NCBI RefSeq assembly: GCF_002250505.1
Contig: NZ_NJGY01000003.1
Coordinates: forward strand, 211,977-275,976
DNA: 64,000 nt
Direction: 5' to 3'
Origin: Janthinobacterium sp. PC23-8
GTDB lineage: Bacteria > Pseudomonadota > Gammaproteobacteria > Burkholderiales > Burkholderiaceae_D
Shown: in pieces, positions 1 to 64,000 of the stretch
Layout of the letters: each line of letters begins with the position of its first letter
Numbering within the stretch: the first letter of the stretch is position 1
Position numbers and translations under genes: made by a program
Notes under the pieces: generated by a model
Seen by the model: only the letters and a program-made list of their open reading frames with translations
Told to the model about the DNA's origin: nothing
Databases searched by the model: none

Positions 1-954
1 CTTCTGGGCGCCGTGGCTCATGCCGATGGCGAACACCAGGAACGGCACCAGCACCGAATACGGATCGAGTTCGTAGTGCAGCGTGGCCAGCAAGCCGCAC
101 TGCCACAGCACCGCCACCAGCGAGCACACCACCACCAGCGTGGTGCTGCGCCAGCAGCGCGTATACCAGAACAGTACCGCGCCGGCGATGGCGATCGCCA
201 GCAGGAAGAACATCAGCACCTGCTGCAAGCCGTCGATCAGGTCGCCGACGATCTTGGCGAAGCCGGTGATGTGGATGCGCACGCCTTCCTTCTGGTACTT
301 GGCACGGATCTGTTCCAGCCGTTCCGACAGGGCGCCGTAGTCGAGCGCCTGGCCGGTCTGCGGATTTTGCTCCAGCAGCGGCACGAACACGATGCTGGAC
401 TTGAAGTCGGCCGCCACCAGCTGGCCGATTTCGCCGGAGCGGGCCACGTTGGCGCGCAACTGCTCCAGGCTGGCGGCCGAACCGTCGTAGCCGTCCGGGA
501 TGACGGTGCCGCCGTCCAGGCCGTCCTCGGTGACGGACGCCCAGCGGGTGTTGGCCGTCCACAGCGATTTCATGAAGGGCCGGTCCACGCCGGGCAGCAG
601 GAACAGTTCGTCATTGAGGCGCTGCAGCGTGTCCAGATAGGCGCGCTCGTAGATGGTGCCGGCGTTTGCTTCGACGGCGATGCGCACCGAGTTGCCCAGC
701 CCGTTCAGGTCGCTCTTGTTGGCCAGGTAGTTGAGCACGTAGGGATGGGCGCTGGGGATCATCTTCTCGAAGCTGGCGTTGAGCTTGATGCGCGTGGCCT
801 GGTAGCCCAGCACGATGGTCGCCAGCAGGCAGAGCAGGATGACCAGCGGCCGGTGGTTGAACAGGGCCCGTTCGCCCAGGTTGCCCGAGCCGGTGTCGAA
901 ATCCTCCAGCCGCTTTACCACCGGCTGTTGTTCCAAGTCTTGATCTGTATGCAT
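1..954 (-). CDS. RND/MMPL-family permease, copy 1 (C-terminus outside window)
   Basis: Only the first 318 codons lie in the window; the frame stays open to base 1. The product has a cytosolic N-terminus, a first membrane helix at about residues 36-53, a large periplasmic loop, and further helices from about residue 240 with the phrase VLVPFLVFAIG. The same organisation and phrases (LWT.NT, GFAK..GD) occur in the complete permease at 56028-58391, so this is a paralogue of it. The family exports or moves hydrophobic molecules using the proton gradient. It is the last visible gene of the minus-strand operon with YCF48, DUF1329 and DUF1302 genes. The start is the ATG at 954; the substrate is unknown. 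Confidence 0.85.
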   Translation of the reverse strand, partial: MHTDQDLEQQPVVKRLEDFDTGSGNLGERALFNHRPLVILLCLLATIVLGYQATRIKLNASFEKMIPSAHPYVLNYLANKSDLNGLGNSVRIAVEANAGTIYERAYLDTLQRLNDELFLLPGVDRPFMKSLWTANTRWASVTEDGLDGGTVIPDGYDGSAASLEQLRANVARSGEIGQLVAADFKSSIVFVPLLEQNPQTGQALDYGALSERLEQIRAKYQKEGVRIHITGFAKIVGDLIDGLQQVLMFFLLAIAIAGAVLFWYTRCWRSTTLVVVCSLVAVLWQCGLLATLHYELDPYSVLVPFLVFAIGMSHGAQK

Positions 955-996
955 GATGTTCCAGCCATATTCGTATGAGGGGGAGGGATCTGACGC

Positions 997-2079
997 CTAG
1001 CGCGGTGCGGCTGGCGTGGCGGCCCGGCGCAGGCCGCGCAGCCCGGCCACGACCAGCGCGCCATCGCGGGCCTGGGCAACGGCGGCCAGCGGCAGGGCGG
1101 GCGGCAGCGCGCCACCGGCCTGCGCGGCGAAAGTACGTCCCTGGTCGCCGCTGAGCAGCACGTCGCCGCCCTGGCTGACCAGCACCAGGGTGCCGTCGGC
1201 CAGTTCGGCGCCGCCGGCCAGCGACGTCTGGATGCCGGTATCGACCTTGCTCCAGCTGGCACCCTGGTCGCCCGACCAAAAGGCGTTGCCGCGCAAGCCG
1301 AAGGCGAGCAGCGCGCCGCCGCGCGCGGCCAGCAGGCCGAAGTAGCTGCCTTTGTAAGGGCTGGCGAGGGCGGTGAAGCTCTGGCCCTGGTCGGTCGAAC
1401 GCAGCAGCAAGCCTTGTTCGCCGGCCAGGTACAGCGCCGTGCCCGTGCCGCGCATGCTGTACAGGTGCAGGCCCTTGGGGTTGGCGACATGGCGGTTCCA
1501 CGGCTGCCAGCTGGCGCCGCCGTCCACGGTCTTGAACAGCAGGTTGTAGGCGCCGATCACGTAGCCGCTGCGCGCGCTGTCGAAATACAGGTCGAGGAAG
1601 GGCTTGTCCGGGCCGTCGTCCGCCAGATGCCGGGCCTCGGCCTGGGCCTGGGCTTGCTCCGGGCCGGTGAGTTCGGCCGCCGCCCGCAGCGCCAGCGCGG
1701 CGGCCTCGATGCCGTCGAGCTGCTTGCTCCAGGTCGCGCCGCCGTCGGCGCTGTGCAGCACCACGCCCTGGTGGCCCACCGCCCAGCCCTGACGGGCGTC
1801 GACGAACTGCAATGCCGTCAGGCTGACGCTGACCGGCACGCTGGCCTGGCGCCACGAAACGCCGGCATCGTCCGAATACAGGATGGTGCCGCGCTCGCCG
1901 GCTGCCACCAGCCGCGGGCCGGCGGCGGCCACCGCCAGCATGGCTGCGTTGAGCGCCTTGGGCGTGACCAGGGCCGGTTGCTTCAGCGCGACCGGGACGG
2001 CCGCGCCCTCGGCCCGCGCGCCGGGCGCCAGCATGCTGCACATTGCCAGCGCCAGCGCGAGTGGTTGGTATCGGTTCAT
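997..2079 (-). CDS. YCF48/BNR-type beta-propeller protein, copy 1
   Basis: A 360-residue protein with a signal peptide (cleavage near ARAEG) followed by repeated blades of the type GxxLxSxDxGxSW, for example GTILYSDDAGVSW and GVVLHSADGGATW, typical of YCF48-like photosystem-II-stability-factor homologues. No photosynthesis is implied here. A GTG at 2094 opens the frame, but the ATG at 2079 has an AAGGGG ribosome site and fits the signal peptide better. It sits 17 bp after the DUF1329 gene and 42 bp before the RND permease. It is probably a periplasmic partner of the permease, since a YCF48 homologue accompanies the second permease too (58402-59361). Molecular function unknown. Confidence 0.8.
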   Translation of the reverse strand: MNRYQPLALALAMCSMLAPGARAEGAAVPVALKQPALVTPKALNAAMLAVAAAGPRLVAAGERGTILYSDDAGVSWRQASVPVSVSLTALQFVDARQGWAVGHQGVVLHSADGGATWSKQLDGIEAAALALRAAAELTGPEQAQAQAEARHLADDGPDKPFLDLYFDSARSGYVIGAYNLLFKTVDGGASWQPWNRHVANPKGLHLYSMRGTGTALYLAGEQGLLLRSTDQGQSFTALASPYKGSYFGLLAARGGALLAFGLRGNAFWSGDQGASWSKVDTGIQTSLAGGAELADGTLVLVSQGGDVLLSGDQGRTFAAQAGGALPPALPLAAVAQARDGALVVAGLRGLRRAATPAAPR

Positions 2080-2094
2080 CGATCGCCCCTTCAC

Positions 2095-3453
2095 TTAGCG
2101 CGAGCCCTGGTTGGCCAGTTCCTCGGGACCGAAATAGCTGGCCGGCAGGCGTGCAATGGTTTTGTACTGGGACGCCAGGTCGTTGGACGCTTCGTTCAGC
2201 AGATACGCGCCGGTTTGCACGTTGTAGGTGCCCCACATGACGTTGCCCACCACCGCCGGCACGTCCGGCGCCAGCAGCGTCAGCGTGTAGTTGCCGCGCC
2301 AGATCTGGCCTTGGGCGTCGTAGCCGTCGACCATGATGATCTGCCAGGTGTCCTCGTCCAGGTAGTAGCGGCGCTTGGTGACCACGTGGCGCTTGCCGGG
2401 CAGCAGGCTCGCTTCCACTTCCCACACGCGGTGCAGCTCCCAGCGCACCAGGTCGGGATTGAGGAACTGCGGGCCAACCAGGTCGCTGATCTTGGCCGAG
2501 GCGGCGCGGTTGTTGTTATAGGGGATGTATAGCTCCTTCTTGCCGATCAGCTTGAGCTCATGGTGATCGATGGGGCCGAACAGCATGAACGCTTCGTCGA
2601 ACAGGCCGATGCCGGAAGTGACCGAGTCCGGCGTGTCGTAGGACACCGACGGCGCGCGCCGCACGCGGCGCTGGCCGACCAGGTACTGCCAGATGGCGCG
2701 CGGCTGCGCGTCGCTGATGCCGTCGTGGACCAGGATGCCTTCACCGGCCTTGGAAGCAGGCGCGCGCGTGATCAGGCGGCCGAACTGATAGATGCCGTCG
2801 AATTTTTCCAGGCTGCCGTCCTTGAAGTAGTAGGGCCGCATGATGGTCTGTTCAGCCTCGGTGGCGGTGGCGCGCTTGCCGTCCGGTGTGACGATGGTGG
2901 TGCGCAGCGGGAACACGGTGGTCTCGCCGGTCCACGCCAGGCGGTGGTTCATGATCGCCTCGTAGCCGGTCTTCGGAATCGGGAACGGGACGCCGCCGAA
3001 TGCGCCCTCCACGCCGAAGCCGCCGTCGATGGACTTGGCGCGGGTGGCGTTCTTGAAGGTGTTCTCATACACCCAGGCCGGTGCGCCGCCGGTGCGGTGG
3101 GTCGGGTAGACGTCGAGGCGGTAGGTTGGATATTTTTTCAGCAGCGCCACGGTGGCGGCCGACAGCTTGGCCGCGTACTGGTCGACGTTCTTGCCGGTGA
3201 TGGCCAGCGTCGGCTTTTCGGCGGCGAAGGGATCGGCGCGGAACTCGCCGGCCTTGTAGCCGGCGGGCACCTTGGCGTAGACGCCGTCCCAGGCCGGGAT
3301 CGTGCCTTCCTTGTTGCCGGCCTTTTCGGCGCCCAGCGGCGTCAGGGTGGTGTGCAGCTTGGCCGCTTCGTCGGCGGTAACGGCGGCGCCGGCATGCGGA
3401 ACCGCGAAGGCCAATGCCAGCGCGGCGGCGGCGAAAGTCAGGGTCGTCTTCAT
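2095..3453 (-). CDS. DUF1329 periplasmic/envelope protein, copy 1
   Basis: A 452-residue protein with an N-terminal signal peptide (AFAVPHAGAA) and the DUF1329 hallmarks TPLGAEKAGN, TIPAW, GQRRVRRAPS, WELHRVWEVEA and YYLDEDTW. To my knowledge DUF1329 belongs to the LolA/LolB-like fold group, which suggests carriage of a hydrophobic ligand across the periplasm; that is inference. It lies 13 bp downstream of the DUF1302 barrel gene, the standard pairing of these two families. The paralogue at 52740-54113 shares the same signature phrases but is clearly diverged. Confidence 0.85.
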   Translation of the reverse strand: MKTTLTFAAAALALAFAVPHAGAAVTADEAAKLHTTLTPLGAEKAGNKEGTIPAWDGVYAKVPAGYKAGEFRADPFAAEKPTLAITGKNVDQYAAKLSAATVALLKKYPTYRLDVYPTHRTGGAPAWVYENTFKNATRAKSIDGGFGVEGAFGGVPFPIPKTGYEAIMNHRLAWTGETTVFPLRTTIVTPDGKRATATEAEQTIMRPYYFKDGSLEKFDGIYQFGRLITRAPASKAGEGILVHDGISDAQPRAIWQYLVGQRRVRRAPSVSYDTPDSVTSGIGLFDEAFMLFGPIDHHELKLIGKKELYIPYNNNRAASAKISDLVGPQFLNPDLVRWELHRVWEVEASLLPGKRHVVTKRRYYLDEDTWQIIMVDGYDAQGQIWRGNYTLTLLAPDVPAVVGNVMWGTYNVQTGAYLLNEASNDLASQYKTIARLPASYFGPEELANQGSR

Positions 3454-3466
3454 TATAGTTTTGTCC

Positions 3467-5170
3467 TTAGAATGCGCGTTTGATGTTGAAGGAGATGTAA
3501 TCGCGGTCGGCCAGCGACTGGGCGTAGCTCAGGATCGGCGTGTTGGTGGCGGGGTTATTCTTCAGGAAGGTGCCGGCGGCGCCCAGGAAGCGCACGTAGC
3601 CGATGCCGAACTTCCAGTCCTGGTGGTAGGTGGCGTTGACGCCGATATTGAAGTCGCCGCCGTGCGAGCTGCCGCCGTTGAAGTTGAACACCGCGCGCGA
3701 GCGTCCGTCGATGTTGTAGCCGATGCCGATCGGGACCGACAGGTCCAGCCCGTCGATCACCTGGTAATAGGCCGGCTCGAAGATCATGCGCGCCGAGGTG
3801 GCGTCGCGCGTGGTGTTGGGATCGAGCGAGCCTTGCCAGGTGACGCTGGTGGCGCGGTTCCACGCCAGCTCGCCCAGCAGCGACGCGCCCTGGAACAAGG
3901 GATTGGTCGGCATGACGTAGATCGCGGACAGGTTGGCGTGCGCCGTGTTGCCAACCGCGTAGGCGGGATTGCCGCTGTTGTCGGCGAACTTGCCGACGCC
4001 GGCGCGCGACTGGAAGTTAGGCGTGGGATCGCTGACCAGCGGGGTGTTGCGGCGTATCGAGACTTCGGCCGCCACGTTTACGCCCAGCAGCACGGTGCTG
4101 GCGCTGGCGCCGAAGGTGCGTATGCCTTGCGCATACACGGCCTGCACGGTGGACGGCGCGCCGGGCGGGAAGCCGGGCGCGAAGCCCAGGTAGAAGTAGG
4201 GCGTCTTGTCGTGATAGCGCGCCGCGTAGAAGCCGTATTCGACATCCGATCCGGCCGGCGAATACTTGATCTGTATGCCGCCCTGACCGGAATTTTTCGC
4301 TTTCATGTCCGATACCGTATGAAAGGCCGGTGCACCGCTGTTGGTGGGCGCGACCAGAAAGGCGCTGCTGCCGGCGCCGGCAGCGTCGTAGGAACTGAGG
4401 TAGCTGCCCGCGCCCGGAATCTGGCTCGCACGCCATTCGAACTGGTAGTAGCCGCCGATCGACACATTGGGCAGCACCTGCAGCTGGCCCGAGACCTGGT
4501 TGACCGGACGCAGGATCTCCTTGAACTGCGCGCCCGGCACGCTGAGCAGCTTGACCAGGTCCACCGGGCCCTGCGCGTTGGCGATGCCGTTGGCGCCGAA
4601 GAACAGGCTCTCGCCATATTGCAGCGTGTGGCGGCCCACCCGTACGGTGCCCGGCAGCTCGCCCAGCGTGCCCTTGGCGAAGACGAAGGCGTCCAGCAGC
4701 TCGGCATTGCGGCCGTGGAGCAAACGGGTGCCGTCGGCGAAGGTGTTGCCGGCCCGGCCGGTCAGCGTGACGGCGTTGCTGGCGTAGGAGGCGTTGTCGT
4801 TGCTGCGGTTGTAGACGGTGTCGTACCAGGCGGCGGCGCTGATGCGCATGCCCAGGTTGCGGGTGCCGGCGTCGAACTCGGACAGCCAGTCGACGCGGTT
4901 CGAGACGATGCCCTTGTTGCGGAAGTTCTGGTTGCCGTCGTCCACGTTGTAGCCGGTGAAGTCGCCGGGGCCGGCGGACGGATAGCCGCCCGCCAGCAGG
5001 CGCGCATTGGCGTCCTTCATGCGGTAGGCGCTGCTGTATTTGAAGGTATTGTTCCAGCTGATCTTGAGTTCAGGATTGTCGGTCTCGAATTCATACGCGT
5101 TGGCGGCCGGCAGTGCGGCCGCCACGGCCAATGCCAACAGGGTTGGACTCAGGCGTTTGTTCGCTTGCAT
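3467..5170 (-). CDS. DUF1302 outer-membrane beta-barrel protein, copy 1
   Basis: A 567-residue protein with a signal peptide (LALAVAAALPAANA) followed by alternating beta-strand sequence and a C-terminal Phe (SFNIKRAF), the usual outer-membrane insertion signal. Phrases such as GRHTLQYGESLFFGANGIANAQGPVDL mark the DUF1302 family (part of that phrase is GESLFFGANGI). It is probably a channel or receptor for a hydrophobic aromatic compound or its ester. It lies 60 bp after the SDR gene and leads DUF1329-YCF48-RND in the same direction. The paralogue is at 54126-55811. Confidence 0.85.
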   Translation of the reverse strand: MQANKRLSPTLLALAVAAALPAANAYEFETDNPELKISWNNTFKYSSAYRMKDANARLLAGGYPSAGPGDFTGYNVDDGNQNFRNKGIVSNRVDWLSEFDAGTRNLGMRISAAAWYDTVYNRSNDNASYASNAVTLTGRAGNTFADGTRLLHGRNAELLDAFVFAKGTLGELPGTVRVGRHTLQYGESLFFGANGIANAQGPVDLVKLLSVPGAQFKEILRPVNQVSGQLQVLPNVSIGGYYQFEWRASQIPGAGSYLSSYDAAGAGSSAFLVAPTNSGAPAFHTVSDMKAKNSGQGGIQIKYSPAGSDVEYGFYAARYHDKTPYFYLGFAPGFPPGAPSTVQAVYAQGIRTFGASASTVLLGVNVAAEVSIRRNTPLVSDPTPNFQSRAGVGKFADNSGNPAYAVGNTAHANLSAIYVMPTNPLFQGASLLGELAWNRATSVTWQGSLDPNTTRDATSARMIFEPAYYQVIDGLDLSVPIGIGYNIDGRSRAVFNFNGGSSHGGDFNIGVNATYHQDWKFGIGYVRFLGAAGTFLKNNPATNTPILSYAQSLADRDYISFNIKRAF

Positions 5171-5230
5171 GGTTTGTCTCCTAATTTTAGTTTTATGGCC
5201 GCTGACGCGCGGCCGGGCGGATGGCGTACA

Positions 5231-5998
<768 letters not shown>

Positions 5999-6040
5999 GT
6001 GCTCTCCTGGTGGTGATGGCTGGGTTGATAGTGTCTTGGG

Positions 6041-7510
6041 TCAGAACGGGTAGCGCGGCGCTTCGGTCTTCAGCGTCAGCCACTGCCATTGGGTGAATTC
6101 GTCCCAGTCGGCACTGCCGCCGTGGCGGCCGCCGTTGCCCGAGGTGCCGCTGCCGCCGAACGGCGCATGCGCCTCGGCCAGCACGGTCTGGTCGTTGATA
6201 TGGACGTGGCCGGCCGGCACGCGGTCGACGATGTGCATGGCGCGTGCCAGCGTCGGCGTGATCACGCCCAGGGCCAGGCAGCCGCTGCTGGCGCCGGCCA
6301 GCGCTATGGCTTCCTGGTCGGTGTCGAACACGGTGATCGAGGCCACCGGACCGAACAGTTCTTCCTCGAAGCAGCGCATGCCGGGACGCACGCCGGTCAG
6401 CACGGTGGGCTGGTAGAACTGGCGGTCGTAGTCGCCACCGGCCAGCACGGTGGCGCCGGCGGCCACGCTGTCGTGCACGATGGCGTGCACCCGCTGCACC
6501 TGGCGCGCGTTGATCAGCGGCCCCAGGGCGACCTGGCCGCTCATCGGATCGCCCACCGGCAGGTTGCGAGCCTTGGCCACCAGGCGTTCGATCACCGCCT
6601 CGGCGATTGAGCGCTGCAGCAGGATGCGGCCGGAGGCCATGCAGATCTGGCCCTGGTGCAGATAGGCGCCCCAGGCCACGTTGGCGGCGGCGATGTCGGG
6701 ATCGGCGTCGTCCAGGATGATCAGTGAATTCTTGCCGCCCAATTCCAGCGACATTTTCTTCAGGTTGCGGCCCGCCAGTTCGCCGATGCTGCGGCCGACC
6801 GCAGTCGAGCCGGTGAAGGCGATCATGGCAATATTCGGATCGGCGCACATGGCTTGGCCGGCCTCGGCGCCGCCCGGCAGCACGTGCAGCACGCCTTTCG
6901 GCAGGCCGGCTTCTTCGAAGATGCGGGCGATCAGCACGCCGCCGCTGACCGGCGTTTGCAGGTCCGGCTTGTGCACCACGGCGTTACCGGTGGCCAGCGC
7001 CGGCGCGATCGAGCGGATCGACAGGATCAGCGGGAAGTTGAAGGGCGAGATGACGCCCACCACGCCGTGCGGCATGCGCCGCGCGATGCTCATGTGTCCG
7101 CTGGCCGATGCCAGCAGCTGGCCCTTGGGCTGGGTCAGCATGGCGGCCGCTTCCTGCAGGTGCGCGGCCGCTTCGCGCAGCTCCAGATCGGCCTTGGGGC
7201 GGATGGCGCCGGTTTCGCGCACGATCCAGGTCGACAGTTCGTCGTGGTGTTCGGCGATCAGCGCGGCGGCGCGGCGGAAGATGGCGGCGCGTTCCTTGTA
7301 GTCGCTGGCGGCCCATGCGGCTTGCGCGGCGCGCGCCTGTGCGGCGGCCAGCGCGACGTCGTCGGCGTCGGCCAGGCCGACACTGCCCAGTTGTTCGCCG
7401 GTGGCCGGCTCGGTAAAGGTGTGGGTGCCGCCGTGGGCTGCGGTCCAGCCGCCGTTGAAGATCTGGCCTTGCCAGATCGATGGGCGCAAAAGCGCATTCG
7501 CGTTGCTCAT
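6041..7510 (-). CDS. Aryl-aldehyde (benzaldehyde/vanillin-type) dehydrogenase
   Basis: A 489-residue NAD(P)-dependent aldehyde dehydrogenase. It shows SPFNFPL, GSTAVGRSIGE (cofactor binding), LELGGKN (general-base Glu) and GQICMASGR (catalytic Cys). The N-terminal pattern and the C-terminal HAPFGGSGTSGNGGRHGG resemble the XylC/AreC benzaldehyde and vanillin dehydrogenase group rather than CalB. It would turn the aldehyde made by the adjacent SDR into the acid. It is the first gene of the minus-strand operon behind the candidate sigma-54 promoter at 7598-7620. Confidence 0.82.
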   Translation of the reverse strand: MSNANALLRPSIWQGQIFNGGWTAAHGGTHTFTEPATGEQLGSVGLADADDVALAAAQARAAQAAWAASDYKERAAIFRRAAALIAEHHDELSTWIVRETGAIRPKADLELREAAAHLQEAAAMLTQPKGQLLASASGHMSIARRMPHGVVGVISPFNFPLILSIRSIAPALATGNAVVHKPDLQTPVSGGVLIARIFEEAGLPKGVLHVLPGGAEAGQAMCADPNIAMIAFTGSTAVGRSIGELAGRNLKKMSLELGGKNSLIILDDADPDIAAANVAWGAYLHQGQICMASGRILLQRSIAEAVIERLVAKARNLPVGDPMSGQVALGPLINARQVQRVHAIVHDSVAAGATVLAGGDYDRQFYQPTVLTGVRPGMRCFEEELFGPVASITVFDTDQEAIALAGASSGCLALGVITPTLARAMHIVDRVPAGHVHINDQTVLAEAHAPFGGSGTSGNGGRHGGSADWDEFTQWQWLTLKTEAPRYPF

Positions 7511-7597
7511 ATTGTCTCCTGTCGTTTGAAGGTGGGTGGGGAAGTCAGCCTGTTAGCACGCTAGTTGCATGAAGGTCTGCTTGCCGCTCTTGCATTA

Positions 7598-7620
7598 GCT
7601 ATTACAAGTTGCGTGCCAGC
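7598..7620 (-). promoter_or_regulatory. Sigma-54 (-24/-12) promoter for the aryl-alcohol operon
   Basis: Read on the minus strand, the sequence is TGGCACG, four bases, then TTGTA, against the consensus TGGCACG-N4-TTGCW, so one mismatch. It lies about 90 bases upstream of the aldehyde dehydrogenase start and opposite a gene for a sigma-54 activator, which makes the assignment strong. Confidence 0.78.
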
Positions 7621-7663
7621 TCGTCGTGGCTTGCAGTGATTGCGTTGCAGCATGCGCCACTCG

Positions 7664-7698
7664 CACAATGAGGGCGGCGCTATTCGGTGCGCATTGTG
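7664..7698. promoter_or_regulatory. Inverted repeat, candidate upstream activator site
   Basis: CACAATG at 7664-7670 is repeated as its exact reverse complement CATTGTG at 7692-7698. This is about 45-80 bp upstream of the -24 box, where XylR/DmpR-type enhancer sites lie. The arms do not match the published XylR site well, so binding is inferred from position. Confidence 0.4.
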
Positions 7699-7763
7699 GC
7701 GCGCCGCAGCAAAAATTCTGCAGCCGGATGAATTTATGAAATGATCAAATGGGAGAATTGCCG

Positions 7764-9605
7764 ATGTATGATTTGGTGAAAGACGACGAAAGCGCAGACA
7801 TGAGCAAACCCCATCGCGTATCGCTGGCCGAGGTATCGCGCGCCACCGGCAAGATGCTGAGCCACGGCGATAGCCAGCACCTGAACGCCGGCGCCGTGCC
7901 GACGCTGGACGACTTGACGCAAAGCCTGCACTTCTCACCCGGCGACGGCCGCATCTGGCTCAACGGCCAGCGCATGCAGCTGCTGCATACCACATCGCTG
8001 GGGGCGCTGCGGCGCGAGCTGCTCGAGAGCATAGGCGTCGAGCGCACGCGTGGCCTGTTGACGCGGGTGGGCTATTCTGCCGGCGCGCGCGACGCCCAGT
8101 TGCTGCGCGAGCGCTGGCCCGACGCCGAACCGGGTTCGCTGTTCGCGGCCGGCCCGCGCATGCATTCGCTGGAAGGGGCGGTCAAAGTCGAACCGCTGCA
8201 TTTTGAATTCGACTTCGAGCGCGGCACCTACCGCGGTGAATTCCTGTGGCACCATTCCAGCGAGGCGGAGGTGCACCAGGCCGATTTCGGCATCGGCACC
8301 GAGCCCGCATGCTGGATGCAGACCGGCTATGCGATCGGCTACACCAGCGCGATGATAGGGCGGCTCATCGTCTACCGCGAGATCGAATGCACCTGCATGG
8401 GCCACCAGCACTGCCGCCTGGTCGGCAAGCCGGCCGACGAATGGGACAATGTGGAGGATGACTTGCGCTTCCTGAACGCGGAAGCCTTCGTCAGCACCAC
8501 CGCCCATGGCGGCGCCGGCGCACGGCAGCAGGCGGCGGAGCTGCCGGGCGACGACCAGCGGCCCTATGGCGAAAAGGAAATGGTGGGCGTGTCATCGGCC
8601 TTCAACTCGGCCTGCCATATGCTCAAGCGGGTGGGGTCGACCGCCGCCACGGTGCTGTTTACGGGCGAGTCCGGCGTGGGCAAGGAATTGTTCGCCTATA
8701 TGCTGCACCAGATCGGCCCGCGCAAGGAGCAGCCCTTCGTGGCCGTCAATTGCGCCGCGATTCCGGAAACACTGATCGAGTCCGAACTGTTCGGCGTGGA
8801 GCGCGGCGCCTATACCGGCGCCAGCCAGTCGCGCCCCGGCCGTTTCGAACGCGCGTCCGGCGGCACCCTGTTCCTGGACGAGATCGGGACACTGAGCCTG
8901 GTGGCGCAGGGCAAGCTGCTGCGCGCGCTGCAGGAGGGCGAGATCGAGCGGGTCGGCGGGGTGCGCAGCGTCAAGGTCGACGTGCGGCTGGTGGCCGCCA
9001 CCAACGTCGACCTGCGCGAAGAAATCCGCCAGGGCCGCTTCCGCGAAGACCTGTTCTTCCGCCTGAACGTGTTCCCCATCCATCTGCCGCCACTGCGCGA
9101 CCGGCGCGACGATATTCCGCTGCTGATGGGTTACTTCATGCGCCACTACGGGAAAAAACACCAGCGGCGCGTGACCGGCTTTACGGCGCGCGCGGTCGAC
9201 GCGCTGCTCAACTACCATTTTCCGGGGAATATACGGGAGCTGCAAAACCTGGTGGAGCGCGGCGTCATCTTCGCCAACGAGGATGGCCCGATCGACTTGC
9301 CGCATCTGTTTACCAGCGGCGAAAAATCGAACACGTCGTATTTTTCGCTGGCGCAGACGGGACGCCTGGCCAGCCATGACGCCGCGCCGGCCGTCGTCGG
9401 CGGCGCGCTGCTCGATGTGCTGCCGTCCATGCTGGCGCAAGAGGCCGGGCCGGGCTGGTCGCTCGACCAGCTGGAAAGCACGCTGATACTGGCGGCGGTC
9501 AAGCGGGTCGACGGCAATCTGTCGGCGGCGGCGCGCATGCTGGGGTTGACCCGGGCGCAGCTGTCGTACCGGATGAAAAAGCTGCAGCAGCCAGCTGGCG
9601 AGTGA
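7764..9605 (+). CDS. XylR/DmpR-type sigma-54-dependent aromatic sensor-activator
   Basis: A 613-residue regulator. It has an N-terminal XylR_N/V4R effector domain (roughly residues 40-220, with the Cys-rich [10 protein letters not shown] segment), a sigma-54 AAA+ domain with Walker A GESGVGKE near residue 300, the sigma-54 contact loop GAYTGA near 350 and Walker [11 protein letters not shown]. It ends in a Fis-type helix-turn-helix ([21 protein letters not shown]). In this family an aromatic effector binds the N-terminal domain directly. An ATG at 7749 is in frame, but GGGAGA at 7751-7756 sits correctly for the ATG at 7764. It most likely drives the divergent aryl-alcohol operon. Confidence 0.9.
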
Positions 9606-9623
9606 ACCGGTTTAAGCCATGCC

Positions 9624-10103
9624 TCAATCGAGGTAGATCTTTTGCAGCAGTGTGATCAACTGCGCCCTTTCCCCATCGGTCAGCGCGGCGGTGGCTTCAG
9701 CCTCCAGTTCGCTGGCCGTCTTTTCCGCCCTGGTGCACATGGTCAGGCCAGCCGTCGTCAGCACCAGCGTCTGGGAGCGTCGGTCCAGCGGGCTGCGCTG
9801 GCGCTGCAGCAGTCCGCGTTGCTGCAGCTTGTCGAGCAGGGTGGCCAGGTTGGGTGGCGAGACGTTGACTGCCTCGGACAGGCGTTTCTGGTTGATGTTG
9901 GGATTGGCCTTGAGCAGGCTCAGCACGCTGAAGTCCGCAGGCCGCAGCTGATACTTGGCCATGCGCTTTTCAAACGTCGGCAGGATGCGCAGATAGGCCC
10001 GGCGGCAGTTGTAGCCGACCAGGCTCTGGAGCACTTTCTGGTCCAACGCTTGCCCGGCGGCTTCCTGGACGGCGTTGAGGAATTCAAGCTGCTTCTCGGA
10101 CAT
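9624..10103 (-). CDS. MarR-family regulator
   Basis: A 159-residue winged-helix protein with the MarR core NQKRLSEAVNVSPPNLATLL (recognition region) and the wing RSPLDRRSQTLVLT. It is divergent from the binding-protein gene at 10254, and A/T-rich palindromes lie between them, so it probably represses the uptake operon and itself in response to an aromatic ligand. The target assignment rests on position only. No clear Shine-Dalgarno precedes its ATG. Confidence 0.8.
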   Translation of the reverse strand: MSEKQLEFLNAVQEAAGQALDQKVLQSLVGYNCRRAYLRILPTFEKRMAKYQLRPADFSVLSLLKANPNINQKRLSEAVNVSPPNLATLLDKLQQRGLLQRQRSPLDRRSQTLVLTTAGLTMCTRAEKTASELEAEATAALTDGERAQLITLLQKIYLD

Positions 10104-10185
10104 GGTAAGCAGTCGGATTTAAGGAGGCCATGATTCTAGCAAAGAATCGCGGCCTCGGCCATCGCATGCTTGCAATTCCTTCATA

Positions 10186-10210
10186 ATACGTATAATCTAT
10201 AATCATTATA
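10186..10210. promoter_or_regulatory. Palindromes in the marR/binding-protein intergenic region
   Basis: ATACGTAT (10186-10193) and the 13-base TATAATCATTATA (10198-10210) are perfect palindromes in an A/T-rich patch between the divergent genes, likely operator and promoter sequences for the MarR regulator. Confidence 0.45.
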
Positions 10211-10253
10211 AAACATAACTAAATGCCCGAAAACCAATCTTCGAGGAGACATG

Positions 10254-11468
10254 ATGCAACTGACATTGAAAACGAAACCAAAACGCGGCACCTTTGGCGC
10301 CGTACTTGCCGCCATGCTGGCGGCCGGCCTGCATCTGGCCGCCGGCCAGGCCCAGGCCCAGGCCCAGGCCCAGGAACCGCTGCGCATCGGCGTGATTGCC
10401 GCGCTCACCGGACCGTTCGCCAACACCGGCAAGCCGTTCGAGGACGGCATCAAGACCTATCTGCAGCAGTATGGCGACCAGGTGGCCGGCAGGAAGATCG
10501 AGATCATCTACCGCGACGACGGCGGCACCAATGTCGACCAGTCGAAACGGGCGGCGCAGGAGCTGATCACGCGTGACAAGGTCAGTTTCCTGATCGGCTT
10601 CTCGCTCACGCCCAGCGCCATGGCGGTGGCGCCCATCGCCACCCAGGCCAAGATGCCGATGATCGTGATGAACGCGGTCACCAACGGCATCACCGCCAAG
10701 TCGCCTTATATGGTCCGCACCAGCATGACGATGCACCAGATGACCGGCCCGTTCGGCACCTGGAGCGCGAAGAACAAGATCGGCAAGGTATATACCCTGG
10801 TCAGCGACTACAGCACCGGGCTCGATGCGGAGGCGAACTTCAGCAAGGAGTTCAGCGCCGGCGGCGGCAAGATAGTGGGTTCGGCGCGGGTGCCGCTGGC
10901 CAACCCGGATTACTCGCCCTTCATCCAGCGCATCAAGGATGAAAAGCCCGATGCGCTGTTCTTCTTCGCGCCGGGCGTGGAGGACGGCATCGGCCTGCTG
11001 AAAGCCTTCAGTGACAAGGGCCTGGGCAAGGCCGGCATCAAGTTCCTCGGGGTGGGCGACATGACCAGCGAAACGCCAACGCTGGAGGCGCTGGGCGAGC
11101 GCACGCTGGGCGCGGTCACGGTGCTGAACTACGCGCCCACGCTGGACAACGAAGCCAACAAGTCCTTCCTGAAAGCCTATGCGGCGGCCAATCCGGGCCG
11201 CCCGCCCGCCACCTTCGTCACGGTGGCGGCCTACGACACCATGGGCATGATCTATGAAACCGTGCGCAAGCTGAACGGCGCCGTCAGCGGCGACAAGGCG
11301 ATGCAGGTGCTGGCAGGGATGAAGCGCGACAGCCCGCGCGGTCCGATCAGCATCGACCCGGCCACGCGCGACATCGTGCAGAACATGTACATCCGCGAAG
11401 TGAAAAAGGTCAACGGCAAGCTGGTGAACGAGCCGATCGGCGTGCTGCGCGACGTCCGCCCCAACTAA
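10254..11468 (+). CDS. ABC transporter substrate-binding protein (branched-chain amino acid/aromatic acid type)
   Basis: A 404-residue periplasmic binding protein of the Leu/Ile/Val-binding fold (peripla_BP_6): RIGVIAALTGPFANTGKPFEDG, then IIYRDDGG and LISREL-like helices (first phrase begins RIGVIAALTGPF). The signal peptide ends in a run of Ala-Gln repeats encoded by a tandem CAGGCC hexamer. ATGs occur at 10251 and 10254; GAGGAG at 10243-10248 is spaced better for 10254. The gene precedes a porin and the LivHMGF genes. In this catabolic setting the ligand is more likely an aromatic acid than an amino acid, as seen for HmgD/vanillate-type transporters in other bacteria; this is inference. 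Confidence 0.85.
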   Translation: MQLTLKTKPKRGTFGAVLAAMLAAGLHLAAGQAQAQAQAQEPLRIGVIAALTGPFANTGKPFEDGIKTYLQQYGDQVAGRKIEIIYRDDGGTNVDQSKRAAQELITRDKVSFLIGFSLTPSAMAVAPIATQAKMPMIVMNAVTNGITAKSPYMVRTSMTMHQMTGPFGTWSAKNKIGKVYTLVSDYSTGLDAEANFSKEFSAGGGKIVGSARVPLANPDYSPFIQRIKDEKPDALFFFAPGVEDGIGLLKAFSDKGLGKAGIKFLGVGDMTSETPTLEALGERTLGAVTVLNYAPTLDNEANKSFLKAYAAANPGRPPATFVTVAAYDTMGMIYETVRKLNGAVSGDKAMQVLAGMKRDSPRGPISIDPATRDIVQNMYIREVKKVNGKLVNEPIGVLRDVRPN

Positions 11469-11551
11469 GCGTATCCCAATAGATCAATACATCTGCTGCT
11501 GGCGCCCCTCGGAAGCGGGGACTGGCCGTCATAGATGAACAGGAGACTAAA

Positions 11552-12643
11552 ATGAAGAAAGCAATCTGCTGCGCGGCAGCGCTGCTGGCCGGAGTCGGCG
11601 CATCTGCCGCGATGGCGCAAAGTAGCGTCACGGTGTATGGCCTGATCGATACCGGCCTGGTGTACACCAACAACGTCAATGCCGCTGGCGCCAACGCCAC
11701 CAAGATGCCGTCGCTGACGGGTTCGTTCCCGTCGCGCCTGGGGTTCCGCGGCACCGAGGATCTGGGCAATGGCTTGCAGGCGGTGTTCACGCTGGAGCAG
11801 GGACTGTCGCCGGACACCGGCGCCATGGGACAGGGCAATCGCCTGTTTGGCCGCCAGGCGACGGTGGGATTGAAGGGCGCCTTCGGCACCGTGACGCTGG
11901 GGCGCCAGATCAACATGACCTATCTCGCGGGGCAGAAGGCCGATGTGCTGGGCCCCAACCTGTTCGCGATCGGCAGCATCGATCCCTATCTGCCCAATGC
12001 GCGCAGCGACAACGCCATTGGCTACCTGGGCAACTTCAATAACGTGGTGATCGGCGCTACCTACAGCACCGGCCGCGACGCGTCGGCCGCAGGCGGCCCT
12101 GCCGCCACCGGCTGCCCGGGCGAAGTGGCCGGCAATGCCAGGGCTTGCCGCCAGGTCACCGGCCTGCTGGGCTATGAGACGGCGGACTACGGCTTGAACA
12201 CTTCCTACGATATCCTGTATGGCAACGTCGGCGCGGCCGGCGGCCTGACCAGCAGCGACAACAGCGACAAGCGCATTACCGTGAACGGTTATGTGAAGGT
12301 GGGCGCGGCCAAGATCGGCGCCGGCCTGATAGAGCGCAGCACGCGCGCGGCCACCGGCCTGACCGAGTCGGATCTGTACTACCTGGGTGTCAGCTATCCG
12401 ATGACGCCGTTGTCCACGCTCGATGTGCAGGTGGCGCGCCGCGACACCAGGAACAGCAGCTCGGACGTGGATATGGTGGTCGCGCGCCTGACCTACTACC
12501 TGTCCAGGCGCAGCGCCGTGTATGGCGCATTGGGCCGCATGAACAATTCCGGCACGTCGGCGGTGGCGCTGGACGCGGGCGGCACCGTCGGCGCGGGCTT
12601 GTCGCAGAATGGCATCATGGCCGGCCTGCGCCACAGCTTCTGA
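11552..12643 (+). CDS. Burkholderiales-type general porin
   Basis: A 363-residue outer-membrane porin with signal peptide MKKAICCAAALLAG..AMA, the start SSVTVYGLIDTGLVY typical of Omp32-like betaproteobacterial trimeric porins, FRGTEDLGNGL, and C-terminal GLRHSF with the terminal Phe needed for assembly. It stands between the binding protein (83 bp upstream) and LivH (107 bp downstream), so it is probably the outer-membrane entry for the same solute. Ribosome site AGGAGA precedes the ATG at 11552. Confidence 0.9.
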   Translation: MKKAICCAAALLAGVGASAAMAQSSVTVYGLIDTGLVYTNNVNAAGANATKMPSLTGSFPSRLGFRGTEDLGNGLQAVFTLEQGLSPDTGAMGQGNRLFGRQATVGLKGAFGTVTLGRQINMTYLAGQKADVLGPNLFAIGSIDPYLPNARSDNAIGYLGNFNNVVIGATYSTGRDASAAGGPAATGCPGEVAGNARACRQVTGLLGYETADYGLNTSYDILYGNVGAAGGLTSSDNSDKRITVNGYVKVGAAKIGAGLIERSTRAATGLTESDLYYLGVSYPMTPLSTLDVQVARRDTRNSSSDVDMVVARLTYYLSRRSAVYGALGRMNNSGTSAVALDAGGTVGAGLSQNGIMAGLRHSF

Positions 12644-12750
12644 GGAGCACGTTGCCATGGCAGCAGTATCGAGAGTTCCTGGGCTGTGCGCAACAGCACC
12701 GAGCGGAGGAGATAAAAAATGAAACAACAAAAACAGGACAGGAGGCGGAC

Positions 12751-13617
12751 ATGCTAGCCAATTTTGCCGGCGTGCTATTTGACGGCATTGCCTATGGCAG
12801 CCTGCTGTTCCTTATCAGCGTGGGCTTGTCGGTCACGATGGGCATGATGAACTTCATTAACCTGGCCCACGGCGCCTTTGCCATGCTGGGCGGCTATGTC
12901 AGCGTGACCGTGCTGGCGCGCCTGGGCGTGCCCTTCCTGGCTTCGCTGCCGCTGGCCTTCCTGGCCTCCGCCTTGGCCGGGCTGGTGCTCGAGCGCCTGC
13001 TGTATCGCCGTCTGTACCAGGCCAGCCATCTGGACCAGGTGCTGTTCTCGATCGGCCTGACCTTCATGTCGGTGGCCGGCGCGACCTGGCTGTTCGGTCC
13101 GTCCCAGCAGCCGGTGACCTTGCCGGACTGGCTGCGCGGGCAGGTATCGCTGCCGGGACTGGACGTGGGGGCGTATCGCCTGTTCCTGATCGCGGTGGTG
13201 GTGCTGGTCACGCTGGCGCTGGGACTGCTGATCGAGCGCACCCGTTTCGGCGCACAGATCCGCGCGGCGGTGGACAACCAAACCGCCTCGCGCGGCCTGG
13301 GAATCAACGTCAGCCTGGTGTTCAGCCTGACCTTTGCGCTCGGTTCCGGCCTGGCCGGCCTGGGCGGCGGCCTGGGGATCGACGTGCTGGGACTCGATCC
13401 CGCCTTCCCCGTCAAGTACATGGTCTACTTCCTGCTGGTGGTGGCGGTCGGCGGCGCAGGCACCATCAAGGGGCCGCTGCTGGCAGCGCTGATACTCGGC
13501 GTGTTCGACGTGGCCGGCAAATATTATGTGCCGCAGGTGGGCGCCTTCGTCATCTACGGCTTGATGGTGGTGCTGCTGATCCTGTTCCCGGCCGGCCTGA
13601 TGCGGAGGAAAGCATGA
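12751..13617 (+). CDS. livH: LivH-type ABC permease
   Basis: A 288-residue inner-membrane permease with about eight hydrophobic helices and the LivH phrases GLSVTMGMMNFINLAHGAF (start: MGMMNFINLAHG) and RTRFGAQIRAAVDN (the EAA-like cytoplasmic loop). The frame is open from 12652, but the ATG at 12751 has AGGAGG at 12740-12745 and starts the family homology. Its stop overlaps the start of the next gene (ATGA), showing translational coupling with LivM. Confidence 0.9.
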   Translation: MLANFAGVLFDGIAYGSLLFLISVGLSVTMGMMNFINLAHGAFAMLGGYVSVTVLARLGVPFLASLPLAFLASALAGLVLERLLYRRLYQASHLDQVLFSIGLTFMSVAGATWLFGPSQQPVTLPDWLRGQVSLPGLDVGAYRLFLIAVVVLVTLALGLLIERTRFGAQIRAAVDNQTASRGLGINVSLVFSLTFALGSGLAGLGGGLGIDVLGLDPAFPVKYMVYFLLVVAVGGAGTIKGPLLAALILGVFDVAGKYYVPQVGAFVIYGLMVVLLILFPAGLMRRKA

Positions 13618-14660
13618 ACGCCTTCAGCAACACCGCCGTCAAGCCGGCGCCTGTTCCCGCCGGCCAGACTGCGCTCCAGCCTTCAATCATGCCTCGTCCG
13701 CGCCTGCCCAACGACCGCTGGTCCGCGCTGGAAGTGGCCTTCTGGCTGCTGCCGGTGGTCGCGTATTTTGCCTTTCCCGGCTACCTGGTGCTGATCAGCC
13801 AGATCATGATCATCGGCCTGTTCGCACTGTCGCTGGACCTGATACTGGGCTACGCCGGCATCGTCTCGCTGGGCCATGCCGCCTTCTTCGGCCTGGGCGC
13901 CTACACTGCCGGGCTGCTGTCGGTGCATGGCTGGAGCGAGCCGCTGAGCGGCCTGCTGGCCGGCGCCGTGGTGGCGGGCCTGTTCGGTTTCGTTCTGTCG
14001 TTCCTGGTGGTACGCGGCCAGGACCTGACCCGTTTGATGGTCACGCTGGGCATCGGTTTGATGCTGTTCGAGGCGGCCAACAAGGCGTCCTTCCTGACGG
14101 GCGGAGTGGATGGCTTGTCCGGCATGATGGTCGGTAAATTGTTTGGCGTCTTCGAGTTCGATTTGAACGGCAACGTCGCTTATTGCTACAGCTTTGCGGT
14201 GCTGTTCCTCGTGTTCGTGGTGCTGCGCCGGGTGGTGAAGTCGCCGTTCGGGCTGAGCCTGATCGGCATCCGCGAGGGCGCGCGCCGCATGCCGGCGCTG
14301 GGCGTCAACGTCAACCGCCGCCTGGTGGCCGTGTTCACGCTCGCCGCCACGGTGGCCGGCCTGGCGGGCGCGCTGCTGGCGCAGACCACCCAGTTCGTCG
14401 GCCTGGACTCGCTGGGCTTTCCGCGCTCGGCCGAGCTGCTGATCATGCTGGTACTGGGCGGGACCGGACGGCTGTACGGGGCGCTGGTGGGCGCTGCCGT
14501 GTTCATGCTGGCGCAAGACTATATCTCGGGCCTGAATCCGGCCTACTGGCAGTTTTATATCGGCCTGCTGCTGGTGGTGATCGTGCTGTTCGCGCGCGGC
14601 GGCATCCTGGGCGGGCTGGAAAAAATGGCGGGTCGTTTCAAACGGAAGGAGCAGGCATGA
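13614..14660 (+). CDS. livM: LivM-type ABC permease
   Basis: A 348-residue inner-membrane permease of the LivM family: ALSLDLILGYAGIVSLGHAAFFGLGAY (key part GYAGIVSLGHAAFFG), and the loop SPFGLSLIGIREGARRMPALG that contacts the ATPases. It forms a heterodimer with LivH. The N-terminal 40 residues are Pro/Ala-rich and poorly conserved. It overlaps both neighbours by four bases. Confidence 0.9.
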   Translation: MNAFSNTAVKPAPVPAGQTALQPSIMPRPRLPNDRWSALEVAFWLLPVVAYFAFPGYLVLISQIMIIGLFALSLDLILGYAGIVSLGHAAFFGLGAYTAGLLSVHGWSEPLSGLLAGAVVAGLFGFVLSFLVVRGQDLTRLMVTLGIGLMLFEAANKASFLTGGVDGLSGMMVGKLFGVFEFDLNGNVAYCYSFAVLFLVFVVLRRVVKSPFGLSLIGIREGARRMPALGVNVNRRLVAVFTLAATVAGLAGALLAQTTQFVGLDSLGFPRSAELLIMLVLGGTGRLYGALVGAAVFMLAQDYISGLNPAYWQFYIGLLLVVIVLFARGGILGGLEKMAGRFKRKEQA

Positions 14661-15415
14661 GCGGCGACATCACACTGCGTACCGAAGGCTTGACCAAGTG
14701 CTGGGGCCCGTTCGTCGCCAACAGCGACGTCAGCCTGACCTTCGCGCCCGGCGCGCGCCATGCGCTGATCGGCCCCAACGGCGCCGGCAAGACCACCTTC
14801 ATCAACCTGCTGACGGGCGGCTTGATGCCCAGCAGCGGCAAGGTGTATCTGGGCGGCGAAGACATCACTGCGTTGGCGCAGCACCAGCGGGTTCAGCGCG
14901 GCATGACGCGCACCTTCCAGCTCAACACCCTGTTCGCCGGCATGACGGTGCTCGAATCGGTGGTGCTGGCCATTTGCGAGCGGCGGGGCCTGCAATCGGT
15001 CTGGTACCGGACGGTTGCCAGCCAGACCGACGTGATCGACGAGGCGCTGGCCCTGCTGGCCACCCTCAAACTGAGCGACCAGGCCAACAACATCACGCGC
15101 AGCATGGCCTACGGCAAGCAGCGGCTGGTGGAAATCGCGCTGGCGCTGGCCACCAAGCCGCGCATTTTGCTGCTGGACGAACCGGCCGCCGGCATCCCGC
15201 AGGCGGAAAGCCAGGAGCTGTTCGAAGTGCTGACCCAGCTGCCGCGTGACGTCACGGTGCTGTTTATCGAGCACGACATGGGGCTGGTGTTCCGCTTCGC
15301 CGACCGCATCACGGTGCTGGTGGGCGGCAAGGTGCTCACCGAGGGCACGCCGGCGCAGATCGCGGCCGACCCGCGCGTCAAGGAAGTTTACCTGGGAGAG
15401 GCGGAACATGGCTGA
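14657..15415 (+). CDS. livG: LivG-type ABC ATPase
   Basis: A 252-residue ATPase starting at the ATG in the ATGA overlap with livM. Walker A is GPNGAGKTTF (about residues 37-46), the signature is the weak MAYGKQR rather than LSGGQ, Walker B is ILLLDEPAAG and the switch His is in FIEHDMG. This is the normal pattern for LivG. It energises uptake with LivF. Confidence 0.9.
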   Translation: MSGDITLRTEGLTKCWGPFVANSDVSLTFAPGARHALIGPNGAGKTTFINLLTGGLMPSSGKVYLGGEDITALAQHQRVQRGMTRTFQLNTLFAGMTVLESVVLAICERRGLQSVWYRTVASQTDVIDEALALLATLKLSDQANNITRSMAYGKQRLVEIALALATKPRILLLDEPAAGIPQAESQELFEVLTQLPRDVTVLFIEHDMGLVFRFADRITVLVGGKVLTEGTPAQIAADPRVKEVYLGEAEHG

Positions 15416-16109
15416 ATTACTGGTGCTCGATAAAGTCACGGCCGGGTATGGCGAGTCTGTCGTGCTGGAGGACGTGTCGTTTGCATTGAACGAGGGCGAC
15501 AGCCTGGCGCTATTGGGTCGCAACGGCGTCGGCAAGACCAGCCTGCTGGTGACGCTGATGGGATTGACGCGGCTGCACGGCGGCGCCATCCGCTGGGCCG
15601 GCAGCGACATCGCGCGCATGCCGACCCACCGGCGCGCGCGCGCCGGCCTGGGCTGGGTGCCGCAGGAACGCCACATGTTCCCGTCGCTGACGGTGGAGGA
15701 GCATCTGACGGTGGTGGCGCGGCCCGGCCGCTGGAATCTGCAGAAAATTTACCAGATCTTCCCGCGCCTGTTCGAACGCCGCGCCAACATGGGCAACCAG
15801 TTGTCGGGCGGCGAACAGCAAATGGTGGCGATCGCGCGCGCGCTGATGACCAATCCGCGTATCCTGCTGCTGGACGAGCCGATGGAAGGCCTGGCGCCCA
15901 TCATCGTGCAGGAGCTGGTGCGGGTGATCCGCAAGCTGGTGCGGGAGGAGGGCCTGTCGGTGATCGTGGTCGAGCAGCATGCGCGGCTGGCCTTGTCGCT
16001 GACGCAGCGCGCCATCGTGCTCGACCGCGGCCGCATCGTGCATGACTCGGACAGCGCAAGCCTGCTGGCCGATGGCGACAAGCTGGACCGGCTGGTGGCG
16101 GTGGCCTGA
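15408..16109 (+). CDS. livF: LivF-type ABC ATPase
   Basis: A 233-residue ATPase whose ATG at 15408 overlaps the end of livG by eight bases. Walker A GRNGVGKTSL, signature LSGGEQQMVAIARAL, Walker B ILLLDEPMEGLAP and switch VVEQHARLAL are all intact. It ends the uptake operon. With LivGHM it could serve both the binding protein at 10254 and the one at 19652, because no second permease set is present. Confidence 0.9.
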   Translation: MAELLVLDKVTAGYGESVVLEDVSFALNEGDSLALLGRNGVGKTSLLVTLMGLTRLHGGAIRWAGSDIARMPTHRRARAGLGWVPQERHMFPSLTVEEHLTVVARPGRWNLQKIYQIFPRLFERRANMGNQLSGGEQQMVAIARALMTNPRILLLDEPMEGLAPIIVQELVRVIRKLVREEGLSVIVVEQHARLALSLTQRAIVLDRGRIVHDSDSASLLADGDKLDRLVAVA

Positions 16110-16116
16110 GGCCGGC

Positions 16117-16136
16117 GGCGGCCCACCCGGGCCGCC
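16117..16136 (+). terminator. Hairpin after livF
   Basis: GGCGGCCC, loop ACCC, GGGCCGCC: a perfect 8-bp GC stem seven bases after the livF stop. There is no T run, so intrinsic termination is only possible. Confidence 0.35.
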
Positions 16137-16234
16137 ACCGGCTGCATCTGACCATGCAGCGACTCCGGCAGCCAAGGGATAAAAAAGCCGCAGAACCAAA
16201 GCTGCCTGACTTGCCCATTTGTGACGCTGCAAGA

Positions 16235-16696
16235 CTATTTCTTGTAGATGCCCACGCCCACCACGTATTTATCCGCAGCCTTGCGAACGTAGGACGTTTT
16301 CGGTTCCATCGCCTTGGTGAGCGGATTGACCCATATATAGTCGACCCAGCCCTGCTGGTTCGACATGGCGATGTCGCGCATCTCTTTCGTGAAGTACTTG
16401 CCGTTGGCATCTTTCAGTCCCGACATGTCCTTGCCGTTCATTTTAGGATTGTCGGCGTGGCAGGTCATCTTCAGTTGCGCATCCTGGACGAACACATACA
16501 ACTCGCCCTGAATATAGCCGCCCTTGGGGTCTGCAAAATCCTTGCAGGCTTGCTCGATGCCTTTCTTCTGAATGTTTGCCACCGCTTTGTCGACCAGCGC
16601 GATGACGTCGGCCTTGCTGGCGGTTTGTGCCGATGCGGGCAGCATGATGGCCAGCAGCAGCGTGCCGGCTATTTTGGAGATGGAAAATGACTTCAT
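16235..16696 (-). CDS. Secreted single Cache-domain protein
   Basis: A 153-residue protein with a signal peptide (SKIAGTLLLAIMLPASAQ) followed by one small Cache-type ligand-binding domain: DKAVANIQKKG, GYIQGELYVFVQD, GWVDYIWVNPLT, KTSYVRKAADKYVVGVGIYKK (last part KYVVGVGIYKK). There is no membrane anchor or output domain, so it is a free periplasmic sensor or binding protein. The frame opens at 16762, but the ATG at 16696 has AAGGAA upstream and begins the signal peptide. It lies beside the vanillate genes; ligand and partner are unknown. Confidence 0.75.
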   Translation of the reverse strand: MKSFSISKIAGTLLLAIMLPASAQTASKADVIALVDKAVANIQKKGIEQACKDFADPKGGYIQGELYVFVQDAQLKMTCHADNPKMNGKDMSGLKDANGKYFTKEMRDIAMSNQQGWVDYIWVNPLTKAMEPKTSYVRKAADKYVVGVGIYKK

Positions 16697-16811
16697 GGGT
16701 TCCTTGGTATGGTGAGCACACTGCGGCCGTCTGGCGGGCCGCTGACTGTCATCGTACCGCACTCAATGTGCGATTGACATCGTTTTGCGCCATAGACGAA
16801 CGCTATCGCCA

Positions 16812-17312
16812 TCAAGCCTCGCGCCTTGCCAGCGGGGCGCGGCTTTGATCGTTGTTTTCCTGTACCAGCTTGCTCAGCAGCGCCATGAACTGCAGCTGTT
16901 CCGGGGCGCTGAGCGGCGCCAGCAGGCGGCGCCGCAAGCGCTGCGCGCCCGGTATCAGATCGGCCAGCAGCTGTTCGCCGGTGGCCGTGATGGCCAGGGC
17001 GCGCTGGCGGCGGTTGCTCGGTATCACGGTGCGCGTCAGCAGTCCTTTTTCCTCCAGCCTCGCGCAGACGGTGGCGCCGGTCGAGGTGTCGATGCCGCTG
17101 ATGGCCGATAGAGACACCTGGTCGATGCCGGCGTGGCTCTCCAGGCTGCGCAGCATCGCATACTGCACCGGAGTCAGCTCATCGCCCATTTCGTCGTGAA
17201 AAATCGACACCGAGATTTGCTGCGCGCGGCGCAGCAAATGGCCGGGATGTTCGTACAGGTTGGTTAGCCGGCTCTCGGTCTGTTTCTCTGCTTGTTTCTC
17301 AGTCTGTGCCAT
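16812..17312 (-). CDS. MarR-family regulator, probable repressor of vanAB
   Basis: A 166-residue MarR protein: ELTPVQYAMLRSLESH, SLSAISGIDTSTGATVCARL (helix-turn-helix) and the wing IPSNRRQRALAIT. It is divergent from vanA, with a 320-bp intergenic region carrying one long perfect palindrome at the vanA promoter. Vanillate genes are usually controlled by a GntR-type VanR in pseudomonads; a MarR-type regulator takes that place in other lineages. Repression of vanAB is inferred from position and operator geometry. Confidence 0.78.
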   Translation of the reverse strand: MAQTEKQAEKQTESRLTNLYEHPGHLLRRAQQISVSIFHDEMGDELTPVQYAMLRSLESHAGIDQVSLSAISGIDTSTGATVCARLEEKGLLTRTVIPSNRRQRALAITATGEQLLADLIPGAQRLRRRLLAPLSAPEQLQFMALLSKLVQENNDQSRAPLARREA

Positions 17313-17552
17313 GGTCTTGCTCCTCCCGCTGTGCTAAGTAAGTACGCATAAATTCTTGTGCATTCTGACTTCCATAACCGGCGCTCTGCGGCGTTGCCCG
17401 CTGCTCGCAGTGCTCGCACTGCGTCGCATAGGGCGCCTTGCAGCGCATCCGGTTCTGTTCGTCATAATTTCACAATAATTTCTTTGCACTTACTGAGCTG
17501 CGATTGCGTTTGTCGTGATGGCTGTTGCGGCAAAAAGAATTCGTCGCGGGTG

Positions 17553-17607
17553 TTTACTTCGCCGGTTTCCAGTCTATACTTTATAACATTCAGTACACTG
17601 AATGTTA
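17553..17607 (+). promoter_or_regulatory. vanA promoter and 24-bp palindromic operator
   Basis: TTTACT (17553-17558), 16-bp spacer, TATACT (17575-17580) form a sigma-70-like promoter. From 17584 to 17607 lies a perfect inverted repeat with 11-base arms TAACATTCAGT / ACTGAATGTTA around a 2-base centre. It covers the expected transcription start, ideal for repression. The remaining part of the 17313-17632 gap shows no ORF or other repeat I can support. Confidence 0.75.
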
Positions 17608-17632
17608 ATCGAAAACAGAACAAGGAGACGAG

Positions 17633-18664
17633 ATGTACCCTAAAAATACCTGGTACGTGGCCTGCACCCCGGACGAAATCGAGGGCAAGCCGCTGGGACG
17701 CCAGATCTGCGGCGAAAAGATCGTGTTTTATCGTGGCGCCGAGGGTAAGGTGGCGGCGGTGGAGGATTTCTGTCCGCACCGGGGCGCGCCACTGTCGCTG
17801 GGCTTCGTGCGCGACGGCCAGCTGGTGTGCGGCTACCACGGCCTGGAAATGGCTTGCGACGGCAAGGTGATCAGCATGCCGGGCCAGCGTGTGCGCGGCT
17901 TCCCCTGCATCCGCAGCTATCCGGTGGAGGAGCGCTACGGCTTCATCTGGGTCTGGACCGGCGACAAGGAACTGGCCGACCCGGCGTTGATTCACCACCT
18001 CGAATGGGCCGACAATCCGGCCTGGGCCTACGGCGGCGGGATGTATCACATCAACTGCGAATACCGTCTGATGATAGACAACCTGATGGACCTGACCCAC
18101 GAAACCTATGTGCACGCATCCAGCATCGGCCAGAAGGAAATCGATGAAGCGCCCGTCACCACCCGGGTCGAGGGCGAGCAGGTGATCACCAGCCGCTACA
18201 TGGAGAACATCATGGCGCCGCCGTTCTGGCGCGCGGCCCTGCGCGGCAATGGCCTGGCGGACGACGTGCCGGTGGACCGCTGGCAGATCTGCCGCTTCAC
18301 GGCCCCCAGCCATGTGATGATCGAGGTCGGCGTGGCGCATGCGGGCAAGGGCGGCTACCAGGCAGCGCCGCAATACAAGGCGTCGAGCATCGTGGTCGAT
18401 TTCATCACGCCGGAAAGCGCGACCTCGCACTGGTATTTCTGGGGCATGGCGCGCAATTTCAAGCCGCAAGACCAGCAACTGACGGCCACCATCCGCGAAG
18501 GCCAGGGCAAGATCTTCAGCGAGGACCGGGAGATGCTGGAACTGCAGCAGGCGAATATCTTGCGCCATCCGGAACGCAAGCTGCTGATGCTCAATATCGA
18601 CGCCGGCGGCGTGCAGTCGCGCCGGGTGCTGGACCAGTGGCTGGCGCGGGAGGACGGCGCATGA
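17633..18664 (+). CDS. vanA: Vanillate O-demethylase oxygenase subunit
   Basis: A 343-residue Rieske mononuclear-iron oxygenase that, with VanB, demethylates vanillate to protocatechuate and formaldehyde. The Rieske cluster ligands are C47-x-H49 and C66-x2-H69. The iron site is in the VanA-type motif DLTHETYVH (D153, H156, H161). Length and the start MYPKNTWYVAC are typical of VanA. Ribosome site AAGGAGA precedes the ATG. Its last four bases overlap vanB. The product would enter the pca genes at 21667-25632. Confidence 0.93.
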   Translation: MYPKNTWYVACTPDEIEGKPLGRQICGEKIVFYRGAEGKVAAVEDFCPHRGAPLSLGFVRDGQLVCGYHGLEMACDGKVISMPGQRVRGFPCIRSYPVEERYGFIWVWTGDKELADPALIHHLEWADNPAWAYGGGMYHINCEYRLMIDNLMDLTHETYVHASSIGQKEIDEAPVTTRVEGEQVITSRYMENIMAPPFWRAALRGNGLADDVPVDRWQICRFTAPSHVMIEVGVAHAGKGGYQAAPQYKASSIVVDFITPESATSHWYFWGMARNFKPQDQQLTATIREGQGKIFSEDREMLELQQANILRHPERKLLMLNIDAGGVQSRRVLDQWLAREDGA

Positions 18665-19623
18665 ACGGCGATCTCCTGCAAGTCCGGGTCGAGCGCAAGC
18701 AGCAGGAGGCCGAGGATATCTGCAGCTACGAGCTGGTCAGCCCGGACGGCGCGCCGCTGCCGGCATTCACGGCCGGCGCGCATATCGACGTCTACCTCGA
18801 TTCCGGCCTGGTGCGGCAGTACTCGCTGTGCAATCCGCCGTGGGAGCGCCAGCGCTACCTGATCGGCGTGCTGCGCGATCCTTCCTCGCGCGGCGGCTCG
18901 CGCGCCATGCACGACGAGGTGCGCACCGGCGCCATGCTGCGCATCAGCGCGCCGCGCAACCACTTCGCGCTGGCCGAAGCGCCGGCCAGCCTGCTGCTGG
19001 CTGGCGGCATCGGCGTCACGCCCATCCTGGCGATGGCCGAAACGCTGGCTGCGCGCCGCGCCGCGTTCGACATGCATTATTGCGCGCGCTCGCCCGAGCG
19101 CGCCGCGTTCCGCGCGCGCATCGCCGCCGCGCCTTTTGCGCAGCAGGTGCATTTTCACTACGACAGCGGCGACGTGGCGCAGAAGCTGGACCTGGCGGCG
19201 TTGCTGGCGCGGCTGGACCGTGGCACGCACATCTATTTGTGCGGCCCGGCCGGCTTCATCGACCATGTGACGGCTGTCGCCAGGGTTCACGATTGGCCGC
19301 AGGACCAGGTGCACCTCGAGTACTTCGGTGCCGCCGCGCCGGCCGCCGACGGCGACCAGGCGTTCGACGTCAAGCTCGCTTCCAGCGGCAAGGTGTACAC
19401 CATCCCGGCCGGCAGCAGCGTGCTGAAGGTGCTCGGCGAGGCCGGCGTGTTCATTCCCGCTTCCTGCGAGCAGGGCGTATGCGGCACCTGTCTGACACGC
19501 GTGCTGGACGGCGTGCCCGAGCACCGCGACCTGTACCTGGATGAAGCGGAACAGGCCGCCAACGACCAGTTCACCCCCTGTTGTTCCCGTTCTAAAACCG
19601 CCACCTTGCTGCTGGACCTATAA
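18661..19623 (+). CDS. vanB: Vanillate O-demethylase reductase subunit
   Basis: A 320-residue phthalate-dioxygenase-reductase-type protein that passes electrons from NAD(P)H to VanA. It has RQYSLCNPP (flavin binding), GGIGVTPILAMAE (pyridine nucleotide binding), and a C-terminal plant-type [2Fe-2S] domain with CEQGVCGTC plus a distal Cys near residue 309. The start is the ATG of the ATGA overlap with vanA. It is paralogous to the IAA-pathway reductase at 30211-31167. Confidence 0.93.
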   Translation: MNGDLLQVRVERKQQEAEDICSYELVSPDGAPLPAFTAGAHIDVYLDSGLVRQYSLCNPPWERQRYLIGVLRDPSSRGGSRAMHDEVRTGAMLRISAPRNHFALAEAPASLLLAGGIGVTPILAMAETLAARRAAFDMHYCARSPERAAFRARIAAAPFAQQVHFHYDSGDVAQKLDLAALLARLDRGTHIYLCGPAGFIDHVTAVARVHDWPQDQVHLEYFGAAAPAADGDQAFDVKLASSGKVYTIPAGSSVLKVLGEAGVFIPASCEQGVCGTCLTRVLDGVPEHRDLYLDEAEQAANDQFTPCCSRSKTATLLLDL

Positions 19624-19651
19624 CCAACAACTTGTAAAACGAGGAGACACA

Positions 19652-20839
19652 ATGAGAGACCCTATCAACCGCCAACGCCGCCAGGTGCTGCTGGGCGCGG
19701 CCGCCCTGTCGGCCTTGCCCGTTTTGCCCGCCTTTGCCGCCGGCGCCGAGCCGCTGAAGGTGGGCTTGATCGTGCCGATGTCCGGCCCGTTCGCCTCCAC
19801 CGGCCGCCAGATCGAGGCGGCGGTCAAGCTGTATCTGCAGCAGAACGGCGCCAGTGTCGCCGGCCGCCACGTCGAGATCATCCTCAAGGACGACGGCGGC
19901 GTGTCGCCGGACGTGACCAAGCGGCTGGCGCAGGAACTGGTGATGCGCGACAAGGCGCAAGTGCTGGCCGGTTTCGGCCTGACGCCGTTGGCCTTCGCCG
20001 CTGCGCCGGTCGCCACCCAGGCCAGGGTGCCGATGATCGTGATGGCCGCCGCCACGTCGGTGATACCGCAGCGCTCGCCGTACATCGTGCGCACCGGCTT
20101 TACGCTGGCGCAGGTGACGGCGCCGCTGGCGCAATGGGCTGCCAGGAACAAGATCAGGAGCGTGGTCACGCTGGTCAGCGATTACGGACCCGGGCTGGAT
20201 GCGGAAAAAGTGTTCGCCAAGGTCTTCAGCGAGGGCGGCGGCAAGCTGGTCGACAGTGTGCGCGCGCCGTTGCGCAATCCCGACTACGCGCCGTTCCTGG
20301 CGCGGGTCAGGGACTTGAAGCCGGATGCCTTGTTTGTGTTCGTGCCCTCGGGCGAGGGCGCCGCCGTGCTCAAGCAGTTCACCGAACGGGGGCTGGCGGC
20401 CGCCGGCATCCGCCTGATCTGTACCGGCGACGTGCTGGATGACGACCTGATGGCCAGCATCGGCCCGGCCGCCGCCGGCGTGGTCAGCAGCCATCATTAT
20501 TCGGCCGCCCATGCGTCGGCCGAGAACAAGGCATATGTGGCAGCGTTCGGCAAGGCCAGCCAGGGCATGCGGCCGAATTTCCATTCGGTTGGCGCCTACG
20601 ATGGCATGCATCTGCTGTACCAGGCGCTGAAGCGGACCGGCGGCGACAGCGACGGCGACAAGCTGCTGGCGGCCATGAAGGGCATGGCCTGGACCAGCGT
20701 GCGCGGCCCGGTCAGCATCGACGCCGCCAGCCGCGACATCGTGCAGACGGTCTACCTCCGCAAGGCGGAGCTGGTGGGAGGCGGGTATTACAACGTCGAG
20801 TTCGACCAGGTGGAGAAGGTGCGCGATCCTGGGGTTTAG
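19652..20839 (+). CDS. ABC substrate-binding protein, probably for vanillate
   Basis: A 395-residue Leu/Ile/Val-type binding protein with an N-terminal twin-arginine-like leader (RRQVLLGAAALSALPVLPAFA) and KVGLIVPMSGPFASTGRQIE, IILKDDGG, ARVPMIVMAAATS. It lies 28 bp after vanB with ribosome site GAGGAGA, so it is in the vanillate operon. It is a close relative of the protein at 10254-11468 and has no permease genes of its own. It probably feeds the LivHMGF set at 12751-16109. Confidence 0.85.
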   Translation: MRDPINRQRRQVLLGAAALSALPVLPAFAAGAEPLKVGLIVPMSGPFASTGRQIEAAVKLYLQQNGASVAGRHVEIILKDDGGVSPDVTKRLAQELVMRDKAQVLAGFGLTPLAFAAAPVATQARVPMIVMAAATSVIPQRSPYIVRTGFTLAQVTAPLAQWAARNKIRSVVTLVSDYGPGLDAEKVFAKVFSEGGGKLVDSVRAPLRNPDYAPFLARVRDLKPDALFVFVPSGEGAAVLKQFTERGLAAAGIRLICTGDVLDDDLMASIGPAAAGVVSSHHYSAAHASAENKAYVAAFGKASQGMRPNFHSVGAYDGMHLLYQALKRTGGDSDGDKLLAAMKGMAWTSVRGPVSIDAASRDIVQTVYLRKAELVGGGYYNVEFDQVEKVRDPGV

Positions 20840-20896
20840 CAGCGCAGAACGCGCCGTTGCCGACACTTGAGGGGGCAGTGAAAAGCTATCCTTTGC

Positions 20897-20933
20897 TTGC
20901 TATTTTACGTAGATGGGACATAATCTATACGTA
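20897..20933 (+). promoter_or_regulatory. Promoter with TACGTA repeats before the small orphan gene
   Basis: TTGCTA (20897-20902), 16-bp spacer, CATAAT (20919-20924) make a plausible promoter. TACGTAGAT (20906-20914) and ATCTATACGTA (20923-20933) form an imperfect inverted repeat across it, a possible site for autoregulation by the encoded ribbon-helix-helix-like protein. Confidence 0.45.
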
Positions 20934-20958
20934 GAAAATCTTCATTTGGAGGAAATTT

Positions 20959-21210
20959 ATGGCCATTTCATCAACAACCAAACCGGCAGTTCGCCGATCT
21001 TCGGTTGAAAAAGTCAGGCTCAACGCCGACCTGTCCCCCGATGTTGCCGACGCGCTCAAGACTCTGGCAAGCTCGCAAAACGTTTCTTTAACTGAGGCAT
21101 TGAGCCGTGCAATCAGTACCGAAGCGTTTCTGGTTCAACGCAGAAAGCAGGGGGCCAAGGTTGTTTTGGAGCAAGACGGCAAAACGTCGGAATTAATTTT
21201 CGCCCGTTAA
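20959..21210 (+). CDS. Small ribbon-helix-helix-like protein
   Basis: An 83-residue protein. After a basic N-terminus, KVRLNADLSPDVADALKTLA and SLTEALSRAIS have the strand-helix-helix pattern of CopG/Arc-type proteins. The C-terminal half (KQGAKVVLEQDGKTSELIFAR) looks like an added beta-hairpin. Ribosome site GGAGGA is strong. Base composition is clearly lower in GC than that of all surrounding genes, suggesting acquisition by transfer. It pairs with the membrane protein 28 bp downstream. Whether it binds DNA is not shown; I do not recognise a named family. Confidence 0.6.
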   Translation: MAISSTTKPAVRRSSVEKVRLNADLSPDVADALKTLASSQNVSLTEALSRAISTEAFLVQRRKQGAKVVLEQDGKTSELIFAR

Positions 21211-21238
21211 ATATTCCCATATTAAAGACGGGGCAAAC

Positions 21239-21628
21239 ATGCAAGCTCAGAATCCAGACGCTGCACCGGAAGCGTCGCCCACCGAGGTTTCCCCTGAAGA
21301 TGGGCAAGATGCGCCGGACACGGCAGTGTCGGGCGATACGTTAAACGCGACACTGGTGCCTGGTGAGAGCCCGTTCGGCCTTGAAACGCCGGATGAGCAG
21401 TACAACCCGGAGCAGTCCAGGGACAAGGCGCGCGCAACAATCACCTATTGGCTGCTGGGCTTGCTTACTTTTTTGTTCATCGCTGCCTTCATCGCTTTTT
21501 TTGTTTCTTCCGAGAGGACGTTTGCCAATCTTAAAGTGATGCTTGAAATGCTAATCAGTCCTCTCATTGTGCTGGTATCAGCTGCGACGGGCTTCTATTT
21601 CGGAGCGCATTCCGCCAACAAAAAATAG
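21239..21628 (+). CDS. Small 2-TM membrane protein of unknown function
   Basis: A 129-residue protein. The first 60 residues are acidic, Pro/Ser-rich and probably disordered. Two hydrophobic helices follow at about residues 66-87 (YWLLGLLTFLFIAAFIAFFV) and 104-122 (SPLIVLVSAATGFYFGAHS). No family is recognised. It follows the ribbon-helix-helix-like gene at 28 bp, in the same direction and with similar low-GC composition, so the two are probably a functional pair. It could be a membrane effector of a small defence or toxin-type module, but nothing in the sequence proves this. Confidence 0.6.
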   Translation: MQAQNPDAAPEASPTEVSPEDGQDAPDTAVSGDTLNATLVPGESPFGLETPDEQYNPEQSRDKARATITYWLLGLLTFLFIAAFIAFFVSSERTFANLKVMLEMLISPLIVLVSAATGFYFGAHSANKK

Positions 21629-21666
21629 TCGCCTGTTTTCGAACGACGGCTGGCGCTGCTTTTCCG

Positions 21667-22938
21667 TTAAAGTTCACCGATAAAGCTGCGCACCACATGG
21701 CTGAAGACCACCGGCTGCTCGATATAGCTCAGGTGCGATGCCTGTTTCAGCACCTCCAGCCGCGCACCGTCAATGCCGTCGGCCAGCACCTGCGCCATCG
21801 CCAGCGGCGTGCCCTGGTCCAGTTCGCCCGCGATCACCAGCGTGGGCGCGGCGATGGCGCCCAGGCGCGCCGTCGTGTCGACGCCGCCGACCGCGTTGCA
21901 GCAGCCGATGTAGCCGGCGGCGTCGGTGCTGACCACGCGCCGGCGAAAGCGCGCCACCGTGGCCGCATGGCTGGCGCGGAAGGCGTCGTGGAAGTAGCGT
22001 CCCATCACGGCATCGGCGATCGCCTCGATGCCTTGCGCGCGCACCGTGGCGATGCGCTGGCGCCATGCCTCGCGCGCCGCCTCGGGATAGCCGGATGTGG
22101 TGTTGGCCAGCACCAGCGCGCGCACCAGGACAGGATGGCGCAGCGCCAGCTCCTGGCCCACCATGGCGCCCATCGACAAGCCCACCCATACTACCGGTCC
22201 GGTGTCGAGTTCGCGCAGCATCGCCGCTGCATCGTCGGCCAGGCCCGCCATGTCGTACATGCCCTGCGGCGCCTGCGAGCCGCCGTGGCCGCGATGGTCG
22301 TAGGCGATCACGCGGCAATCCTGCGCCAGCTGATTGGCCAGTTCATCCCACATGCTCAAGTCGCAGCCCAGCGCGTGGCTCAGCACCACGGTGTGGCGCG
22401 GCGCCTTGCCGCTGCGCGGTTCGCGCAGCGTGTAATGCAGCGCGGCGCCGTCCACCCTGGCTGTGCTGAGGCCGGCGCGGCCGACGCCGGGATGGCTGGT
22501 GTCGGCCGGCGCCAGCGGCGCCAGTTCATAGCCGATTTGCGGCCCCACTTCGCGCAGGATCGCCAGCGCATGGCTGAAGGCGGTATTGGCGGCCGGCACG
22601 CCGGCATAGATGGCCGACTGTATCAGCACTTCCTTCAGTTCGTCCGGCGTCAAGCGGTTGGCTTCCTCGCCCAGCAGCGCGGCGCGCACGTGCAGTTCGT
22701 ATTCTTCCCAGCGGCCCAGCGCGATGGTGGTGGCCAGTACGATTGCGCGCCGGGTTTTTTGTTCCAGGCCGGGGCGGCCCCAGATCTCGTGCCAGGCAAA
22801 CCGCGTGATCAGGTTCTGGAACTCGGCATTGAAGCTGTTGGCGTTGGCCAGCGAGCGGTCTACCCAGGCGTCGCCGAGGATGGCGCGGCGGTTGTTGAGT
22901 CCACGCTCGAAGTCGTGGTCGATGGGGGCTAAGCTCAT
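21667..22938 (-). CDS. Fused 4-carboxymuconolactone decarboxylase / 3-oxoadipate enol-lactonase
   Basis: A 423-residue bifunctional enzyme of the protocatechuate branch. Residues 1-140 form a PcaC decarboxylase (RRAILGDAWVDRS, RRAIVLATTIALGRWEEYELH). Residues 165-423 form a PcaD alpha/beta hydrolase with nucleophile S255 in GLSMGAM, D374 in GELDQGTP and H402 in ASHLSYIEQP. The longer open frame upstream is spurious; the ATG at 22938 starts the PcaC homology. The domain order is PcaC then PcaD, the reverse of the PcaL arrangement I recall from actinobacteria. It is last in the order pcaH-pcaG-pcaB-pcaCD. Confidence 0.9.
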   Translation of the reverse strand: MSLAPIDHDFERGLNNRRAILGDAWVDRSLANANSFNAEFQNLITRFAWHEIWGRPGLEQKTRRAIVLATTIALGRWEEYELHVRAALLGEEANRLTPDELKEVLIQSAIYAGVPAANTAFSHALAILREVGPQIGYELAPLAPADTSHPGVGRAGLSTARVDGAALHYTLREPRSGKAPRHTVVLSHALGCDLSMWDELANQLAQDCRVIAYDHRGHGGSQAPQGMYDMAGLADDAAAMLRELDTGPVVWVGLSMGAMVGQELALRHPVLVRALVLANTTSGYPEAAREAWRQRIATVRAQGIEAIADAVMGRYFHDAFRASHAATVARFRRRVVSTDAAGYIGCCNAVGGVDTTARLGAIAAPTLVIAGELDQGTPLAMAQVLADGIDGARLEVLKQASHLSYIEQPVVFSHVVRSFIGEL

Positions 22939-22991
22939 GTGCTGGTCCTTGGGCTGAAATGGGAGATGGGAAGGCGTTCGATGGGGGGTGT

Positions 22992-24374
22992 TCAACCGGG
23001 GGCGTCCAGGGCGGCGATCTCCAGGCGCAGGCGCCGCAACTGCTGTTGCGCCAGCCGTTGCGCCGGCGCGGCGGCGGCGGCCGGATCGAACAGCGCGGCC
23101 AGCGCGGCCGGGTCGATGCGCTCGCGCAGGCTGGCGTCGGCTTGCACCGCCTCGGCCAGCAGCTGGGCCAGATGGCGGCCGTCGGCCAGCGCCGCAGCGC
23201 TCATTTTTTCCAGCAGGCTGTGGGCGGCCGGTCGGCCGATGGCGGCCGCCAGCCAGACCGAGGCCGCTTCCGCAAACACCAGCCCCTGCAGCGCATCGAT
23301 ATTGCGCAGCATGCGCGCGCAGTCCACCTGCAGCCCGGCGAAGGCGTCGTTCAGCGCTTGCAGGGCGCCGTGGGCGCTGAGGAACAAGCCCGGCCACTCG
23401 GCCAGTTCGGCCTGCCAGTTGCCCAGGCCGCGCTCATGCTGCTGTCCCATGCTGGCCAGCAGCGCCGCTGCCCGCTGCGGGGTGCGGGTGGCGGCCGCCA
23501 GCGCGATCATGGCCGATACCGGATTGCGCTTGTGCGGCATGGCCGAAGAACCACCGCGGCCATTGCCGGATGGCTCTGCCAGCTCGGCGATTTCGCCCTG
23601 AGCCATCAGGCTCAGGTCGGTGGCGACCTTGCCCATGCTGCCTGTCAGCACTGCCACTTCCAGGCCCAGGCGCACCCAGTCGTCGCGCTGCGTGTGCCAG
23701 GCGGCGTCGGCCACCTTCAGGCCCAGATCGGCAGCCACCAGAGCGGCCACGGCCGCGCCTTGCTCGCCCATCACCGCCAGCGTGCCGACGGCGCCTCCCA
23801 GCTGCAGCTGCAGCGCGCGCGCCGCGCACTCGCGCAGGCGGGCGCGGGCGCGCACCAGCGGCGCCAGCCAGCCGGCCGCCTTGAAGCCGAAGCTGCTCAC
23901 CTGGGCCGGCTGCATCAGCGTGCGCGCCAGCACCGGCGTGGCGGCGTGCTGTTCGGCCAGCCGCAGCAGGTGTCCGCTCAGCTCGTGCAGGCCGTCGTCC
24001 AGCAGTTGCAGCGCATCGCGCGTGGCCAGCACCATGGCGCTGTCGATCGCGTCCTGGCTGGTGCTGCCCCAGTGGACACGGGTGGCTGCCTCGGCGTCGT
24101 ACAGCGCCACGGTGCGGGTCAGTTCGCGCACCAGCGGGATCGCCAGGCTGCCGGCACGGCGGCCGGCGCTGACGATGGCCTCAATGTCGTACAGCTGCGC
24201 ATTGCAGACGCCGGCGATGATGCGCGCCGTCTCCGGCGCCAGCATGCCTTGCGCGGCCTGGGCCTGGGCCAGCGCCTGTTCGAAGCGCAGCATGGCTTGC
24301 ACGATGGCAGCGTCGTCGAACACGGCGATCATGTCCGGCGTGGTAAGAAACTGATCGAATATGGATACGCTCAA
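22992..24374 (-). CDS. pcaB: 3-carboxy-cis,cis-muconate cycloisomerase
   Basis: A 460-residue member of the fumarase/argininosuccinase superfamily, with the signature GGSSAMPHKRNPV and GSTSQDAIDSA. It converts 3-carboxymuconate to 4-carboxymuconolactone, the substrate of the fused enzyme downstream. The start appears to be TTG at 24374: GGAG lies 6-7 bases upstream, and the next ATG (14 codons in) would remove the conserved N-terminal IFDQFLTTPDM segment. It is 18 bp from pcaG. Confidence 0.9.
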   Translation of the reverse strand: MSVSIFDQFLTTPDMIAVFDDAAIVQAMLRFEQALAQAQAAQGMLAPETARIIAGVCNAQLYDIEAIVSAGRRAGSLAIPLVRELTRTVALYDAEAATRVHWGSTSQDAIDSAMVLATRDALQLLDDGLHELSGHLLRLAEQHAATPVLARTLMQPAQVSSFGFKAAGWLAPLVRARARLRECAARALQLQLGGAVGTLAVMGEQGAAVAALVAADLGLKVADAAWHTQRDDWVRLGLEVAVLTGSMGKVATDLSLMAQGEIAELAEPSGNGRGGSSAMPHKRNPVSAMIALAAATRTPQRAAALLASMGQQHERGLGNWQAELAEWPGLFLSAHGALQALNDAFAGLQVDCARMLRNIDALQGLVFAEAASVWLAAAIGRPAAHSLLEKMSAAALADGRHLAQLLAEAVQADASLRERIDPAALAALFDPAAAAAPAQRLAQQQLRRLRLEIAALDAPG

Positions 24375-24392
24375 GAGAACTCCGCTGCCAGG

Positions 24393-24926
24393 TCAGACAT
24401 AGTCGAAGAATGCGGTTTCCTTATCGGACTGCATCCAGATGTCCCAATGATAGACCCCTGGCGCGCTCTTGCGGGCGATCAGGGTGGCGCGGCGCTCGGC
24501 CGGCACCTGTTGCAGTATCGCCGATCGGGCCAGGCCGCCGTCATCTTCCAGGAACACGGCGCTGAACTGGTGCTTGACCAGGCCGCGCGCGAACACCGTG
24601 ATGTAGCTGGCCGGCGCGCCCTCGGCCGGCGTCGCGCATTGCGACAGCTGCAGGCAAAATTCGCCCTGTTCGCCGCTGGCCACGCGGCGAAAGCCCGGCA
24701 GCGCCTGGCTCGCTTCGGCGCCGGCCGCCGCCGGCTGCCACGCTTCGATCTGGGCGTCGTTGAGCGGCACGCCGTCGCCGTCGTAGATGGTGCCGCTGAT
24801 GGTGATGGTGGCGCAGGAGGTTTGCAGCGTGCCGGCGGCGGTCGCGTCGGCCGCCCACTGCCAGGCTTCATGCGAGAACGGGCCGATGGTTTGCGAAGTG
24901 GTGATGTGGTTCACGATATTGCTCAT
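24393..24926 (-). CDS. pcaG: Protocatechuate 3,4-dioxygenase alpha subunit
   Basis: A 177-residue intradiol-dioxygenase-fold subunit: SQTIGPFSHEAWQW at the start, ISGTIYDGDGVPLNDAQIEAWQ and a C-terminal GVYHWDIWMQSDKETAFFDY (core YHWDIWMQ). As usual in alpha subunits, the iron-binding residues are not present; they are in PcaH. The start is the ATG at 24926 with AAGGAG upstream, 13 bp after pcaH. Confidence 0.92.
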   Translation of the reverse strand: MSNIVNHITTSQTIGPFSHEAWQWAADATAAGTLQTSCATITISGTIYDGDGVPLNDAQIEAWQPAAAGAEASQALPGFRRVASGEQGEFCLQLSQCATPAEGAPASYITVFARGLVKHQFSAVFLEDDGGLARSAILQQVPAERRATLIARKSAPGVYHWDIWMQSDKETAFFDYV

Positions 24927-24939
24927 GCTGTGTGCTCCT

Positions 24940-25632
24940 TCAAAGGCCCATGGGCGTGGCGTCGCGGCCGCGCAGTACGATGTCGAATTCATAGCCCAGC
25001 ATCTTGTCGCTGTCGGTATGTTCCAGGCTGTAGCGGGAAATCAGGCGCTGGCGGGCGGCCGGGTCCTGGATGCTCTGGAAGATGGGGTCGTAGTCGAACA
25101 AGGGGTCGCCGGGGAAGTACATTTGCGTGACCAGGCGCTGCGCGTACACATTGCCGAACAGTGAAAAGTGGATGTGCGCCGGACGCCAGGCCTTGTCGTG
25201 GTTGCCCCATGGGTAGGGGCCGGGCTTGATGGTGACGAAGCGGTAGCGGCCGTCGTCGTCCGTCATCATCTTGCCGATGCCGTAGAAATTCGGGTCGAGC
25301 GGCGCATCGTGCTGGTCCTTCTTGTGCCAGTAGCGGCCGGCCGAATTGCATTGCCACACTTCCAGCAGCGAATTGCGCACCGGCTTGCCGTCTTCATCGA
25401 CCACGCGGCCGGTGACGACGATCTTCTCGCCCAGCGGCGCGCCCGCACCGTGGGCTGTCAAGTCGATATCGTTGGGCAGCAGGATGCGCGGCGACGGCTT
25501 CAGATTGTCCCGCACCGGCTCATCGGCGTGGATGCGCAGCAGCGGCTGGGTCGGACCGCGTTTGAGCGTGGACTTGTAGGGCGGGTAGATCAGTTCCGGA
25601 TAGACGCCGGACGCGATAGCATCGAATTTCAA
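24940..25632 (-). CDS. pcaH: Protocatechuate 3,4-dioxygenase beta subunit (TTG start)
   Basis: A 230-residue catalytic subunit carrying the Fe(III) ligands Y101 (SAGRYWH), Y140 (PGPYPWG), H153 and H155 (PAHIHFS), which cleaves protocatechuate to 3-carboxy-cis,cis-muconate. No ATG fits the start. TTG at 25632 follows GGAGA with a 5-base gap and begins the expected N-terminus (LKFDAIASG read as MKFDAIASG); the open frame upstream of it crosses the regulator's operator. First gene of the pca operon, divergent from the IclR regulator. Confidence 0.92.
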   Translation of the reverse strand: MKFDAIASGVYPELIYPPYKSTLKRGPTQPLLRIHADEPVRDNLKPSPRILLPNDIDLTAHGAGAPLGEKIVVTGRVVDEDGKPVRNSLLEVWQCNSAGRYWHKKDQHDAPLDPNFYGIGKMMTDDDGRYRFVTIKPGPYPWGNHDKAWRPAHIHFSLFGNVYAQRLVTQMYFPGDPLFDYDPIFQSIQDPAARQRLISRYSLEHTDSDKMLGYEFDIVLRGRDATPMGL

Positions 25633-25710
25633 GACAGTCTCCTGTGTGTGGGGGGCGTTCAGTGCCAGCCATGGTATGAAATGCCTGCCGCCGCCGCAAT
25701 ACGGCGCGAG

Positions 25711-25754
25711 TGTGCAATATCCGCTATACGCACAAAATGTGCGATACTCGCACA
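25711..25754. promoter_or_regulatory. IclR-type operator between pcaH and its regulator
   Basis: Four half-sites TGTGC/GCACA occur in 44 bp: 25711-25715, 25730-25734, 25738-25742 and 25750-25754. The two central ones form the perfect palindrome GCACA-AAA-TGTGC. Multiple short repeats of this kind are typical targets of PcaU/PcaR/PobR-type IclR proteins. Confidence 0.65.
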
Positions 25755-25774
25755 AATTATTCATTTTCTCAGTC

Positions 25775-26548
25775 ATGGACCCGGAATACGACACTCCCGC
25801 TCAGCGTGACCTGGTGGCCAGCCTGGAAAAGGGCTTGCAGGTGATCGCCGCCTTCGACCAGGAGCGCAGCCGCCTGACGATCGCCGAGGTGGCCGAGCGC
25901 ACCGGCCTGACGCGGGCGGCGGCGCGCCGCTACCTGATCACGCTGACCCACCTGGGCTATATGCGGCATGAGAACAAGCTGTTCGCGCTGACGCCGATGG
26001 TGCTGCGCCTGGGCCAGTCCTACCTGCATTCGGCGCGCCTGCCGCGCATCGTGCAGCCCTTGCTGTACCGGCTGGCCTATGCCCAGGGCGAGGCCGCCTC
26101 GGTGGGCGTGCTCGATCAAGACCAGCTGGTGTGCGTGGCCGCCGTCAGCGCGGGACAACTGGTGTCGGTCACGCTGCAGCCGGGCACCCGGGTGCCGGCC
26201 TATTGCACCGCCAACGGTCGGGTGCTGCTGGCGCACCTGCCGCAGCCGAGAATCGACGAATTCCTGGCGCGTGCGCAGCCGGAGCAGATCACGGAATACA
26301 CCATCGTCCACAAGGAGCGCCTGGCGCTGGAGCTCGCGCGCGCCCGCGCGCAAGGCTATGCGCTGGTGGACCAGGAGCTGGAACTGGGCTTGCGCACCAT
26401 CGCCGTGCCGCTGAAGAATTTTCGCGGCGAGATCGTGGCGGCGATGAACATCAGCGTGCATGCCGGCCGCATGCGGCGCGAGCAGATGGTGGAGCGCTGC
26501 CTGCCGGCGCTGATCAAGATCCAGGTGGAGTTGAACGCTTTGCTGTAA
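25775..26548 (+). CDS. IclR-family regulator of the pca operon
   Basis: A 257-residue protein with an N-terminal winged helix (LTIAEVAERTGLTRAAARRYLITL) and the IclR effector domain (SVGVLDQDQLVCVAAVSAG, GTRVPAYCTANGRVLLAHL with key part PAYCTANGR). The sequence is of the PcaR/PcaU/PobR branch, whose members respond to protocatechuate, 3-oxoadipate or 4-hydroxybenzoate. The frame is open from 25646, but that part overlaps the operator; the ATG at 25775 starts the homology. Divergent from pcaH. Confidence 0.85.
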   Translation: MDPEYDTPAQRDLVASLEKGLQVIAAFDQERSRLTIAEVAERTGLTRAAARRYLITLTHLGYMRHENKLFALTPMVLRLGQSYLHSARLPRIVQPLLYRLAYAQGEAASVGVLDQDQLVCVAAVSAGQLVSVTLQPGTRVPAYCTANGRVLLAHLPQPRIDEFLARAQPEQITEYTIVHKERLALELARARAQGYALVDQELELGLRTIAVPLKNFRGEIVAAMNISVHAGRMRREQMVERCLPALIKIQVELNALL

Positions 26549-26588
26549 AGCGGTGCTGGTGTTGGCTTGCATTGCGGGATGTTGCGCC

Positions 26589-26612
26589 GCCGCCGAATGT
26601 TGACTCGGCGGC
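26589..26612. terminator. Bidirectional hairpin between convergent genes
   Basis: GCCGCCG, 10-base loop, CGGCGGC lies between the convergent IclR (ends 26548) and AraC (ends 26629) genes, so it could serve both. Confidence 0.4.
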
Positions 26613-26628
26613 CGTATCCGTGCCTGAT

Positions 26629-28807
<2,179 letters not shown>

Positions 28808-28844
28808 TCATGGACGGTGGGCGGCAGATTGCCCAGGGCTGATA

Positions 28845-29498
28845 TCAACCCTTGCCTCCCACCTGCGTCAATATGCCCGGCCCGAACGCCAGCACCACAT
28901 CGCGCACCAGCCCCGCCGAACTGTGACAACCGAGCTTCTCCTTGACGGCGGCGCGGTGCACGTCGACCGTGCGGGCGCTGATATTGAGGGCACGGGCGAT
29001 GACCTTGCTGGCGTCGCCGCGCAGCATGCCGTCGAGTACCTCGCGCTCGCGCGGACTCAGGTGCTTGAGCTTTTCGCGCAGCTCGATCCGTTTGGCACGC
29101 TCGGGAAAGCGTTTTTCTTCGTCGCCCAGCACCAGCTGGATGCGGTCGAGGATCTGTTGCGAGTTGTACGGCTTTTCAAAAAAATCGACGGCGCCGGCGC
29201 GCAGCGCGCGCACCGACATCGGGATGTCGCCGTGGCCCGAGACGAAAATGATCGGCAACTCGCTGCCCAGGGCCTTGAGCCGCTCCTGCAGCTGGAAGCC
29301 GCTGATCTCGGGCATGCGTACATCGAGCACCAGGCAGGCCGGCGCCTGGGCGTCGTAGGCGTCGAGGAAGGCCGCAGCGCCCGGAAAACAGGCGGTGCGG
29401 ATATTGACCGAATTGAGCAGCCACGCCAGCGAAGTGCGCGCGCCTTCGTCGTCATCGACGATATAAACCACGGAAGTATCCATCTTTTTCGTCTCCAT
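28845..29498 (-). CDS. FixJ-family response regulator of the iac genes
   Basis: A 217-residue regulator: receiver domain with acidic pocket DDDE (15-18), phosphoacceptor D59 in LVLDVRMP, S87 and K109 (FEKPYN), followed by a LuxR-type helix-turn-helix (about 146-205: LSPREREVLDGMLRG, ISARTVDVHRAAVKEKLG). The partner kinase is probably the one at 35696-37225, which lies 6 kb away. It is divergent from the flavin reductase gene with a TTACGTAG-type site between them. A two-component system is known beside iac genes in Paraburkholderia. A second in-frame ATG at 29483 is possible. Confidence 0.87.
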   Translation of the reverse strand: METKKMDTSVVYIVDDDEGARTSLAWLLNSVNIRTACFPGAAAFLDAYDAQAPACLVLDVRMPEISGFQLQERLKALGSELPIIFVSGHGDIPMSVRALRAGAVDFFEKPYNSQQILDRIQLVLGDEEKRFPERAKRIELREKLKHLSPREREVLDGMLRGDASKVIARALNISARTVDVHRAAVKEKLGCHSSAGLVRDVVLAFGPGILTQVGGKG

Positions 29499-29509
29499 CC
29501 TGCGTCCCG

Positions 29510-29577
29510 ACTACGTAATTTCCTTATCCGCACTGGCGTTCTGCCGCATTGTCCGCGCCTGGCCGCTGCCGTATTCT
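29510..29577 (+). promoter_or_regulatory. iacG promoter with FixJ-type site
   Basis: ACTACGTAATTTC at 29510-29522 (TTACGTAG on the other strand, close to the FixJ consensus I remember, GTAMGTAG) is followed by TTGTCC (29549-29554), 17-bp spacer, TATTCT (29572-29577). The same 13-mer is at 37284-37296 before iacA. Confidence 0.65.
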
Positions 29578-29607
29578 GGCGATGAACCCACACCAGAGGA
29601 GACTTGC

Positions 29608-30141
29608 ATGACTACCCCCGCCAAACCCGCCCCCACGCTCACGCCGCAGCAAACCGCCTTCCGCCATGCGATGGCGCACCTGCCGGCGGCAGTGTGCATC
29701 ATCACCACCGACGGCGACGCTGGCCGCTGCGGCATCACCGCCAGCGCAGTGTGCTCGGTCACCGACAGCCCGCCCACGGTGCTCGTCTGTATCAACCGCA
29801 ACAGCGCCATGCACGACGTGTTCAAGCAGAACGGCCACCTGTGCATCAATGTGCTCAGCGGCGAGCACGAACAGCTGGCCATGCATTTCTCCGGCGCCAC
29901 CAGGGTGGCCATGGACGAGCGCTTCACCTTCGACGACTGGCAGGCCGGCGTGGCGGGCCAGCCGGTGCTGGCCGGCGCGCTGGTCAAGCTGCAAGGCCAT
30001 ATCCAGGACGTCAAGGCGGTCGGCTCGCATTCGGTGCTGTTCGTCGAACTCGACGAGATCGACGTGCGCGAAGAGCGCGACAGCCTGATCTACTTCAACC
30101 GCCTGTTCCACACCGTGCGCCCGACCCGCGCCGTCGCCTGA
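29608..30141 (+). CDS. iacG: Flavin reductase of the indole-3-acetate monooxygenase
   Basis: A 177-residue flavin reductase (HpaC/HsaB type): LPAAVCIITTDGDAGRCGITASAVCSVT (core AVCIITTDG, GITASAVCSV), PPTVLVCINRNSAMHD and HTVRP near the end. It would supply reduced flavin to the acyl-CoA-dehydrogenase-like oxygenase IacA encoded at 37417, 7 kb away. Identified as IacG because the whole iac set is present. Monocistronic: a hairpin follows and the next gene is convergent. AGAGGAGA precedes the ATG. Confidence 0.85.
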   Translation: MTTPAKPAPTLTPQQTAFRHAMAHLPAAVCIITTDGDAGRCGITASAVCSVTDSPPTVLVCINRNSAMHDVFKQNGHLCINVLSGEHEQLAMHFSGATRVAMDERFTFDDWQAGVAGQPVLAGALVKLQGHIQDVKAVGSHSVLFVELDEIDVREERDSLIYFNRLFHTVRPTRAVA

Positions 30142-30164
30142 TTTCACTGCCCCAGTGTAAAGCC

Positions 30165-30193
30165 GGATTGCGGCATTGTTCTAGCCGCAATCC
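30165..30193. terminator. Bidirectional terminator between iacG and iacF
   Basis: GGATTGCGGC, 9-base loop, GCCGCAATCC: a perfect 10-bp stem between the convergent genes ending at 30141 and 30211. Confidence 0.6.
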
Positions 30194-30210
30194 GCAAATC
30201 CACCCCACCG

Positions 30211-31167
30211 TTACAGATCCAGCACCAGCCGCGCCGAGCGCGAGCGCGAGACGCAGGCGCAGATCTGGTCGTTGGCGGCCTTTTCCTTTTTTGACAGGCA
30301 ATGGTCGCGGTGATCCGGCTCACCGTCGAGCACCGGCACCACGCACGTGCCGCAGATGCCCTCCCTGCATGAGGTGTCGAGCATGATGCCGGCGCGCGCC
30401 AGCACGTCGACGATGCTCTCGCCTGGCGGCACCGCCAGCACCTGGCCCGAGGCCGCCAGTTCCAGCTCGAAAGCGTGGTCCGCGCCGCTGGCCGCCACCG
30501 GAGCGGCCTGGAAGTGCTCGAGGTGGATGCTTTCCGACGGGCGATCGAGGGCGGCGCGCGCCACCACGGCGTCCATGAACGGCGCCGGGCCGCAGGTGTA
30601 GACGTGCGCGGCAGCGCCGCTGGCGGCGGCCGCCAGACAGGCGTCGAGCACGCCCGGCATCGCCTCGGGCGACACGCCATAGTGAAAGCGCACATTGCCG
30701 CCGAAGCGCGGCGCCGCCAGCAGCGCCGCAAACGCCGCATCGGTTTGGCTGCGCGCAAAGTAATGCAGCGTGTAGCGCGCCTCGCCGCCGCTCAGGGCAT
30801 ACACCATGTTGAGCAGCGGCGTGATGCCGATGCCGGCGCCGAACAGCACATGTTCGGGCGCGCCTTCATCGAGCGCGAACAGGTTGCGCGGCGCGCCGAT
30901 CTCCAGCGCCGCGCCGGGGCGCACCTGGGCGTGCAGCGCGCGCGAGCCGCCGCGCGAGGCCGCCTCAAGCTTGACGGCGATCCGGTAGCACGACAGGTCG
31001 GCCGGATCGCCGCACAGCGAGTACTGGCGCACGATGCCGCCAGGGACCGTGACGTCGACATGGGCGCCCGGCGTATAGGGCGGCAGCGGCGCGCCGGCCG
31101 GGTCGGTCAGGCGGAAGGCCAGGATGCCTGGCGCTTCTTCGGTAATGCTGGCAACGGTCAGTTTCAT
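30211..31167 (-). CDS. iacF: Ferredoxin reductase of the IAA-pathway Rieske dioxygenase
   Basis: A 318-residue phthalate-dioxygenase-reductase-like protein with VRQYSLCGDP, GAGIGITPLLNMVYAL and a C-terminal [2Fe-2S] domain CREGICGTC plus CACVSRSRSARLVLDL (distal Cys). It would transfer NADH electrons to the IacC Rieske centre. Last of the operon iacI-iacH-iacC-iacD-iacF, 6 bp after iacD. It resembles VanB of this window closely, which suggests an ancient duplication. Confidence 0.85.
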   Translation of the reverse strand: MKLTVASITEEAPGILAFRLTDPAGAPLPPYTPGAHVDVTVPGGIVRQYSLCGDPADLSCYRIAVKLEAASRGGSRALHAQVRPGAALEIGAPRNLFALDEGAPEHVLFGAGIGITPLLNMVYALSGGEARYTLHYFARSQTDAAFAALLAAPRFGGNVRFHYGVSPEAMPGVLDACLAAAASGAAAHVYTCGPAPFMDAVVARAALDRPSESIHLEHFQAAPVAASGADHAFELELAASGQVLAVPPGESIVDVLARAGIMLDTSCREGICGTCVVPVLDGEPDHRDHCLSKKEKAANDQICACVSRSRSARLVLDL

Positions 31168-31173
31168 GGCCGC

Positions 31174-31680
31174 TCACAGTAAAAAGCCGAGCGCATTGAG
31201 CGCGTCTTGCGAATTGACCAGGCGCACTACCTTGCGCACCAGTTTCGGGCCGTCTTCGGTCAGGCGGATGCGGTGCGTCAGGTTGGCGGCGAACAGCGTG
31301 GTCGCGCCGCGCTTGAAGGCGGCCAGCAGCTGGGCCGAGCGTACTTCGATCTCGTCGTCCACGGCTTCGACCAGGGTGAAGCGCGACACCGTGCGCACGG
31401 TGACGGCCGAATCGGCGGCCGACATCGAAAAGCCCGAGGTGAAGCGCTCGATACGCAGCCGGCGCATGCGCGCGTCGTCGTAGACGTAGTTCAGGGTGCT
31501 GGCGAAATCGGTGGTGTCAGGATCGATCGGCACCACATAGTGGCCGTCGTCGGCCCACAGCTGGCCCCAGTCCCCGTAGTTTTTGCTGTCGAGCAGCTCG
31601 GCCTCGTGCCAGACAAAGGCGATGGCGCGGCCGAATGGGGTGTCCTGGCCGGCGCCAGGCAGATTGTGTTGGTTTTTCAT
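31174..31680 (-). CDS. iacD: Rieske dioxygenase small subunit, IAA pathway
   Basis: A 168-residue protein of the BenB/AntB-like small-subunit family: FVWHEAELLDSKNYGDWGQLWADDGHYVVP (core EAELLDSKNYGDW), ERFTSGFSMS and ANLTHRIRL. It has a structural NTF2-like fold and pairs with IacC. Its ATG overlaps the iacC stop (ATGA). The longer open frame upstream lies inside iacC and is not coding. Confidence 0.87.
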   Translation of the reverse strand: MKNQHNLPGAGQDTPFGRAIAFVWHEAELLDSKNYGDWGQLWADDGHYVVPIDPDTTDFASTLNYVYDDARMRRLRIERFTSGFSMSAADSAVTVRTVSRFTLVEAVDDEIEVRSAQLLAAFKRGATTLFAANLTHRIRLTEDGPKLVRKVVRLVNSQDALNALGFLL

Positions 31681-32963
31681 TTGCTCATCATCCTTTTCCA
31701 CATGGCATAGGCTTCGCGCATGCCGGTTTCGTCTGTCGAATGCGACACCTTGTCGCCGTTCTGGTCCTGCCACTCGCGGTTCAGGCCGCGGTTGACGAGT
31801 ATCGGCACGTCGCGCCCGGCGTGCGCGCCGGCCTGCACGCGCTCCCACGCCTCGGCGTCGTCCGGGCTGCCGAAGCCGAACGGGCCCTGGAAGTGTTCGT
31901 GGATGCGCAGCCGTTCGCGGTTGGCGATCTCGGGGCCGCCGTCCATGCCCAGCGCCACGTGGCGGATTTCCGTCTCGTCGACGGCCACCGGGCGCAGCAC
32001 GCGGAAAAACGACATCGACATGGCCACGTTGGGAAACAGGTTCAGGTTGAAGCCGGCGCCGTGCAGCGAGCGCACGATGCGGCGCACCTGCTCGGGCGGA
32101 TAGTCCTTCGACAGTGCTTCGGTGACGTGGGCGAAGCGCTCCTGCAGTGCCTCGGTGCCGTCGTCGATATCGAGGTCGACGTGCTCGGGCACCATCACCA
32201 TCACGCTGTGGCCATTGCCCAGCGAACGGGTGATCGATTCCTCGTCGGTCATGAACGACAGCATGGCCGAGGTTTCCGCGTCGACCGACTGCAGGAAAGT
32301 CTTGTGCACCACCGGAAAGTGGTAGCCGTCGGTGGTGTTCTCGAGCTGGATCTTCCAGTTGCCCTTGAAGCTGAACTTGTGTTCGCCCTGGGTCTTGACC
32401 GGGAAGCCGGCGCCCTGTTTCATGAACAGGTCGATCCAGTGCCGGGCGTTGCCCAGGAAGTCTTCCAGCGGTTCCACGTCCTGGTTGTAGCTGGCGAAGA
32501 TCATGCCGCCATACACGCCGACCTTCAGGCTTTTCAGCGGCAGGTCCGATTTTTCGATCACGTCCTCGTAGCCGTCGGCATACGGCAGGCCGCGCAGCTT
32601 GCCGTCCAGGCCATACGACCAGCTGTGATAAGGGCAGGTAAAGCCGGTGGCGTTGCCACGGGTTTTTTCGCAGACGGTGGCGCCGCGGTGGCGGCAGCGG
32701 TTTTCCAGCACGTGGATAGCGTGCTGGCGGTCGCGCACCACGATCACCGGATTGCGGCCGACAAAGGTCGAGCGGAAGTCGCCCGGCTTGGGCAGTTCGC
32801 TGACGTGGGCCACCCAGATCCAGGTCTGGCTGAAGATGCGGTCCATTTCTGCGTCAAAGATCTGCGGATCGGTGTACAGCGAGGGGTCGACCAGGGCGTC
32901 CTGGACCAGGTCGGCGTAGCCGGACTGCGCGGTGCGCGGGTGGAAGCGTAAGGGGGCGTTCAT
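31677..32963 (-). CDS. iacC: Rieske dioxygenase large subunit, IAA pathway
   Basis: A 428-residue benzoate/anthranilate-dioxygenase-like catalytic subunit. Rieske ligands are C90, H92, C110, H113. The mononuclear iron site is D212-G-Y-H215-x4-H220. In the iac pathway this enzyme acts on an oxidised indole-acetate intermediate (dioxindole-3-acetate in published work) and leads to catechol. Taken alone it could be an anthranilate or salicylate oxygenase; the complete surrounding iac set decides. Its ATG overlaps the iacH stop. Confidence 0.87.
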   Translation of the reverse strand: MNAPLRFHPRTAQSGYADLVQDALVDPSLYTDPQIFDAEMDRIFSQTWIWVAHVSELPKPGDFRSTFVGRNPVIVVRDRQHAIHVLENRCRHRGATVCEKTRGNATGFTCPYHSWSYGLDGKLRGLPYADGYEDVIEKSDLPLKSLKVGVYGGMIFASYNQDVEPLEDFLGNARHWIDLFMKQGAGFPVKTQGEHKFSFKGNWKIQLENTTDGYHFPVVHKTFLQSVDAETSAMLSFMTDEESITRSLGNGHSVMVMVPEHVDLDIDDGTEALQERFAHVTEALSKDYPPEQVRRIVRSLHGAGFNLNLFPNVAMSMSFFRVLRPVAVDETEIRHVALGMDGGPEIANRERLRIHEHFQGPFGFGSPDDAEAWERVQAGAHAGRDVPILVNRGLNREWQDQNGDKVSHSTDETGMREAYAMWKRMMSK

Positions 32964-34147
32964 GGGTGCTCCTGTGGTTGATCGGGTGAGTGATCTGGTG
33001 AATGAGAGGGAACGGCGTGATGGTCCAGCATGTCCTGCAGATGCAGCGCGAGGGCGCACAGGCGTTCGTCGTCGCCCTTGCGCCCGATCAGTTGCAGGCC
33101 CGCCTTCCAGGGCGAACCGGCGGCCAGCGATATCGGCAAACTCAGCGCCGGATGGCCGCTGAGATTGAAGGGGCGCACCAGCCGGCTCAAGGCGAGCACC
33201 GGCTGGCCCGCCGCCACCTCGGCCAGGGTCGGCGGCAGCGACGGCAGGGTCGGCAGCACCAGCGCGTCGACGCCTTCGAGCGCGCGGTCGACCTCGTCGG
33301 TAAAGGCGCGGCGCACCTGTTCGGCGGCGGCGCGCGCGGCGTCGGTGGTGGCGCCGGCGGCCGCCAGGCGCGCGGCCACGTCGGCGCCCACCTTGCCACT
33401 GCCCAGCAAGTGGCCGAAGGCGGCCCAGGTCTCGACATTGATGATGGTCATGCCGGCCTGGAACGCCGCGTCCAGGCCGGGCAGGGCGCGTTGTTCGGTG
33501 TGCCAGCCGCTGGCGCCAAGCGCCTGGTTCAGCGCCGCTTCGATGGCGGCGTCGCTGCCGGTGGCCAGCACGCCGACGCTGGCCTGCGCCTGCGGCGTGT
33601 TGGCCCGCGCCGCGTCAAAAGCGGGGACGATCGCCGCCATCACCTGGTTCAGCACCCGCATCTCGCGCGCCAGAGGGCCGACGCAATCGAGGCTGCTGTC
33701 GCGCGGCCAGGCGCCGGCCCGGCTGACGCGCCCGAAGGTAGGTTTGAAGCCGATCACGCCGCAGCAGGCCGCCGGCAGGCGGATCGAGCCACCGGTGTCG
33801 CTGCCCAGCGCCGCGTCGGCCTCGCCGTCGCCGACGGCCACCGCCGAGCCGCTCGACGAGCCGCCCGGTATCCATTGCGCATGCTGCGCATTGCGCGGCG
33901 TGCCGGCCCAGTGGTTAATGCCGGTCATGCCGTAGGCCAGTTCGTGCATGGTGGTCTTGCCGTTGATTAGCCAGCCAGCAGCCAGCAGCAGGCGCACCGC
34001 CTCGGCGTGCCGTGCCGCCGGCGCGCTGTCGGCCAGCGCGGCGCTGCCGCCGCGCGTGGCGTGGCCGGCGATGTCGATGCAGTCCTTGATGGCGATGCTG
34101 GCGCCGCCCTCGCGGCCCAGCGTGAACCGTTCAACATAGGCGTTCAT
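32960..34147 (-). CDS. iacH: Amidase-signature hydrolase of the iac cluster
   Basis: A 395-residue amidase-signature protein. The catalytic triad appears intact: Lys21 in IAIKDCID, the cis-Ser at 97-98 in GGSSSGSA and nucleophile Ser121 in DTGGSIRLP, with the 24-residue Ser-Ser spacing of the family. It presumably opens an amide (lactam-like) bond in an oxidised indole intermediate; its role in published iac pathways is not fully settled. The open frame extends upstream into iacI, but the ATG at 34147 overlaps the iacI stop and fits. Confidence 0.83.
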   Translation of the reverse strand: MNAYVERFTLGREGGASIAIKDCIDIAGHATRGGSAALADSAPAARHAEAVRLLLAAGWLINGKTTMHELAYGMTGINHWAGTPRNAQHAQWIPGGSSSGSAVAVGDGEADAALGSDTGGSIRLPAACCGVIGFKPTFGRVSRAGAWPRDSSLDCVGPLAREMRVLNQVMAAIVPAFDAARANTPQAQASVGVLATGSDAAIEAALNQALGASGWHTEQRALPGLDAAFQAGMTIINVETWAAFGHLLGSGKVGADVAARLAAAGATTDAARAAAEQVRRAFTDEVDRALEGVDALVLPTLPSLPPTLAEVAAGQPVLALSRLVRPFNLSGHPALSLPISLAAGSPWKAGLQLIGRKGDDERLCALALHLQDMLDHHAVPSHSPDHSPDQPQEHP

Positions 34148-34665
34148 GCGCTTTTCTCCCCGGCTGGCGCTGGGTTCCATGGCACGCATTCCAGGCGTTC
34201 GGTGCGAAAGTGCGCGATCAGCCAGCGACCGTCCGGCAGCGGCGCAAAATCGACTTCCAGGCGCGCCGTGATCGCCTGCGCGTCGCCGTCGCCGTCGCCG
34301 TAGGTCGACAGCTGCAGCATCAGCCACTGGCCGCGCGCGCCGGCGCCGTCTTCGTTGACATACACCTGGTCGGAGGTGAGAAAGTGCAGGTTGCGCCGGA
34401 AGTGGGTGGATGGCGCCAGGTAGGCGCCGACAAAGGCGGCGATCGCTTGCCGGCCCTGGTGGCGGCCGAAGGTGCCGGCATACAGCGCGCCGACGCCTTC
34501 CCATACCGCGTCGTCGGTAAACAGGTCGGCCAGTTGCGGAAAACGGCGGTCGGCGCAGGGCTGGTCGCACAGCTGCATGTAGCGTCCCAGCGTGTTGCGT
34601 ACCTGCTGCGCCGCTTCCACGCGGGACAGGCGTGCGGCCAGGTCTTGCAGTGCAGTGGTGCTCAT
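34144..34665 (-). CDS. iacI: SnoaL/NTF2-like protein of the iac cluster
   Basis: A 173-residue NTF2-fold protein: LGRYMQLCDQP, FPQLADLFTDDAVWEGVG, FVGAYLAPSTHFRRNLHFLTSDQV (core THFRRNLHFLTS). Size and context match IacI. Its exact reaction is unresolved in the literature as far as I know. First gene of the minus-strand operon iacI-H-C-D-F, with GGGAGA before the ATG, and divergent from a LysR gene. Confidence 0.8.
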   Translation of the reverse strand: MSTTALQDLAARLSRVEAAQQVRNTLGRYMQLCDQPCADRRFPQLADLFTDDAVWEGVGALYAGTFGRHQGRQAIAAFVGAYLAPSTHFRRNLHFLTSDQVYVNEDGAGARGQWLMLQLSTYGDGDGDAQAITARLEVDFAPLPDGRWLIAHFRTERLECVPWNPAPAGEKSA

Positions 34666-34725
34666 GGTGTCTCCCGGTTTGTTGTTGTGAAATGCAGCTC
34701 GATTCTAGGAGCGCAATTAACATAG

Positions 34726-34736
34726 ATCAAATTGAT
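34726..34736. promoter_or_regulatory. Palindrome in the iacI/lysR intergenic region
   Basis: ATCAAATTGAT is a perfect 11-base palindrome in an A/T-rich stretch between the divergent iacI and LysR genes, a likely recognition site for that LysR protein. Confidence 0.45.
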
Positions 34737-34790
34737 GTATTGTATGATCTGAATCAGTGACATGGATTATGGTGGGGAGACTAAACAGCA

Positions 34791-35714
34791 ATGACGACCT
34801 TTAACAATGTGGACCTGAACCTGCTGCGCGTGTTCCAGGCGGTATCGGAAGAGCGCAGCCTGACCCTGGCGGGCCACCGCCTGCACCTGTCGCAGCCGGC
34901 CGTCAGCTACGCCGTCAGCCGCCTGCGCGAACTGTTCAACGACCCGCTGTTCGTGCGCACGCGCGACGGCATGCAGCCGACGCCGGCCGCGCTGGAACTG
35001 GCCAAGCCGATCGGCCGCGCGCTGCAGGCCGTGCACGAAGCGTTGCGCTATGCCGACGGCTTCGATCCGGCGTCCAGCACGCGCGTGTTTCGCGTGTCGA
35101 TGACGGACGTGGCCGAAATGGTGTTCCTGCCGCCGATCTGCGAGCAGTTGCGCCAGCTGGCGCCCCAGGTGCAGCTGAAGGTGGTGCAGGTGCCGCAGGA
35201 GGGTCTCGTCGAGGCGCTGCGCACTGGCAACATCGATTGCGCGATCGGCAACCTGCCGGCGATCCGCGAGGCCACGCGCCACGCCTTGCTGTTCAGCGAA
35301 TCGTATTGCTGCCTGACGCGCCGCCGCGCGGGGTTGCCGCGGCGCCAGGCGCTGCGCCTGGAGGAATTCGAGGCGCTATCGCATGTGCAGGTGCGTTCGG
35401 CCGAAAGCAGCCATAGCCAGGTGGCGCAGGCGCTGCACGGGCTGGGGGTGGCGCGCCGGGTGGCGCTGGAGATTCCGCATTTTTCGGTGCTGCCGCTGAT
35501 CCTGGCGCAATCGGACCTGGCGGCCACGGTGCCGCTGCGCATCGGGCGGTTGTTCAACGCCGGCAAACAGTTCGCGCTCTACGAGTTGCCGGTGGCGCTG
35601 CCGCCGGTCGACATCATGCTGCACTGGCACGAGGAGTTTGACAACGACCTGGCCGGCAAGTGGCTGCGCCAGCTGGTGCTGGACCTGTTGCAGGGTTACG
35701 GCCGCAATTGCTGA
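34791..35714 (+). CDS. LysR-family regulator, divergent from iacI
   Basis: A 307-residue LysR protein of the NodD/NahR-like branch: NVDLNLLRVFQAVSEERSLTLAGHRLHLSQPAVSYAVSRL (core LSQPAVSYAVSRLR), then an effector domain. It faces the iacI-H-C-D-F operon, which has no FixJ-type box, so it likely controls that transcript. Its last 19 bases overlap the end of the convergent histidine kinase gene. Confidence 0.87.
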   Translation: MTTFNNVDLNLLRVFQAVSEERSLTLAGHRLHLSQPAVSYAVSRLRELFNDPLFVRTRDGMQPTPAALELAKPIGRALQAVHEALRYADGFDPASSTRVFRVSMTDVAEMVFLPPICEQLRQLAPQVQLKVVQVPQEGLVEALRTGNIDCAIGNLPAIREATRHALLFSESYCCLTRRRAGLPRRQALRLEEFEALSHVQVRSAESSHSQVAQALHGLGVARRVALEIPHFSVLPLILAQSDLAATVPLRIGRLFNAGKQFALYELPVALPPVDIMLHWHEEFDNDLAGKWLRQLVLDLLQGYGRNC

Positions 35715-37225
35715 ACGCCGCTGTCGGCCAGCCGTGGCAAGAGCGGCAGCGCGAAGCGGAACAACGCGCCGCCCGGTGCGCCCTGTTCGGCCCAGATGTC
35801 GCCGCGATGGCGGCCGATGATGTTCTTGCATAGCGCCAGGCCGATGCCGTTACCGCTCACTTTCGAGGTAAAGAAGCCGTCGAACAGGCGCTCGTGCAGG
35901 GCGGCGGCGATGCCCTCGCCCTGGTCGCGCACCGACAGCAGCGCCCGGCCGCCGTCGGCCTGGCACCAGAGTTGAACCCGGCGCCGCGCTTGCGGCGCGC
36001 GCTGCATCTCCTCGATGGCGTTGAAGGCCAGGTTCAGGATCACTTGGCCAATCAGCACCTTTTCGCAGCTGATCATCAAAGGCTGCGGCGCGAATTCAAA
36101 CGCCAGCCGCACGCCGGCCTCGGCCGCTTTCAGTTCGATGAAGTAGCGGGTGTCGGCCAGGATGGCGTTCAGGTCGGCCGGCGCCTCCGTTTGTTCGAGC
36201 TTGACCACGTAGGCGCGCACGCTGCTGATGATGGCGCTGGCGTGGTCGACCTGGCGCGCGGCGGCGTCCAGCCCGAACAGCAGATCCTCGCGGGCGGGGT
36301 GCTTGTCGGTGGCGGCGCCGCGCAGGCGCAGGCTGGTGCCCTCGATATAGTTGCGGATCGCCGCCAGCGGCTGGCTCAGTTCATGCGCGATGGCGCCGGC
36401 CATTTCGCCCATGGCATTGTGGCGCGCCAGGTATTCGAGCGCGGCCTGCTGGTCGCGCCGCGCGCGCGCCGCTTCCACCTGTTCGCTGATGTCGCGAAAA
36501 TGCAACAGGTGGCCCGTGAGATCGCCCTCGATATCGATATGGCGGCAGCTGCCCTGGAACCAGCGGCGCCGGCCCTCGGCGCCGGTTGTCGTGGAAAAGC
36601 CCAGCGACAGCGCCGGGCCGTCCGGCAGGGCCAGCGCCAGCACCCGTTCGAGTTCGTGGCGCGAATCGGTCACGCACAGGCTGCGCAGCAGGGGCAGGGC
36701 GGCGCCTGGCGCGGCGTCGAGGTGCAGCAGCTGGCGCCCGGCCGCGCTCAGGTAGGCGAAGCGGCCGTCGGCGTCCAGCACCGCCACGCCCTCGTCGGAG
36801 TCCTGCATGAATTCCTTGAGCCGGCTTTCCAGCCGTTTCATCTGGCGCCTGGCCTGCTCCTCGCGCGCGATGTCGCGAAACTGCACCATGATCACGTCGC
36901 CGCCGGACAGGTGCACCAGGGTGGCCACCGCTTCGGACATGATGTCCTCGCCCTGCTTGCTGCGATAGCACCATTCGATGATATTGATGCCGCGTTCGAC
37001 CGCCCCCTGCAGCCAGCGCAGGCCGATATCGCGGCCGTAGCGCGCCGTATGCGCGCTCATGTCGGGCGCCTTGAGCGGCAGCAGCTCCTCGAGGGTGAAG
37101 CCGAGCACGGCGCAGGCGGCCGGGTTGGCCCAGACGATGGCCTTGGTGGCCGCGTCGTGCACGATGATGCAGGAGGACATGGCCTGCACCATGCGCTGGA
37201 AATCGCCCGATTCGAATTGCGCCAT
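35696..37225 (-). CDS. Cytosolic PAS-PAS histidine kinase
   Basis: A 509-residue FixL-like kinase without membrane segments. Two PAS domains (about 5-120 and 138-250) are followed by the dimerisation helix with H281 in AIAHELSQPLAAI and the ATPase domain (LNLAFNAIEEM, DQGEGI, FFTSKVSGNGIGLALCKNII). The PAS region probably senses IAA or a metabolite in the cytosol. The frame opens at a TTG (37240), but the ATG at 37225 has GGAGA 6 bases upstream. No response regulator is adjacent; the FixJ-type protein at 28845-29498 is the obvious partner. Confidence 0.85.
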   Translation of the reverse strand: MAQFESGDFQRMVQAMSSCIIVHDAATKAIVWANPAACAVLGFTLEELLPLKAPDMSAHTARYGRDIGLRWLQGAVERGINIIEWCYRSKQGEDIMSEAVATLVHLSGGDVIMVQFRDIAREEQARRQMKRLESRLKEFMQDSDEGVAVLDADGRFAYLSAAGRQLLHLDAAPGAALPLLRSLCVTDSRHELERVLALALPDGPALSLGFSTTTGAEGRRRWFQGSCRHIDIEGDLTGHLLHFRDISEQVEAARARRDQQAALEYLARHNAMGEMAGAIAHELSQPLAAIRNYIEGTSLRLRGAATDKHPAREDLLFGLDAAARQVDHASAIISSVRAYVVKLEQTEAPADLNAILADTRYFIELKAAEAGVRLAFEFAPQPLMISCEKVLIGQVILNLAFNAIEEMQRAPQARRRVQLWCQADGGRALLSVRDQGEGIAAALHERLFDGFFTSKVSGNGIGLALCKNIIGRHRGDIWAEQGAPGGALFRFALPLLPRLADSGVQQLRP

Positions 37226-37283
37226 GGTGTTCTCCGCCAAAGTAGCAGCCGATTATAGGGCGGCCCGCGCGCCGCCGCGCGCC

Positions 37284-37372
37284 ACTACGTAATTTCTTCA
37301 GACGCCACCGGCATTGCACCTAGCGTTGCCGGAATCATCCCGATTGAAGCCTGCCTGCGACCTGCCTACACT
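37284..37372 (+). promoter_or_regulatory. iacA promoter with FixJ-type site
   Basis: ACTACGTAATTTC at 37284-37296 is identical to the site before iacG. It is followed by TTGAAG (37344-37349), 17-bp spacer, TACACT (37367-37372). The box-to-promoter distance is 21 bp longer than at iacG, that is two helical turns. Confidence 0.65.
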
Positions 37373-37416
37373 GGCAGCAGCCGTTTGCGCCATGCCACAT
37401 ACATCAGGAGACAACC

Positions 37417-38595
37417 ATGCTAGCCCATCACGCCGAAGCCCCATCGATTGCCACCACTGCGGCCAGCGCCGCCCCCAATGAGACGTTCGACCAGTTGCTG
37501 GCCGATATCCGCCTGCGCCACGCCGAATTTTCCACCCTGCGCCACGTGCCGCGCGACGTCATCGACCGCCTCAAGCGCCAGGGCGTGTACCGCGCCGCCA
37601 CGCCGGCCTGCTTTGGCGGCAGCGGCATGAGCCCCGCCCAATTCCTGGCGCTGGTCGAACGCATCTCGCAGGCCGACGGTTCTACCGGCTGGGTAGCCAG
37701 CTTCGGCTCGGCCTCGATCTATCTGGCGGCGCTGCCGAAAGCCACGCAAGCGATCATGTATGCGGACAGCCCGGACCTGGTGTTCGCCGGCGGCCTGTTC
37801 CCGATCCAGCCGGCGGCCCAGGTCGACGGCGGCTTCCTGGTGAACGGCACCTGGAAGTTTGCCAGCGGCTGCAAGGGCGCCGACGTGCTGGGCGTGGGCA
37901 TCGGCACGGCCACCCCGGGCCAGCCGGGCGGCAAGCCGCGCACCGCCGTGCTGCCGCGCGAGCAGGTCGAGATCATCGACAACTGGGACGTGGTGGGCCT
38001 GTGCGGCACCGGCAGCCACGACCTGCGCGTCGATGCCCGCTTCGTTGCCGAAGAATGGACTTTCGTGCGCGGCGGCGAGCCGATGATCGACGAGCCCCTG
38101 TTCCGCTATCCGACCATCGCCTACGCCGCGCAGGTGCTGGCGGTGGTCAACCTGGGCATCGCGCGCGCCGCCATCGAGGAAATCAACAGCATGGCAGGCG
38201 GGCGCGTGGCCATCACCGGCGCGCCCAAGCTGGCCGACCGCTCCTATGTGCGCATCGAGGTGGCCAAGGCCGAGGCGCGATTGCGCGCGGCGCGCGGCTT
38301 TTTCTACGATATCACCGGCGAAGTATGGAATACCGTGCTGGCCGGCGACCCGGTCACGCCGGCGCAGGTGGCCACCTTGCGCCTGGCGGCGGTCGATGCC
38401 GCCCGCGCCGGCGATTCGGTGACGCGCCACATGTACGGCCTGGCCGGCACCACGGCGATCTATACCAGCCATCCGCTGCAGCGCTACCTGCGCGACGCGG
38501 CCGTGGTGCGCCAGCACGCTTTCCTCGGCGAGGGTATCTACGATGGCGCCGGCGCCGTCGCGCTGGGCGTGCCGCCGATGCCCGGCTTCCTGTAA
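37417..38595 (+). CDS. iacA: Indole-3-acetate monooxygenase, oxygenase component
   Basis: A 392-residue flavin-dependent monooxygenase of the acyl-CoA dehydrogenase fold (HsaA/DszC type): FDQLLADIRLRHAEFSTLRHVPRDVI, RISQADGSTGWVASFGS, GTWKFASGCKGADVLGVG, and the C-terminal LRDAAVVRQHAFLGEGIY. In the iac pathway it performs the first hydroxylation of the indole ring of IAA using reduced flavin from IacG. It leads the plus-strand operon iacA-iacB-iacE-tautomerase-lysR. CAGGAGA precedes the ATG. Confidence 0.87.
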   Translation: MLAHHAEAPSIATTAASAAPNETFDQLLADIRLRHAEFSTLRHVPRDVIDRLKRQGVYRAATPACFGGSGMSPAQFLALVERISQADGSTGWVASFGSASIYLAALPKATQAIMYADSPDLVFAGGLFPIQPAAQVDGGFLVNGTWKFASGCKGADVLGVGIGTATPGQPGGKPRTAVLPREQVEIIDNWDVVGLCGTGSHDLRVDARFVAEEWTFVRGGEPMIDEPLFRYPTIAYAAQVLAVVNLGIARAAIEEINSMAGGRVAITGAPKLADRSYVRIEVAKAEARLRAARGFFYDITGEVWNTVLAGDPVTPAQVATLRLAAVDAARAGDSVTRHMYGLAGTTAIYTSHPLQRYLRDAAVVRQHAFLGEGIYDGAGAVALGVPPMPGFL

Positions 38596-38631
38596 TTTCT
38601 CACCTCCCACAACAATACACTGGAGACCACC

Positions 38632-38994
38632 ATGTCCGACACCCCAAAAGATCCCCTGCGCGTGCTGTTTTGCATCGGCGTGACGCAAAACTTCTTCGAC
38701 CTGCCCGAAACCGACATCGGCGCCGTCTGGAAAGGCTATGGCGAGATGATGAGCGCCATGAACGCCATGCCCGGGGTGAACATCCTCGGTACCATGGACG
38801 ACGACCGCACCATGGTCGGTGCGTCCGAATCGTGGCCGTGGACGGTCTACATCATGGCCGACGTGGCCGATCTCGACACCGTCGTCGCCGCCTGCAACCT
38901 GTTCCGCACCGTCAAGGTGGGCGACTACCGCCTGTGGAAGTTCGGCAAGATCGAAGCGCGCATCGGCCGCGCCCTGATCATCCAGGGAGCTTGA
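38632..38994 (+). CDS. iacB: IacB-like small protein
   Basis: A 120-residue protein without a recognised catalytic motif: RVLFCIGVTQNFFDLPETDIG, GVNILGTMDDDRTMVG and YRLWKFGKIEARIGRALI. Size and position between iacA and iacE match IacB of the known iac clusters; it resembles a dimeric alpha/beta-barrel (NIPSNAP/EthD-like) fold, which is my inference. Three bases separate it from iacE. Confidence 0.78.
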   Translation: MSDTPKDPLRVLFCIGVTQNFFDLPETDIGAVWKGYGEMMSAMNAMPGVNILGTMDDDRTMVGASESWPWTVYIMADVADLDTVVAACNLFRTVKVGDYRLWKFGKIEARIGRALIIQGA

Positions 38995-38997
38995 GCC

Positions 38998-39744
38998 ATG
39001 AACGACCGCAAAGTCGCGCTGGTCACGGGTGCGGCCCGCGGCCTCGGTGAACTGATCGCGCGCCGGCTGCACGCGGCCGGCTACAAGGTGGCGCTGGCCG
39101 ACCTCGACGCCGACGCCGTGGCGGCCATCGCCGGCAACCTCGATGGCAGCGGCGACACCGCGCTGGGCCTGCGCCTCGACGTGCGCGAAAAGGCCGGTTT
39201 CGAAGCCGCCGCCGCCATGCTCGAACAGCGCTGGGGCGGCGTGCATGTGCTGGTCAATAACGCCGGCCAGTCGCGCGTGGCGCAGCTGATGGAGATCGGC
39301 GCCGACGAGTTCGACGCCGTCGTCGCGGTCAACCTGCGCAGCGTGTTCCTGGCCTGCCAGGTGTTCGGCCAGGCGTTCGCCAGGCGCGGCTACGGGCGCA
39401 TCATCAATGTCGGCTCGCTGGCCGGGCAGACCGGCGGCACCGCCACCGGCGCCCATTACGCGGCCGCCAAGGGCGGCGTGCTGACGCTGACCAAGGTGTT
39501 CGCGCGCGAGCTTGCCGCCTCCGGCGTGACCGTCAACGCCATTTCGCCAGGCCCGCTGGACCTGCCCATCGTGCACGAGACGGTGCCGGCCGAAAAGCTG
39601 GCGGCGATCACGCAAACCATCCCGGTGCGCACGCTAGGGGACGCCGGCTTCGTCGCCGACGCCGTGCTGCTGCTGGCCGCGCCAGGCGCCGCCTCCGTCA
39701 CCGGCGCCTGCTGGGATATCAACGGCGGCCTGTTCATGCGCTGA
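38998..39744 (+). CDS. iacE: Short-chain dehydrogenase of the iac cluster
   Basis: A 248-residue SDR: TGAARGLGELIARRL (cofactor), NNAGQSRVAQL, catalytic Ser in VGSLAG and Tyr/Lys in HYAAAKGG, and VNAISPGPLDLP. In published iac work IacE acts right after IacA on the oxidised indole-acetate. Closely packed with iacB and the tautomerase gene, so co-transcribed. Confidence 0.85.
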   Translation: MNDRKVALVTGAARGLGELIARRLHAAGYKVALADLDADAVAAIAGNLDGSGDTALGLRLDVREKAGFEAAAAMLEQRWGGVHVLVNNAGQSRVAQLMEIGADEFDAVVAVNLRSVFLACQVFGQAFARRGYGRIINVGSLAGQTGGTATGAHYAAAKGGVLTLTKVFARELAASGVTVNAISPGPLDLPIVHETVPAEKLAAITQTIPVRTLGDAGFVADAVLLLAAPGAASVTGACWDINGGLFMR

Positions 39745-39755
39745 AAGGAGTCTTC

Positions 39756-40160
39756 ATGCCAACCATCCAGGCCTACATTACGGCCGGCCAGCCGCCGGCG
39801 TCCAGGCAGCGTTTGATCGCGCTGCTGACCGACGCCGTCGTCGCTTCGGTCGACGCGCCGCCCGAAGCGGTGTGCGTGATGCTTACCGAAGTGCCGCACG
39901 AGCATTATGCGGTGGCGGGCCAGCCGGCAAGCGCGCCGCGCGCCGTGCTGCAGGTGTTCCTGATCGCCGGGCGCAGCGACGCGCAAAAGGCGCGCCTGAT
40001 CGAACGCCTGACGGCGGCGGCCGCCGCCATCGGCGTGGCGCCCGAGGTAGTGCGGGTCTTCATCGTGGACCTGCCCAACAGCGACTTTGGCCTCGGCGGC
40101 GTGACGGCGGCGGCGCTCGGGCGCGGCATCGACCGTGCCGCCTTGCTGCGCCAGCACTGA
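39756..40160 (+). CDS. Two-domain tautomerase (4-OT/CHMI-like)
   Basis: A 134-residue protein made of two tautomerase-like halves. The first begins with Pro right after the initiator Met (MPTIQAYITAGQPPASRQRLIALLTDAV), the position of the catalytic base in this superfamily. The second starts near residue 63 (RAVLQVFLIAGRSDAQKARLIERLTAA) with a Pro one residue before it but not at a free N-terminus. It lies 11 bp after iacE and 16 bp before a LysR gene in the same operon. It is not part of the iac set I know; it could isomerise a keto-enol intermediate. Confidence 0.75.
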   Translation: MPTIQAYITAGQPPASRQRLIALLTDAVVASVDAPPEAVCVMLTEVPHEHYAVAGQPASAPRAVLQVFLIAGRSDAQKARLIERLTAAAAAIGVAPEVVRVFIVDLPNSDFGLGGVTAAALGRGIDRAALLRQH

Positions 40161-40176
40161 AACAGGAGCAATCACC

Positions 40177-41157
40177 ATGACGATGGAACTGCGGCATCTG
40201 AAGTATTTTCATGCGGTGGCCGAAACGCTCAGTTTCAGCCGCGCCGCCGAGCGCCTGCATATCGCGCAACCGCCGCTGAGCCGGCAGATCCGCCAGCTCG
40301 AGGATCTGCTCGGCGTCGAACTGGTCGACCGCGAGTCGAGGCCGATCGCGCTGACGGTGGCCGGCAAGTTCTTCTACGAGCAGACCTGGCAGGTGCTGTC
40401 GCGCCTGCGCGAAATCGAGGAGGGCACGCGCCGGCTGGTGCGCCACCAGCGCGTCTGGCTGGGCATCGGCTTCGTGCCGTCGGTGATGTGCGGGCTGCTG
40501 CCCCAGCTGATACGGCGCTTTCGCGCCGTCGAACCGGAGGTGGAGACCAGTTTCACCGAGCTGCTGACGATGGAGCAGGCGGCCGCGCTCAAGCTGGGCC
40601 GGATCGATGTCGGCTTCGGCCGCCTGCCGATCGACGACCCCGACATCGAGTGCGTCACCTTGCTGCGCGAGCCGCTGCTGGCGGCGCTGCCGGCCTCGCA
40701 TCCGCTGGCCGGCCGCCTGGCCATACCGCTGGCCGAGCTGGCGCGCCAGGCGCTGGTGGTCTACCCGGCGCGGCCGCGTCCCGGCTACGCCGACCAGGTG
40801 CTGGAATTGTTTGCCCGCCACGGCGTGCCGCCGGCAACCGTGCGCGAAGCGAACGAGATGCAGACCGCGCTGGGCCTGGTGGCGGCCGGCATCGGCGTGG
40901 CGCTGGTGCCGGCGTCGGTCGGCCACGGCCGCCGCGACAGCGTGGTGTTTCGCCCGGTGCTCGAAGCGGACGCGGTGTCGCCCGTGATCATGAACTGCCG
41001 CCGTGGCGACGCCGGGCTGGTGCTGGCGCGCTTTCGCGCCATGGCCGCCGAGATGCTGCCGCTGGCGATCGACGAGCACGCCGGTGCTGGCGCACACCAT
41101 GTCGCGCTGGCGCGTCATGAACTGCCAGACAATGTTGTTACCAATGTTGTTACATAA
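40177..41157 (+). CDS. CatM/BenM/CatR-like LysR regulator
   Basis: A 326-residue LysR protein with MELRHLKYFHAVAETLSFSRAAERLHIAQPPLSRQIRQLE (core LHIAQPPLSRQIRQLE), the wording of the CatR/CatM/BenM/CbnR branch that responds to cis,cis-muconate. The frame opens earlier, but the ATG at 40177 has CAGGAG at 40163-40168; a second ATG is at 40183. It closes the iacA operon yet its likely target is the ATAC-N7-GTAT box before catB, 1.2 kb downstream. Confidence 0.87.
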   Translation: MTMELRHLKYFHAVAETLSFSRAAERLHIAQPPLSRQIRQLEDLLGVELVDRESRPIALTVAGKFFYEQTWQVLSRLREIEEGTRRLVRHQRVWLGIGFVPSVMCGLLPQLIRRFRAVEPEVETSFTELLTMEQAAALKLGRIDVGFGRLPIDDPDIECVTLLREPLLAALPASHPLAGRLAIPLAELARQALVVYPARPRPGYADQVLELFARHGVPPATVREANEMQTALGLVAAGIGVALVPASVGHGRRDSVVFRPVLEADAVSPVIMNCRRGDAGLVLARFRAMAAEMLPLAIDEHAGAGAHHVALARHELPDNVVTNVVT

Positions 41158-41262
41158 GCGCTGCAATCGCGCAACAACGGCGGCTAAATTATCGCGGGTG
41201 TGACTTTTAGTGAGAAAGTGGCGTTAATATTGACCCATATCATTGCCTTTTTGATTTGAGTC

Positions 41263-42285
41263 ATGCACACACCTTCCGCTCCCCTGGCTGTTCCCATGCT
41301 CGTTCCGATCTCGCGCTGGCATAGCGAAGACATCGACGAGCAGTCGGCCTTGCTGTCGGGTTGGCAGCAGGAGTATCGCCAGCTCGGTTGCGGCAAATTC
41401 GCCGGCAAGGTCGCCAGCGTGCAGGGGCCGCAGATCATGATCGTGGCCGAGCAGACCAACCAGTCGCTGCACCAGCGCGTGGCGCCGCCCGCCGGCAGCG
41501 TGGTGTTTGGCCTGGTGCTCAACAACGACACGCTGCAGATTGACCAGCGCCCGGTCGGCGCGCAGTCGCTGATCGTGCTCGAAGGCGGCAGGACCTACGA
41601 CTTGCGCACCGAGGGCAATGTGGAGTTGCTGGGCCTGTCGCTGGACGCCGGCTTGTTGAACAGTCACCGCGGTGGCGCCAGCGGCGACATCGTGCAGCGC
41701 GCGCTGGGCTGCGGCGTGGTGCCGCTGACCGACAGCGCCGGCGCCATGCTGCGCCATTTCTGGCTGATGGTGTCGCATATGCTGCACTCGCAAAGCAACT
41801 GGCCCGAGGAGATGCCGCTGTCGCTGCTGACCGACACGGCGCTGAACAATATCGTGCTGGCGCTCAATATCAGCGCCGGGGTGGACATTCCCGCCATGCC
41901 GCAATCGGCGCAGCGCCAGGTGCGCGTGGTGCGGCAGGCGATCGCCTTCATGCGCGACAACCTGGCCAACGACTTCTCCATCGTCGAGGTATGCGCCGCC
42001 GCCCACGTCAGCCAGCGCACCTTGCAGTATCACTTCGAAAGCTGCCTGGGCGTGTCGCCGCAGCAGTACCTCAAGGCGATGCGCCTGAACGCGGCGCGGC
42101 GCATCCTGCGCTTGATCAGCAAGCGCGAGGCGGCGGGACCGCGCCAGCCCAATATCGCCGACGTCGCCGCGCTGTGCGGCTACGAACACGCCAGCCGCTT
42201 CGCCGGCGACTACCGCCGCCAGTTCGGCGTGCTGCCTTCCGAGACCATGCGCGAAGGCGCGCAAACCCTGTCGATTTCAGCCTGA
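41263..42285 (+). CDS. AraC-family regulator
   Basis: A 340-residue protein with an N-terminal AraC-binding-like domain (QVAPP..VVFGLVLNNDTLQID) and a C-terminal double helix-turn-helix: FSIVEVCAAAHVSQRTLQYHFE and IADVAALCGYEHASRFAGDYRRQFG (core CGYEHASRFAGDYRRQFG). It resembles EutR/FeaR-like regulators. It stands between the LysR gene and catB; the amine dehydrogenase operon 5 kb downstream lacks a local regulator and is another possible target. Promoter not evident. Confidence 0.8.
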   Translation: MHTPSAPLAVPMLVPISRWHSEDIDEQSALLSGWQQEYRQLGCGKFAGKVASVQGPQIMIVAEQTNQSLHQRVAPPAGSVVFGLVLNNDTLQIDQRPVGAQSLIVLEGGRTYDLRTEGNVELLGLSLDAGLLNSHRGGASGDIVQRALGCGVVPLTDSAGAMLRHFWLMVSHMLHSQSNWPEEMPLSLLTDTALNNIVLALNISAGVDIPAMPQSAQRQVRVVRQAIAFMRDNLANDFSIVEVCAAAHVSQRTLQYHFESCLGVSPQQYLKAMRLNAARRILRLISKREAAGPRQPNIADVAALCGYEHASRFAGDYRRQFGVLPSETMREGAQTLSISA

Positions 42286-42348
42286 GCGAGCGCCGCTGGC
42301 CGCTGCCGCATCCCTGCGCATCCCCCTCATTGCTCTTCGCACCGCCTT

Positions 42349-42413
42349 ATACCTTTCAGGTATGGCGCTTGCCGCCATCGGTCTTGGACGCGGCGCGTAC
42401 TTGTTCCTAAGAT
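42349..42413 (+). promoter_or_regulatory. catB promoter with CatM/BenM-type box
   Basis: ATAC-CTTTCAG-GTAT at 42349-42363 is an exact ATAC-N7-GTAT site, the consensus for CatM/BenM. TTGGAC (42384-42389), 18-bp spacer and TAAGAT (42408-42413) follow, placing the box near -64. A second palindrome, ATGGCG-CTTGC-CGCCAT, lies at 42362-42378. Confidence 0.75.
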
Positions 42414-42437
42414 GGAGTGAACAATACGAGGAGTGCC

Positions 42438-43577
42438 ATGAGCCATACCACCATCAGGATAGAGAACGTCGACGTGCTGCTGCTCGACCTGCCGACCATC
42501 CGCCCGCACCAGCTGTCGGTCGCCACCATGCGGCGCCAGAAGCTGGTGCTGGTGCGCATCCGCGCCGAGGACGGCATCATCGGCTGGGGTGAGGCGACCA
42601 CCATCGGCGGCCTGGCCTACGGCGAGGAAAGCCCGGACAGCATCCGCGTCAATATCGAAACCCATATGCGCCCGCTGCTGGTCGGCGCCGACGCCACCAG
42701 CCCGAACGCCCGCATGCATGCGCTGCGCGCCAGCCTGCAGGGCAACCGTTTCGCCCTGTGCGCCATCGAGACCGCGCTGCAGGACGCGCAGGCGCGCCGC
42801 ATCGGCGTGCCGCTTTCGGACCTGTTCGGCGGCAGGGTGCGCGACAGCCTGCCGGTGGCCTGGACCCTGGCCAGCGGCGACACCGCGCGCGATATTGCCG
42901 AAGCCGAGGAAATGCTCGATCGCAAACGCCACAATGTCTTCAAGCTCAAGATCGGCGCGCGCGACGTGCGTGCCGACGCCGCCCACGTGGCCGCCATCAA
43001 GCGCGCGCTGGGCGAACGCGCCAGCGTGCGCGTCGACGTCAACCAGGCCTGGAGCCAGACCGAGGCCATGCTGGGCATGCAATTGCTCGAACACGCCGGC
43101 GTCGACCTGGTCGAGCAGCCGATCGCCGCCCACGACCACGAAGGCATGCGCCGCCTGCGCGACATGAACCGCGTGCCGCTGATGGCCGACGAGGCCTTGC
43201 ACGGCCCGCTCGACGCCTTCCGCATCGCCGAACGCCGCGCCGCCGACGTGTATGCCATCAAGATCACCCAGTCGGGCGGCCTGAACGGCGCGCGCCAAGT
43301 GGCGGCAATCGCCGAGGCGGCCAATATCGGCCTGTACGGCGGCACCATGCTCGAAGGCGCGGTCGGCACCATCGCCTCGGCGCAGCTGTTCGCCACCTTC
43401 GGCGAACTGGCCTGGGGCACCGAGCTGTTTGGCCCGCTGCTGCTGACCGAGGACATCCTGCGCACGCCGCTGGTGTACGAGGATTTCGCGCTGCGCCTGC
43501 CGACCGGCCCGGGCCTGGGCATCGAGCTCGACGAAGACAAGCTGCTGTTCCTGCAGCGCCAGTACAACACCCAATAA
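42438..43577 (+). CDS. catB: cis,cis-Muconate cycloisomerase
   Basis: A 379-residue enolase-superfamily enzyme converting cis,cis-muconate to muconolactone. It shows FKLKIGARD (catalytic Lys), RVDVNQAWS, DLVEQPIA, MADEAL (metal-binding acids) and AIKITQSGG (second Lys). The start at 42438 has ACGAGGAG upstream. First gene of catB-catC-catA-pcaD, the order that opens the catechol branch here. Confidence 0.92.
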   Translation: MSHTTIRIENVDVLLLDLPTIRPHQLSVATMRRQKLVLVRIRAEDGIIGWGEATTIGGLAYGEESPDSIRVNIETHMRPLLVGADATSPNARMHALRASLQGNRFALCAIETALQDAQARRIGVPLSDLFGGRVRDSLPVAWTLASGDTARDIAEAEEMLDRKRHNVFKLKIGARDVRADAAHVAAIKRALGERASVRVDVNQAWSQTEAMLGMQLLEHAGVDLVEQPIAAHDHEGMRRLRDMNRVPLMADEALHGPLDAFRIAERRAADVYAIKITQSGGLNGARQVAAIAEAANIGLYGGTMLEGAVGTIASAQLFATFGELAWGTELFGPLLLTEDILRTPLVYEDFALRLPTGPGLGIELDEDKLLFLQRQYNTQ

Positions 43578-43592
43578 AACCAGGGAGCCACC

Positions 43593-43883
43593 ATGTTATT
43601 CAAAGTCAGCATGACCGTGCGCCTGCCGCACACCATGGCAAAAGACGAAGCCGAGCGCCTCAAGGCCACCGAGCGCGACGTGGCGCAGGCGCTGCAGCAC
43701 AGCGGCAAATGGCGCCACCTGTGGCGCGTGGTCGGCCAGTACGCCAACGTCAGCATTTTCGACGTCGACAGCCCGGCCGAACTGCATCAGCTGTTGCAGA
43801 CCCTGCCGCTGTTTCCCTACATGGAGATTGCGGTCGAGGCGCTGTGCCGCCACCCATCCTCGATTCACCAAGACGACCGCTAA
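43593..43883 (+). CDS. catC: Muconolactone delta-isomerase
   Basis: A 96-residue protein of the usual MIase length beginning MLFKVSMTVRLPHTM, with KWRHLWRVVGQYANVSIFDV and LPLFPYMEIAVEALCRHPSSI (core PLFPYMEI). It converts muconolactone to 3-oxoadipate enol-lactone. It lies 15 bp after catB with ribosome site AGGGAG. Confidence 0.94.
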   Translation: MLFKVSMTVRLPHTMAKDEAERLKATERDVAQALQHSGKWRHLWRVVGQYANVSIFDVDSPAELHQLLQTLPLFPYMEIAVEALCRHPSSIHQDDR

Positions 43884-43906
43884 ACAATTTTAACCAGGAG
43901 ACCAGC

Positions 43907-44818
43907 ATGGACAAGAAAGCCATCGACGCGCTGTTGCGCAAGATCGAAAGCACCGAAAAAGACACCGGCAACCCGCGCGTGCAGACCATCGTCAACCGCA
44001 TCGTGCGCGACCTGTTCGCCACCATCGAGGAGCACGACGTGCAGCCGCATGAATTCTGGAGCGCCATCAGCTACCTGACCGAGGCGGGCCAGTCGGGCGA
44101 ATACGGCCTGATCGCCGCCGGCCTGGGCCTCGAACACTTCCTCGACCTGCGCATGGACGAGCAGGAAGCGGCGCAGGGCCTTGGCGGCGGCACGCCGCGC
44201 ACCATCGAAGGTCCGCTGTACGTGGCCGGCGCGCCCGAAACGTCGGGCCTGGCGCGGCTCGACATCGACGAGCAGCCGGGCGAGGTGCTGTTCATGCAGG
44301 GCCAGGTGCGCGGTGCCGATGGCCAGCCGCTGGCCGGCGCGCTGGTGGAGGTGTGGCACGCCAACCACCTGGGGCGCTACTCGTTCTTCGACCCGGAGCA
44401 GACGCCCTACAACCTGCGCAGCACGATCCGCAGCGACGCCGACGGCCGCTACCGCCTGCGCACGCGCGTGCCGGTCGGCTACAGCGTGCCGCCTTGCGGC
44501 GCCACCGACAAGCTGCTCACGGCCCTCGGCCGCCATGGCACGCGTCCGGCGCACGTCCACTTCTTTGTGACGGCCGACGGCCACCGCAAGCTGACCACCC
44601 AGATCAATATCGACGGCGACCCCTATCTGTGGGACGACTTCGCCTTTGCCACGCGCGAGGGCCTGGTGCCGGCCATGACCAAGGTGACGGACCCGGACGC
44701 GCTGCGCAGCCACGAGGTCGACCAGCCGTTCCACTCGATCGACTTCGATTTCGAGCTGCACGCGCAGCGCGATGGCCTGCCGGCCGACGAAATCGAGCGC
44801 GCCCACTTCGTCGCCTGA
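43907..44818 (+). CDS. catA: Catechol 1,2-dioxygenase
   Basis: A 303-residue intradiol dioxygenase with an N-terminal helical linker domain and the Fe(III) ligands Y158 (LGRYSFF), Y192 (PVGYSVPP), H216 and H218 (AHVHFF). It cleaves catechol, the end product of the iac pathway, to cis,cis-muconate. The longer open frame upstream overlaps catB/catC and is not coding. Ribosome site AGGAGA at 43896-43901. Confidence 0.95.
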   Translation: MDKKAIDALLRKIESTEKDTGNPRVQTIVNRIVRDLFATIEEHDVQPHEFWSAISYLTEAGQSGEYGLIAAGLGLEHFLDLRMDEQEAAQGLGGGTPRTIEGPLYVAGAPETSGLARLDIDEQPGEVLFMQGQVRGADGQPLAGALVEVWHANHLGRYSFFDPEQTPYNLRSTIRSDADGRYRLRTRVPVGYSVPPCGATDKLLTALGRHGTRPAHVHFFVTADGHRKLTTQINIDGDPYLWDDFAFATREGLVPAMTKVTDPDALRSHEVDQPFHSIDFDFELHAQRDGLPADEIERAHFVA

Positions 44819-44830
44819 GAGAGCCGCAGC

Positions 44831-45619
44831 ATGCCGATACTCGAGCCGGGCGAGCACCAGATCGCCTACACCTTGCAAGGCCCGGCCACGGCCCCGGTGC
44901 TGGTGCTGTCCAATTCGCTGGGCACCACCTTGTCGATGTGGGACGCCCAGGCCGACGCCCTGGCGCGCGGCTTTCGCGTGCTGCGCTACGACACGCGTGG
45001 CCATGGACGCTCGGCTGCGGGTGAGCACCCGCAGCAAGGCTACACGCTGGCGCAACTGGGCGGCGACGTGCTGCGCCTGCTCGACGCGCTGGCCATCGAA
45101 CGCGCGCATTTCTGCGGTATTTCGATGGGCGGCCTGACCGGCCTGTGGCTGGGGGTGCATGCCGGCCACCGCCTGCATAAACTGGTGGTGGCCAACAGCG
45201 CGGCGTGCATCGGCGCAGCGCCGGCGTGGCGTGAACGCGCCGCCCTGGTGCTGGCAAGCGGCATGGACCAGGTGGCCGACGGCGCCGCCGCGCGCTGGTT
45301 CACGCCAGGCTGGGCCGCCGGCGCGCCGCAGGCGGTCGGGCAACTGATCAGCGAGTTGCGCGCCACCGCGCCGGCCGCTTACGCCGGCTGCTGCCTGGCG
45401 CTGGCGCAGGCCGACCTGCGCGACGCAATTTGCGGCATTGCCGCGCCCACCCTGCTGGTGGCCGGCGACAGCGATCCGGTCACGCCGCTGGCCGATGCCG
45501 TCTTCATGGCCGAACGCATCGCCGGCGCGCAGCTTGTCACGCTGCCGGCCTCGCACCTGTCTAACATCGAGGCGGCCAGCACCTTTACCGAAGCGCTGCA
45601 GGCGTTTCTCGGCGCCTAG
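44831..45619 (+). CDS. pcaD: 3-oxoadipate enol-lactonase
   Basis: A 262-residue alpha/beta hydrolase: LSNSLGTTLSMWDAQ, YDTRGHGRS, nucleophile Ser in GISMGGLTG, Asp in AGDSDPVTP and His in PASHLSNIE. It completes catechol to 3-oxoadipate. It is a second PcaD activity beside the fused enzyme at 21667-22938, dedicated to the cat operon (12 bp after catA). Confidence 0.9.
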   Translation: MPILEPGEHQIAYTLQGPATAPVLVLSNSLGTTLSMWDAQADALARGFRVLRYDTRGHGRSAAGEHPQQGYTLAQLGGDVLRLLDALAIERAHFCGISMGGLTGLWLGVHAGHRLHKLVVANSAACIGAAPAWRERAALVLASGMDQVADGAAARWFTPGWAAGAPQAVGQLISELRATAPAAYAGCCLALAQADLRDAICGIAAPTLLVAGDSDPVTPLADAVFMAERIAGAQLVTLPASHLSNIEAASTFTEALQAFLGA

Positions 45620-45655
45620 CGGCGGCACGCAGCGAAAAAAACTACGGAGACAAAC

Positions 45656-46981
45656 ATGCAACACACCCTGACCGACACGGCGGCCGGGCGGACTTCTGCC
45701 GCCCGCGCTACCGACGACGCGCTGTACCGCAAGGTCACGCGCCGCATCATTCCCTTTCTGTTCGTCTGCTATGTGGTCTCCTTCCTGGACCGCATCAACA
45801 TCGGTTTCGCCCAGCTGCAACTGAAGCAGGATCTCGGCTTCAGCGACGCCATGTACGGCCTGGGCGCGGCGGTGTTTTATATCGGCTACGTGCTGTTCGA
45901 GGTGCCCAGCAACCTGCTGCTGGCGAAATACGGCGCGCGCCGCACCTTTATCCGCATCATGCTGCTGTGGGGCGCGGCCTCGGTCGGCATGATGGCGATT
46001 GCCACGCCGACCCAGTTCTACGTGCTGCGCTTTGCGCTGGGCGTGTTCGAGGCCGGTTTTTTTCCCGGCATCGTGCTGTACCTGACGTACTGGTATCCGC
46101 CGCTGCGGCGCGCCTCGGTGCTGTCGTATTTCTTTGCCGGCGTGGCCGTGGCCGGCATCGTCGGCGGCCTGGTGTCGGGCTGGATCATGCGTGACATGGC
46201 CGGCGTGCTGGGGCTCAAGGGCTGGCAGTGGATGTTTGTCATCGAAGGCTCGCCGGCGCTGCTGCTCGCGCTCATCGCGTACCGCTACCTGGATGATTAT
46301 CCGCAGGATGCGCGCTGGCTGACGACGGCGGAAAAGGCGCGCCTTGCCGCCAATCTGGGCAGCGGCCAGGCAGCCCGCCGCAGCGCCGGGGCCTCGCTGG
46401 CGGCCTGCCTGCGCGACCCGCGCATCTATCTGTACTCGTTGCCGTATTTCGCCCTGACCGGGGCGGCGCTCACCCTGAGCTTCTGGATGCCGCTGATGAT
46501 CCGCGATTTCGGCGTCAGGGACGTGATGCAGGTGAGCCTGTATTCGGTAATTCCCTACACCATCGGCGCGCTCGGCGTGCTGCTGCTGGCGCGTGCCGCC
46601 GACCGTCACCGCCGTCACGGCGCGTACTTTGCCGGCTGCGCCGTGGCCGGCGCGCTGGCTCTGGCGGCGCTGACCACGCATCCGTCCAGCCTGGTCGTGG
46701 CGCTGGGCCTGTTGTCGGTGGCGGCGGTGGCGCTGTACTCGGGCTTGCCGATTTTCTGGGCGATACCGACGGCGCACCTGCCGCCCGACATGCGCGCCGG
46801 CGGCATCGGCGTCATCAGCAGCCTGGGCACCAGCGCCGGCATCGTCGCGCCATGGGCCATCGGCCAGGTCAAGACCGCCACCGGCAGCATGGATGGCGCG
46901 CTGCTGGGCCTGGGTGTGCTGCTGGTGGCCAGCGCCATGGTGCTGCTGGCGGCCCAGCGCGGCGCGAAGGAGGCGGCATGA
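45656..46981 (+). CDS. MFS permease (anion:cation symporter-like)
   Basis: A 441-residue 12-helix transporter of the ACS/phthalate-permease-like group: FLDRINIGFAQLQLKQDLGFSDAMYGLGAAVFYIGYVLFEVPSNLLLAKYG (core NIGFAQLQLKQDLG, FEVPSNLLLAKYGAR). It would import an organic anion, possibly IAA or another aromatic acid, given that it is 36 bp downstream of the cat operon and MFS permeases accompany iac genes elsewhere. Substrate not determinable from sequence. Confidence 0.85.
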   Translation: MQHTLTDTAAGRTSAARATDDALYRKVTRRIIPFLFVCYVVSFLDRINIGFAQLQLKQDLGFSDAMYGLGAAVFYIGYVLFEVPSNLLLAKYGARRTFIRIMLLWGAASVGMMAIATPTQFYVLRFALGVFEAGFFPGIVLYLTYWYPPLRRASVLSYFFAGVAVAGIVGGLVSGWIMRDMAGVLGLKGWQWMFVIEGSPALLLALIAYRYLDDYPQDARWLTTAEKARLAANLGSGQAARRSAGASLAACLRDPRIYLYSLPYFALTGAALTLSFWMPLMIRDFGVRDVMQVSLYSVIPYTIGALGVLLLARAADRHRRHGAYFAGCAVAGALALAALTTHPSSLVVALGLLSVAAVALYSGLPIFWAIPTAHLPPDMRAGGIGVISSLGTSAGIVAPWAIGQVKTATGSMDGALLGLGVLLVASAMVLLAAQRGAKEAA

Positions 46982-47269
46982 ACCGCTCCAGGGCCGCGCC
47001 CATATCCGTAATTCGCAAGCCGCCAGCGTGGCCGGCGGCGACTCTCGTCTCCGGTGCGTCCGGCGCACCAGGCCAGTGCGCCGCAGGGACCGCCGCCGCA
47101 TCGCTTGCCCCTTGGCCGTGCACGGCTGCGGCCCGGGCCGTCGCGCGCCGCCAACAATGCGCGCGCGGCAGGCCGGCGATCTGCGGTTTCCGGATAACGC
47201 GCAGTACCGGCCGCTGCATAAGCTGATGACACGGTGATGACATTCAACCTACCCAACGGGAATAATTTT
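46982..47269. other. Non-coding interval before the amine dehydrogenase operon
   Basis: About 290 bp between the MFS gene and aauB. The only frames are low-complexity Arg/Ala/Pro ORFs of no recognisable family. An imperfect inverted repeat lies near its ends (around 46999-47020 and 47179-47200). It must hold the aau promoter, but I cannot point to convincing -35/-10 elements. Confidence 0.4.
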
Positions 47270-48457
47270 ATGAACAAGAAAATGACATCAAGAGACACGG
47301 CGCCAGCCAGGCGGCACGGCTGGAAGCCTGCCGCCATGGCCTGCATCATGGCGGCCATGGCGGCCAGCGCCCCGGCGCAGGAGTTCGTGCCCGAGACGCT
47401 CAAGGATGGCGTGGCGCTGCCGGCCGATATGCCGCGCATTTACGTGGGCGACTTTGCGATCGGCCATCTGATGGACGGGCGCATCAACGTGCTCGATGGG
47501 CGCAGCGGCAAATACGCCGGTGTGATCGATGGCGGCTTCGCCGGCCATTTCACCGCCTCGCCGGACGGCAAACAGCTGTATGTGGCGACCACCTACCTGA
47601 CGCGCCACACGCACGGCGAGCGCCATGACGTCGTCGAGATCTACGACGCCGATACGCTGCGGATCACCGGCGACGTCGAACTGCCGCCCAAGCGCGCCCA
47701 GTCGGCCTACCAGCAAACGCTGAGCCGCACCTCGCATGACGGCCGCTATCTGTTCGTGCAGAACGCCACGCCGGCCACCTCGGTGTCGGTGGTCGACGTG
47801 CGCGACAAGAAAATGCTGGTCGAAGTGCCCACCGCCGGCTGCTGGGGCATCTACCCGTCGCAGACCGAGGCGCTGCGCTTCTCGATGCTGTGCGGCGACG
47901 GCAAGCTGGCCACCGTCACGCTCGACGCCGAAGGCAAGGTGAGCGGGCGGGCCGTGTCGGCCAAGTTCTTCGACTCGGGCACCGATCCGATCTTCACGGC
48001 GATGGTGGCCGATCAGGCGCGCTACTACTTCATCGGCTTTACCGGCACCTTGTTCCGTGCCGACCTGCGCGGCGCCGAGCCGGTGCTGGAAAACGCGGTG
48101 CAGGTGGTGCCGGCGGCCGAGCGCAAGGCCGGCTGGCGCCCGGGCGGCTACCAGCTGCTGGCGCTTGACACTGCGCGCAAGCAGCTGTTCGTCGGCATGC
48201 ACGCCAAGGGCGTCGAAGGCAGCCACAAGACGCCGGCCCAGGAAATCTGGACGCTGGACCTGGCCAGCGGCAAGCGCCTGGCGCGCACCAGGGCCTTGAA
48301 CGCCATCGCGCTGACGGTGTCGCAGAAAGCACCGAACTACCTGTATGCAATCAACGGCGCCACCAACCAACTGGTGGCCTACCAGCTGCCCGGCCTGCGC
48401 CAGGTGTTCGTCTCGGCGCCGATCGGCGAAGCGCCGCTGCAGGTGGATGCGCCATGA
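47270..48457 (+). CDS. aauB: Aromatic amine dehydrogenase large subunit
   Basis: A 395-residue periplasmic seven-bladed beta-propeller: signal peptide (AAMACIMAAMAASAPAQ), RIYVGDFAIGHLMDGRINVLDG, AGHFTASPDGKQLYVATTYLTRHTHGERHDVVEIYD (core TYLTRHTHGERHD) and a C-terminal NYLYAINGATNQLVAY. This is the MauB/AauB heavy chain that holds the TTQ subunit. The frame is open from 47234; I prefer the ATG at 47270 because it begins a normal signal peptide and has GGGA at 47258-47261. Overlaps aauE by four bases. Confidence 0.9.
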   Translation: MNKKMTSRDTAPARRHGWKPAAMACIMAAMAASAPAQEFVPETLKDGVALPADMPRIYVGDFAIGHLMDGRINVLDGRSGKYAGVIDGGFAGHFTASPDGKQLYVATTYLTRHTHGERHDVVEIYDADTLRITGDVELPPKRAQSAYQQTLSRTSHDGRYLFVQNATPATSVSVVDVRDKKMLVEVPTAGCWGIYPSQTEALRFSMLCGDGKLATVTLDAEGKVSGRAVSAKFFDSGTDPIFTAMVADQARYYFIGFTGTLFRADLRGAEPVLENAVQVVPAAERKAGWRPGGYQLLALDTARKQLFVGMHAKGVEGSHKTPAQEIWTLDLASGKRLARTRALNAIALTVSQKAPNYLYAINGATNQLVAYQLPGLRQVFVSAPIGEAPLQVDAP

Positions 48458-49008
48458 ACCTTTACGCCGAACCGGTGCTGACGCTGCTGCCGAGCGCCTT
48501 TTTCACCTTGCTGCTGGGGATTGCCGCCACCCACAAGCTGACCGCCTGGCGCGTGTTCGAACAGCAGGTGGCCGACTACCGCGTGCTGCCGAAGGCCTGG
48601 ACCGGCATCGCCGCAGTGCTGTTGCCGGCAGCCGAGGCGCTGCTGGCGCTGGGCTGGCTGGCCGACGGCACGCGTGCGCCGGCGGCGGGCTTGACCGCGC
48701 TGCTGTTGGCGACCTACGCCGGCGCGATGGCGTGGAATTTGCGCCAGGGCCGCGACTTCATCGACTGCGGCTGTGGCGGCGTCGATGGCGCCCAGGTGAT
48801 CCGGCCGGCGCTGGTGGCGCGCAACCTGCTGCTGGCAACGGTGGCGGCGGCGATGGCGCTGTGGACCAGCCATCTGCCGCTTGCCGCGCGCGTGCCGGGC
48901 TGGATCGACTGGCTCAGCGTGTTTGCCGGCGCGGCGGCGCTGCTGGGTATCTATGTCACGGTCAACCAGATACTGGCCAACCTGCCGCCGCAGCGCGTGC
49001 TCGATTAA
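48454..49008 (+). CDS. aauE: MauE-type membrane protein, amine dehydrogenase maturation
   Basis: A 184-residue integral membrane protein with four to five hydrophobic helices, belonging to the MauE/DoxX-like group; conserved segments FFTLLLGIAATHKL, NLRQGRDFIDCGCGG (paired Cys) and RNLLLATVAAAMAL. MauE is needed for formation or stability of the light chain with its many disulfides. Coupled to aauB (ATGA) and 24 bp before aauD. Confidence 0.88.
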   Translation: MNLYAEPVLTLLPSAFFTLLLGIAATHKLTAWRVFEQQVADYRVLPKAWTGIAAVLLPAAEALLALGWLADGTRAPAAGLTALLLATYAGAMAWNLRQGRDFIDCGCGGVDGAQVIRPALVARNLLLATVAAAMALWTSHLPLAARVPGWIDWLSVFAGAAALLGIYVTVNQILANLPPQRVLD

Positions 49009-49032
49009 CGAACCAACTTTCAGGAGAAAACA

Positions 49033-49659
49033 ATGGAAACCGCTTTGCTCATATCGAATGGCTTGTTGTGGTGCGTCTTGCTGGCGCTGGTGGTGATGGT
49101 GATCGCGCTGGCGCGCCAGGTCGGCGTGCTGTTTGAACGGGTGGCGCCGATGGGCGCCCTGGTGACGGACTCCGGGCCGAAGGTGGGCCAGCCGGCGCCG
49201 TCGATGGCGCTGCGCACGATGGACCAGGCCGGCCTGCAACTGCCTGGCGCGGCAGGCACCAGCACCTTGCTGTTCTTCCTGTCGCCGACCTGCCCGGTGT
49301 GCAAGAAGCTGCTGCCGGCGCTCAAGTCGATGCAGAAGGCCGAAGCCGGCTGGCTGCAGATGGTGCTGGCCAGCGATGGCGACGTGCTCGAACACCAGGC
49401 GTTTCGCAGCGAGTACGGCCTGACGGGCTTCCAGTACGTGCTGTCGGCGCCGCTGGGCATGGCTTACCGCGTGGCGCGCCTGCCGTATGCGGTGCTGATC
49501 GACGCCAGCGGCGTGGTCAGCGCCAAGGGCCTGATCAATTCCCGCGAACAGCTTGAAAGCCTGCTCACGGCGCAGGAACTGGGCGTGGCCTCGGTACAGG
49601 AATACCTGGACGCCCCGGCCGCGCACCAGCACGAGCACCAGCACGCACACCAACACTAA
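49033..49659 (+). CDS. aauD: MauD-type thioredoxin-like protein, amine dehydrogenase maturation
   Basis: A 208-residue membrane-anchored (helix about 9-28) periplasmic thioredoxin-fold protein with C87-P-V-C90 in FFLSPTCPVCKKLLPAL. MauD homologues isomerise or form disulfides in the TTQ light chain. Unusual is the C-terminal tail, in which His alternates with Gln/Glu/Ala (HQHEHQHAHQH), possibly metal binding. Located 12 bp before the light-chain gene. Confidence 0.9.
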   Translation: METALLISNGLLWCVLLALVVMVIALARQVGVLFERVAPMGALVTDSGPKVGQPAPSMALRTMDQAGLQLPGAAGTSTLLFFLSPTCPVCKKLLPALKSMQKAEAGWLQMVLASDGDVLEHQAFRSEYGLTGFQYVLSAPLGMAYRVARLPYAVLIDASGVVSAKGLINSREQLESLLTAQELGVASVQEYLDAPAAHQHEHQHAHQH

Positions 49660-49671
49660 GGAGTCAACGAC

Positions 49672-50211
49672 ATGTTCAACTGGTTCGACAAGCTGGCCGA
49701 GCGCCAGAGCCGCCGGCTGGCGCAGACGGTCTCGCGCCGTCACGCCCTCACCACCATCAGCCGCGCGCTGGTGGGCGCCGCCTTTATCCTGCCGGTGCTG
49801 CCGTTCGACCGCAGCGAGGCCAAGGCCGCCACGCACGGCGGTGCCAAGGGTGGCGCCAACGCCGCCACCGAGGACCCGACCGCCTGCGAATACTGGCGCT
49901 ACTGCGCCATCGACGGCTTCCTGTGCTCGTGCTGCGGCGGTTCGCTCACACAGTGCCCGCCGGGCACCAACGCCTCCAAGGTCAGCTGGGTGGGCACCTG
50001 CCACAACCCGAAGGACGGCAAGGACTACCTGGTCAGCTACAACGACTGCTGCGGCAAGACCTCGTGCGGCAAATGCATGTGCAACACCAATCTGCGCGAG
50101 CGTCCCGGCTACAACCTGGGGCTGCACAACGATATCAACTGGTGCATGAGCAACGACAGCTCGATGTTCCATTGCACCACGGCCTCCGTGGTCGGCCTGG
50201 CGGAGGACTAG
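49672..50211 (+). CDS. aauA: Aromatic amine dehydrogenase TTQ light chain
   Basis: A 179-residue precursor with a long leader containing a twin-arginine pair (SRRHALTTISRALVGAAF; R22-R23) for folded export. The mature part is Cys-rich (about 14 Cys: CEYWRYC, LCSCCGG, DCCGK). W106 (VSWVGTC) and W157 (INWCMS) are 51 residues apart, as are the two Trp that form tryptophan tryptophylquinone in methylamine dehydrogenase. The enzyme oxidises amines such as phenethylamine, tyramine or tryptamine to aldehydes in the periplasm. No mauG or mauFGLMN genes are nearby, as in the Alcaligenes aau cluster. Confidence 0.92.
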   Translation: MFNWFDKLAERQSRRLAQTVSRRHALTTISRALVGAAFILPVLPFDRSEAKAATHGGAKGGANAATEDPTACEYWRYCAIDGFLCSCCGGSLTQCPPGTNASKVSWVGTCHNPKDGKDYLVSYNDCCGKTSCGKCMCNTNLRERPGYNLGLHNDINWCMSNDSSMFHCTTASVVGLAED

Positions 50212-50212
50212 C

Positions 50213-50671
50213 ATGCGCACCTTTGCAACCATCGCCACGGCCGGCCTGGCCGCCGCGCTGCTCGCTGGCCCGGTGGCGCAGGCGCAGCAGATCAAGGGCG
50301 CCGACGTCTACCACAGCGCCTGCATGATGTGCCACCAGGCCCAGGCCCAGGGCGCGGCCGGCCTGGCGCCGCCGCTCAAGGGCAGCTATTGGGGCGAGCT
50401 GGGCAAGCTGCCCGGCTATGTGCCCGGCGTGCTGCTGGCCGGCATGCACGGTCCGCTGGCAACCGACGAAGGCCAGTTCAATGGCGTCATGCCGACCCAG
50501 AACCGGCTCAGCGACGCCGAGATTGCCGCCGTCAGCAATTACGTGGTGCGCGAGGTCAATGGCCAGGCTGCGGCGCCGGCGGTCGCGGCGTTGGATGTGG
50601 CGGCGCTGCGCGCCAAGCCGCCGACGGTGTCGGAACTGCGCGGCATGCGCAAGAAAGCGCTGCCAAAATGA
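50213..50671 (+). CDS. Periplasmic c-type cytochrome 1
   Basis: A 152-residue monohaem cytochrome c with signal peptide (TIATAGLAAALLAGPVAQA), haem site CMMCH and the axial-Met region FNGVMPTQNRLSDAEIAAVSNYV (core NGVMPTQNRLSD). It starts two bases after the aauA stop. Likely takes electrons from the TTQ enzyme, in place of the azurin/amicyanin used by other systems. Confidence 0.88.
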   Translation: MRTFATIATAGLAAALLAGPVAQAQQIKGADVYHSACMMCHQAQAQGAAGLAPPLKGSYWGELGKLPGYVPGVLLAGMHGPLATDEGQFNGVMPTQNRLSDAEIAAVSNYVVREVNGQAAAPAVAALDVAALRAKPPTVSELRGMRKKALPK

Positions 50672-51198
50672 AGCCCTCCCATCGCCCGTCCTGTCATCGG
50701 GCCTGGCTGGCGCTGGGCCTGGCGGCCTGCCTGGCCGGTATGCCGGCCGCCGCAGCCTCGGCAGCATCAGCATCGGCAGCGGCGCCATCGAGCGTATCGG
50801 TCGAGCGCGCGCGCGGCCTGTTCATGCTCCATTGCGCCGGCTGCCACCGGGTCGACGGCAGCGGTGCGCCCGGCTTCGGCGTGCCAACCATGATCAATAC
50901 CCTGGGCCAGTTCCAGCGCACCAGCGCCGGGCGCGCCTTCCTGTTGCAGGTGCCGGGGGCGCGCAACGCGGCCATCACCGACGCCGAACTGGCGGCGCTG
51001 ACCAACTGGGCGGTAAAGGCGTTTTCCGCGCCGACCCTGCCTGCCGATTTCCAACCCTATACGACGGCCGAAGTGACGCACTGGCGCGCCAACGCGCCGC
51101 TCGACATCGCCGGCACGCGCGAGGCCGTGGTGGCCGCGCTGCCGCCGATGCCCGCAATGACTACCTATAACAAACACCAAGGAGACAAGCATGACTAG
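50668..51198 (+). CDS. Periplasmic c-type cytochrome 2
   Basis: A 176-residue cytochrome c with an Ala/Ser-rich leader, haem site CAGCH (FMLHCAGCHRVDGSGAPGFG), a candidate Met ligand in VPTMINTLGQF and a C-terminal extension with TAEVTHWRANAPLDIAGTR. It overlaps the previous gene by four bases and the aldehyde dehydrogenase gene by eight. Two cytochromes in tandem suggest a relay from the amine dehydrogenase to the terminal oxidase. Confidence 0.82.
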   Translation: MKPSHRPSCHRAWLALGLAACLAGMPAAAASAASASAAAPSSVSVERARGLFMLHCAGCHRVDGSGAPGFGVPTMINTLGQFQRTSAGRAFLLQVPGARNAAITDAELAALTNWAVKAFSAPTLPADFQPYTTAEVTHWRANAPLDIAGTREAVVAALPPMPAMTTYNKHQGDKHD

Positions 51199-52663
51199 CC
51201 TGGCCGAACAATTCCAGTTGCAGCAGCAGTACCGGCATTTCATCAACGGACTATGGCAGGACGGCGGCGACGGCCATATCGACGTCGTCAATCCGGCGCG
51301 CGAAGAGGTGATCGCGCGCGTGCCGGCCGGCGGCGCCGCCGAGATCGACGCCGCGGTGCGCGCGGCGCGCGCCCAGTTTGCCGGCGGCGCCTGGTCGCGC
51401 CTGTCCGGCCCCGAGCGCGGCGCCCTGATCCTCAAACTGGCCGACCTGGTCGAACGCGACGCCGCCATCATCGCGCGCCTCGACGCGCTGTGCATCGGCC
51501 GTCCGATGCATGAGCCGGCCATGCTGGACCTGCCCAACGCGCTGGCCACCTTGCGCCACAACGCCGGCTGGGCCGACAAGATCGAAGGGCGCACCATCCC
51601 CAATCCCGGCTATTTCGGCCGCCCGACCGTGACTTACACGCGGCGCGAGGCGATCGGCGTGATCGGCGCCATCGTGCCGTGGAACACGCCGTTCATGATC
51701 ACCTGCTGGAAGCTGGCGCCGGCGCTGGCGACCGGCTGCACCATCGTCATCAAGCCGGCCGAGGAAACCCCGCTGTCGGCGCTGCACCTGGCCGCGCTGG
51801 TGGCCGAAGCGGGCTTTCCGCCGGGCGTGGTCAATGTCGTGACCGGCCGCGGCGCGGTGGCCGGCGCGGCGCTGTGCGTCCATCCCGGCGTCGACAAGAT
51901 CAGCTTTACGGGCAGCCCGGTGGTGGGCGCCGAGATCATGCGCGCGGCCGGCCCGCTGTTCAAGCGCGTGGCGCTGGAACTGGGCGGCAAGTCGCCGCAG
52001 GTGGTGTTCGCCGACGCCGACCTGGAACGCGCGATCCAGGGCTGCGCCATGGGCCTGTTCTTCAACCAGGGCCAGGTCTGCGCGGCCGGCACCCGGCTGC
52101 TGGTGCAGCGCCCCATCTATGAACAGTTCGTCGCTGGCCTGCGCCAGGCGGCAGACAACGTCAAGGTCGGCGATCCGCTGGAAGAGGGCGTGTCGATGGG
52201 TGCGGTGGCCAAGCGTTCGCAGTACGACAGCATCGCGCGCTATATCCAGGCGGGCTGCGACGAGGGCGCGACCCTGGTCACGGGCGGCGCGGTGGAGGGC
52301 GGCAAGGGCTGGTTCATCCGTCCGACGCTGTTTGCCAACGCCCGCAACGACATGCGCATCGCCCGCGAGGAGATCTTCGGGCCGGTCGGCACCATCATCG
52401 CCTTCGACACCGACGAGGAAGCGCTGGCGCTGGCCAATGACAGCAAATACGGCCTGGGCGCGACCATCTGGACGCGCGACATCACGCGCGCCCACACCAT
52501 GGCCGCCGCCATCGAAGCCGGCGCGGTCGGCATCAACGGCTGGGCGCCGATGGATGCGCGCGTGCCCTGGGGCGGCGTCAAGAGCAGCGGCCTGGGACGC
52601 GAGCTCGGTTACAGCGGCATCGAGGCCTGCACCGAAGAGAAGGTCATTACCGTGGTGCTGTAA
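51191..52663 (+). CDS. Aldehyde dehydrogenase (phenylacetaldehyde/indole-acetaldehyde type)
   Basis: A 490-residue NAD(P)-dependent aldehyde dehydrogenase: GAIVPWNTPFMITCWKLAPALA, FTGSPVVGAEIM, LELGGKSP (Glu) and NQGQVCAAGTRLLV (catalytic Cys), with C-terminal VPWGGVKSSGLGRELG. It belongs to the phenylacetaldehyde/betaine-aldehyde-like class, with no signal peptide, so it acts in the cytosol on the aldehyde formed by the periplasmic amine dehydrogenase. With tryptamine as substrate its product would be IAA, the substrate of the iac genes upstream. Confidence 0.87.
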   Translation: MTSLAEQFQLQQQYRHFINGLWQDGGDGHIDVVNPAREEVIARVPAGGAAEIDAAVRAARAQFAGGAWSRLSGPERGALILKLADLVERDAAIIARLDALCIGRPMHEPAMLDLPNALATLRHNAGWADKIEGRTIPNPGYFGRPTVTYTRREAIGVIGAIVPWNTPFMITCWKLAPALATGCTIVIKPAEETPLSALHLAALVAEAGFPPGVVNVVTGRGAVAGAALCVHPGVDKISFTGSPVVGAEIMRAAGPLFKRVALELGGKSPQVVFADADLERAIQGCAMGLFFNQGQVCAAGTRLLVQRPIYEQFVAGLRQAADNVKVGDPLEEGVSMGAVAKRSQYDSIARYIQAGCDEGATLVTGGAVEGGKGWFIRPTLFANARNDMRIAREEIFGPVGTIIAFDTDEEALALANDSKYGLGATIWTRDITRAHTMAAAIEAGAVGINGWAPMDARVPWGGVKSSGLGRELGYSGIEACTEEKVITVVL

Positions 52664-52706
52664 GGCGCATTTTTAAAAAACAGGCGCCGTCCGGCGCTGC
52701 ATAAAA

Positions 52707-52722
52707 GGGGCCGCGAGGCCCC
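52707..52722 (+). promoter_or_regulatory. GC hairpin just before the DUF1329 ribosome site
   Basis: GGGGCC-GCGA-GGCCCC forms a perfect 6-bp stem with a GNRA tetraloop five bases before the Shine-Dalgarno GGGAG. No T run follows, so an mRNA-stability or translation role is as likely as termination. Confidence 0.4.
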
Positions 52723-52739
52723 GTCAAGGGAGAAACAAC

Positions 52740-54113
52740 ATGGCAAATCGATACATCTGTGCATGGCTGGCCTGCGCCGGCATGGCGGGCGCGGCCTGGG
52801 CCGGTTCGGCCCAGGACCTGGGCACCACTTTGACCCCGCTGGGTGGCGAAAAGGCCGGCAACGCGGCCAAGACCATCCCCGCCTGGAGCGCGGAAAACGT
52901 GCAGACGCCGGGCTGGAGCGCCGGCAAGTACCGCAAGGACTTCTTCAGGTACAAGGACGACAAGGTGCTCGAAACGATCGACTCTTCGAACGTCGACAAG
53001 TACGCCGAGCACCTGACGCCGGGCCAGATCGCCTTGTTCAAGGAGAACAAGAACTACAAGATGCAGGTATATCCGAGTCATCGCTATTGCAGCGCGCCGG
53101 ATTTCGTGCTCGAAAACACCAAAAAGAACGTCGGCACGGCCAAGCTGGGCGCCGATGGCTGGAGCATGGGCGAGGCCACCGTGCCGGGCGTGCCGTTCCC
53201 GTTCCCGCAGAACGGCACCGAGGCGATGTACAACGCCAAGCTGCGCTACCACGGCGTGGGCATCGAATACAAGAAGGTGACCACGGCGGTGTCGCCGCGC
53301 AAGGGCTCGACCGAATGGATCAAGGCCAGTTCCGAGCAGGCCGCCTTCTTCCCGTGGGGCGGCAAGGGCAGCACGCAACTGAGCACCTTGCCACAGATCG
53401 AGTACCAGACCTATTTCGCGTATTCGGCGCCGGCGGCGCTGGCGGGGCAGGCGCTGATCCTGAGCTTTGCGCTGAACCAGCCCGGCGCCGAGTCGTTCTA
53501 TTACTTCCCCGGCCAGCGCCGCGTGCGCCGCATGCCGGCCTACTCGTATGACGCGCCGCAGATCGGCCTGGAAAACCAGTACGCGGTCGACGAGCCGTTC
53601 GTGTTCAACGGCACGCTGGACCGCTTCGACTGGAAGCTGGCCGGCAAGAAGGAAATCTACGTACCTTATGGTTCGTTTGGCGCCTATAACGCCGGCGCCA
53701 AGTTCGAGGACGTGGCCACCGACGACGGCATCGCGGCCAACGCCCGCCGCTACGAGCTGCACCGGGTATGGGTGGTGCAGGCAACAGTGAAGGCCGGCAT
53801 GCGCCACTCGGCGCCGAAACGCACCTTCTACCTTGACGAAGACAGCTGGAACCTGATGGCCGCCGACGACTACGACGCCCAGGGCCGCCTGTGGAAGCAC
53901 CGCGAGGGCTATCTGATTCCCGTCTACGAGACCGGCAGCTGCGACGTGTCGGCCTTTGCCCAGTACAACCTGGTCGAGGGGCGCTACCTGTTCGACATGC
54001 ATTCGGCCGGCGCCGGCAAGGACATGAGCTGGGTCACCGACCCGAAAGGCAATCCGCGCCTGAAATCGAGTTTCTTCACGTCCGATAACCTGCGCGCGAT
54101 CAGCGAGCGCTAA
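52740..54113 (+). CDS. DUF1329 periplasmic/envelope protein, copy 2
   Basis: A 457-residue protein with a signal peptide (CAWLACAGMAGAAWA) and the DUF1329 phrases TTLTPLGGEKAGN, TIPAWS, GQRRVRRMPAYSYD, YELHRVWVVQATVK, TFYLDEDSW and DYDAQGRLW. It is a diverged paralogue of 2095-3453. Probably a LolA/B-like periplasmic carrier working with the DUF1302 barrel encoded 12 bp downstream and the RND permease. The gene follows the amine dehydrogenase operon at 76 bp and may be read through from it. Confidence 0.85.
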   Translation: MANRYICAWLACAGMAGAAWAGSAQDLGTTLTPLGGEKAGNAAKTIPAWSAENVQTPGWSAGKYRKDFFRYKDDKVLETIDSSNVDKYAEHLTPGQIALFKENKNYKMQVYPSHRYCSAPDFVLENTKKNVGTAKLGADGWSMGEATVPGVPFPFPQNGTEAMYNAKLRYHGVGIEYKKVTTAVSPRKGSTEWIKASSEQAAFFPWGGKGSTQLSTLPQIEYQTYFAYSAPAALAGQALILSFALNQPGAESFYYFPGQRRVRRMPAYSYDAPQIGLENQYAVDEPFVFNGTLDRFDWKLAGKKEIYVPYGSFGAYNAGAKFEDVATDDGIAANARRYELHRVWVVQATVKAGMRHSAPKRTFYLDEDSWNLMAADDYDAQGRLWKHREGYLIPVYETGSCDVSAFAQYNLVEGRYLFDMHSAGAGKDMSWVTDPKGNPRLKSSFFTSDNLRAISER

Positions 54114-54125
54114 GAGGAGACCAGC

Positions 54126-55811
54126 ATGAACACCCTTCCACGCAAGGCCGCACTGGCGGCGGCGCTGCTGTGCGCACACGCCGCGCACGCGGTCGAAATC
54201 AAGGGCGACACCGTCAACGGCAGTTTCGATTCCACCATTGCGGTGGGCACCGGCATGCGGCTCAATGGTCCGACCTGCGACGCCGTCATCGGCAGCGCCG
54301 GTGGCACGCCGCTGGGCGGCGGCTGCGCCGATGCGGCCAGCTCGCTCAACGACCAGGGCAACCTGAACTATGCGCGCCACGACCGTTTCACCACCTACAT
54401 CAAGGGCACCCACGAGCTGCTGCTGAACTTCCCGGACGATATCAAGTTCCTGGGCCGGGTCAGCTGGCTGCGCGACTTTTCCTCCACCCACGCCAGCGGC
54501 CTGGCCAGCGCCACCGGCGCCCCGGCGCCGTTCGTGCCCGACGCCAGCGACGACCTGCGCCACAAGACGCGGCTGCTCGACTTATGGGTCAGCAAGTCGT
54601 TTGCCATCGGCGAGGAACGCATGCGGGTGCGCCTGGGCAACCAGGTGGTGAACTGGGGCGAGAGCATGTTTATCGCCGGCGGCATGAACCAGACCAACTC
54701 CGTCGACCTGATGCGCCTGGCCCAGCCGGGCACGCAGCTCAAGGAAGCGGTCTTGCCGGCGCCGATGCTCAATGTGTCCACTGGCCTGGGCCACGGCGCC
54801 AGCATCGAGGCCTATGTGCAGCGCGGCTGGAACGGCAATTACTTCCCGCCCGTCGGCAGCTACTGGTCGACGGCGACCATCGGCAAGGGTGCCGCCGACT
54901 ATGGCGTACCGGACGCCTCCACGCCGCGCAGCAACGGCCAGTACGGTGCGGCGCTGCGCTACCAGCCCGAAGGCACGCAGCTGAACCTGGGCCTGTACGC
55001 CATCAACTACCATGACAAGTCGCCGGTGCTGGCCACCTCGATGACCTCTGGCGCGGGCTTCGCCTACCGCTACCTCGAAGACCGCAAGCTGTTCGGCATC
55101 AGCGCCAACTTCCCGCTCGGGAACTGGGCCATCGGCAGCGAACTCAGTTACCGTCCGCGCGACGCCATCGCCCTCAATTCGTCCGCGCCTGGCCTGTCGG
55201 CGACCTCGCAGACGGCCAACAACGGCGCGCGCGCCTGCCTGGCCAGCGGCGCCTGCTATGTCGAGGAAAAGAAATTCCAGTGGCATGTGACGGGCCTGTT
55301 GAGCCTGAGCCCGAGCGAAAACCCCACCTTGCTCGGTTTGCTGGGCGCCGATACGGCCACCTTGCTGGCCGAGGCGGTGCTGGTGCGCTATCCCGACCTG
55401 CAGGCCAGTTACGACGGCGTGCCGGTGGCGGCCGGCGGCTGGGGCTGGGGTTACGGCAGCGGCGCCGACGCCAGGCGCACCGGCCCCGGCGTGCCGGCGG
55501 CGAAGGGCACGCGCAATTCCTACGGCTACAACTTCGACTTCAGCTGGGTCTACGACGGCAGCGTGATTCCCGGCTGGCAGGTGGTGCCGGAGCTGTACTT
55601 CTTCCACGCGGTCAAGGGGCGCACGCCGAACCTGACGGCGACCTTCATGGAAGGGGCCAAGTCGGCCAACTTCACGGTCAGCTTCATCAAGAATCCGGCC
55701 AGCTGGCAGGTCAGCCTGAACTACGCGCGTTTCTGGGGCGGCGCGTCCATCCTTGACCAGCCATTGCGCGACCGCGCCTTTGTCGGCGCCAACGTGTCGC
55801 GCACGTTCTGA
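54126..55811 (+). CDS. DUF1302 outer-membrane beta-barrel protein, copy 2
   Basis: A 561-residue protein with signal peptide (AALAAALLCAHAAHA), VRLGNQVVNWGESMFIAGGMNQTNSVDLMRL (core NQVVNWGESMFIAGG, typical DUF1302), alternating beta-strand sequence and a terminal Phe (VGANVSRTF). It is the paralogue of 3467-5170. Proposed outer-membrane pore or receptor of the envelope module. A strong hairpin follows the stop. Confidence 0.85.
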   Translation: MNTLPRKAALAAALLCAHAAHAVEIKGDTVNGSFDSTIAVGTGMRLNGPTCDAVIGSAGGTPLGGGCADAASSLNDQGNLNYARHDRFTTYIKGTHELLLNFPDDIKFLGRVSWLRDFSSTHASGLASATGAPAPFVPDASDDLRHKTRLLDLWVSKSFAIGEERMRVRLGNQVVNWGESMFIAGGMNQTNSVDLMRLAQPGTQLKEAVLPAPMLNVSTGLGHGASIEAYVQRGWNGNYFPPVGSYWSTATIGKGAADYGVPDASTPRSNGQYGAALRYQPEGTQLNLGLYAINYHDKSPVLATSMTSGAGFAYRYLEDRKLFGISANFPLGNWAIGSELSYRPRDAIALNSSAPGLSATSQTANNGARACLASGACYVEEKKFQWHVTGLLSLSPSENPTLLGLLGADTATLLAEAVLVRYPDLQASYDGVPVAAGGWGWGYGSGADARRTGPGVPAAKGTRNSYGYNFDFSWVYDGSVIPGWQVVPELYFFHAVKGRTPNLTATFMEGAKSANFTVSFIKNPASWQVSLNYARFWGGASILDQPLRDRAFVGANVSRTF

Positions 55812-55814
55812 TGG

Positions 55815-55854
55815 TCGCCAGCCCGGCCGCGCGCCGCCGGGCTGGCGATTTGTT
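55815..55854 (+). terminator. Terminator after DUF1302 copy 2
   Basis: TCGCCAGCCCGGC, 8-base loop, GCCGGGCTGGCGA: a perfect 13-bp stem followed by TTTGTT. It separates the barrel genes from the RND-YCF48-chemoreceptor part; the rest of the 216-bp gap is A/T-rich near 55975-56000 and probably carries a new promoter. Confidence 0.7.
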
Positions 55855-56027
55855 GCAAATCGGCGTGGAGCGATGCCTTGTGCGGGTTTGGGATAACCGC
55901 TGCGCCAGCAAGCGCATAAGCTAAGACGAGCCAGTACCGCGGCGTACCGATCACATATTACGGAATCAACATGATCATTCTTATCAATAAAATATTGCAT
56001 CCGAACCTGGATTGGGCGGACTGACCC

Positions 56028-58391
56028 ATGAAAAACTATTTCAGTCTGCATCACCTGGAACAGCTGCTGTTCCGGCTGCGCGTACCGATCCTGGGCGCGC
56101 TGGCCGCGCTGACCGCCGTGATGGCCTTCTTCGCGCTGCAGCTGCGCATGGATGCCGGCTTTGAGAAGCAGATGCCGGTCGGCCACGAGTATATCCAGAC
56201 CTTCAACCAGTACCGCAACGAGGTGCTGGGCGCGAACCGCATCAATATCGTGCTGCGCGCGCGGCACGGCCAGATCTGGACCCAGCCCGGCCTGGCGCGG
56301 CTGCATGCGCTGACGCAGGCGGTGATGTTCCTGCCCAATATCGACCGGCTCGGCGTGCAGTCGCTGTGGACCCCGAACACCTTTGTCAACGAGATCACCG
56401 AGGAGGGCTTTCGCGCCGATCCGGTGATCCCCGGCACCGTCACGCCCGAGCGGCTCGACGCAGCCGCGCTGGCGCAGATCCGCCAGAGTACGGCCGCCGG
56501 CGGTTTTGTCGGTACCCTGGTATCGCAGCGCCAGGACAGCGCCATGGTGATCGCCGAGATCAACGAATTCGACGCCCAGGGCCACAAGATCGATTACGTC
56601 GCCTACAACCACCTGCTGGAGCAGCAGATCCGCGCCAAATTCGAGGACAAGGACTTCGAGGTGCAGATCATCGGCTTTGCCAAGCAGATCGGCGACGTGG
56701 CCGACGGCGCGGCCGGCGTCGTCCATTTCTGCATCATCGCGCTGGTGCTGACGGCGCTGGCCGTGTACTGGTACTGCCGCTCGGTGCCGCTGACCCTGTT
56801 GCCGGTCCTGTGTTCGCTGGTATCGCTGGTGTGGCAGTTCGGCACCTTGCGCCTGCTCGGCTATGGCCTCGATCCGCTGGCCGTGCTGGTGCCGTTCCTG
56901 GTGTTCGCCATCGGCGTGTCGCACGGCGTGCAGCAGATCAATTACATCGTGCGCGGCATCGCCGCCGGCATGGACTGCGCGCACGCCGCCAGGGCCAGCT
57001 TCCGCGGCCTGCTGGTGCCGGGCGTGCTGGCGCTGGCGACCGCCTTCGTCTCGTTCGCCACCCTGGTGATGATCCCGATCCCGATGGTCAAGGAACTGGC
57101 GATCACGGCCTCGATCGGCGTAGCCTATAAAATCGTCACCAACCTGGTGATGCTGCCGCTGGCGGCCTCCCTGCTCAGCGTCGGCAAGGACTACGCCAGC
57201 GGCGCGATGCGCTCGCAGCTGGCGCGCGCGCGCTGGCTCGCGCCCCTGGGCCGCGCGGCCCGTCCGCGCACGGCCACCGCCATTGTCGCCGCCACCCTGG
57301 CCCTGCTGGCCGGCTCGGCCTGGTACAGCCACGACCGCCTGGTGGGCACCTTGCAGCCGGGCGCGCCCGAGCTGCGCGCCGATGCGCGCTACAACCTCGA
57401 CGCCAAGTCGATTTCGGCCAATTATTCCACCGGCCTGGACTGGCTCACCGTGGTGCTGGCGCTGCCGGCCGGCTCCTGCGAGAACGTCGGCTACGGCCGC
57501 TACCAGGACGATTTCGACGCCGCCATGCGCTATGTGCCTGGCGTGATGTCGGTCAGCTCCTTCGCCGGCCAGGTCAAGGCCTACAACGAGGGCTACAACG
57601 AAGGCAATCCGCGCATGGCGGTGGTGCCGCTGGACGCGGCCAACTATGCCGCGCTGGGCGTGGAAGTAGGGCGCGTGCGCGGTTTCGTCAGCAAGGAGTG
57701 CGCCATGCTGGCGACCAACCTGTACCTGACGGACCACAAGGCCGTGACCATCAACCGCGTGATCGACGCCGTGCGCCACTACCGCGACAACCACCGCCTG
57801 GCCGGCGTCACCGTGCGCCTGGCGGCGGGCAATGCCGGCGTGCTGGCGGCCGTCAACGACGAGGTGGAAAAATCCGAGCTGCCGATGATGCTGTATGTGT
57901 ACGGCGCCATCATCGTGCTGGTGCTGGCGGTGTACCGCGACCTGCGCGCCGTGGTGGCCTGCTGCGTGCCGCTGACGGTGGCCACCTTCATCGGCTACGC
58001 CTTCATGAAGTATCTGCAGATCGGCCTCACGGTGGCGACCTTGCCGGTGATGGTGCTGGCTGTCGGCATCGGCGTCGATTACGCCTTCTATATCTACAGC
58101 CGGCTGCAGCTGCACCTGGCCGGCGGCGAGACCATCGAAGTGGCGTTCGGCAAATCGATCCAGGAAATCGGCATCGCCACCATCTTCACGGCCATCACCC
58201 TGGCCATCGGCGTGGCGACCTGGTCGTTCTCGGCGCTGAAATTCCAGGCCGACATGGGCAAGCTGCTCGCTTTCATGTTCCTGGTCAACCTGGTCATGGC
58301 CATGACGGCCTTGCCCGCCTTTGCGGTGTTGCTGGAGCGACTGTTCCCGCGCCGCCGTCCCATCAGGCTGAGCGCCGCTCTGCAGCATTGA
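56028..58391 (+). CDS. RND/MMPL-family permease, copy 2
   Basis: A complete 787-residue permease with two similar halves. Each half has one helix, a periplasmic loop and a cluster of five helices: the first helix at about 19-38, the cluster from about 235 (VVHFCIIALVLTALAVYWY, VLVPFLVFAIGVSHGVQQINYIV), and a second set from about 625 (MLYVYGAIIVLVLAVYRDL, MVLAVGIGVDYAFYIYSRL). The GVDYAFYIYSR segment is typical of HAE3/MMPL-like exporters of hydrophobic compounds. It is a paralogue of 1-954. Proposed to move an aromatic or lipid-like molecule between inner membrane and periplasm. Confidence 0.9.
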   Translation: MKNYFSLHHLEQLLFRLRVPILGALAALTAVMAFFALQLRMDAGFEKQMPVGHEYIQTFNQYRNEVLGANRINIVLRARHGQIWTQPGLARLHALTQAVMFLPNIDRLGVQSLWTPNTFVNEITEEGFRADPVIPGTVTPERLDAAALAQIRQSTAAGGFVGTLVSQRQDSAMVIAEINEFDAQGHKIDYVAYNHLLEQQIRAKFEDKDFEVQIIGFAKQIGDVADGAAGVVHFCIIALVLTALAVYWYCRSVPLTLLPVLCSLVSLVWQFGTLRLLGYGLDPLAVLVPFLVFAIGVSHGVQQINYIVRGIAAGMDCAHAARASFRGLLVPGVLALATAFVSFATLVMIPIPMVKELAITASIGVAYKIVTNLVMLPLAASLLSVGKDYASGAMRSQLARARWLAPLGRAARPRTATAIVAATLALLAGSAWYSHDRLVGTLQPGAPELRADARYNLDAKSISANYSTGLDWLTVVLALPAGSCENVGYGRYQDDFDAAMRYVPGVMSVSSFAGQVKAYNEGYNEGNPRMAVVPLDAANYAALGVEVGRVRGFVSKECAMLATNLYLTDHKAVTINRVIDAVRHYRDNHRLAGVTVRLAAGNAGVLAAVNDEVEKSELPMMLYVYGAIIVLVLAVYRDLRAVVACCVPLTVATFIGYAFMKYLQIGLTVATLPVMVLAVGIGVDYAFYIYSRLQLHLAGGETIEVAFGKSIQEIGIATIFTAITLAIGVATWSFSALKFQADMGKLLAFMFLVNLVMAMTALPAFAVLLERLFPRRRPIRLSAALQH

Positions 58392-58401
58392 GGAGAATCA
58401 C

Positions 58402-59361
58402 ATGACAAGCAAATACACATGGCGCCGCGCCGCCGGCGCGCTGGCGGCGGCGCTGGCCGCCGTCACCTCGCTGGCGGCGGCGCAGTCGCCGGCCGCCCCC
58501 CCTGCGCCGGCACGGCCGGACCCATATGCGTTGCACGCCGGCATGCTCGACGCGCAGCGCGCCGGGCAGCGCGTGGTGGCCGTCGGCGAGCGCGGCGTCA
58601 TCGTGCTGTCGGACGACGATGGCGCCACCGTGCGCCAGGCGCGCGCGGTGGCCGCCGACCTGGCCCTGACGGCGGTGTCGTTCGCCGACGCGCGCAATGG
58701 CTGGGCGGTCGGCCACGGCGGCGTCATCGTGCATACGGCCGACGGCGGCGAGCACTGGACGCTGCAGCGCAGCGATACCGCCAGCGACCAGCCGCTGCTG
58801 ACGGTGTATTTCCGCGACGCGCAGCACGGCTGGGCCGGGGGGCTGTGGTCGCTGCTGCTGGCCACCAGCGATGGCGGCAAGACCTGGAACCGGATCACCC
58901 TGGCGCCGCCCGAAGGCAGCAAGAAGGCCGACCTGAATCTGCTGAAGATCTTTGCCTCGGGCCGCGACTTGTATATCGCCGCCGAGCGCGGCATGGTGCT
59001 CCATTCGCCTGATGACGGCGCCAGCTGGCAGTACCTGGCCACCGGCAGCAAGGCTTCCTTGTGGAGCGGCGCGGCCAGCGCCAAAGGCACGCTGGTGGTT
59101 GGCGGCCTTGGCGGCAAGCTGCTGCGCAGCAGCGACGGCGGCGCCCACTGGGCGCCGGTCGACGCCGGCAGCGCCTCGCTGACGCAGCTGCGCGCCGACG
59201 GCCAGGATCTGTGGGCCGGCGCGCTTGACGGGCGGCTGCTGCGCAGCACCGACGACGGCCTGCACTGGAGCGCCGCCGCCAGCGGCGAGCCGGTCACGGC
59301 CATCGTTGCCCGCACCGGCGGCGGCATGCTGCGCTACGGCAAGTCGGGAGTCGTCAAATGA
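58402..59361 (+). CDS. YCF48/BNR-type beta-propeller protein, copy 2
   Basis: A 319-residue protein with signal peptide ([15 protein letters not shown]) and YCF48/BNR blades: [69 protein letters not shown]. It is the paralogue of 997-2079. It lies 10 bp after the RND gene and overlaps the chemoreceptor start by four bases, so it is translationally coupled to it. A periplasmic accessory role is likely; the ligand is unknown. Confidence 0.83.
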
Positions 59362-60998
59362 ACCCGCGCCGGCCCTGGCGCGATCTGTCGATGCGCGCGC
59401 GGCTGCTGATGTTGTCGGGCGTGCTGTCGGCGGCGATCCTGCTGCTGGGCGGCATGGGCATCTATGCCGGCCAGCGCGCCGTCGGCGACATGCGGCAAAT
59501 GTATGCCGGTGACGCGCGCGCCATCGAATTGCTGGCGCAAATCCGCAGCAACATGCTCGAAGGCGCAGTGGCCTCGGGCCAGATGGCCGGCGTGCCGGCC
59601 GAGCAGAGGCCGCAGTTGCTCAAGGCCGCCGACGAGTACATGCGCATCGCCGCCGACAGCTGGCGGCAATACCGGCAGATACCCGCCAATGCCCGCATCG
59701 TGGCGCTCAGCGAGCGCTTCGAGCGGGCCTTCAAGCCGGCTTTCGAGGCCACCAGCGTCTATTATCGCGCCCGCTACAGCGGCGACCTGGCGGCGGTGGC
59801 GGCGATCGACGCCGGCATCGAACCGATCTGGAACGCCTATGTCGACGCCACCGAGCAGCTGGTGGCGGCCAACAAGGAACAGGCGCGTGCGCGCTTCGAC
59901 GCCGGTGTGGCGGCAGCGGACCTGATGCGGCTGGTGGCCGGCGTGGCCATCTGCGGCGGCATCGTGCTGTCGGTGCTGATGCATCGCGGCTTCGTGCGCT
60001 CGTTGCTGGTGCCGCTCGAGGCGGCGGTGCGCAACTGCGAAAGGATCGCCGCCGGCGACCTGCGCGCCAGCCTGCCGCCGGTGTCGGGCGACAACGAGAT
60101 CGCGCGGCTGGTGGCGGGCTTCGCCACCATGCAGCGCGACCTGTCGGCGGCGGTGCGGGTGGTCAAGGACGGCACCGGCGAGATCGCCGCAGCCACCCAC
60201 GAGATCGCGCAGGGCACGCTGGACCTGTCGCACCGCACCGAGCGCCAGGCGGCGTCGCTGGAGGTGACGGCCGCCAGCGTCGAGACCTTGCTGCGCACCG
60301 TCGAACAGAATGCCGACAGCGCCGCCACGGCCCTGCGCATGACGGGCGCGGCCAGCGCCATCGCGCAGCAGGGCAAGGACGCGGTGGCCGGCGTGATCGG
60401 CGCGATGGGGCAGATCGAGGCCAGCGCGCGCCAGGTGGCCGAGATCGTCACCGTGATCGAGTCGATCGCCTTCCAGACCAATATCCTGGCGCTGAACGCG
60501 GCGGTCGAATCGGCCCGCGCCGGCGAGCACGGACGCGGCTTCGGCGTGGTTGCCAGCGAAGTGCGCGCGCTGGCGCAGCGCTCGGCCTCGGCCGCGCGCG
60601 ACATCGGCGCGCTGATACGGCGCTCGGGCGCCGAGGTGGCCGCCGGTTCGGCCCAGGCGCACGGCGCCGGCCAGACCATGGAAACCATGCTGGCCGAAGT
60701 GACGCAAGTGGCCGGCATCGCCGCGCGCATCGCCGCAGCGTCGCAGTCGCAATCGCGCGATATCGCCCAGCTGAGCGAGGCCGTCGGCGAGATCGACGGC
60801 GCCACCCAGCAGAACGCCGCGCTGGTGGAACAGGTCAGCGCGGCGGCGGCATCGCTGGCGCGCCAGACCGATGCGCTGTCCGAGGCGATGGCGGTGTTCA
60901 AGCCGCAGGAGGCGCGTGCGCCAGTTCCAGGGTCCGTGCCAGGCACAGTTGCTCCAGCCCAGACAGTTCGGCGGGCAGGCGCGATTGCTGTGGCATAA
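59358..60998 (+). CDS. Methyl-accepting chemotaxis protein
   Basis: A 546-residue chemoreceptor: membrane helix about 16-36, a four-helix-bundle periplasmic domain (about 37-190), second helix about 191-210, HAMP domain, then the cytoplasmic signalling hairpin with tip [30 protein letters not shown] (core [20 protein letters not shown]) and methylation helices. There is no C-terminal CheR/CheB pentapeptide. Its ATG overlaps the YCF48 stop, an unusual link of transport genes to taxis. Its last 101 bases overlap the convergent TetR gene. Confidence 0.92.
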
Positions 60999-61542
60999 GC
61001 AGCATCAGTCCTTCGATCTGGGTGGCCATCAGCGCGGCGCGCTGGGCCACCTCTTTTTTTTCCAGCGCCGGATTGAGTTCGCGGATAAAGAACTCGAACA
61101 CCGCGCGTTCGTGGCCGTAAGTGTCGACCATCGCCTGGCGCGCGAAGTCGTTGGTCTGCGCCAGCGCCCACAGCTGCGCGAACAGCGATTGCGACACGGG
61201 GCTCTTGATGTCACGCAGCAGGTAGTCGAGCACGGACTCGAACTGCCGTAGCCGCGAGCGCGCCGGCCGCGCCAGCACGCGGTTGATCTCCCTCAGATAG
61301 TTCGACGTTACCCGCGTGATCATCGCCTGCAGCAGTTCTTCCCAATTGGCGAAGTGATGCTGGAGCGCGGAGATGCGCATGTTCAGGCGCTCGGCCACCT
61401 TGCGCATCGACAGCGATGCGTGCCCTTCATGCACCATGATTTCTATCGCCGCGTCGAGGATGCGGCCAACCGTCGCCTGTCCCTTCGGCGTGCGCGCGGC
61501 GATGGCCGCGTCTTCGGGGATGTCGAATGTGATGGATTTCAT
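60898..61542 (-). CDS. TetR-family regulator
   Basis: A 214-residue TetR protein with a helix-turn-helix in [44 protein letters not shown] (core [21 protein letters not shown]), and a helical effector domain. The frame opens at 61656, but the ATG at 61542 starts the homology. It is divergent from the amine oxidase gene, with two GGTC-N4-GACC sites in the 218-bp gap, so it most likely represses both. Confidence 0.87.
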
Positions 61543-61579
61543 GCTGCCTCGCGCTGGCTTCTGGATTGTCAAAATTACC

Positions 61580-61736
61580 GGTCGGATGACCCGCTGGCGA
61601 AGAGCCGCCCGCCGGCTTTCGCGTCGGGTTAACGCCACAGGCATTGTAACAGTCACCGTAATTTTACTTAGTGCAACAGTTAGCGCTTGCTGCAGATGCT
61701 GCGCTGATTTATAAATAAAAAACGGTCAATTGACCG
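61580..61736. promoter_or_regulatory. Paired GGTC-N4-GACC operators
   Basis: GGTC-GGAT-GACC at 61580-61591 lies near the TetR start, and GGTC-AATT-GACC at 61724-61735 (inside the 14-base palindrome CGGTCAATTGACCG, 61723-61736) lies 25 bp before the oxidase ATG. One site per divergent gene fits a TetR autorepressor. Confidence 0.65.
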
Positions 61737-61760
61737 GTAAAATAAAAACTGAGGACACCT

Positions 61761-63218
61761 ATGGAACACAATGCCAAGTCTGGCCGGCGCGCCTTTTTGA
61801 GAAACTCCAGCGTGGCCGCCGCCGGTGCGGCCCTCGGGCTGCAAGCGGCCCGGGCCGGTGAGCAGGCGGTGACGGTGGCGCGTGCGCGCGGCGCGCCGGT
61901 GGCCGACGGCGCGCAGTTCGACGTGATCGTGATCGGCGCCGGCTTCGCGGGCCTGACGGCCGCGCGCGACAGCGCCCAGCGCGGCGCGAAAACGCTCTTG
62001 ATTGAAGCGCGCAACCGCATCGGCGGGCGCACCTTCACCGCCGAGTATGCGGGTGCCAAGCTTGAACTGGGCGGCACCTGGATCCACTGGAGCCAGCCCT
62101 TCGTGTGGTCCGAGATCAGCCGCTATGGCCTGGAAATCGAAGAGAGCCCGGGCTTCGGCGCCGAGCGCATGTCGTGGATCGCGCAGGGCCAGCTCAGGCA
62201 CGGAAAAGCTGGCGACGTGCTGCGGATGATGGGCGAGGGGCTGGAGACATTCTGCAATATCGACGGCCAGGGCGGGCGCACGGTGTTCCCGCGCGCGCAC
62301 GACCCGTTCTTCTCCAGGCTGGTCGCCAAATATGACGGCCTGTCGATGCAGGACCGGCTCGACCAGATGGAAGCGAGCGCCGACCAGCGCGCGCTGGCCG
62401 GCGCCTTTGTCGGCCTGGACTGCCATAACGACCCCGCTGTGGCGGGTGTGGTGGACCAGCTCAAATGGTGGGCGCTGGGCGACTTCGATGCCTCGCGCAT
62501 GGCCGACAAGCTGGGCCGCTTCAAGTTCGCCCAGGGCACGTCCGCGCTGGCCAACGCCATGCTGGGCGAGGCCGACGTCGACCTGCTGCTGTCGACTCCC
62601 GTCAGGGCGGTGCGCAGCGAGGGCCAGCTCACCACCGTGACGGCCGCCGACGGCAAGCGCTACCTGGGCAAGGCGGTGATCTGCACGGTGCCGATGAACG
62701 TGCTCAAGACCATCGCCTTCACGCCGCCGCTGTCGCCGGCCAAGCGGCAGGCCTCCATCGAAGAGCACACGGGCAAGGGCAGCAAATTCTATATCCACGT
62801 CAGGCAGAAGGTGGGCGCGTGGATGGGCCTGGCGCCATACCCGAACCCGATGACGGCCGCCTGGGCCGAGCGCGACCTGCCCGACGGCACGCTGCTGGTC
62901 GCATTTGCGCCGCCGGGCAAGGTGGAGATGAACGACCACGCCTCGGTGCAGCGGGCCTTGCGCACCTTGCTGCCGGGCGTCGAGGTGGTGGCGGTGACCG
63001 GCTACCACTGGACCGAAGACCCGTATTCGCTGGGAACCTGGTGCATGTACCGGCCCGGGCAGTTTACGCGCTACCTGCATGCGCTGGGCGAGCGCGAAGG
63101 CAATATCTTCTTTGCCAGCGCCGACAGCGCCAACGGCTGGCGCGGCTTTATCGACGGCGCCATCGAAGGCGGTAGCCGGGCCGCGCGCGAAGTGAGCCGT
63201 TACCTGCATGGTGCGTAG
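61761..63218 (+). CDS. Flavin monoamine oxidase family protein, Tat-exported
   Basis: A 485-residue FAD-dependent amine oxidase with a twin-arginine leader (SGRRAFLRNSSVAAAGAALG), dinucleotide fold VIVIGAGFAGLTAARD, EARNRIGGRTFT, the substrate-region GGTWIHWSQPFVW and a C-terminal FAD segment IFFASADSANGWRGFIDGAIEGG (core ADSANGWRGFIDGA). It oxidises an amine to an aldehyde with O2 or another acceptor, in the periplasm if the leader is functional. The amine could be tryptamine/tyramine-like, which would make it redundant with the TTQ enzyme, but this is not decided. Controlled presumably by the divergent TetR. Confidence 0.85.
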   Translation: MEHNAKSGRRAFLRNSSVAAAGAALGLQAARAGEQAVTVARARGAPVADGAQFDVIVIGAGFAGLTAARDSAQRGAKTLLIEARNRIGGRTFTAEYAGAKLELGGTWIHWSQPFVWSEISRYGLEIEESPGFGAERMSWIAQGQLRHGKAGDVLRMMGEGLETFCNIDGQGGRTVFPRAHDPFFSRLVAKYDGLSMQDRLDQMEASADQRALAGAFVGLDCHNDPAVAGVVDQLKWWALGDFDASRMADKLGRFKFAQGTSALANAMLGEADVDLLLSTPVRAVRSEGQLTTVTAADGKRYLGKAVICTVPMNVLKTIAFTPPLSPAKRQASIEEHTGKGSKFYIHVRQKVGAWMGLAPYPNPMTAAWAERDLPDGTLLVAFAPPGKVEMNDHASVQRALRTLLPGVEVVAVTGYHWTEDPYSLGTWCMYRPGQFTRYLHALGEREGNIFFASADSANGWRGFIDGAIEGGSRAAREVSRYLHGA

Positions 63219-63285
63219 ACCTTTTTCAAGGCAGCACGCTTGTCCCACCGGCGCTGCGGCGCCTTTCACCAAGAAAGAAGAGACC

Positions 63286-63750
63286 ATGAAATCGAAGTTG
63301 ATCCAACACCTGCTGGGCGCGCTTGTCCTGGCTGTGGCCATGACCCCGGCCTCGGCGGCGCAGTCCGCCATTCACCAGCAGTTGCAGCAGCGCGTCGATG
63401 CGCTGGGCAAGCAATGGTCGGGCCACGACGCCCACGCCATCGCGACGCAGTTTTTCACCGGCGACCTGACGGCCAGCGGCGAAGGCAATCCGGGCCTGGT
63501 GCAAGGCAGCGGGCAGCTTGAACCCCTGCTGGCCGAATTGTTCAAGGCCGCGCCGCACGCGCGCCTGGAAGTGCATGTCGCCGAGCAGCTGGGCGCCGAT
63601 GCGGCCTACGCCTGGGTAGTCTGGCATTGCAACGAAGACAAGCCGGCCACGCAGCAGTTCAAGGTGCGCAGCCTGTATGTCTTCAAGAAAACGGGCGGGC
63701 TCTGGAAGATCGCGGCCGACGCCTATTCCATGGGCGGCTTGCCCAGATAA
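63286..63750 (+). CDS. Secreted SnoaL/NTF2-like protein
   Basis: A 154-residue protein with a signal peptide (LLGALVLAVAMTPASAAQ) and an NTF2-like (DUF4440/SnoaL) domain: QRVDALGKQWSGHDAHAIATQFF, GLVQGSGQLEPLLAELF and GLWKIAADAYSMGG. It follows the amine oxidase gene at 67 bp in the same direction. Possibly an isomerase, hydrolase or binding protein; function unknown. The ATG at 63286 has AGAAGAG upstream. Confidence 0.75.
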   Translation: MKSKLIQHLLGALVLAVAMTPASAAQSAIHQQLQQRVDALGKQWSGHDAHAIATQFFTGDLTASGEGNPGLVQGSGQLEPLLAELFKAAPHARLEVHVAEQLGADAAYAWVVWHCNEDKPATQQFKVRSLYVFKKTGGLWKIAADAYSMGGLPR

Positions 63751-63779
63751 GCAGGGCGGACCGGCCGGCGCCGGGCCTG

Positions 63780-64000
63780 TCAGGCCTGCCGCAGGGCCGG
63801 CTGCTGCCCGGCGCCCGCCGCCGCGTGCGCCACGATGTGCGCGCTCAGATGTTCGGCGTCGCGGCCGATACCGGAGAAGCGTCCCGAGCCCCACGTGTAT
63901 TGCCACGGCAGGCCGAGGAAGTACAGGCCGGCCGCCTCGGTGACGCCGCGCTCATGGCGCGGATAGCCGCGCTGGTCGAAGATGTCGGCGTCGATCCAGC
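63780..64000 (-). CDS. Flavin-containing monooxygenase (C-terminal end, partial)
   Basis: The minus-strand frame enters from the right edge and stops at 63780. Its 72 readable residues contain RHERGVTEAAGLYFLGLPWQ, YTWGSGRFSGIGRDAEHLSAHI, the usual C-terminal wording of CzcO-like/FMO-type NAD(P)/FAD oxidoreductases (GLYFLGLPW, GSGRFSGIGRDA). Convergent with the SnoaL-like gene. The substrate cannot be judged from this fragment. Confidence 0.75.
   Translation of the reverse strand, partial: WIDADIFDQRGYPRHERGVTEAAGLYFLGLPWQYTWGSGRFSGIGRDAEHLSAHIVAHAAAGAGQQPALRQA

Follow-up and report, generated by a model that had tools for sequence, protein, structure and literature searches.

A putative arylethylamine catabolic module in Janthinobacterium sp. 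PC23-8: aromatic amine dehydrogenase genes adjoining iac and cat gene sets

Janthinobacterium sp. PC23-8 carries, side by side, a complete set of iac homologues, the cat branch of the 3-oxoadipate pathway and an operon for a TTQ amine dehydrogenase (aau), and we consider it likely (roughly 0.7) that the region represents one arylethylamine catabolic module, the main substrate of which would be tryptamine or a close indolethylamine. The stretch analysed (64,000 nt of GCF_002250505.1, contig NZ_NJGY01000003.1, 211,977-275,976) is called here the window, position 1 being its first letter. Gene content, the aromatic (AADH) type of the dehydrogenase, operator conservation and the repeated linkage of aau and iac genes are matters of observation. 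The individual pathway steps are already known; the open-licence literature searched showed no joined aau-iac locus, most subscription journals lying outside that search. The iac and cat genes are arranged as follows:

28845..29498 (-): response regulator, FixJ/LuxR type (Pfam Response_reg and GerE; FixJ-like, below cut-off)
29608..30141 (+): iacG, flavin reductase (PF01613; above the NCBIfam HpaC cut-off)
30211..31167 (-): iacF, ferredoxin/reductase partner of the Rieske dioxygenase (Fer2 domain; synteny)
31174..31680 (-): iacD, ring-hydroxylating dioxygenase beta subunit (PF00866)
31677..33059, start uncertain (-): iacC, Rieske dioxygenase alpha subunit (PF00355 and PF00848)
32960..34147 (-): iacH, amidase family (PF01425; start taken from the translation)
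34144..34665 (-): iacI, SnoaL-fold protein (PF13577)
34791..35714 (+): LysR-type regulator, probably iacR (PF00126 and PF03466; 92% in G344)
35696..37225 (-): PAS sensor histidine kinase, probably iacS (HATPase_c, PAS)
37417..38595 (+): iacA, acyl-CoA-dehydrogenase-like flavin monooxygenase (PF08028/PF02771)
38632..38994 (+): iacB, small protein, named from its place between iacA and iacE
38998..39744 (+): iacE, short-chain dehydrogenase (PF13561)
39756..40160 (+): two-domain 4-oxalocrotonate tautomerase-like protein (PF01361, two stretches)
40135..41157 (+): catR, LysR-type regulator (nearest models AlsR/BenM/CatM, below cut-offs)
41263..42285 (+): AraC-type regulator, between catR and catB
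42417..43577 (+): catB, muconate cycloisomerase (TIGR02534, 562 bits; cut-off 335)
43593..43883 (+): catC, muconolactone isomerase (TIGR03221, above cut-off)
43907..44818 (+): catA, catechol 1,2-dioxygenase (PF00775 and PF04444)
44831..45619 (+): pcaD, 3-oxoadipate enol-lactonase (TIGR02427, above cut-off)
45656..46981 (+): MFS permease (PF07690; HpaX-like, below cut-off)

Homologues of iacA, C, D, E, F, G, H and I are all present by domain, the closest NCBIfam model for iacA being HsaA, below its cut-off, and the iacC reading frame, 95% identical in the same-family genome G344, runs into the end of iacH. The product of iacB is without Pfam match, is conserved (96% in G344, 57% in plasmid pNL2 of Novosphingobium aromaticivorans), and its gene adjoins iacA in other iac loci. 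Strands are mixed: iacG lies on the plus strand, iacF, D, C, H and I on the minus strand, the LysR gene on the plus, the kinase gene on the minus and iacA, B and E on the plus strand. Two genomes of the same family, G344 (76-96% protein identity) and G285 (67-93%), share the gene order of the iacG-MFS interval except for the AraC gene, and because of this we regard the cluster as more than a chance arrangement. The tautomerase-like gene, which stands beside iacE in both genomes and is present on the iac contig of the Oxalobacteraceae MAG G393, appears to be iac-associated in Oxalobacteraceae, as does the MFS gene, which follows pcaD in G344 (82%) and G285 (76%) as well. The response regulator gene adjoins iacG in G344, G285 and G394 (Pseudoduganella namucuonensis) too (69-93% identity) and probably encodes the partner of the PAS kinase, whose gene adjoins iacA in most iac loci of Oxalobacteraceae.

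In the consulted parts of three papers (PMC7225977, PMC11676955, PMC11630574), the iac clusters of Caballeronia glathei, Paraburkholderia phytofirmans/P. xenovorans and Pseudomonas putida 1290 comprise, as in the window, iacA to iacI with cat genes nearby; the Paraburkholderia clusters share with it a LysR-type IacR and an MFS permease, and P. phytofirmans a LuxR and IacS two-component system. The same parts report a MarR-type regulator for most genera; none was found among the genes scanned at 28845-41157, where the LysR gene and the two-component system stand in its place. A SnoaL fold is likewise given for IacI (PMC7225977, in part). What the window adds to the clusters so described is aau with its AraC regulator, the aldehyde dehydrogenase and the two-domain tautomerase; an amine dehydrogenase is not described for any of them in these parts (PMC7225977, PMC11676955, PMC11630574). 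The aau operon begins 252 bp after the MFS gene on the same strand and is followed by a set of transporter genes:

47000-47017 (-) and 47182-47199 (+): inverted pair of 18-bp operators before aauB, common to loci L002-L004
47234..48457 (+): aauB, AADH heavy chain (PF06433; start at 47234, 47237 or 47270)
48454..49008 (+): aauE, MauE family (PF07291)
49033..49659 (+): aauD, MauD family (TIGR02661, above cut-off)
49672..50211 (+): aauA, AADH light chain with the TTQ precursor tryptophans (PF02975)
50213..50671 (+): first cytochrome c, one CxxCH (PF00034)
50668..51198 (+): second cytochrome c, one CxxCH (PF00034)
51191..52663 (+): aldehyde dehydrogenase, StyD-like (PF00171)
52740..59361 (+): DUF1329, DUF1302, RND (HAE3-like) and YCF48-like genes, transporter cassette

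Compared with AADH references, including structures such as 2agl, the light chain scored 201 bits (160 and 126 with methylamine dehydrogenase, MADH) and the heavy chain 256 bits (137 with MADH), which supports assigning both subunits to the aromatic and not the methylamine type; a methylamine dehydrogenase was thereby ruled out. The alignment of aauA contains W109, W160, D128, T172 and F169, a numbering that we take to denote the TTQ tryptophans and the catalytic Asp/Thr. In 136 aau/mau light chains, the window included, W109, W160 and D128 are invariant, while position 172 is Thr in 83, the window among them, and Ser in 53. Leu158 and Asp159, changes beside the cofactor that the sphingomonad branch may carry, occur in five of the 136. 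The order aauBEDA with cytochrome c downstream, in an operon free of mauG-, mauF- and amicyanin-type genes, is presumably also that of Alcaligenes faecalis, and contrasts with Paracoccus mau; two cytochromes, the StyD-like aldehyde dehydrogenase within the operon, the AraC regulator and the iac/cat linkage set the window apart from the Alcaligenes system. The aldehyde dehydrogenase is nearest to the phenylacetaldehyde dehydrogenase StyD (714 bits, below the cut-off of 800), and no signal peptide was seen in it by eye.

The first-pass annotation had listed iacA to iacI, catB-catC-catA-pcaD, the MFS permease and a TTQ aau operon with two cytochromes and an aldehyde dehydrogenase, and all of these are indeed present, iacB by position only; it had overlooked the tautomerase-like gene, catR and the AraC, LysR and kinase genes, as well as the response regulator just outside its range and the operator pair before aauB.

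In the proposed route, the periplasmic AauAB would convert the amine to indole-3-acetaldehyde and ammonia, with the cytochromes c as electron acceptors; the aldehyde would enter the cell and be oxidised by the StyD-like dehydrogenase to indole-3-acetic acid (IAA). IacA with IacG, IacE and IacB, then IacH, IacI and the Rieske system IacC/D/F would take IAA to catechol, and CatA, CatB, CatC and PcaD would lead on to 3-oxoadipate. Since IacA of C. glathei is reported, in the consulted part of PMC7225977, to be unable to oxidise tryptamine, the amine must come off first. The choice of tryptamine over phenethylamine and tyramine as the amine used is our inference, as are flux and regulation. Auxin can be derived from tryptamine, which also serves as a signal in plants, insects and guts; with a module that makes auxin and then destroys it, a bacterium would be able to exploit this plant hormone and might release it for a short time. 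Two pathways so far studied apart are joined here.

The AraC gene in front of catB is predicted to regulate aau: in L002, L003 and L004 an orthologue with 55-62% identity is oriented divergently to aauB, and the gene is absent from the G344 and G285 clusters. The inverted pair is its predicted operator, and a site was found within 600 bp before aauB in 34 of the 76 other betaproteobacterial loci, whereas random 600-bp windows, drawn ten times, gave 0-4 of 76; the conserved operator thus predicts an aau regulon in many Betaproteobacteria. Through this pair, the regulator would switch on aau and also, in a relative, a separate aldehyde dehydrogenase gene, as the one in G394 has its own copy. Upstream of the iac genes of the window, the search turned up no aau operator. 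Separate regulators (LysR, two-component system, CatR) accompany iac and cat, and induction therefore would probably be sequential. Conservation of the operator across classes was considered and rejected, the betaproteobacterial matrix not lifting sphingomonad boxes above shuffles; boxes between iacH and the TonB/aau genes of pNL2 are suggestive only. Outside the module, a lone and seemingly strong site at 25715 (-) reached 18.9-21.3 under three matrices and stayed below 11 with a wider matrix.

Linkage of aau and iac was claimed solely where several iac genes stand together. IacA alone proved too loose a marker: IacA-like proteins (~51-61% identity) occur without iac neighbours on Caballeronia and Delftia plasmids and in L104-L113 and L128, the latter loci being read with at most ~1.5 kb per side. 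Besides the window, P. namucuonensis carries aau and iac/cat on one contig, with aauA and iacA 29 kb apart, and in MAG G393 aau lies beside araC-catB-catC-pcaD-catR-iacG. In pNL2, aldehyde dehydrogenase and AraC genes stand inside the iac run, followed by aau and then 3-oxoadipate/cat genes. A sample of 397 Sphingomonadaceae genomes, drawn irrespective of iac status, contained 38 with a light-chain gene, and in two of these (G820 and G1060) aau is inside or beside iac genes, in G820 flanked by them on both sides. Across the 136 aau/mau sequences, several iac genes were found nearby in the window, pNL2, G820 and G1060a, and iacG with cat genes in L003. Most loci lack the neighbour: within the flanks read, no iac set accompanied aau in 48 of all 50 sphingomonad light-chain loci or in 79 of 80 betaproteobacterial loci (the iac genes of L004 lie outside its flank), and aau and IacA were on separate contigs in 5 of 7 aau genomes with IacA. 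Among 40 Janthinobacterium genomes, IacA occurs in PC23-8 only and the light chain in two, a patchy acquisition; P. rivuli, with a closely similar aau, gave no match to IacA.

The linkage is thus rare but recurrent, in two classes and in three or more different arrangements, and the expectation that relatives would conserve it holds for several genomes, most others being without it. The module probably was assembled more than once. Our tree was made with FastTree only, long branches being flagged, that of G820 among them. Somewhat short of an even chance, in our estimation, is the wider proposal that aau and iac were joined at least twice, in Oxalobacteraceae and Sphingomonadaceae, into a module dedicated to tryptamine or another indolethylamine, for example serotonin, Leu158/Asp159 of the sphingomonads maybe marking an indolethylamine preference. 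N. aromaticivorans DSM 12444 and P. namucuonensis are testable carriers with known genomes.

The annotation's reading of the region as one route is borne out by the AADH type, the complete iac set, the StyD-like match (below cut-off) and the linkage elsewhere; it sits less easily with the many aau loci without iac, the lack of an aau operator before the iac genes and the phenethylamine/tyramine genes elsewhere in the genome. The first and last of these latter points bear on an alternative that we hold to be unlikely, namely that aau is a general degrader of arylethylamines (phenethylamine, tyramine, dopamine) feeding phenylacetate or homogentisate pathways encoded elsewhere, with iac a mere neighbour sharing no flux. 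AADH of Alcaligenes accepts several arylethylamines, the aldehyde dehydrogenase is StyD-like, most aau loci read have no iac nearby, and the genome encodes, at other sites, PaaA/C-type and HmgA proteins that would suit the breakdown of phenethylamine and tyramine; however, iac linkage recurs in two classes and at least three arrangements, whereas phenylacetate genes lie near aau/mau in just 1 of 136 sequences and homogentisate dioxygenase (hmgA) in none (tblastn with PC23-8's own proteins, E 1e-15).

Less probable still is a catabolic-island effect, in which chance and horizontal transfer brought aau, iac and cat together on plasmids or islands that collect aromatic pathways. The patchy distribution in the genus, the plasmid location in N. 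aromaticivorans, the 29-kb distance in G394 and a second aromatic gene pair nearby (26629-28807) would suit such an origin, but the iac genes on both sides of aau in G820, the position of the aldehyde dehydrogenase and AraC genes within the pNL2 iac run and an aau-type AraC gene immediately 5' of catB in two genomes (window and G393) argue against it and in favour of one module. So does an apparent aauB promoter remnant in G344, which has iac and lacks aau: placed after the iac-cat-MFS-porin genes, it reaches an alignment score of 98 (at most 32 in 500 single-base shuffles) and consists of one good box (22.7), one weak box (10.4) and flanking alignment, neither box reaching 11 with the wider matrix. 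At its edge, ARAGORN found no tRNA, and a small ORF there is without Pfam match.

The genes at 52740-59361 may be regarded as an aau-associated transporter cassette, relatives of both RND and DUF1329 being present in 31 of 80 aau loci. By description it resembles AmeABCD of Castellaniella defragrans, an HAE3-family RND exporter encoded next to a catabolic cluster together with its periplasmic and outer-membrane partners, in the consulted part of a paper that mentions DUF1302 and DUF1329 once each (PMC6394551); unlike AmeABCD, the cassette of the window follows aau.

Gene calling and domain scans bore out the genes that the first-pass annotation had named in the window, in the layout listed here; the gene names rest throughout on families and synteny, and that of iacB, which gave no match in the Pfam scan, on position.

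28845-29498: response regulator, beyond the range set by the first-pass annotation
34665 down to 30211, minus strand: iacI, iacH, iacC, iacD and iacF, in that order
plus strand: iacG; a LysR gene; iacA-iacB-iacE; a two-domain tautomerase gene; catR; an AraC gene
minus strand, upstream of iacA: PAS kinase
plus strand: catB-catC-catA-pcaD; an MFS gene; aauB-E-D-A; two cytochromes c; an aldehyde dehydrogenase

The host genome comprises 6.39 Mb in 12 contigs. The two-domain gene adjoining iacE (39756-40160) is 4-oxalocrotonate tautomerase-like and kept in related iac clusters; we are aware of no function for it in IAA breakdown. A 4-hydroxybenzoate 3-monooxygenase-family gene with a divergent AraC regulator (HpaA-like, below cut-off) occupies 26629-28807, and downstream of the module, in the region 59358-63218, a Tar-type chemoreceptor is encoded at 59358-60998 and a member of the flavin amine oxidase family at 61761-63218.

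As the first-pass annotation had proposed, these genes probably form a whole route from an amine via indole-3-acetaldehyde, indole-3-acetic acid (IAA) and catechol to 3-oxoadipate. Periplasmic AauAB, the aromatic amine dehydrogenase (AADH), would convert the amine to indole-3-acetaldehyde and pass the electrons to the cytochromes c; the aldehyde dehydrogenase would then yield IAA, the iac enzymes catechol, and the cat and pcaD enzymes 3-oxoadipate. Tryptamine is a substrate of the Alcaligenes AADH. PaaA/C-type and HmgA genes are present elsewhere in the host genome, so that AauAB may also serve phenethylamine and tyramine; among 136 aau/mau sequences, phenylacetate genes occurred in one and homogentisate dioxygenase in none. 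Flanks at the 80 betaproteobacterial loci among these reached about 10 kb, less at contig ends, so absences there weigh little. C. glathei IacA, assayed in E. coli cells with IacE, is reported to be inactive on tryptamine (PMC7225977), hence the amine must be removed first. Published iac clusters can have neighbouring cat genes, MFS permeases, and control by LysR or two-component regulators (PMC7225977, PMC11676955, PMC11630574), and no description of a joined aau and iac locus was found in the open-licence papers searched; the locus is thus a new combination of known enzymes.

Both AauA and AauB matched AADH structures far better than those of methylamine dehydrogenase (MADH). Trp109 and Trp160, which we take to be the TTQ tryptophans, and Asp128 are present in all 136 light chains compared; AauA shares Thr172 and Phe169 with the Alcaligenes enzyme, and its position 158 is Ile, not Val. 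The aldehyde dehydrogenase is StyD-like, scoring 714 bits where the family cut-off asks for 800. The substrate of AauAB cannot be read from the subunit matches, these residues or the likeness to StyD. Leu158-Asp159 beside the cofactor tryptophan was found in five of the 136 light chains, those of pNL2, EMRT-2, G1060a, G1079b and G820 (loci L155, L156, L216-L217, L224-L225 and L254-L255); EMRT-2 carries an IacA-like gene elsewhere on the same plasmid, and in G1079 iac was looked for within the flanks read.

Among 40 genomes of the genus, IacA (E 1e-60) was found in the window's own genome alone and a light chain in two. The family sample of 392 genomes held IacA-like proteins in 22 (for G380 and G389, all that turned up was a paralogue with no iacB/iacE alongside) and light chains over cut-off in eight, both together in the window's genome alone. 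Among the best 80 of 319 light-chain loci in named genomes, a search for IacA covered 50, spread over 49 genomes (the remaining 30 are mostly Achromobacter), and found it in seven genomes. Pseudoduganella namucuonensis (G394) carries aau, iacA-I, catABC and pcaD on a single 64 kb contig, with aauA and iacA 29 kb apart; in the metagenome-assembled genome G393, aau adjoins araC-catB-catC-pcaD, catR and iacG, and iacA-B-E with a catA lie on a separate short contig. In the remaining five of the seven, aauA and iacA sit on separate contigs, and in P. rivuli, where aau is present, the genome search for IacA gave no match.

Tblastn searches of plasmids with AauA and with IacA both returned pNL2 of Novosphingobium aromaticivorans, which is a biased draw since both genes served as queries. 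Its run reads iacG, E, B, A, I, aldehyde dehydrogenase, AraC, iacD, C, H and a TonB receptor, then cytochrome c, aauB, E, D, A, a cytochrome-like protein and CoA transferase genes, and finally pcaF, pcaD, a LysR gene, catB, catC and catA; iacF is absent from the annotation of the run. The proteins share 32-62% identity with those of the window, five genes having no match. The heavy chain is closer to AADH than to MADH (163 vs 138 bits), and the light chain is not clearly AADH (159 bits to its top hit, an MADH chain; 154 to AADH; 133 to another MADH). A sample drawn without regard to iac comprised 397 genomes from the family of G464, placed in the sphingomonads by plasmid matches alone (6 of 19 records Sphingomonas), a placement with which the sample's best pNL2-gene matches agree. 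Light chains occurred in 38 genomes at 50 loci, all fetched with flanks of up to 20 kb each side where contigs allowed, and an iac set was found at two. In G820, aau is preceded by iacD, C, H, A, B, G and followed by iacE, I; G1060 resembles pNL2 (iacG, E, B, A, aldehyde dehydrogenase, AraC, aau, 3-oxoadipate and cat genes), and its iacH, I, C, D lie about 17-21 kb upstream of aauB. Linkage of aau with iac genes, which the first-pass annotation had read as one route, recurs in G394, G393 (on split contigs), pNL2, G820 and G1060, and the flanks of the other 48 sphingomonad loci held no iac set. In a FastTree phylogeny built from 133 dehydrogenases (three of the 136, without a heavy chain, left out), the label 'linked', borne by six rows, requires four changes, gains and losses pooled, and one gain without loss does not explain the linkage.

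In the window and in three betaproteobacterial loci of relatives (L002, L003, L004), an 18-bp box occurs upstream of aauB as an inverted pair with a spacing of about 160-210 bp. With a matrix from these three, 34 of 76 other betaproteobacterial loci gave a site in the 600 bp preceding aauB, as against 0 to 4 of 76 in each of ten random draws of 600-bp windows from the same loci; in G394 a second pair precedes the aldehyde dehydrogenase gene. The matrix scan found no aau operator before the iac genes, so the simplest regulation is sequential: the amine would switch on aau, IAA iac, and muconate cat.

The order iac-catR-catBCA-pcaD-MFS is the same in two other Oxalobacteraceae, G344 and G285, minus aau and the AraC gene; the latter stands directly upstream of catB in both the window and G393. 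G344 gave no light chain in the genome search. After its MFS and porin genes, a stretch (L143 3844-4135) aligns to the window's aauB promoter with 163 of 270 columns identical (score 98, where 500 single-base shuffles reached 32 at most) and is followed by unrelated sequence; its plus-strand box scores 22.7 and the partner only 10.4 with the L002-L004 matrix, and both fall below 11 with a wider one. We read this stretch as an apparent remnant of a lost aau operon, in which case the window's gene order would be older than this one genome. The operator scan of G285 showed no comparable site.

Downstream of aau, 52740-59361 holds a DUF1329-DUF1302-RND-YCF48-like cassette; a similar one lies close to aau on a plasmid of Cupriavidus pinatubonensis, and relatives of both RND and DUF1329 occur in 31 of the 80 aau loci. 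Single operator matches stand before the RND gene (55881-55898, 16.1 with the wider matrix) and outside the module (25715-25732, 18.9-21.3).
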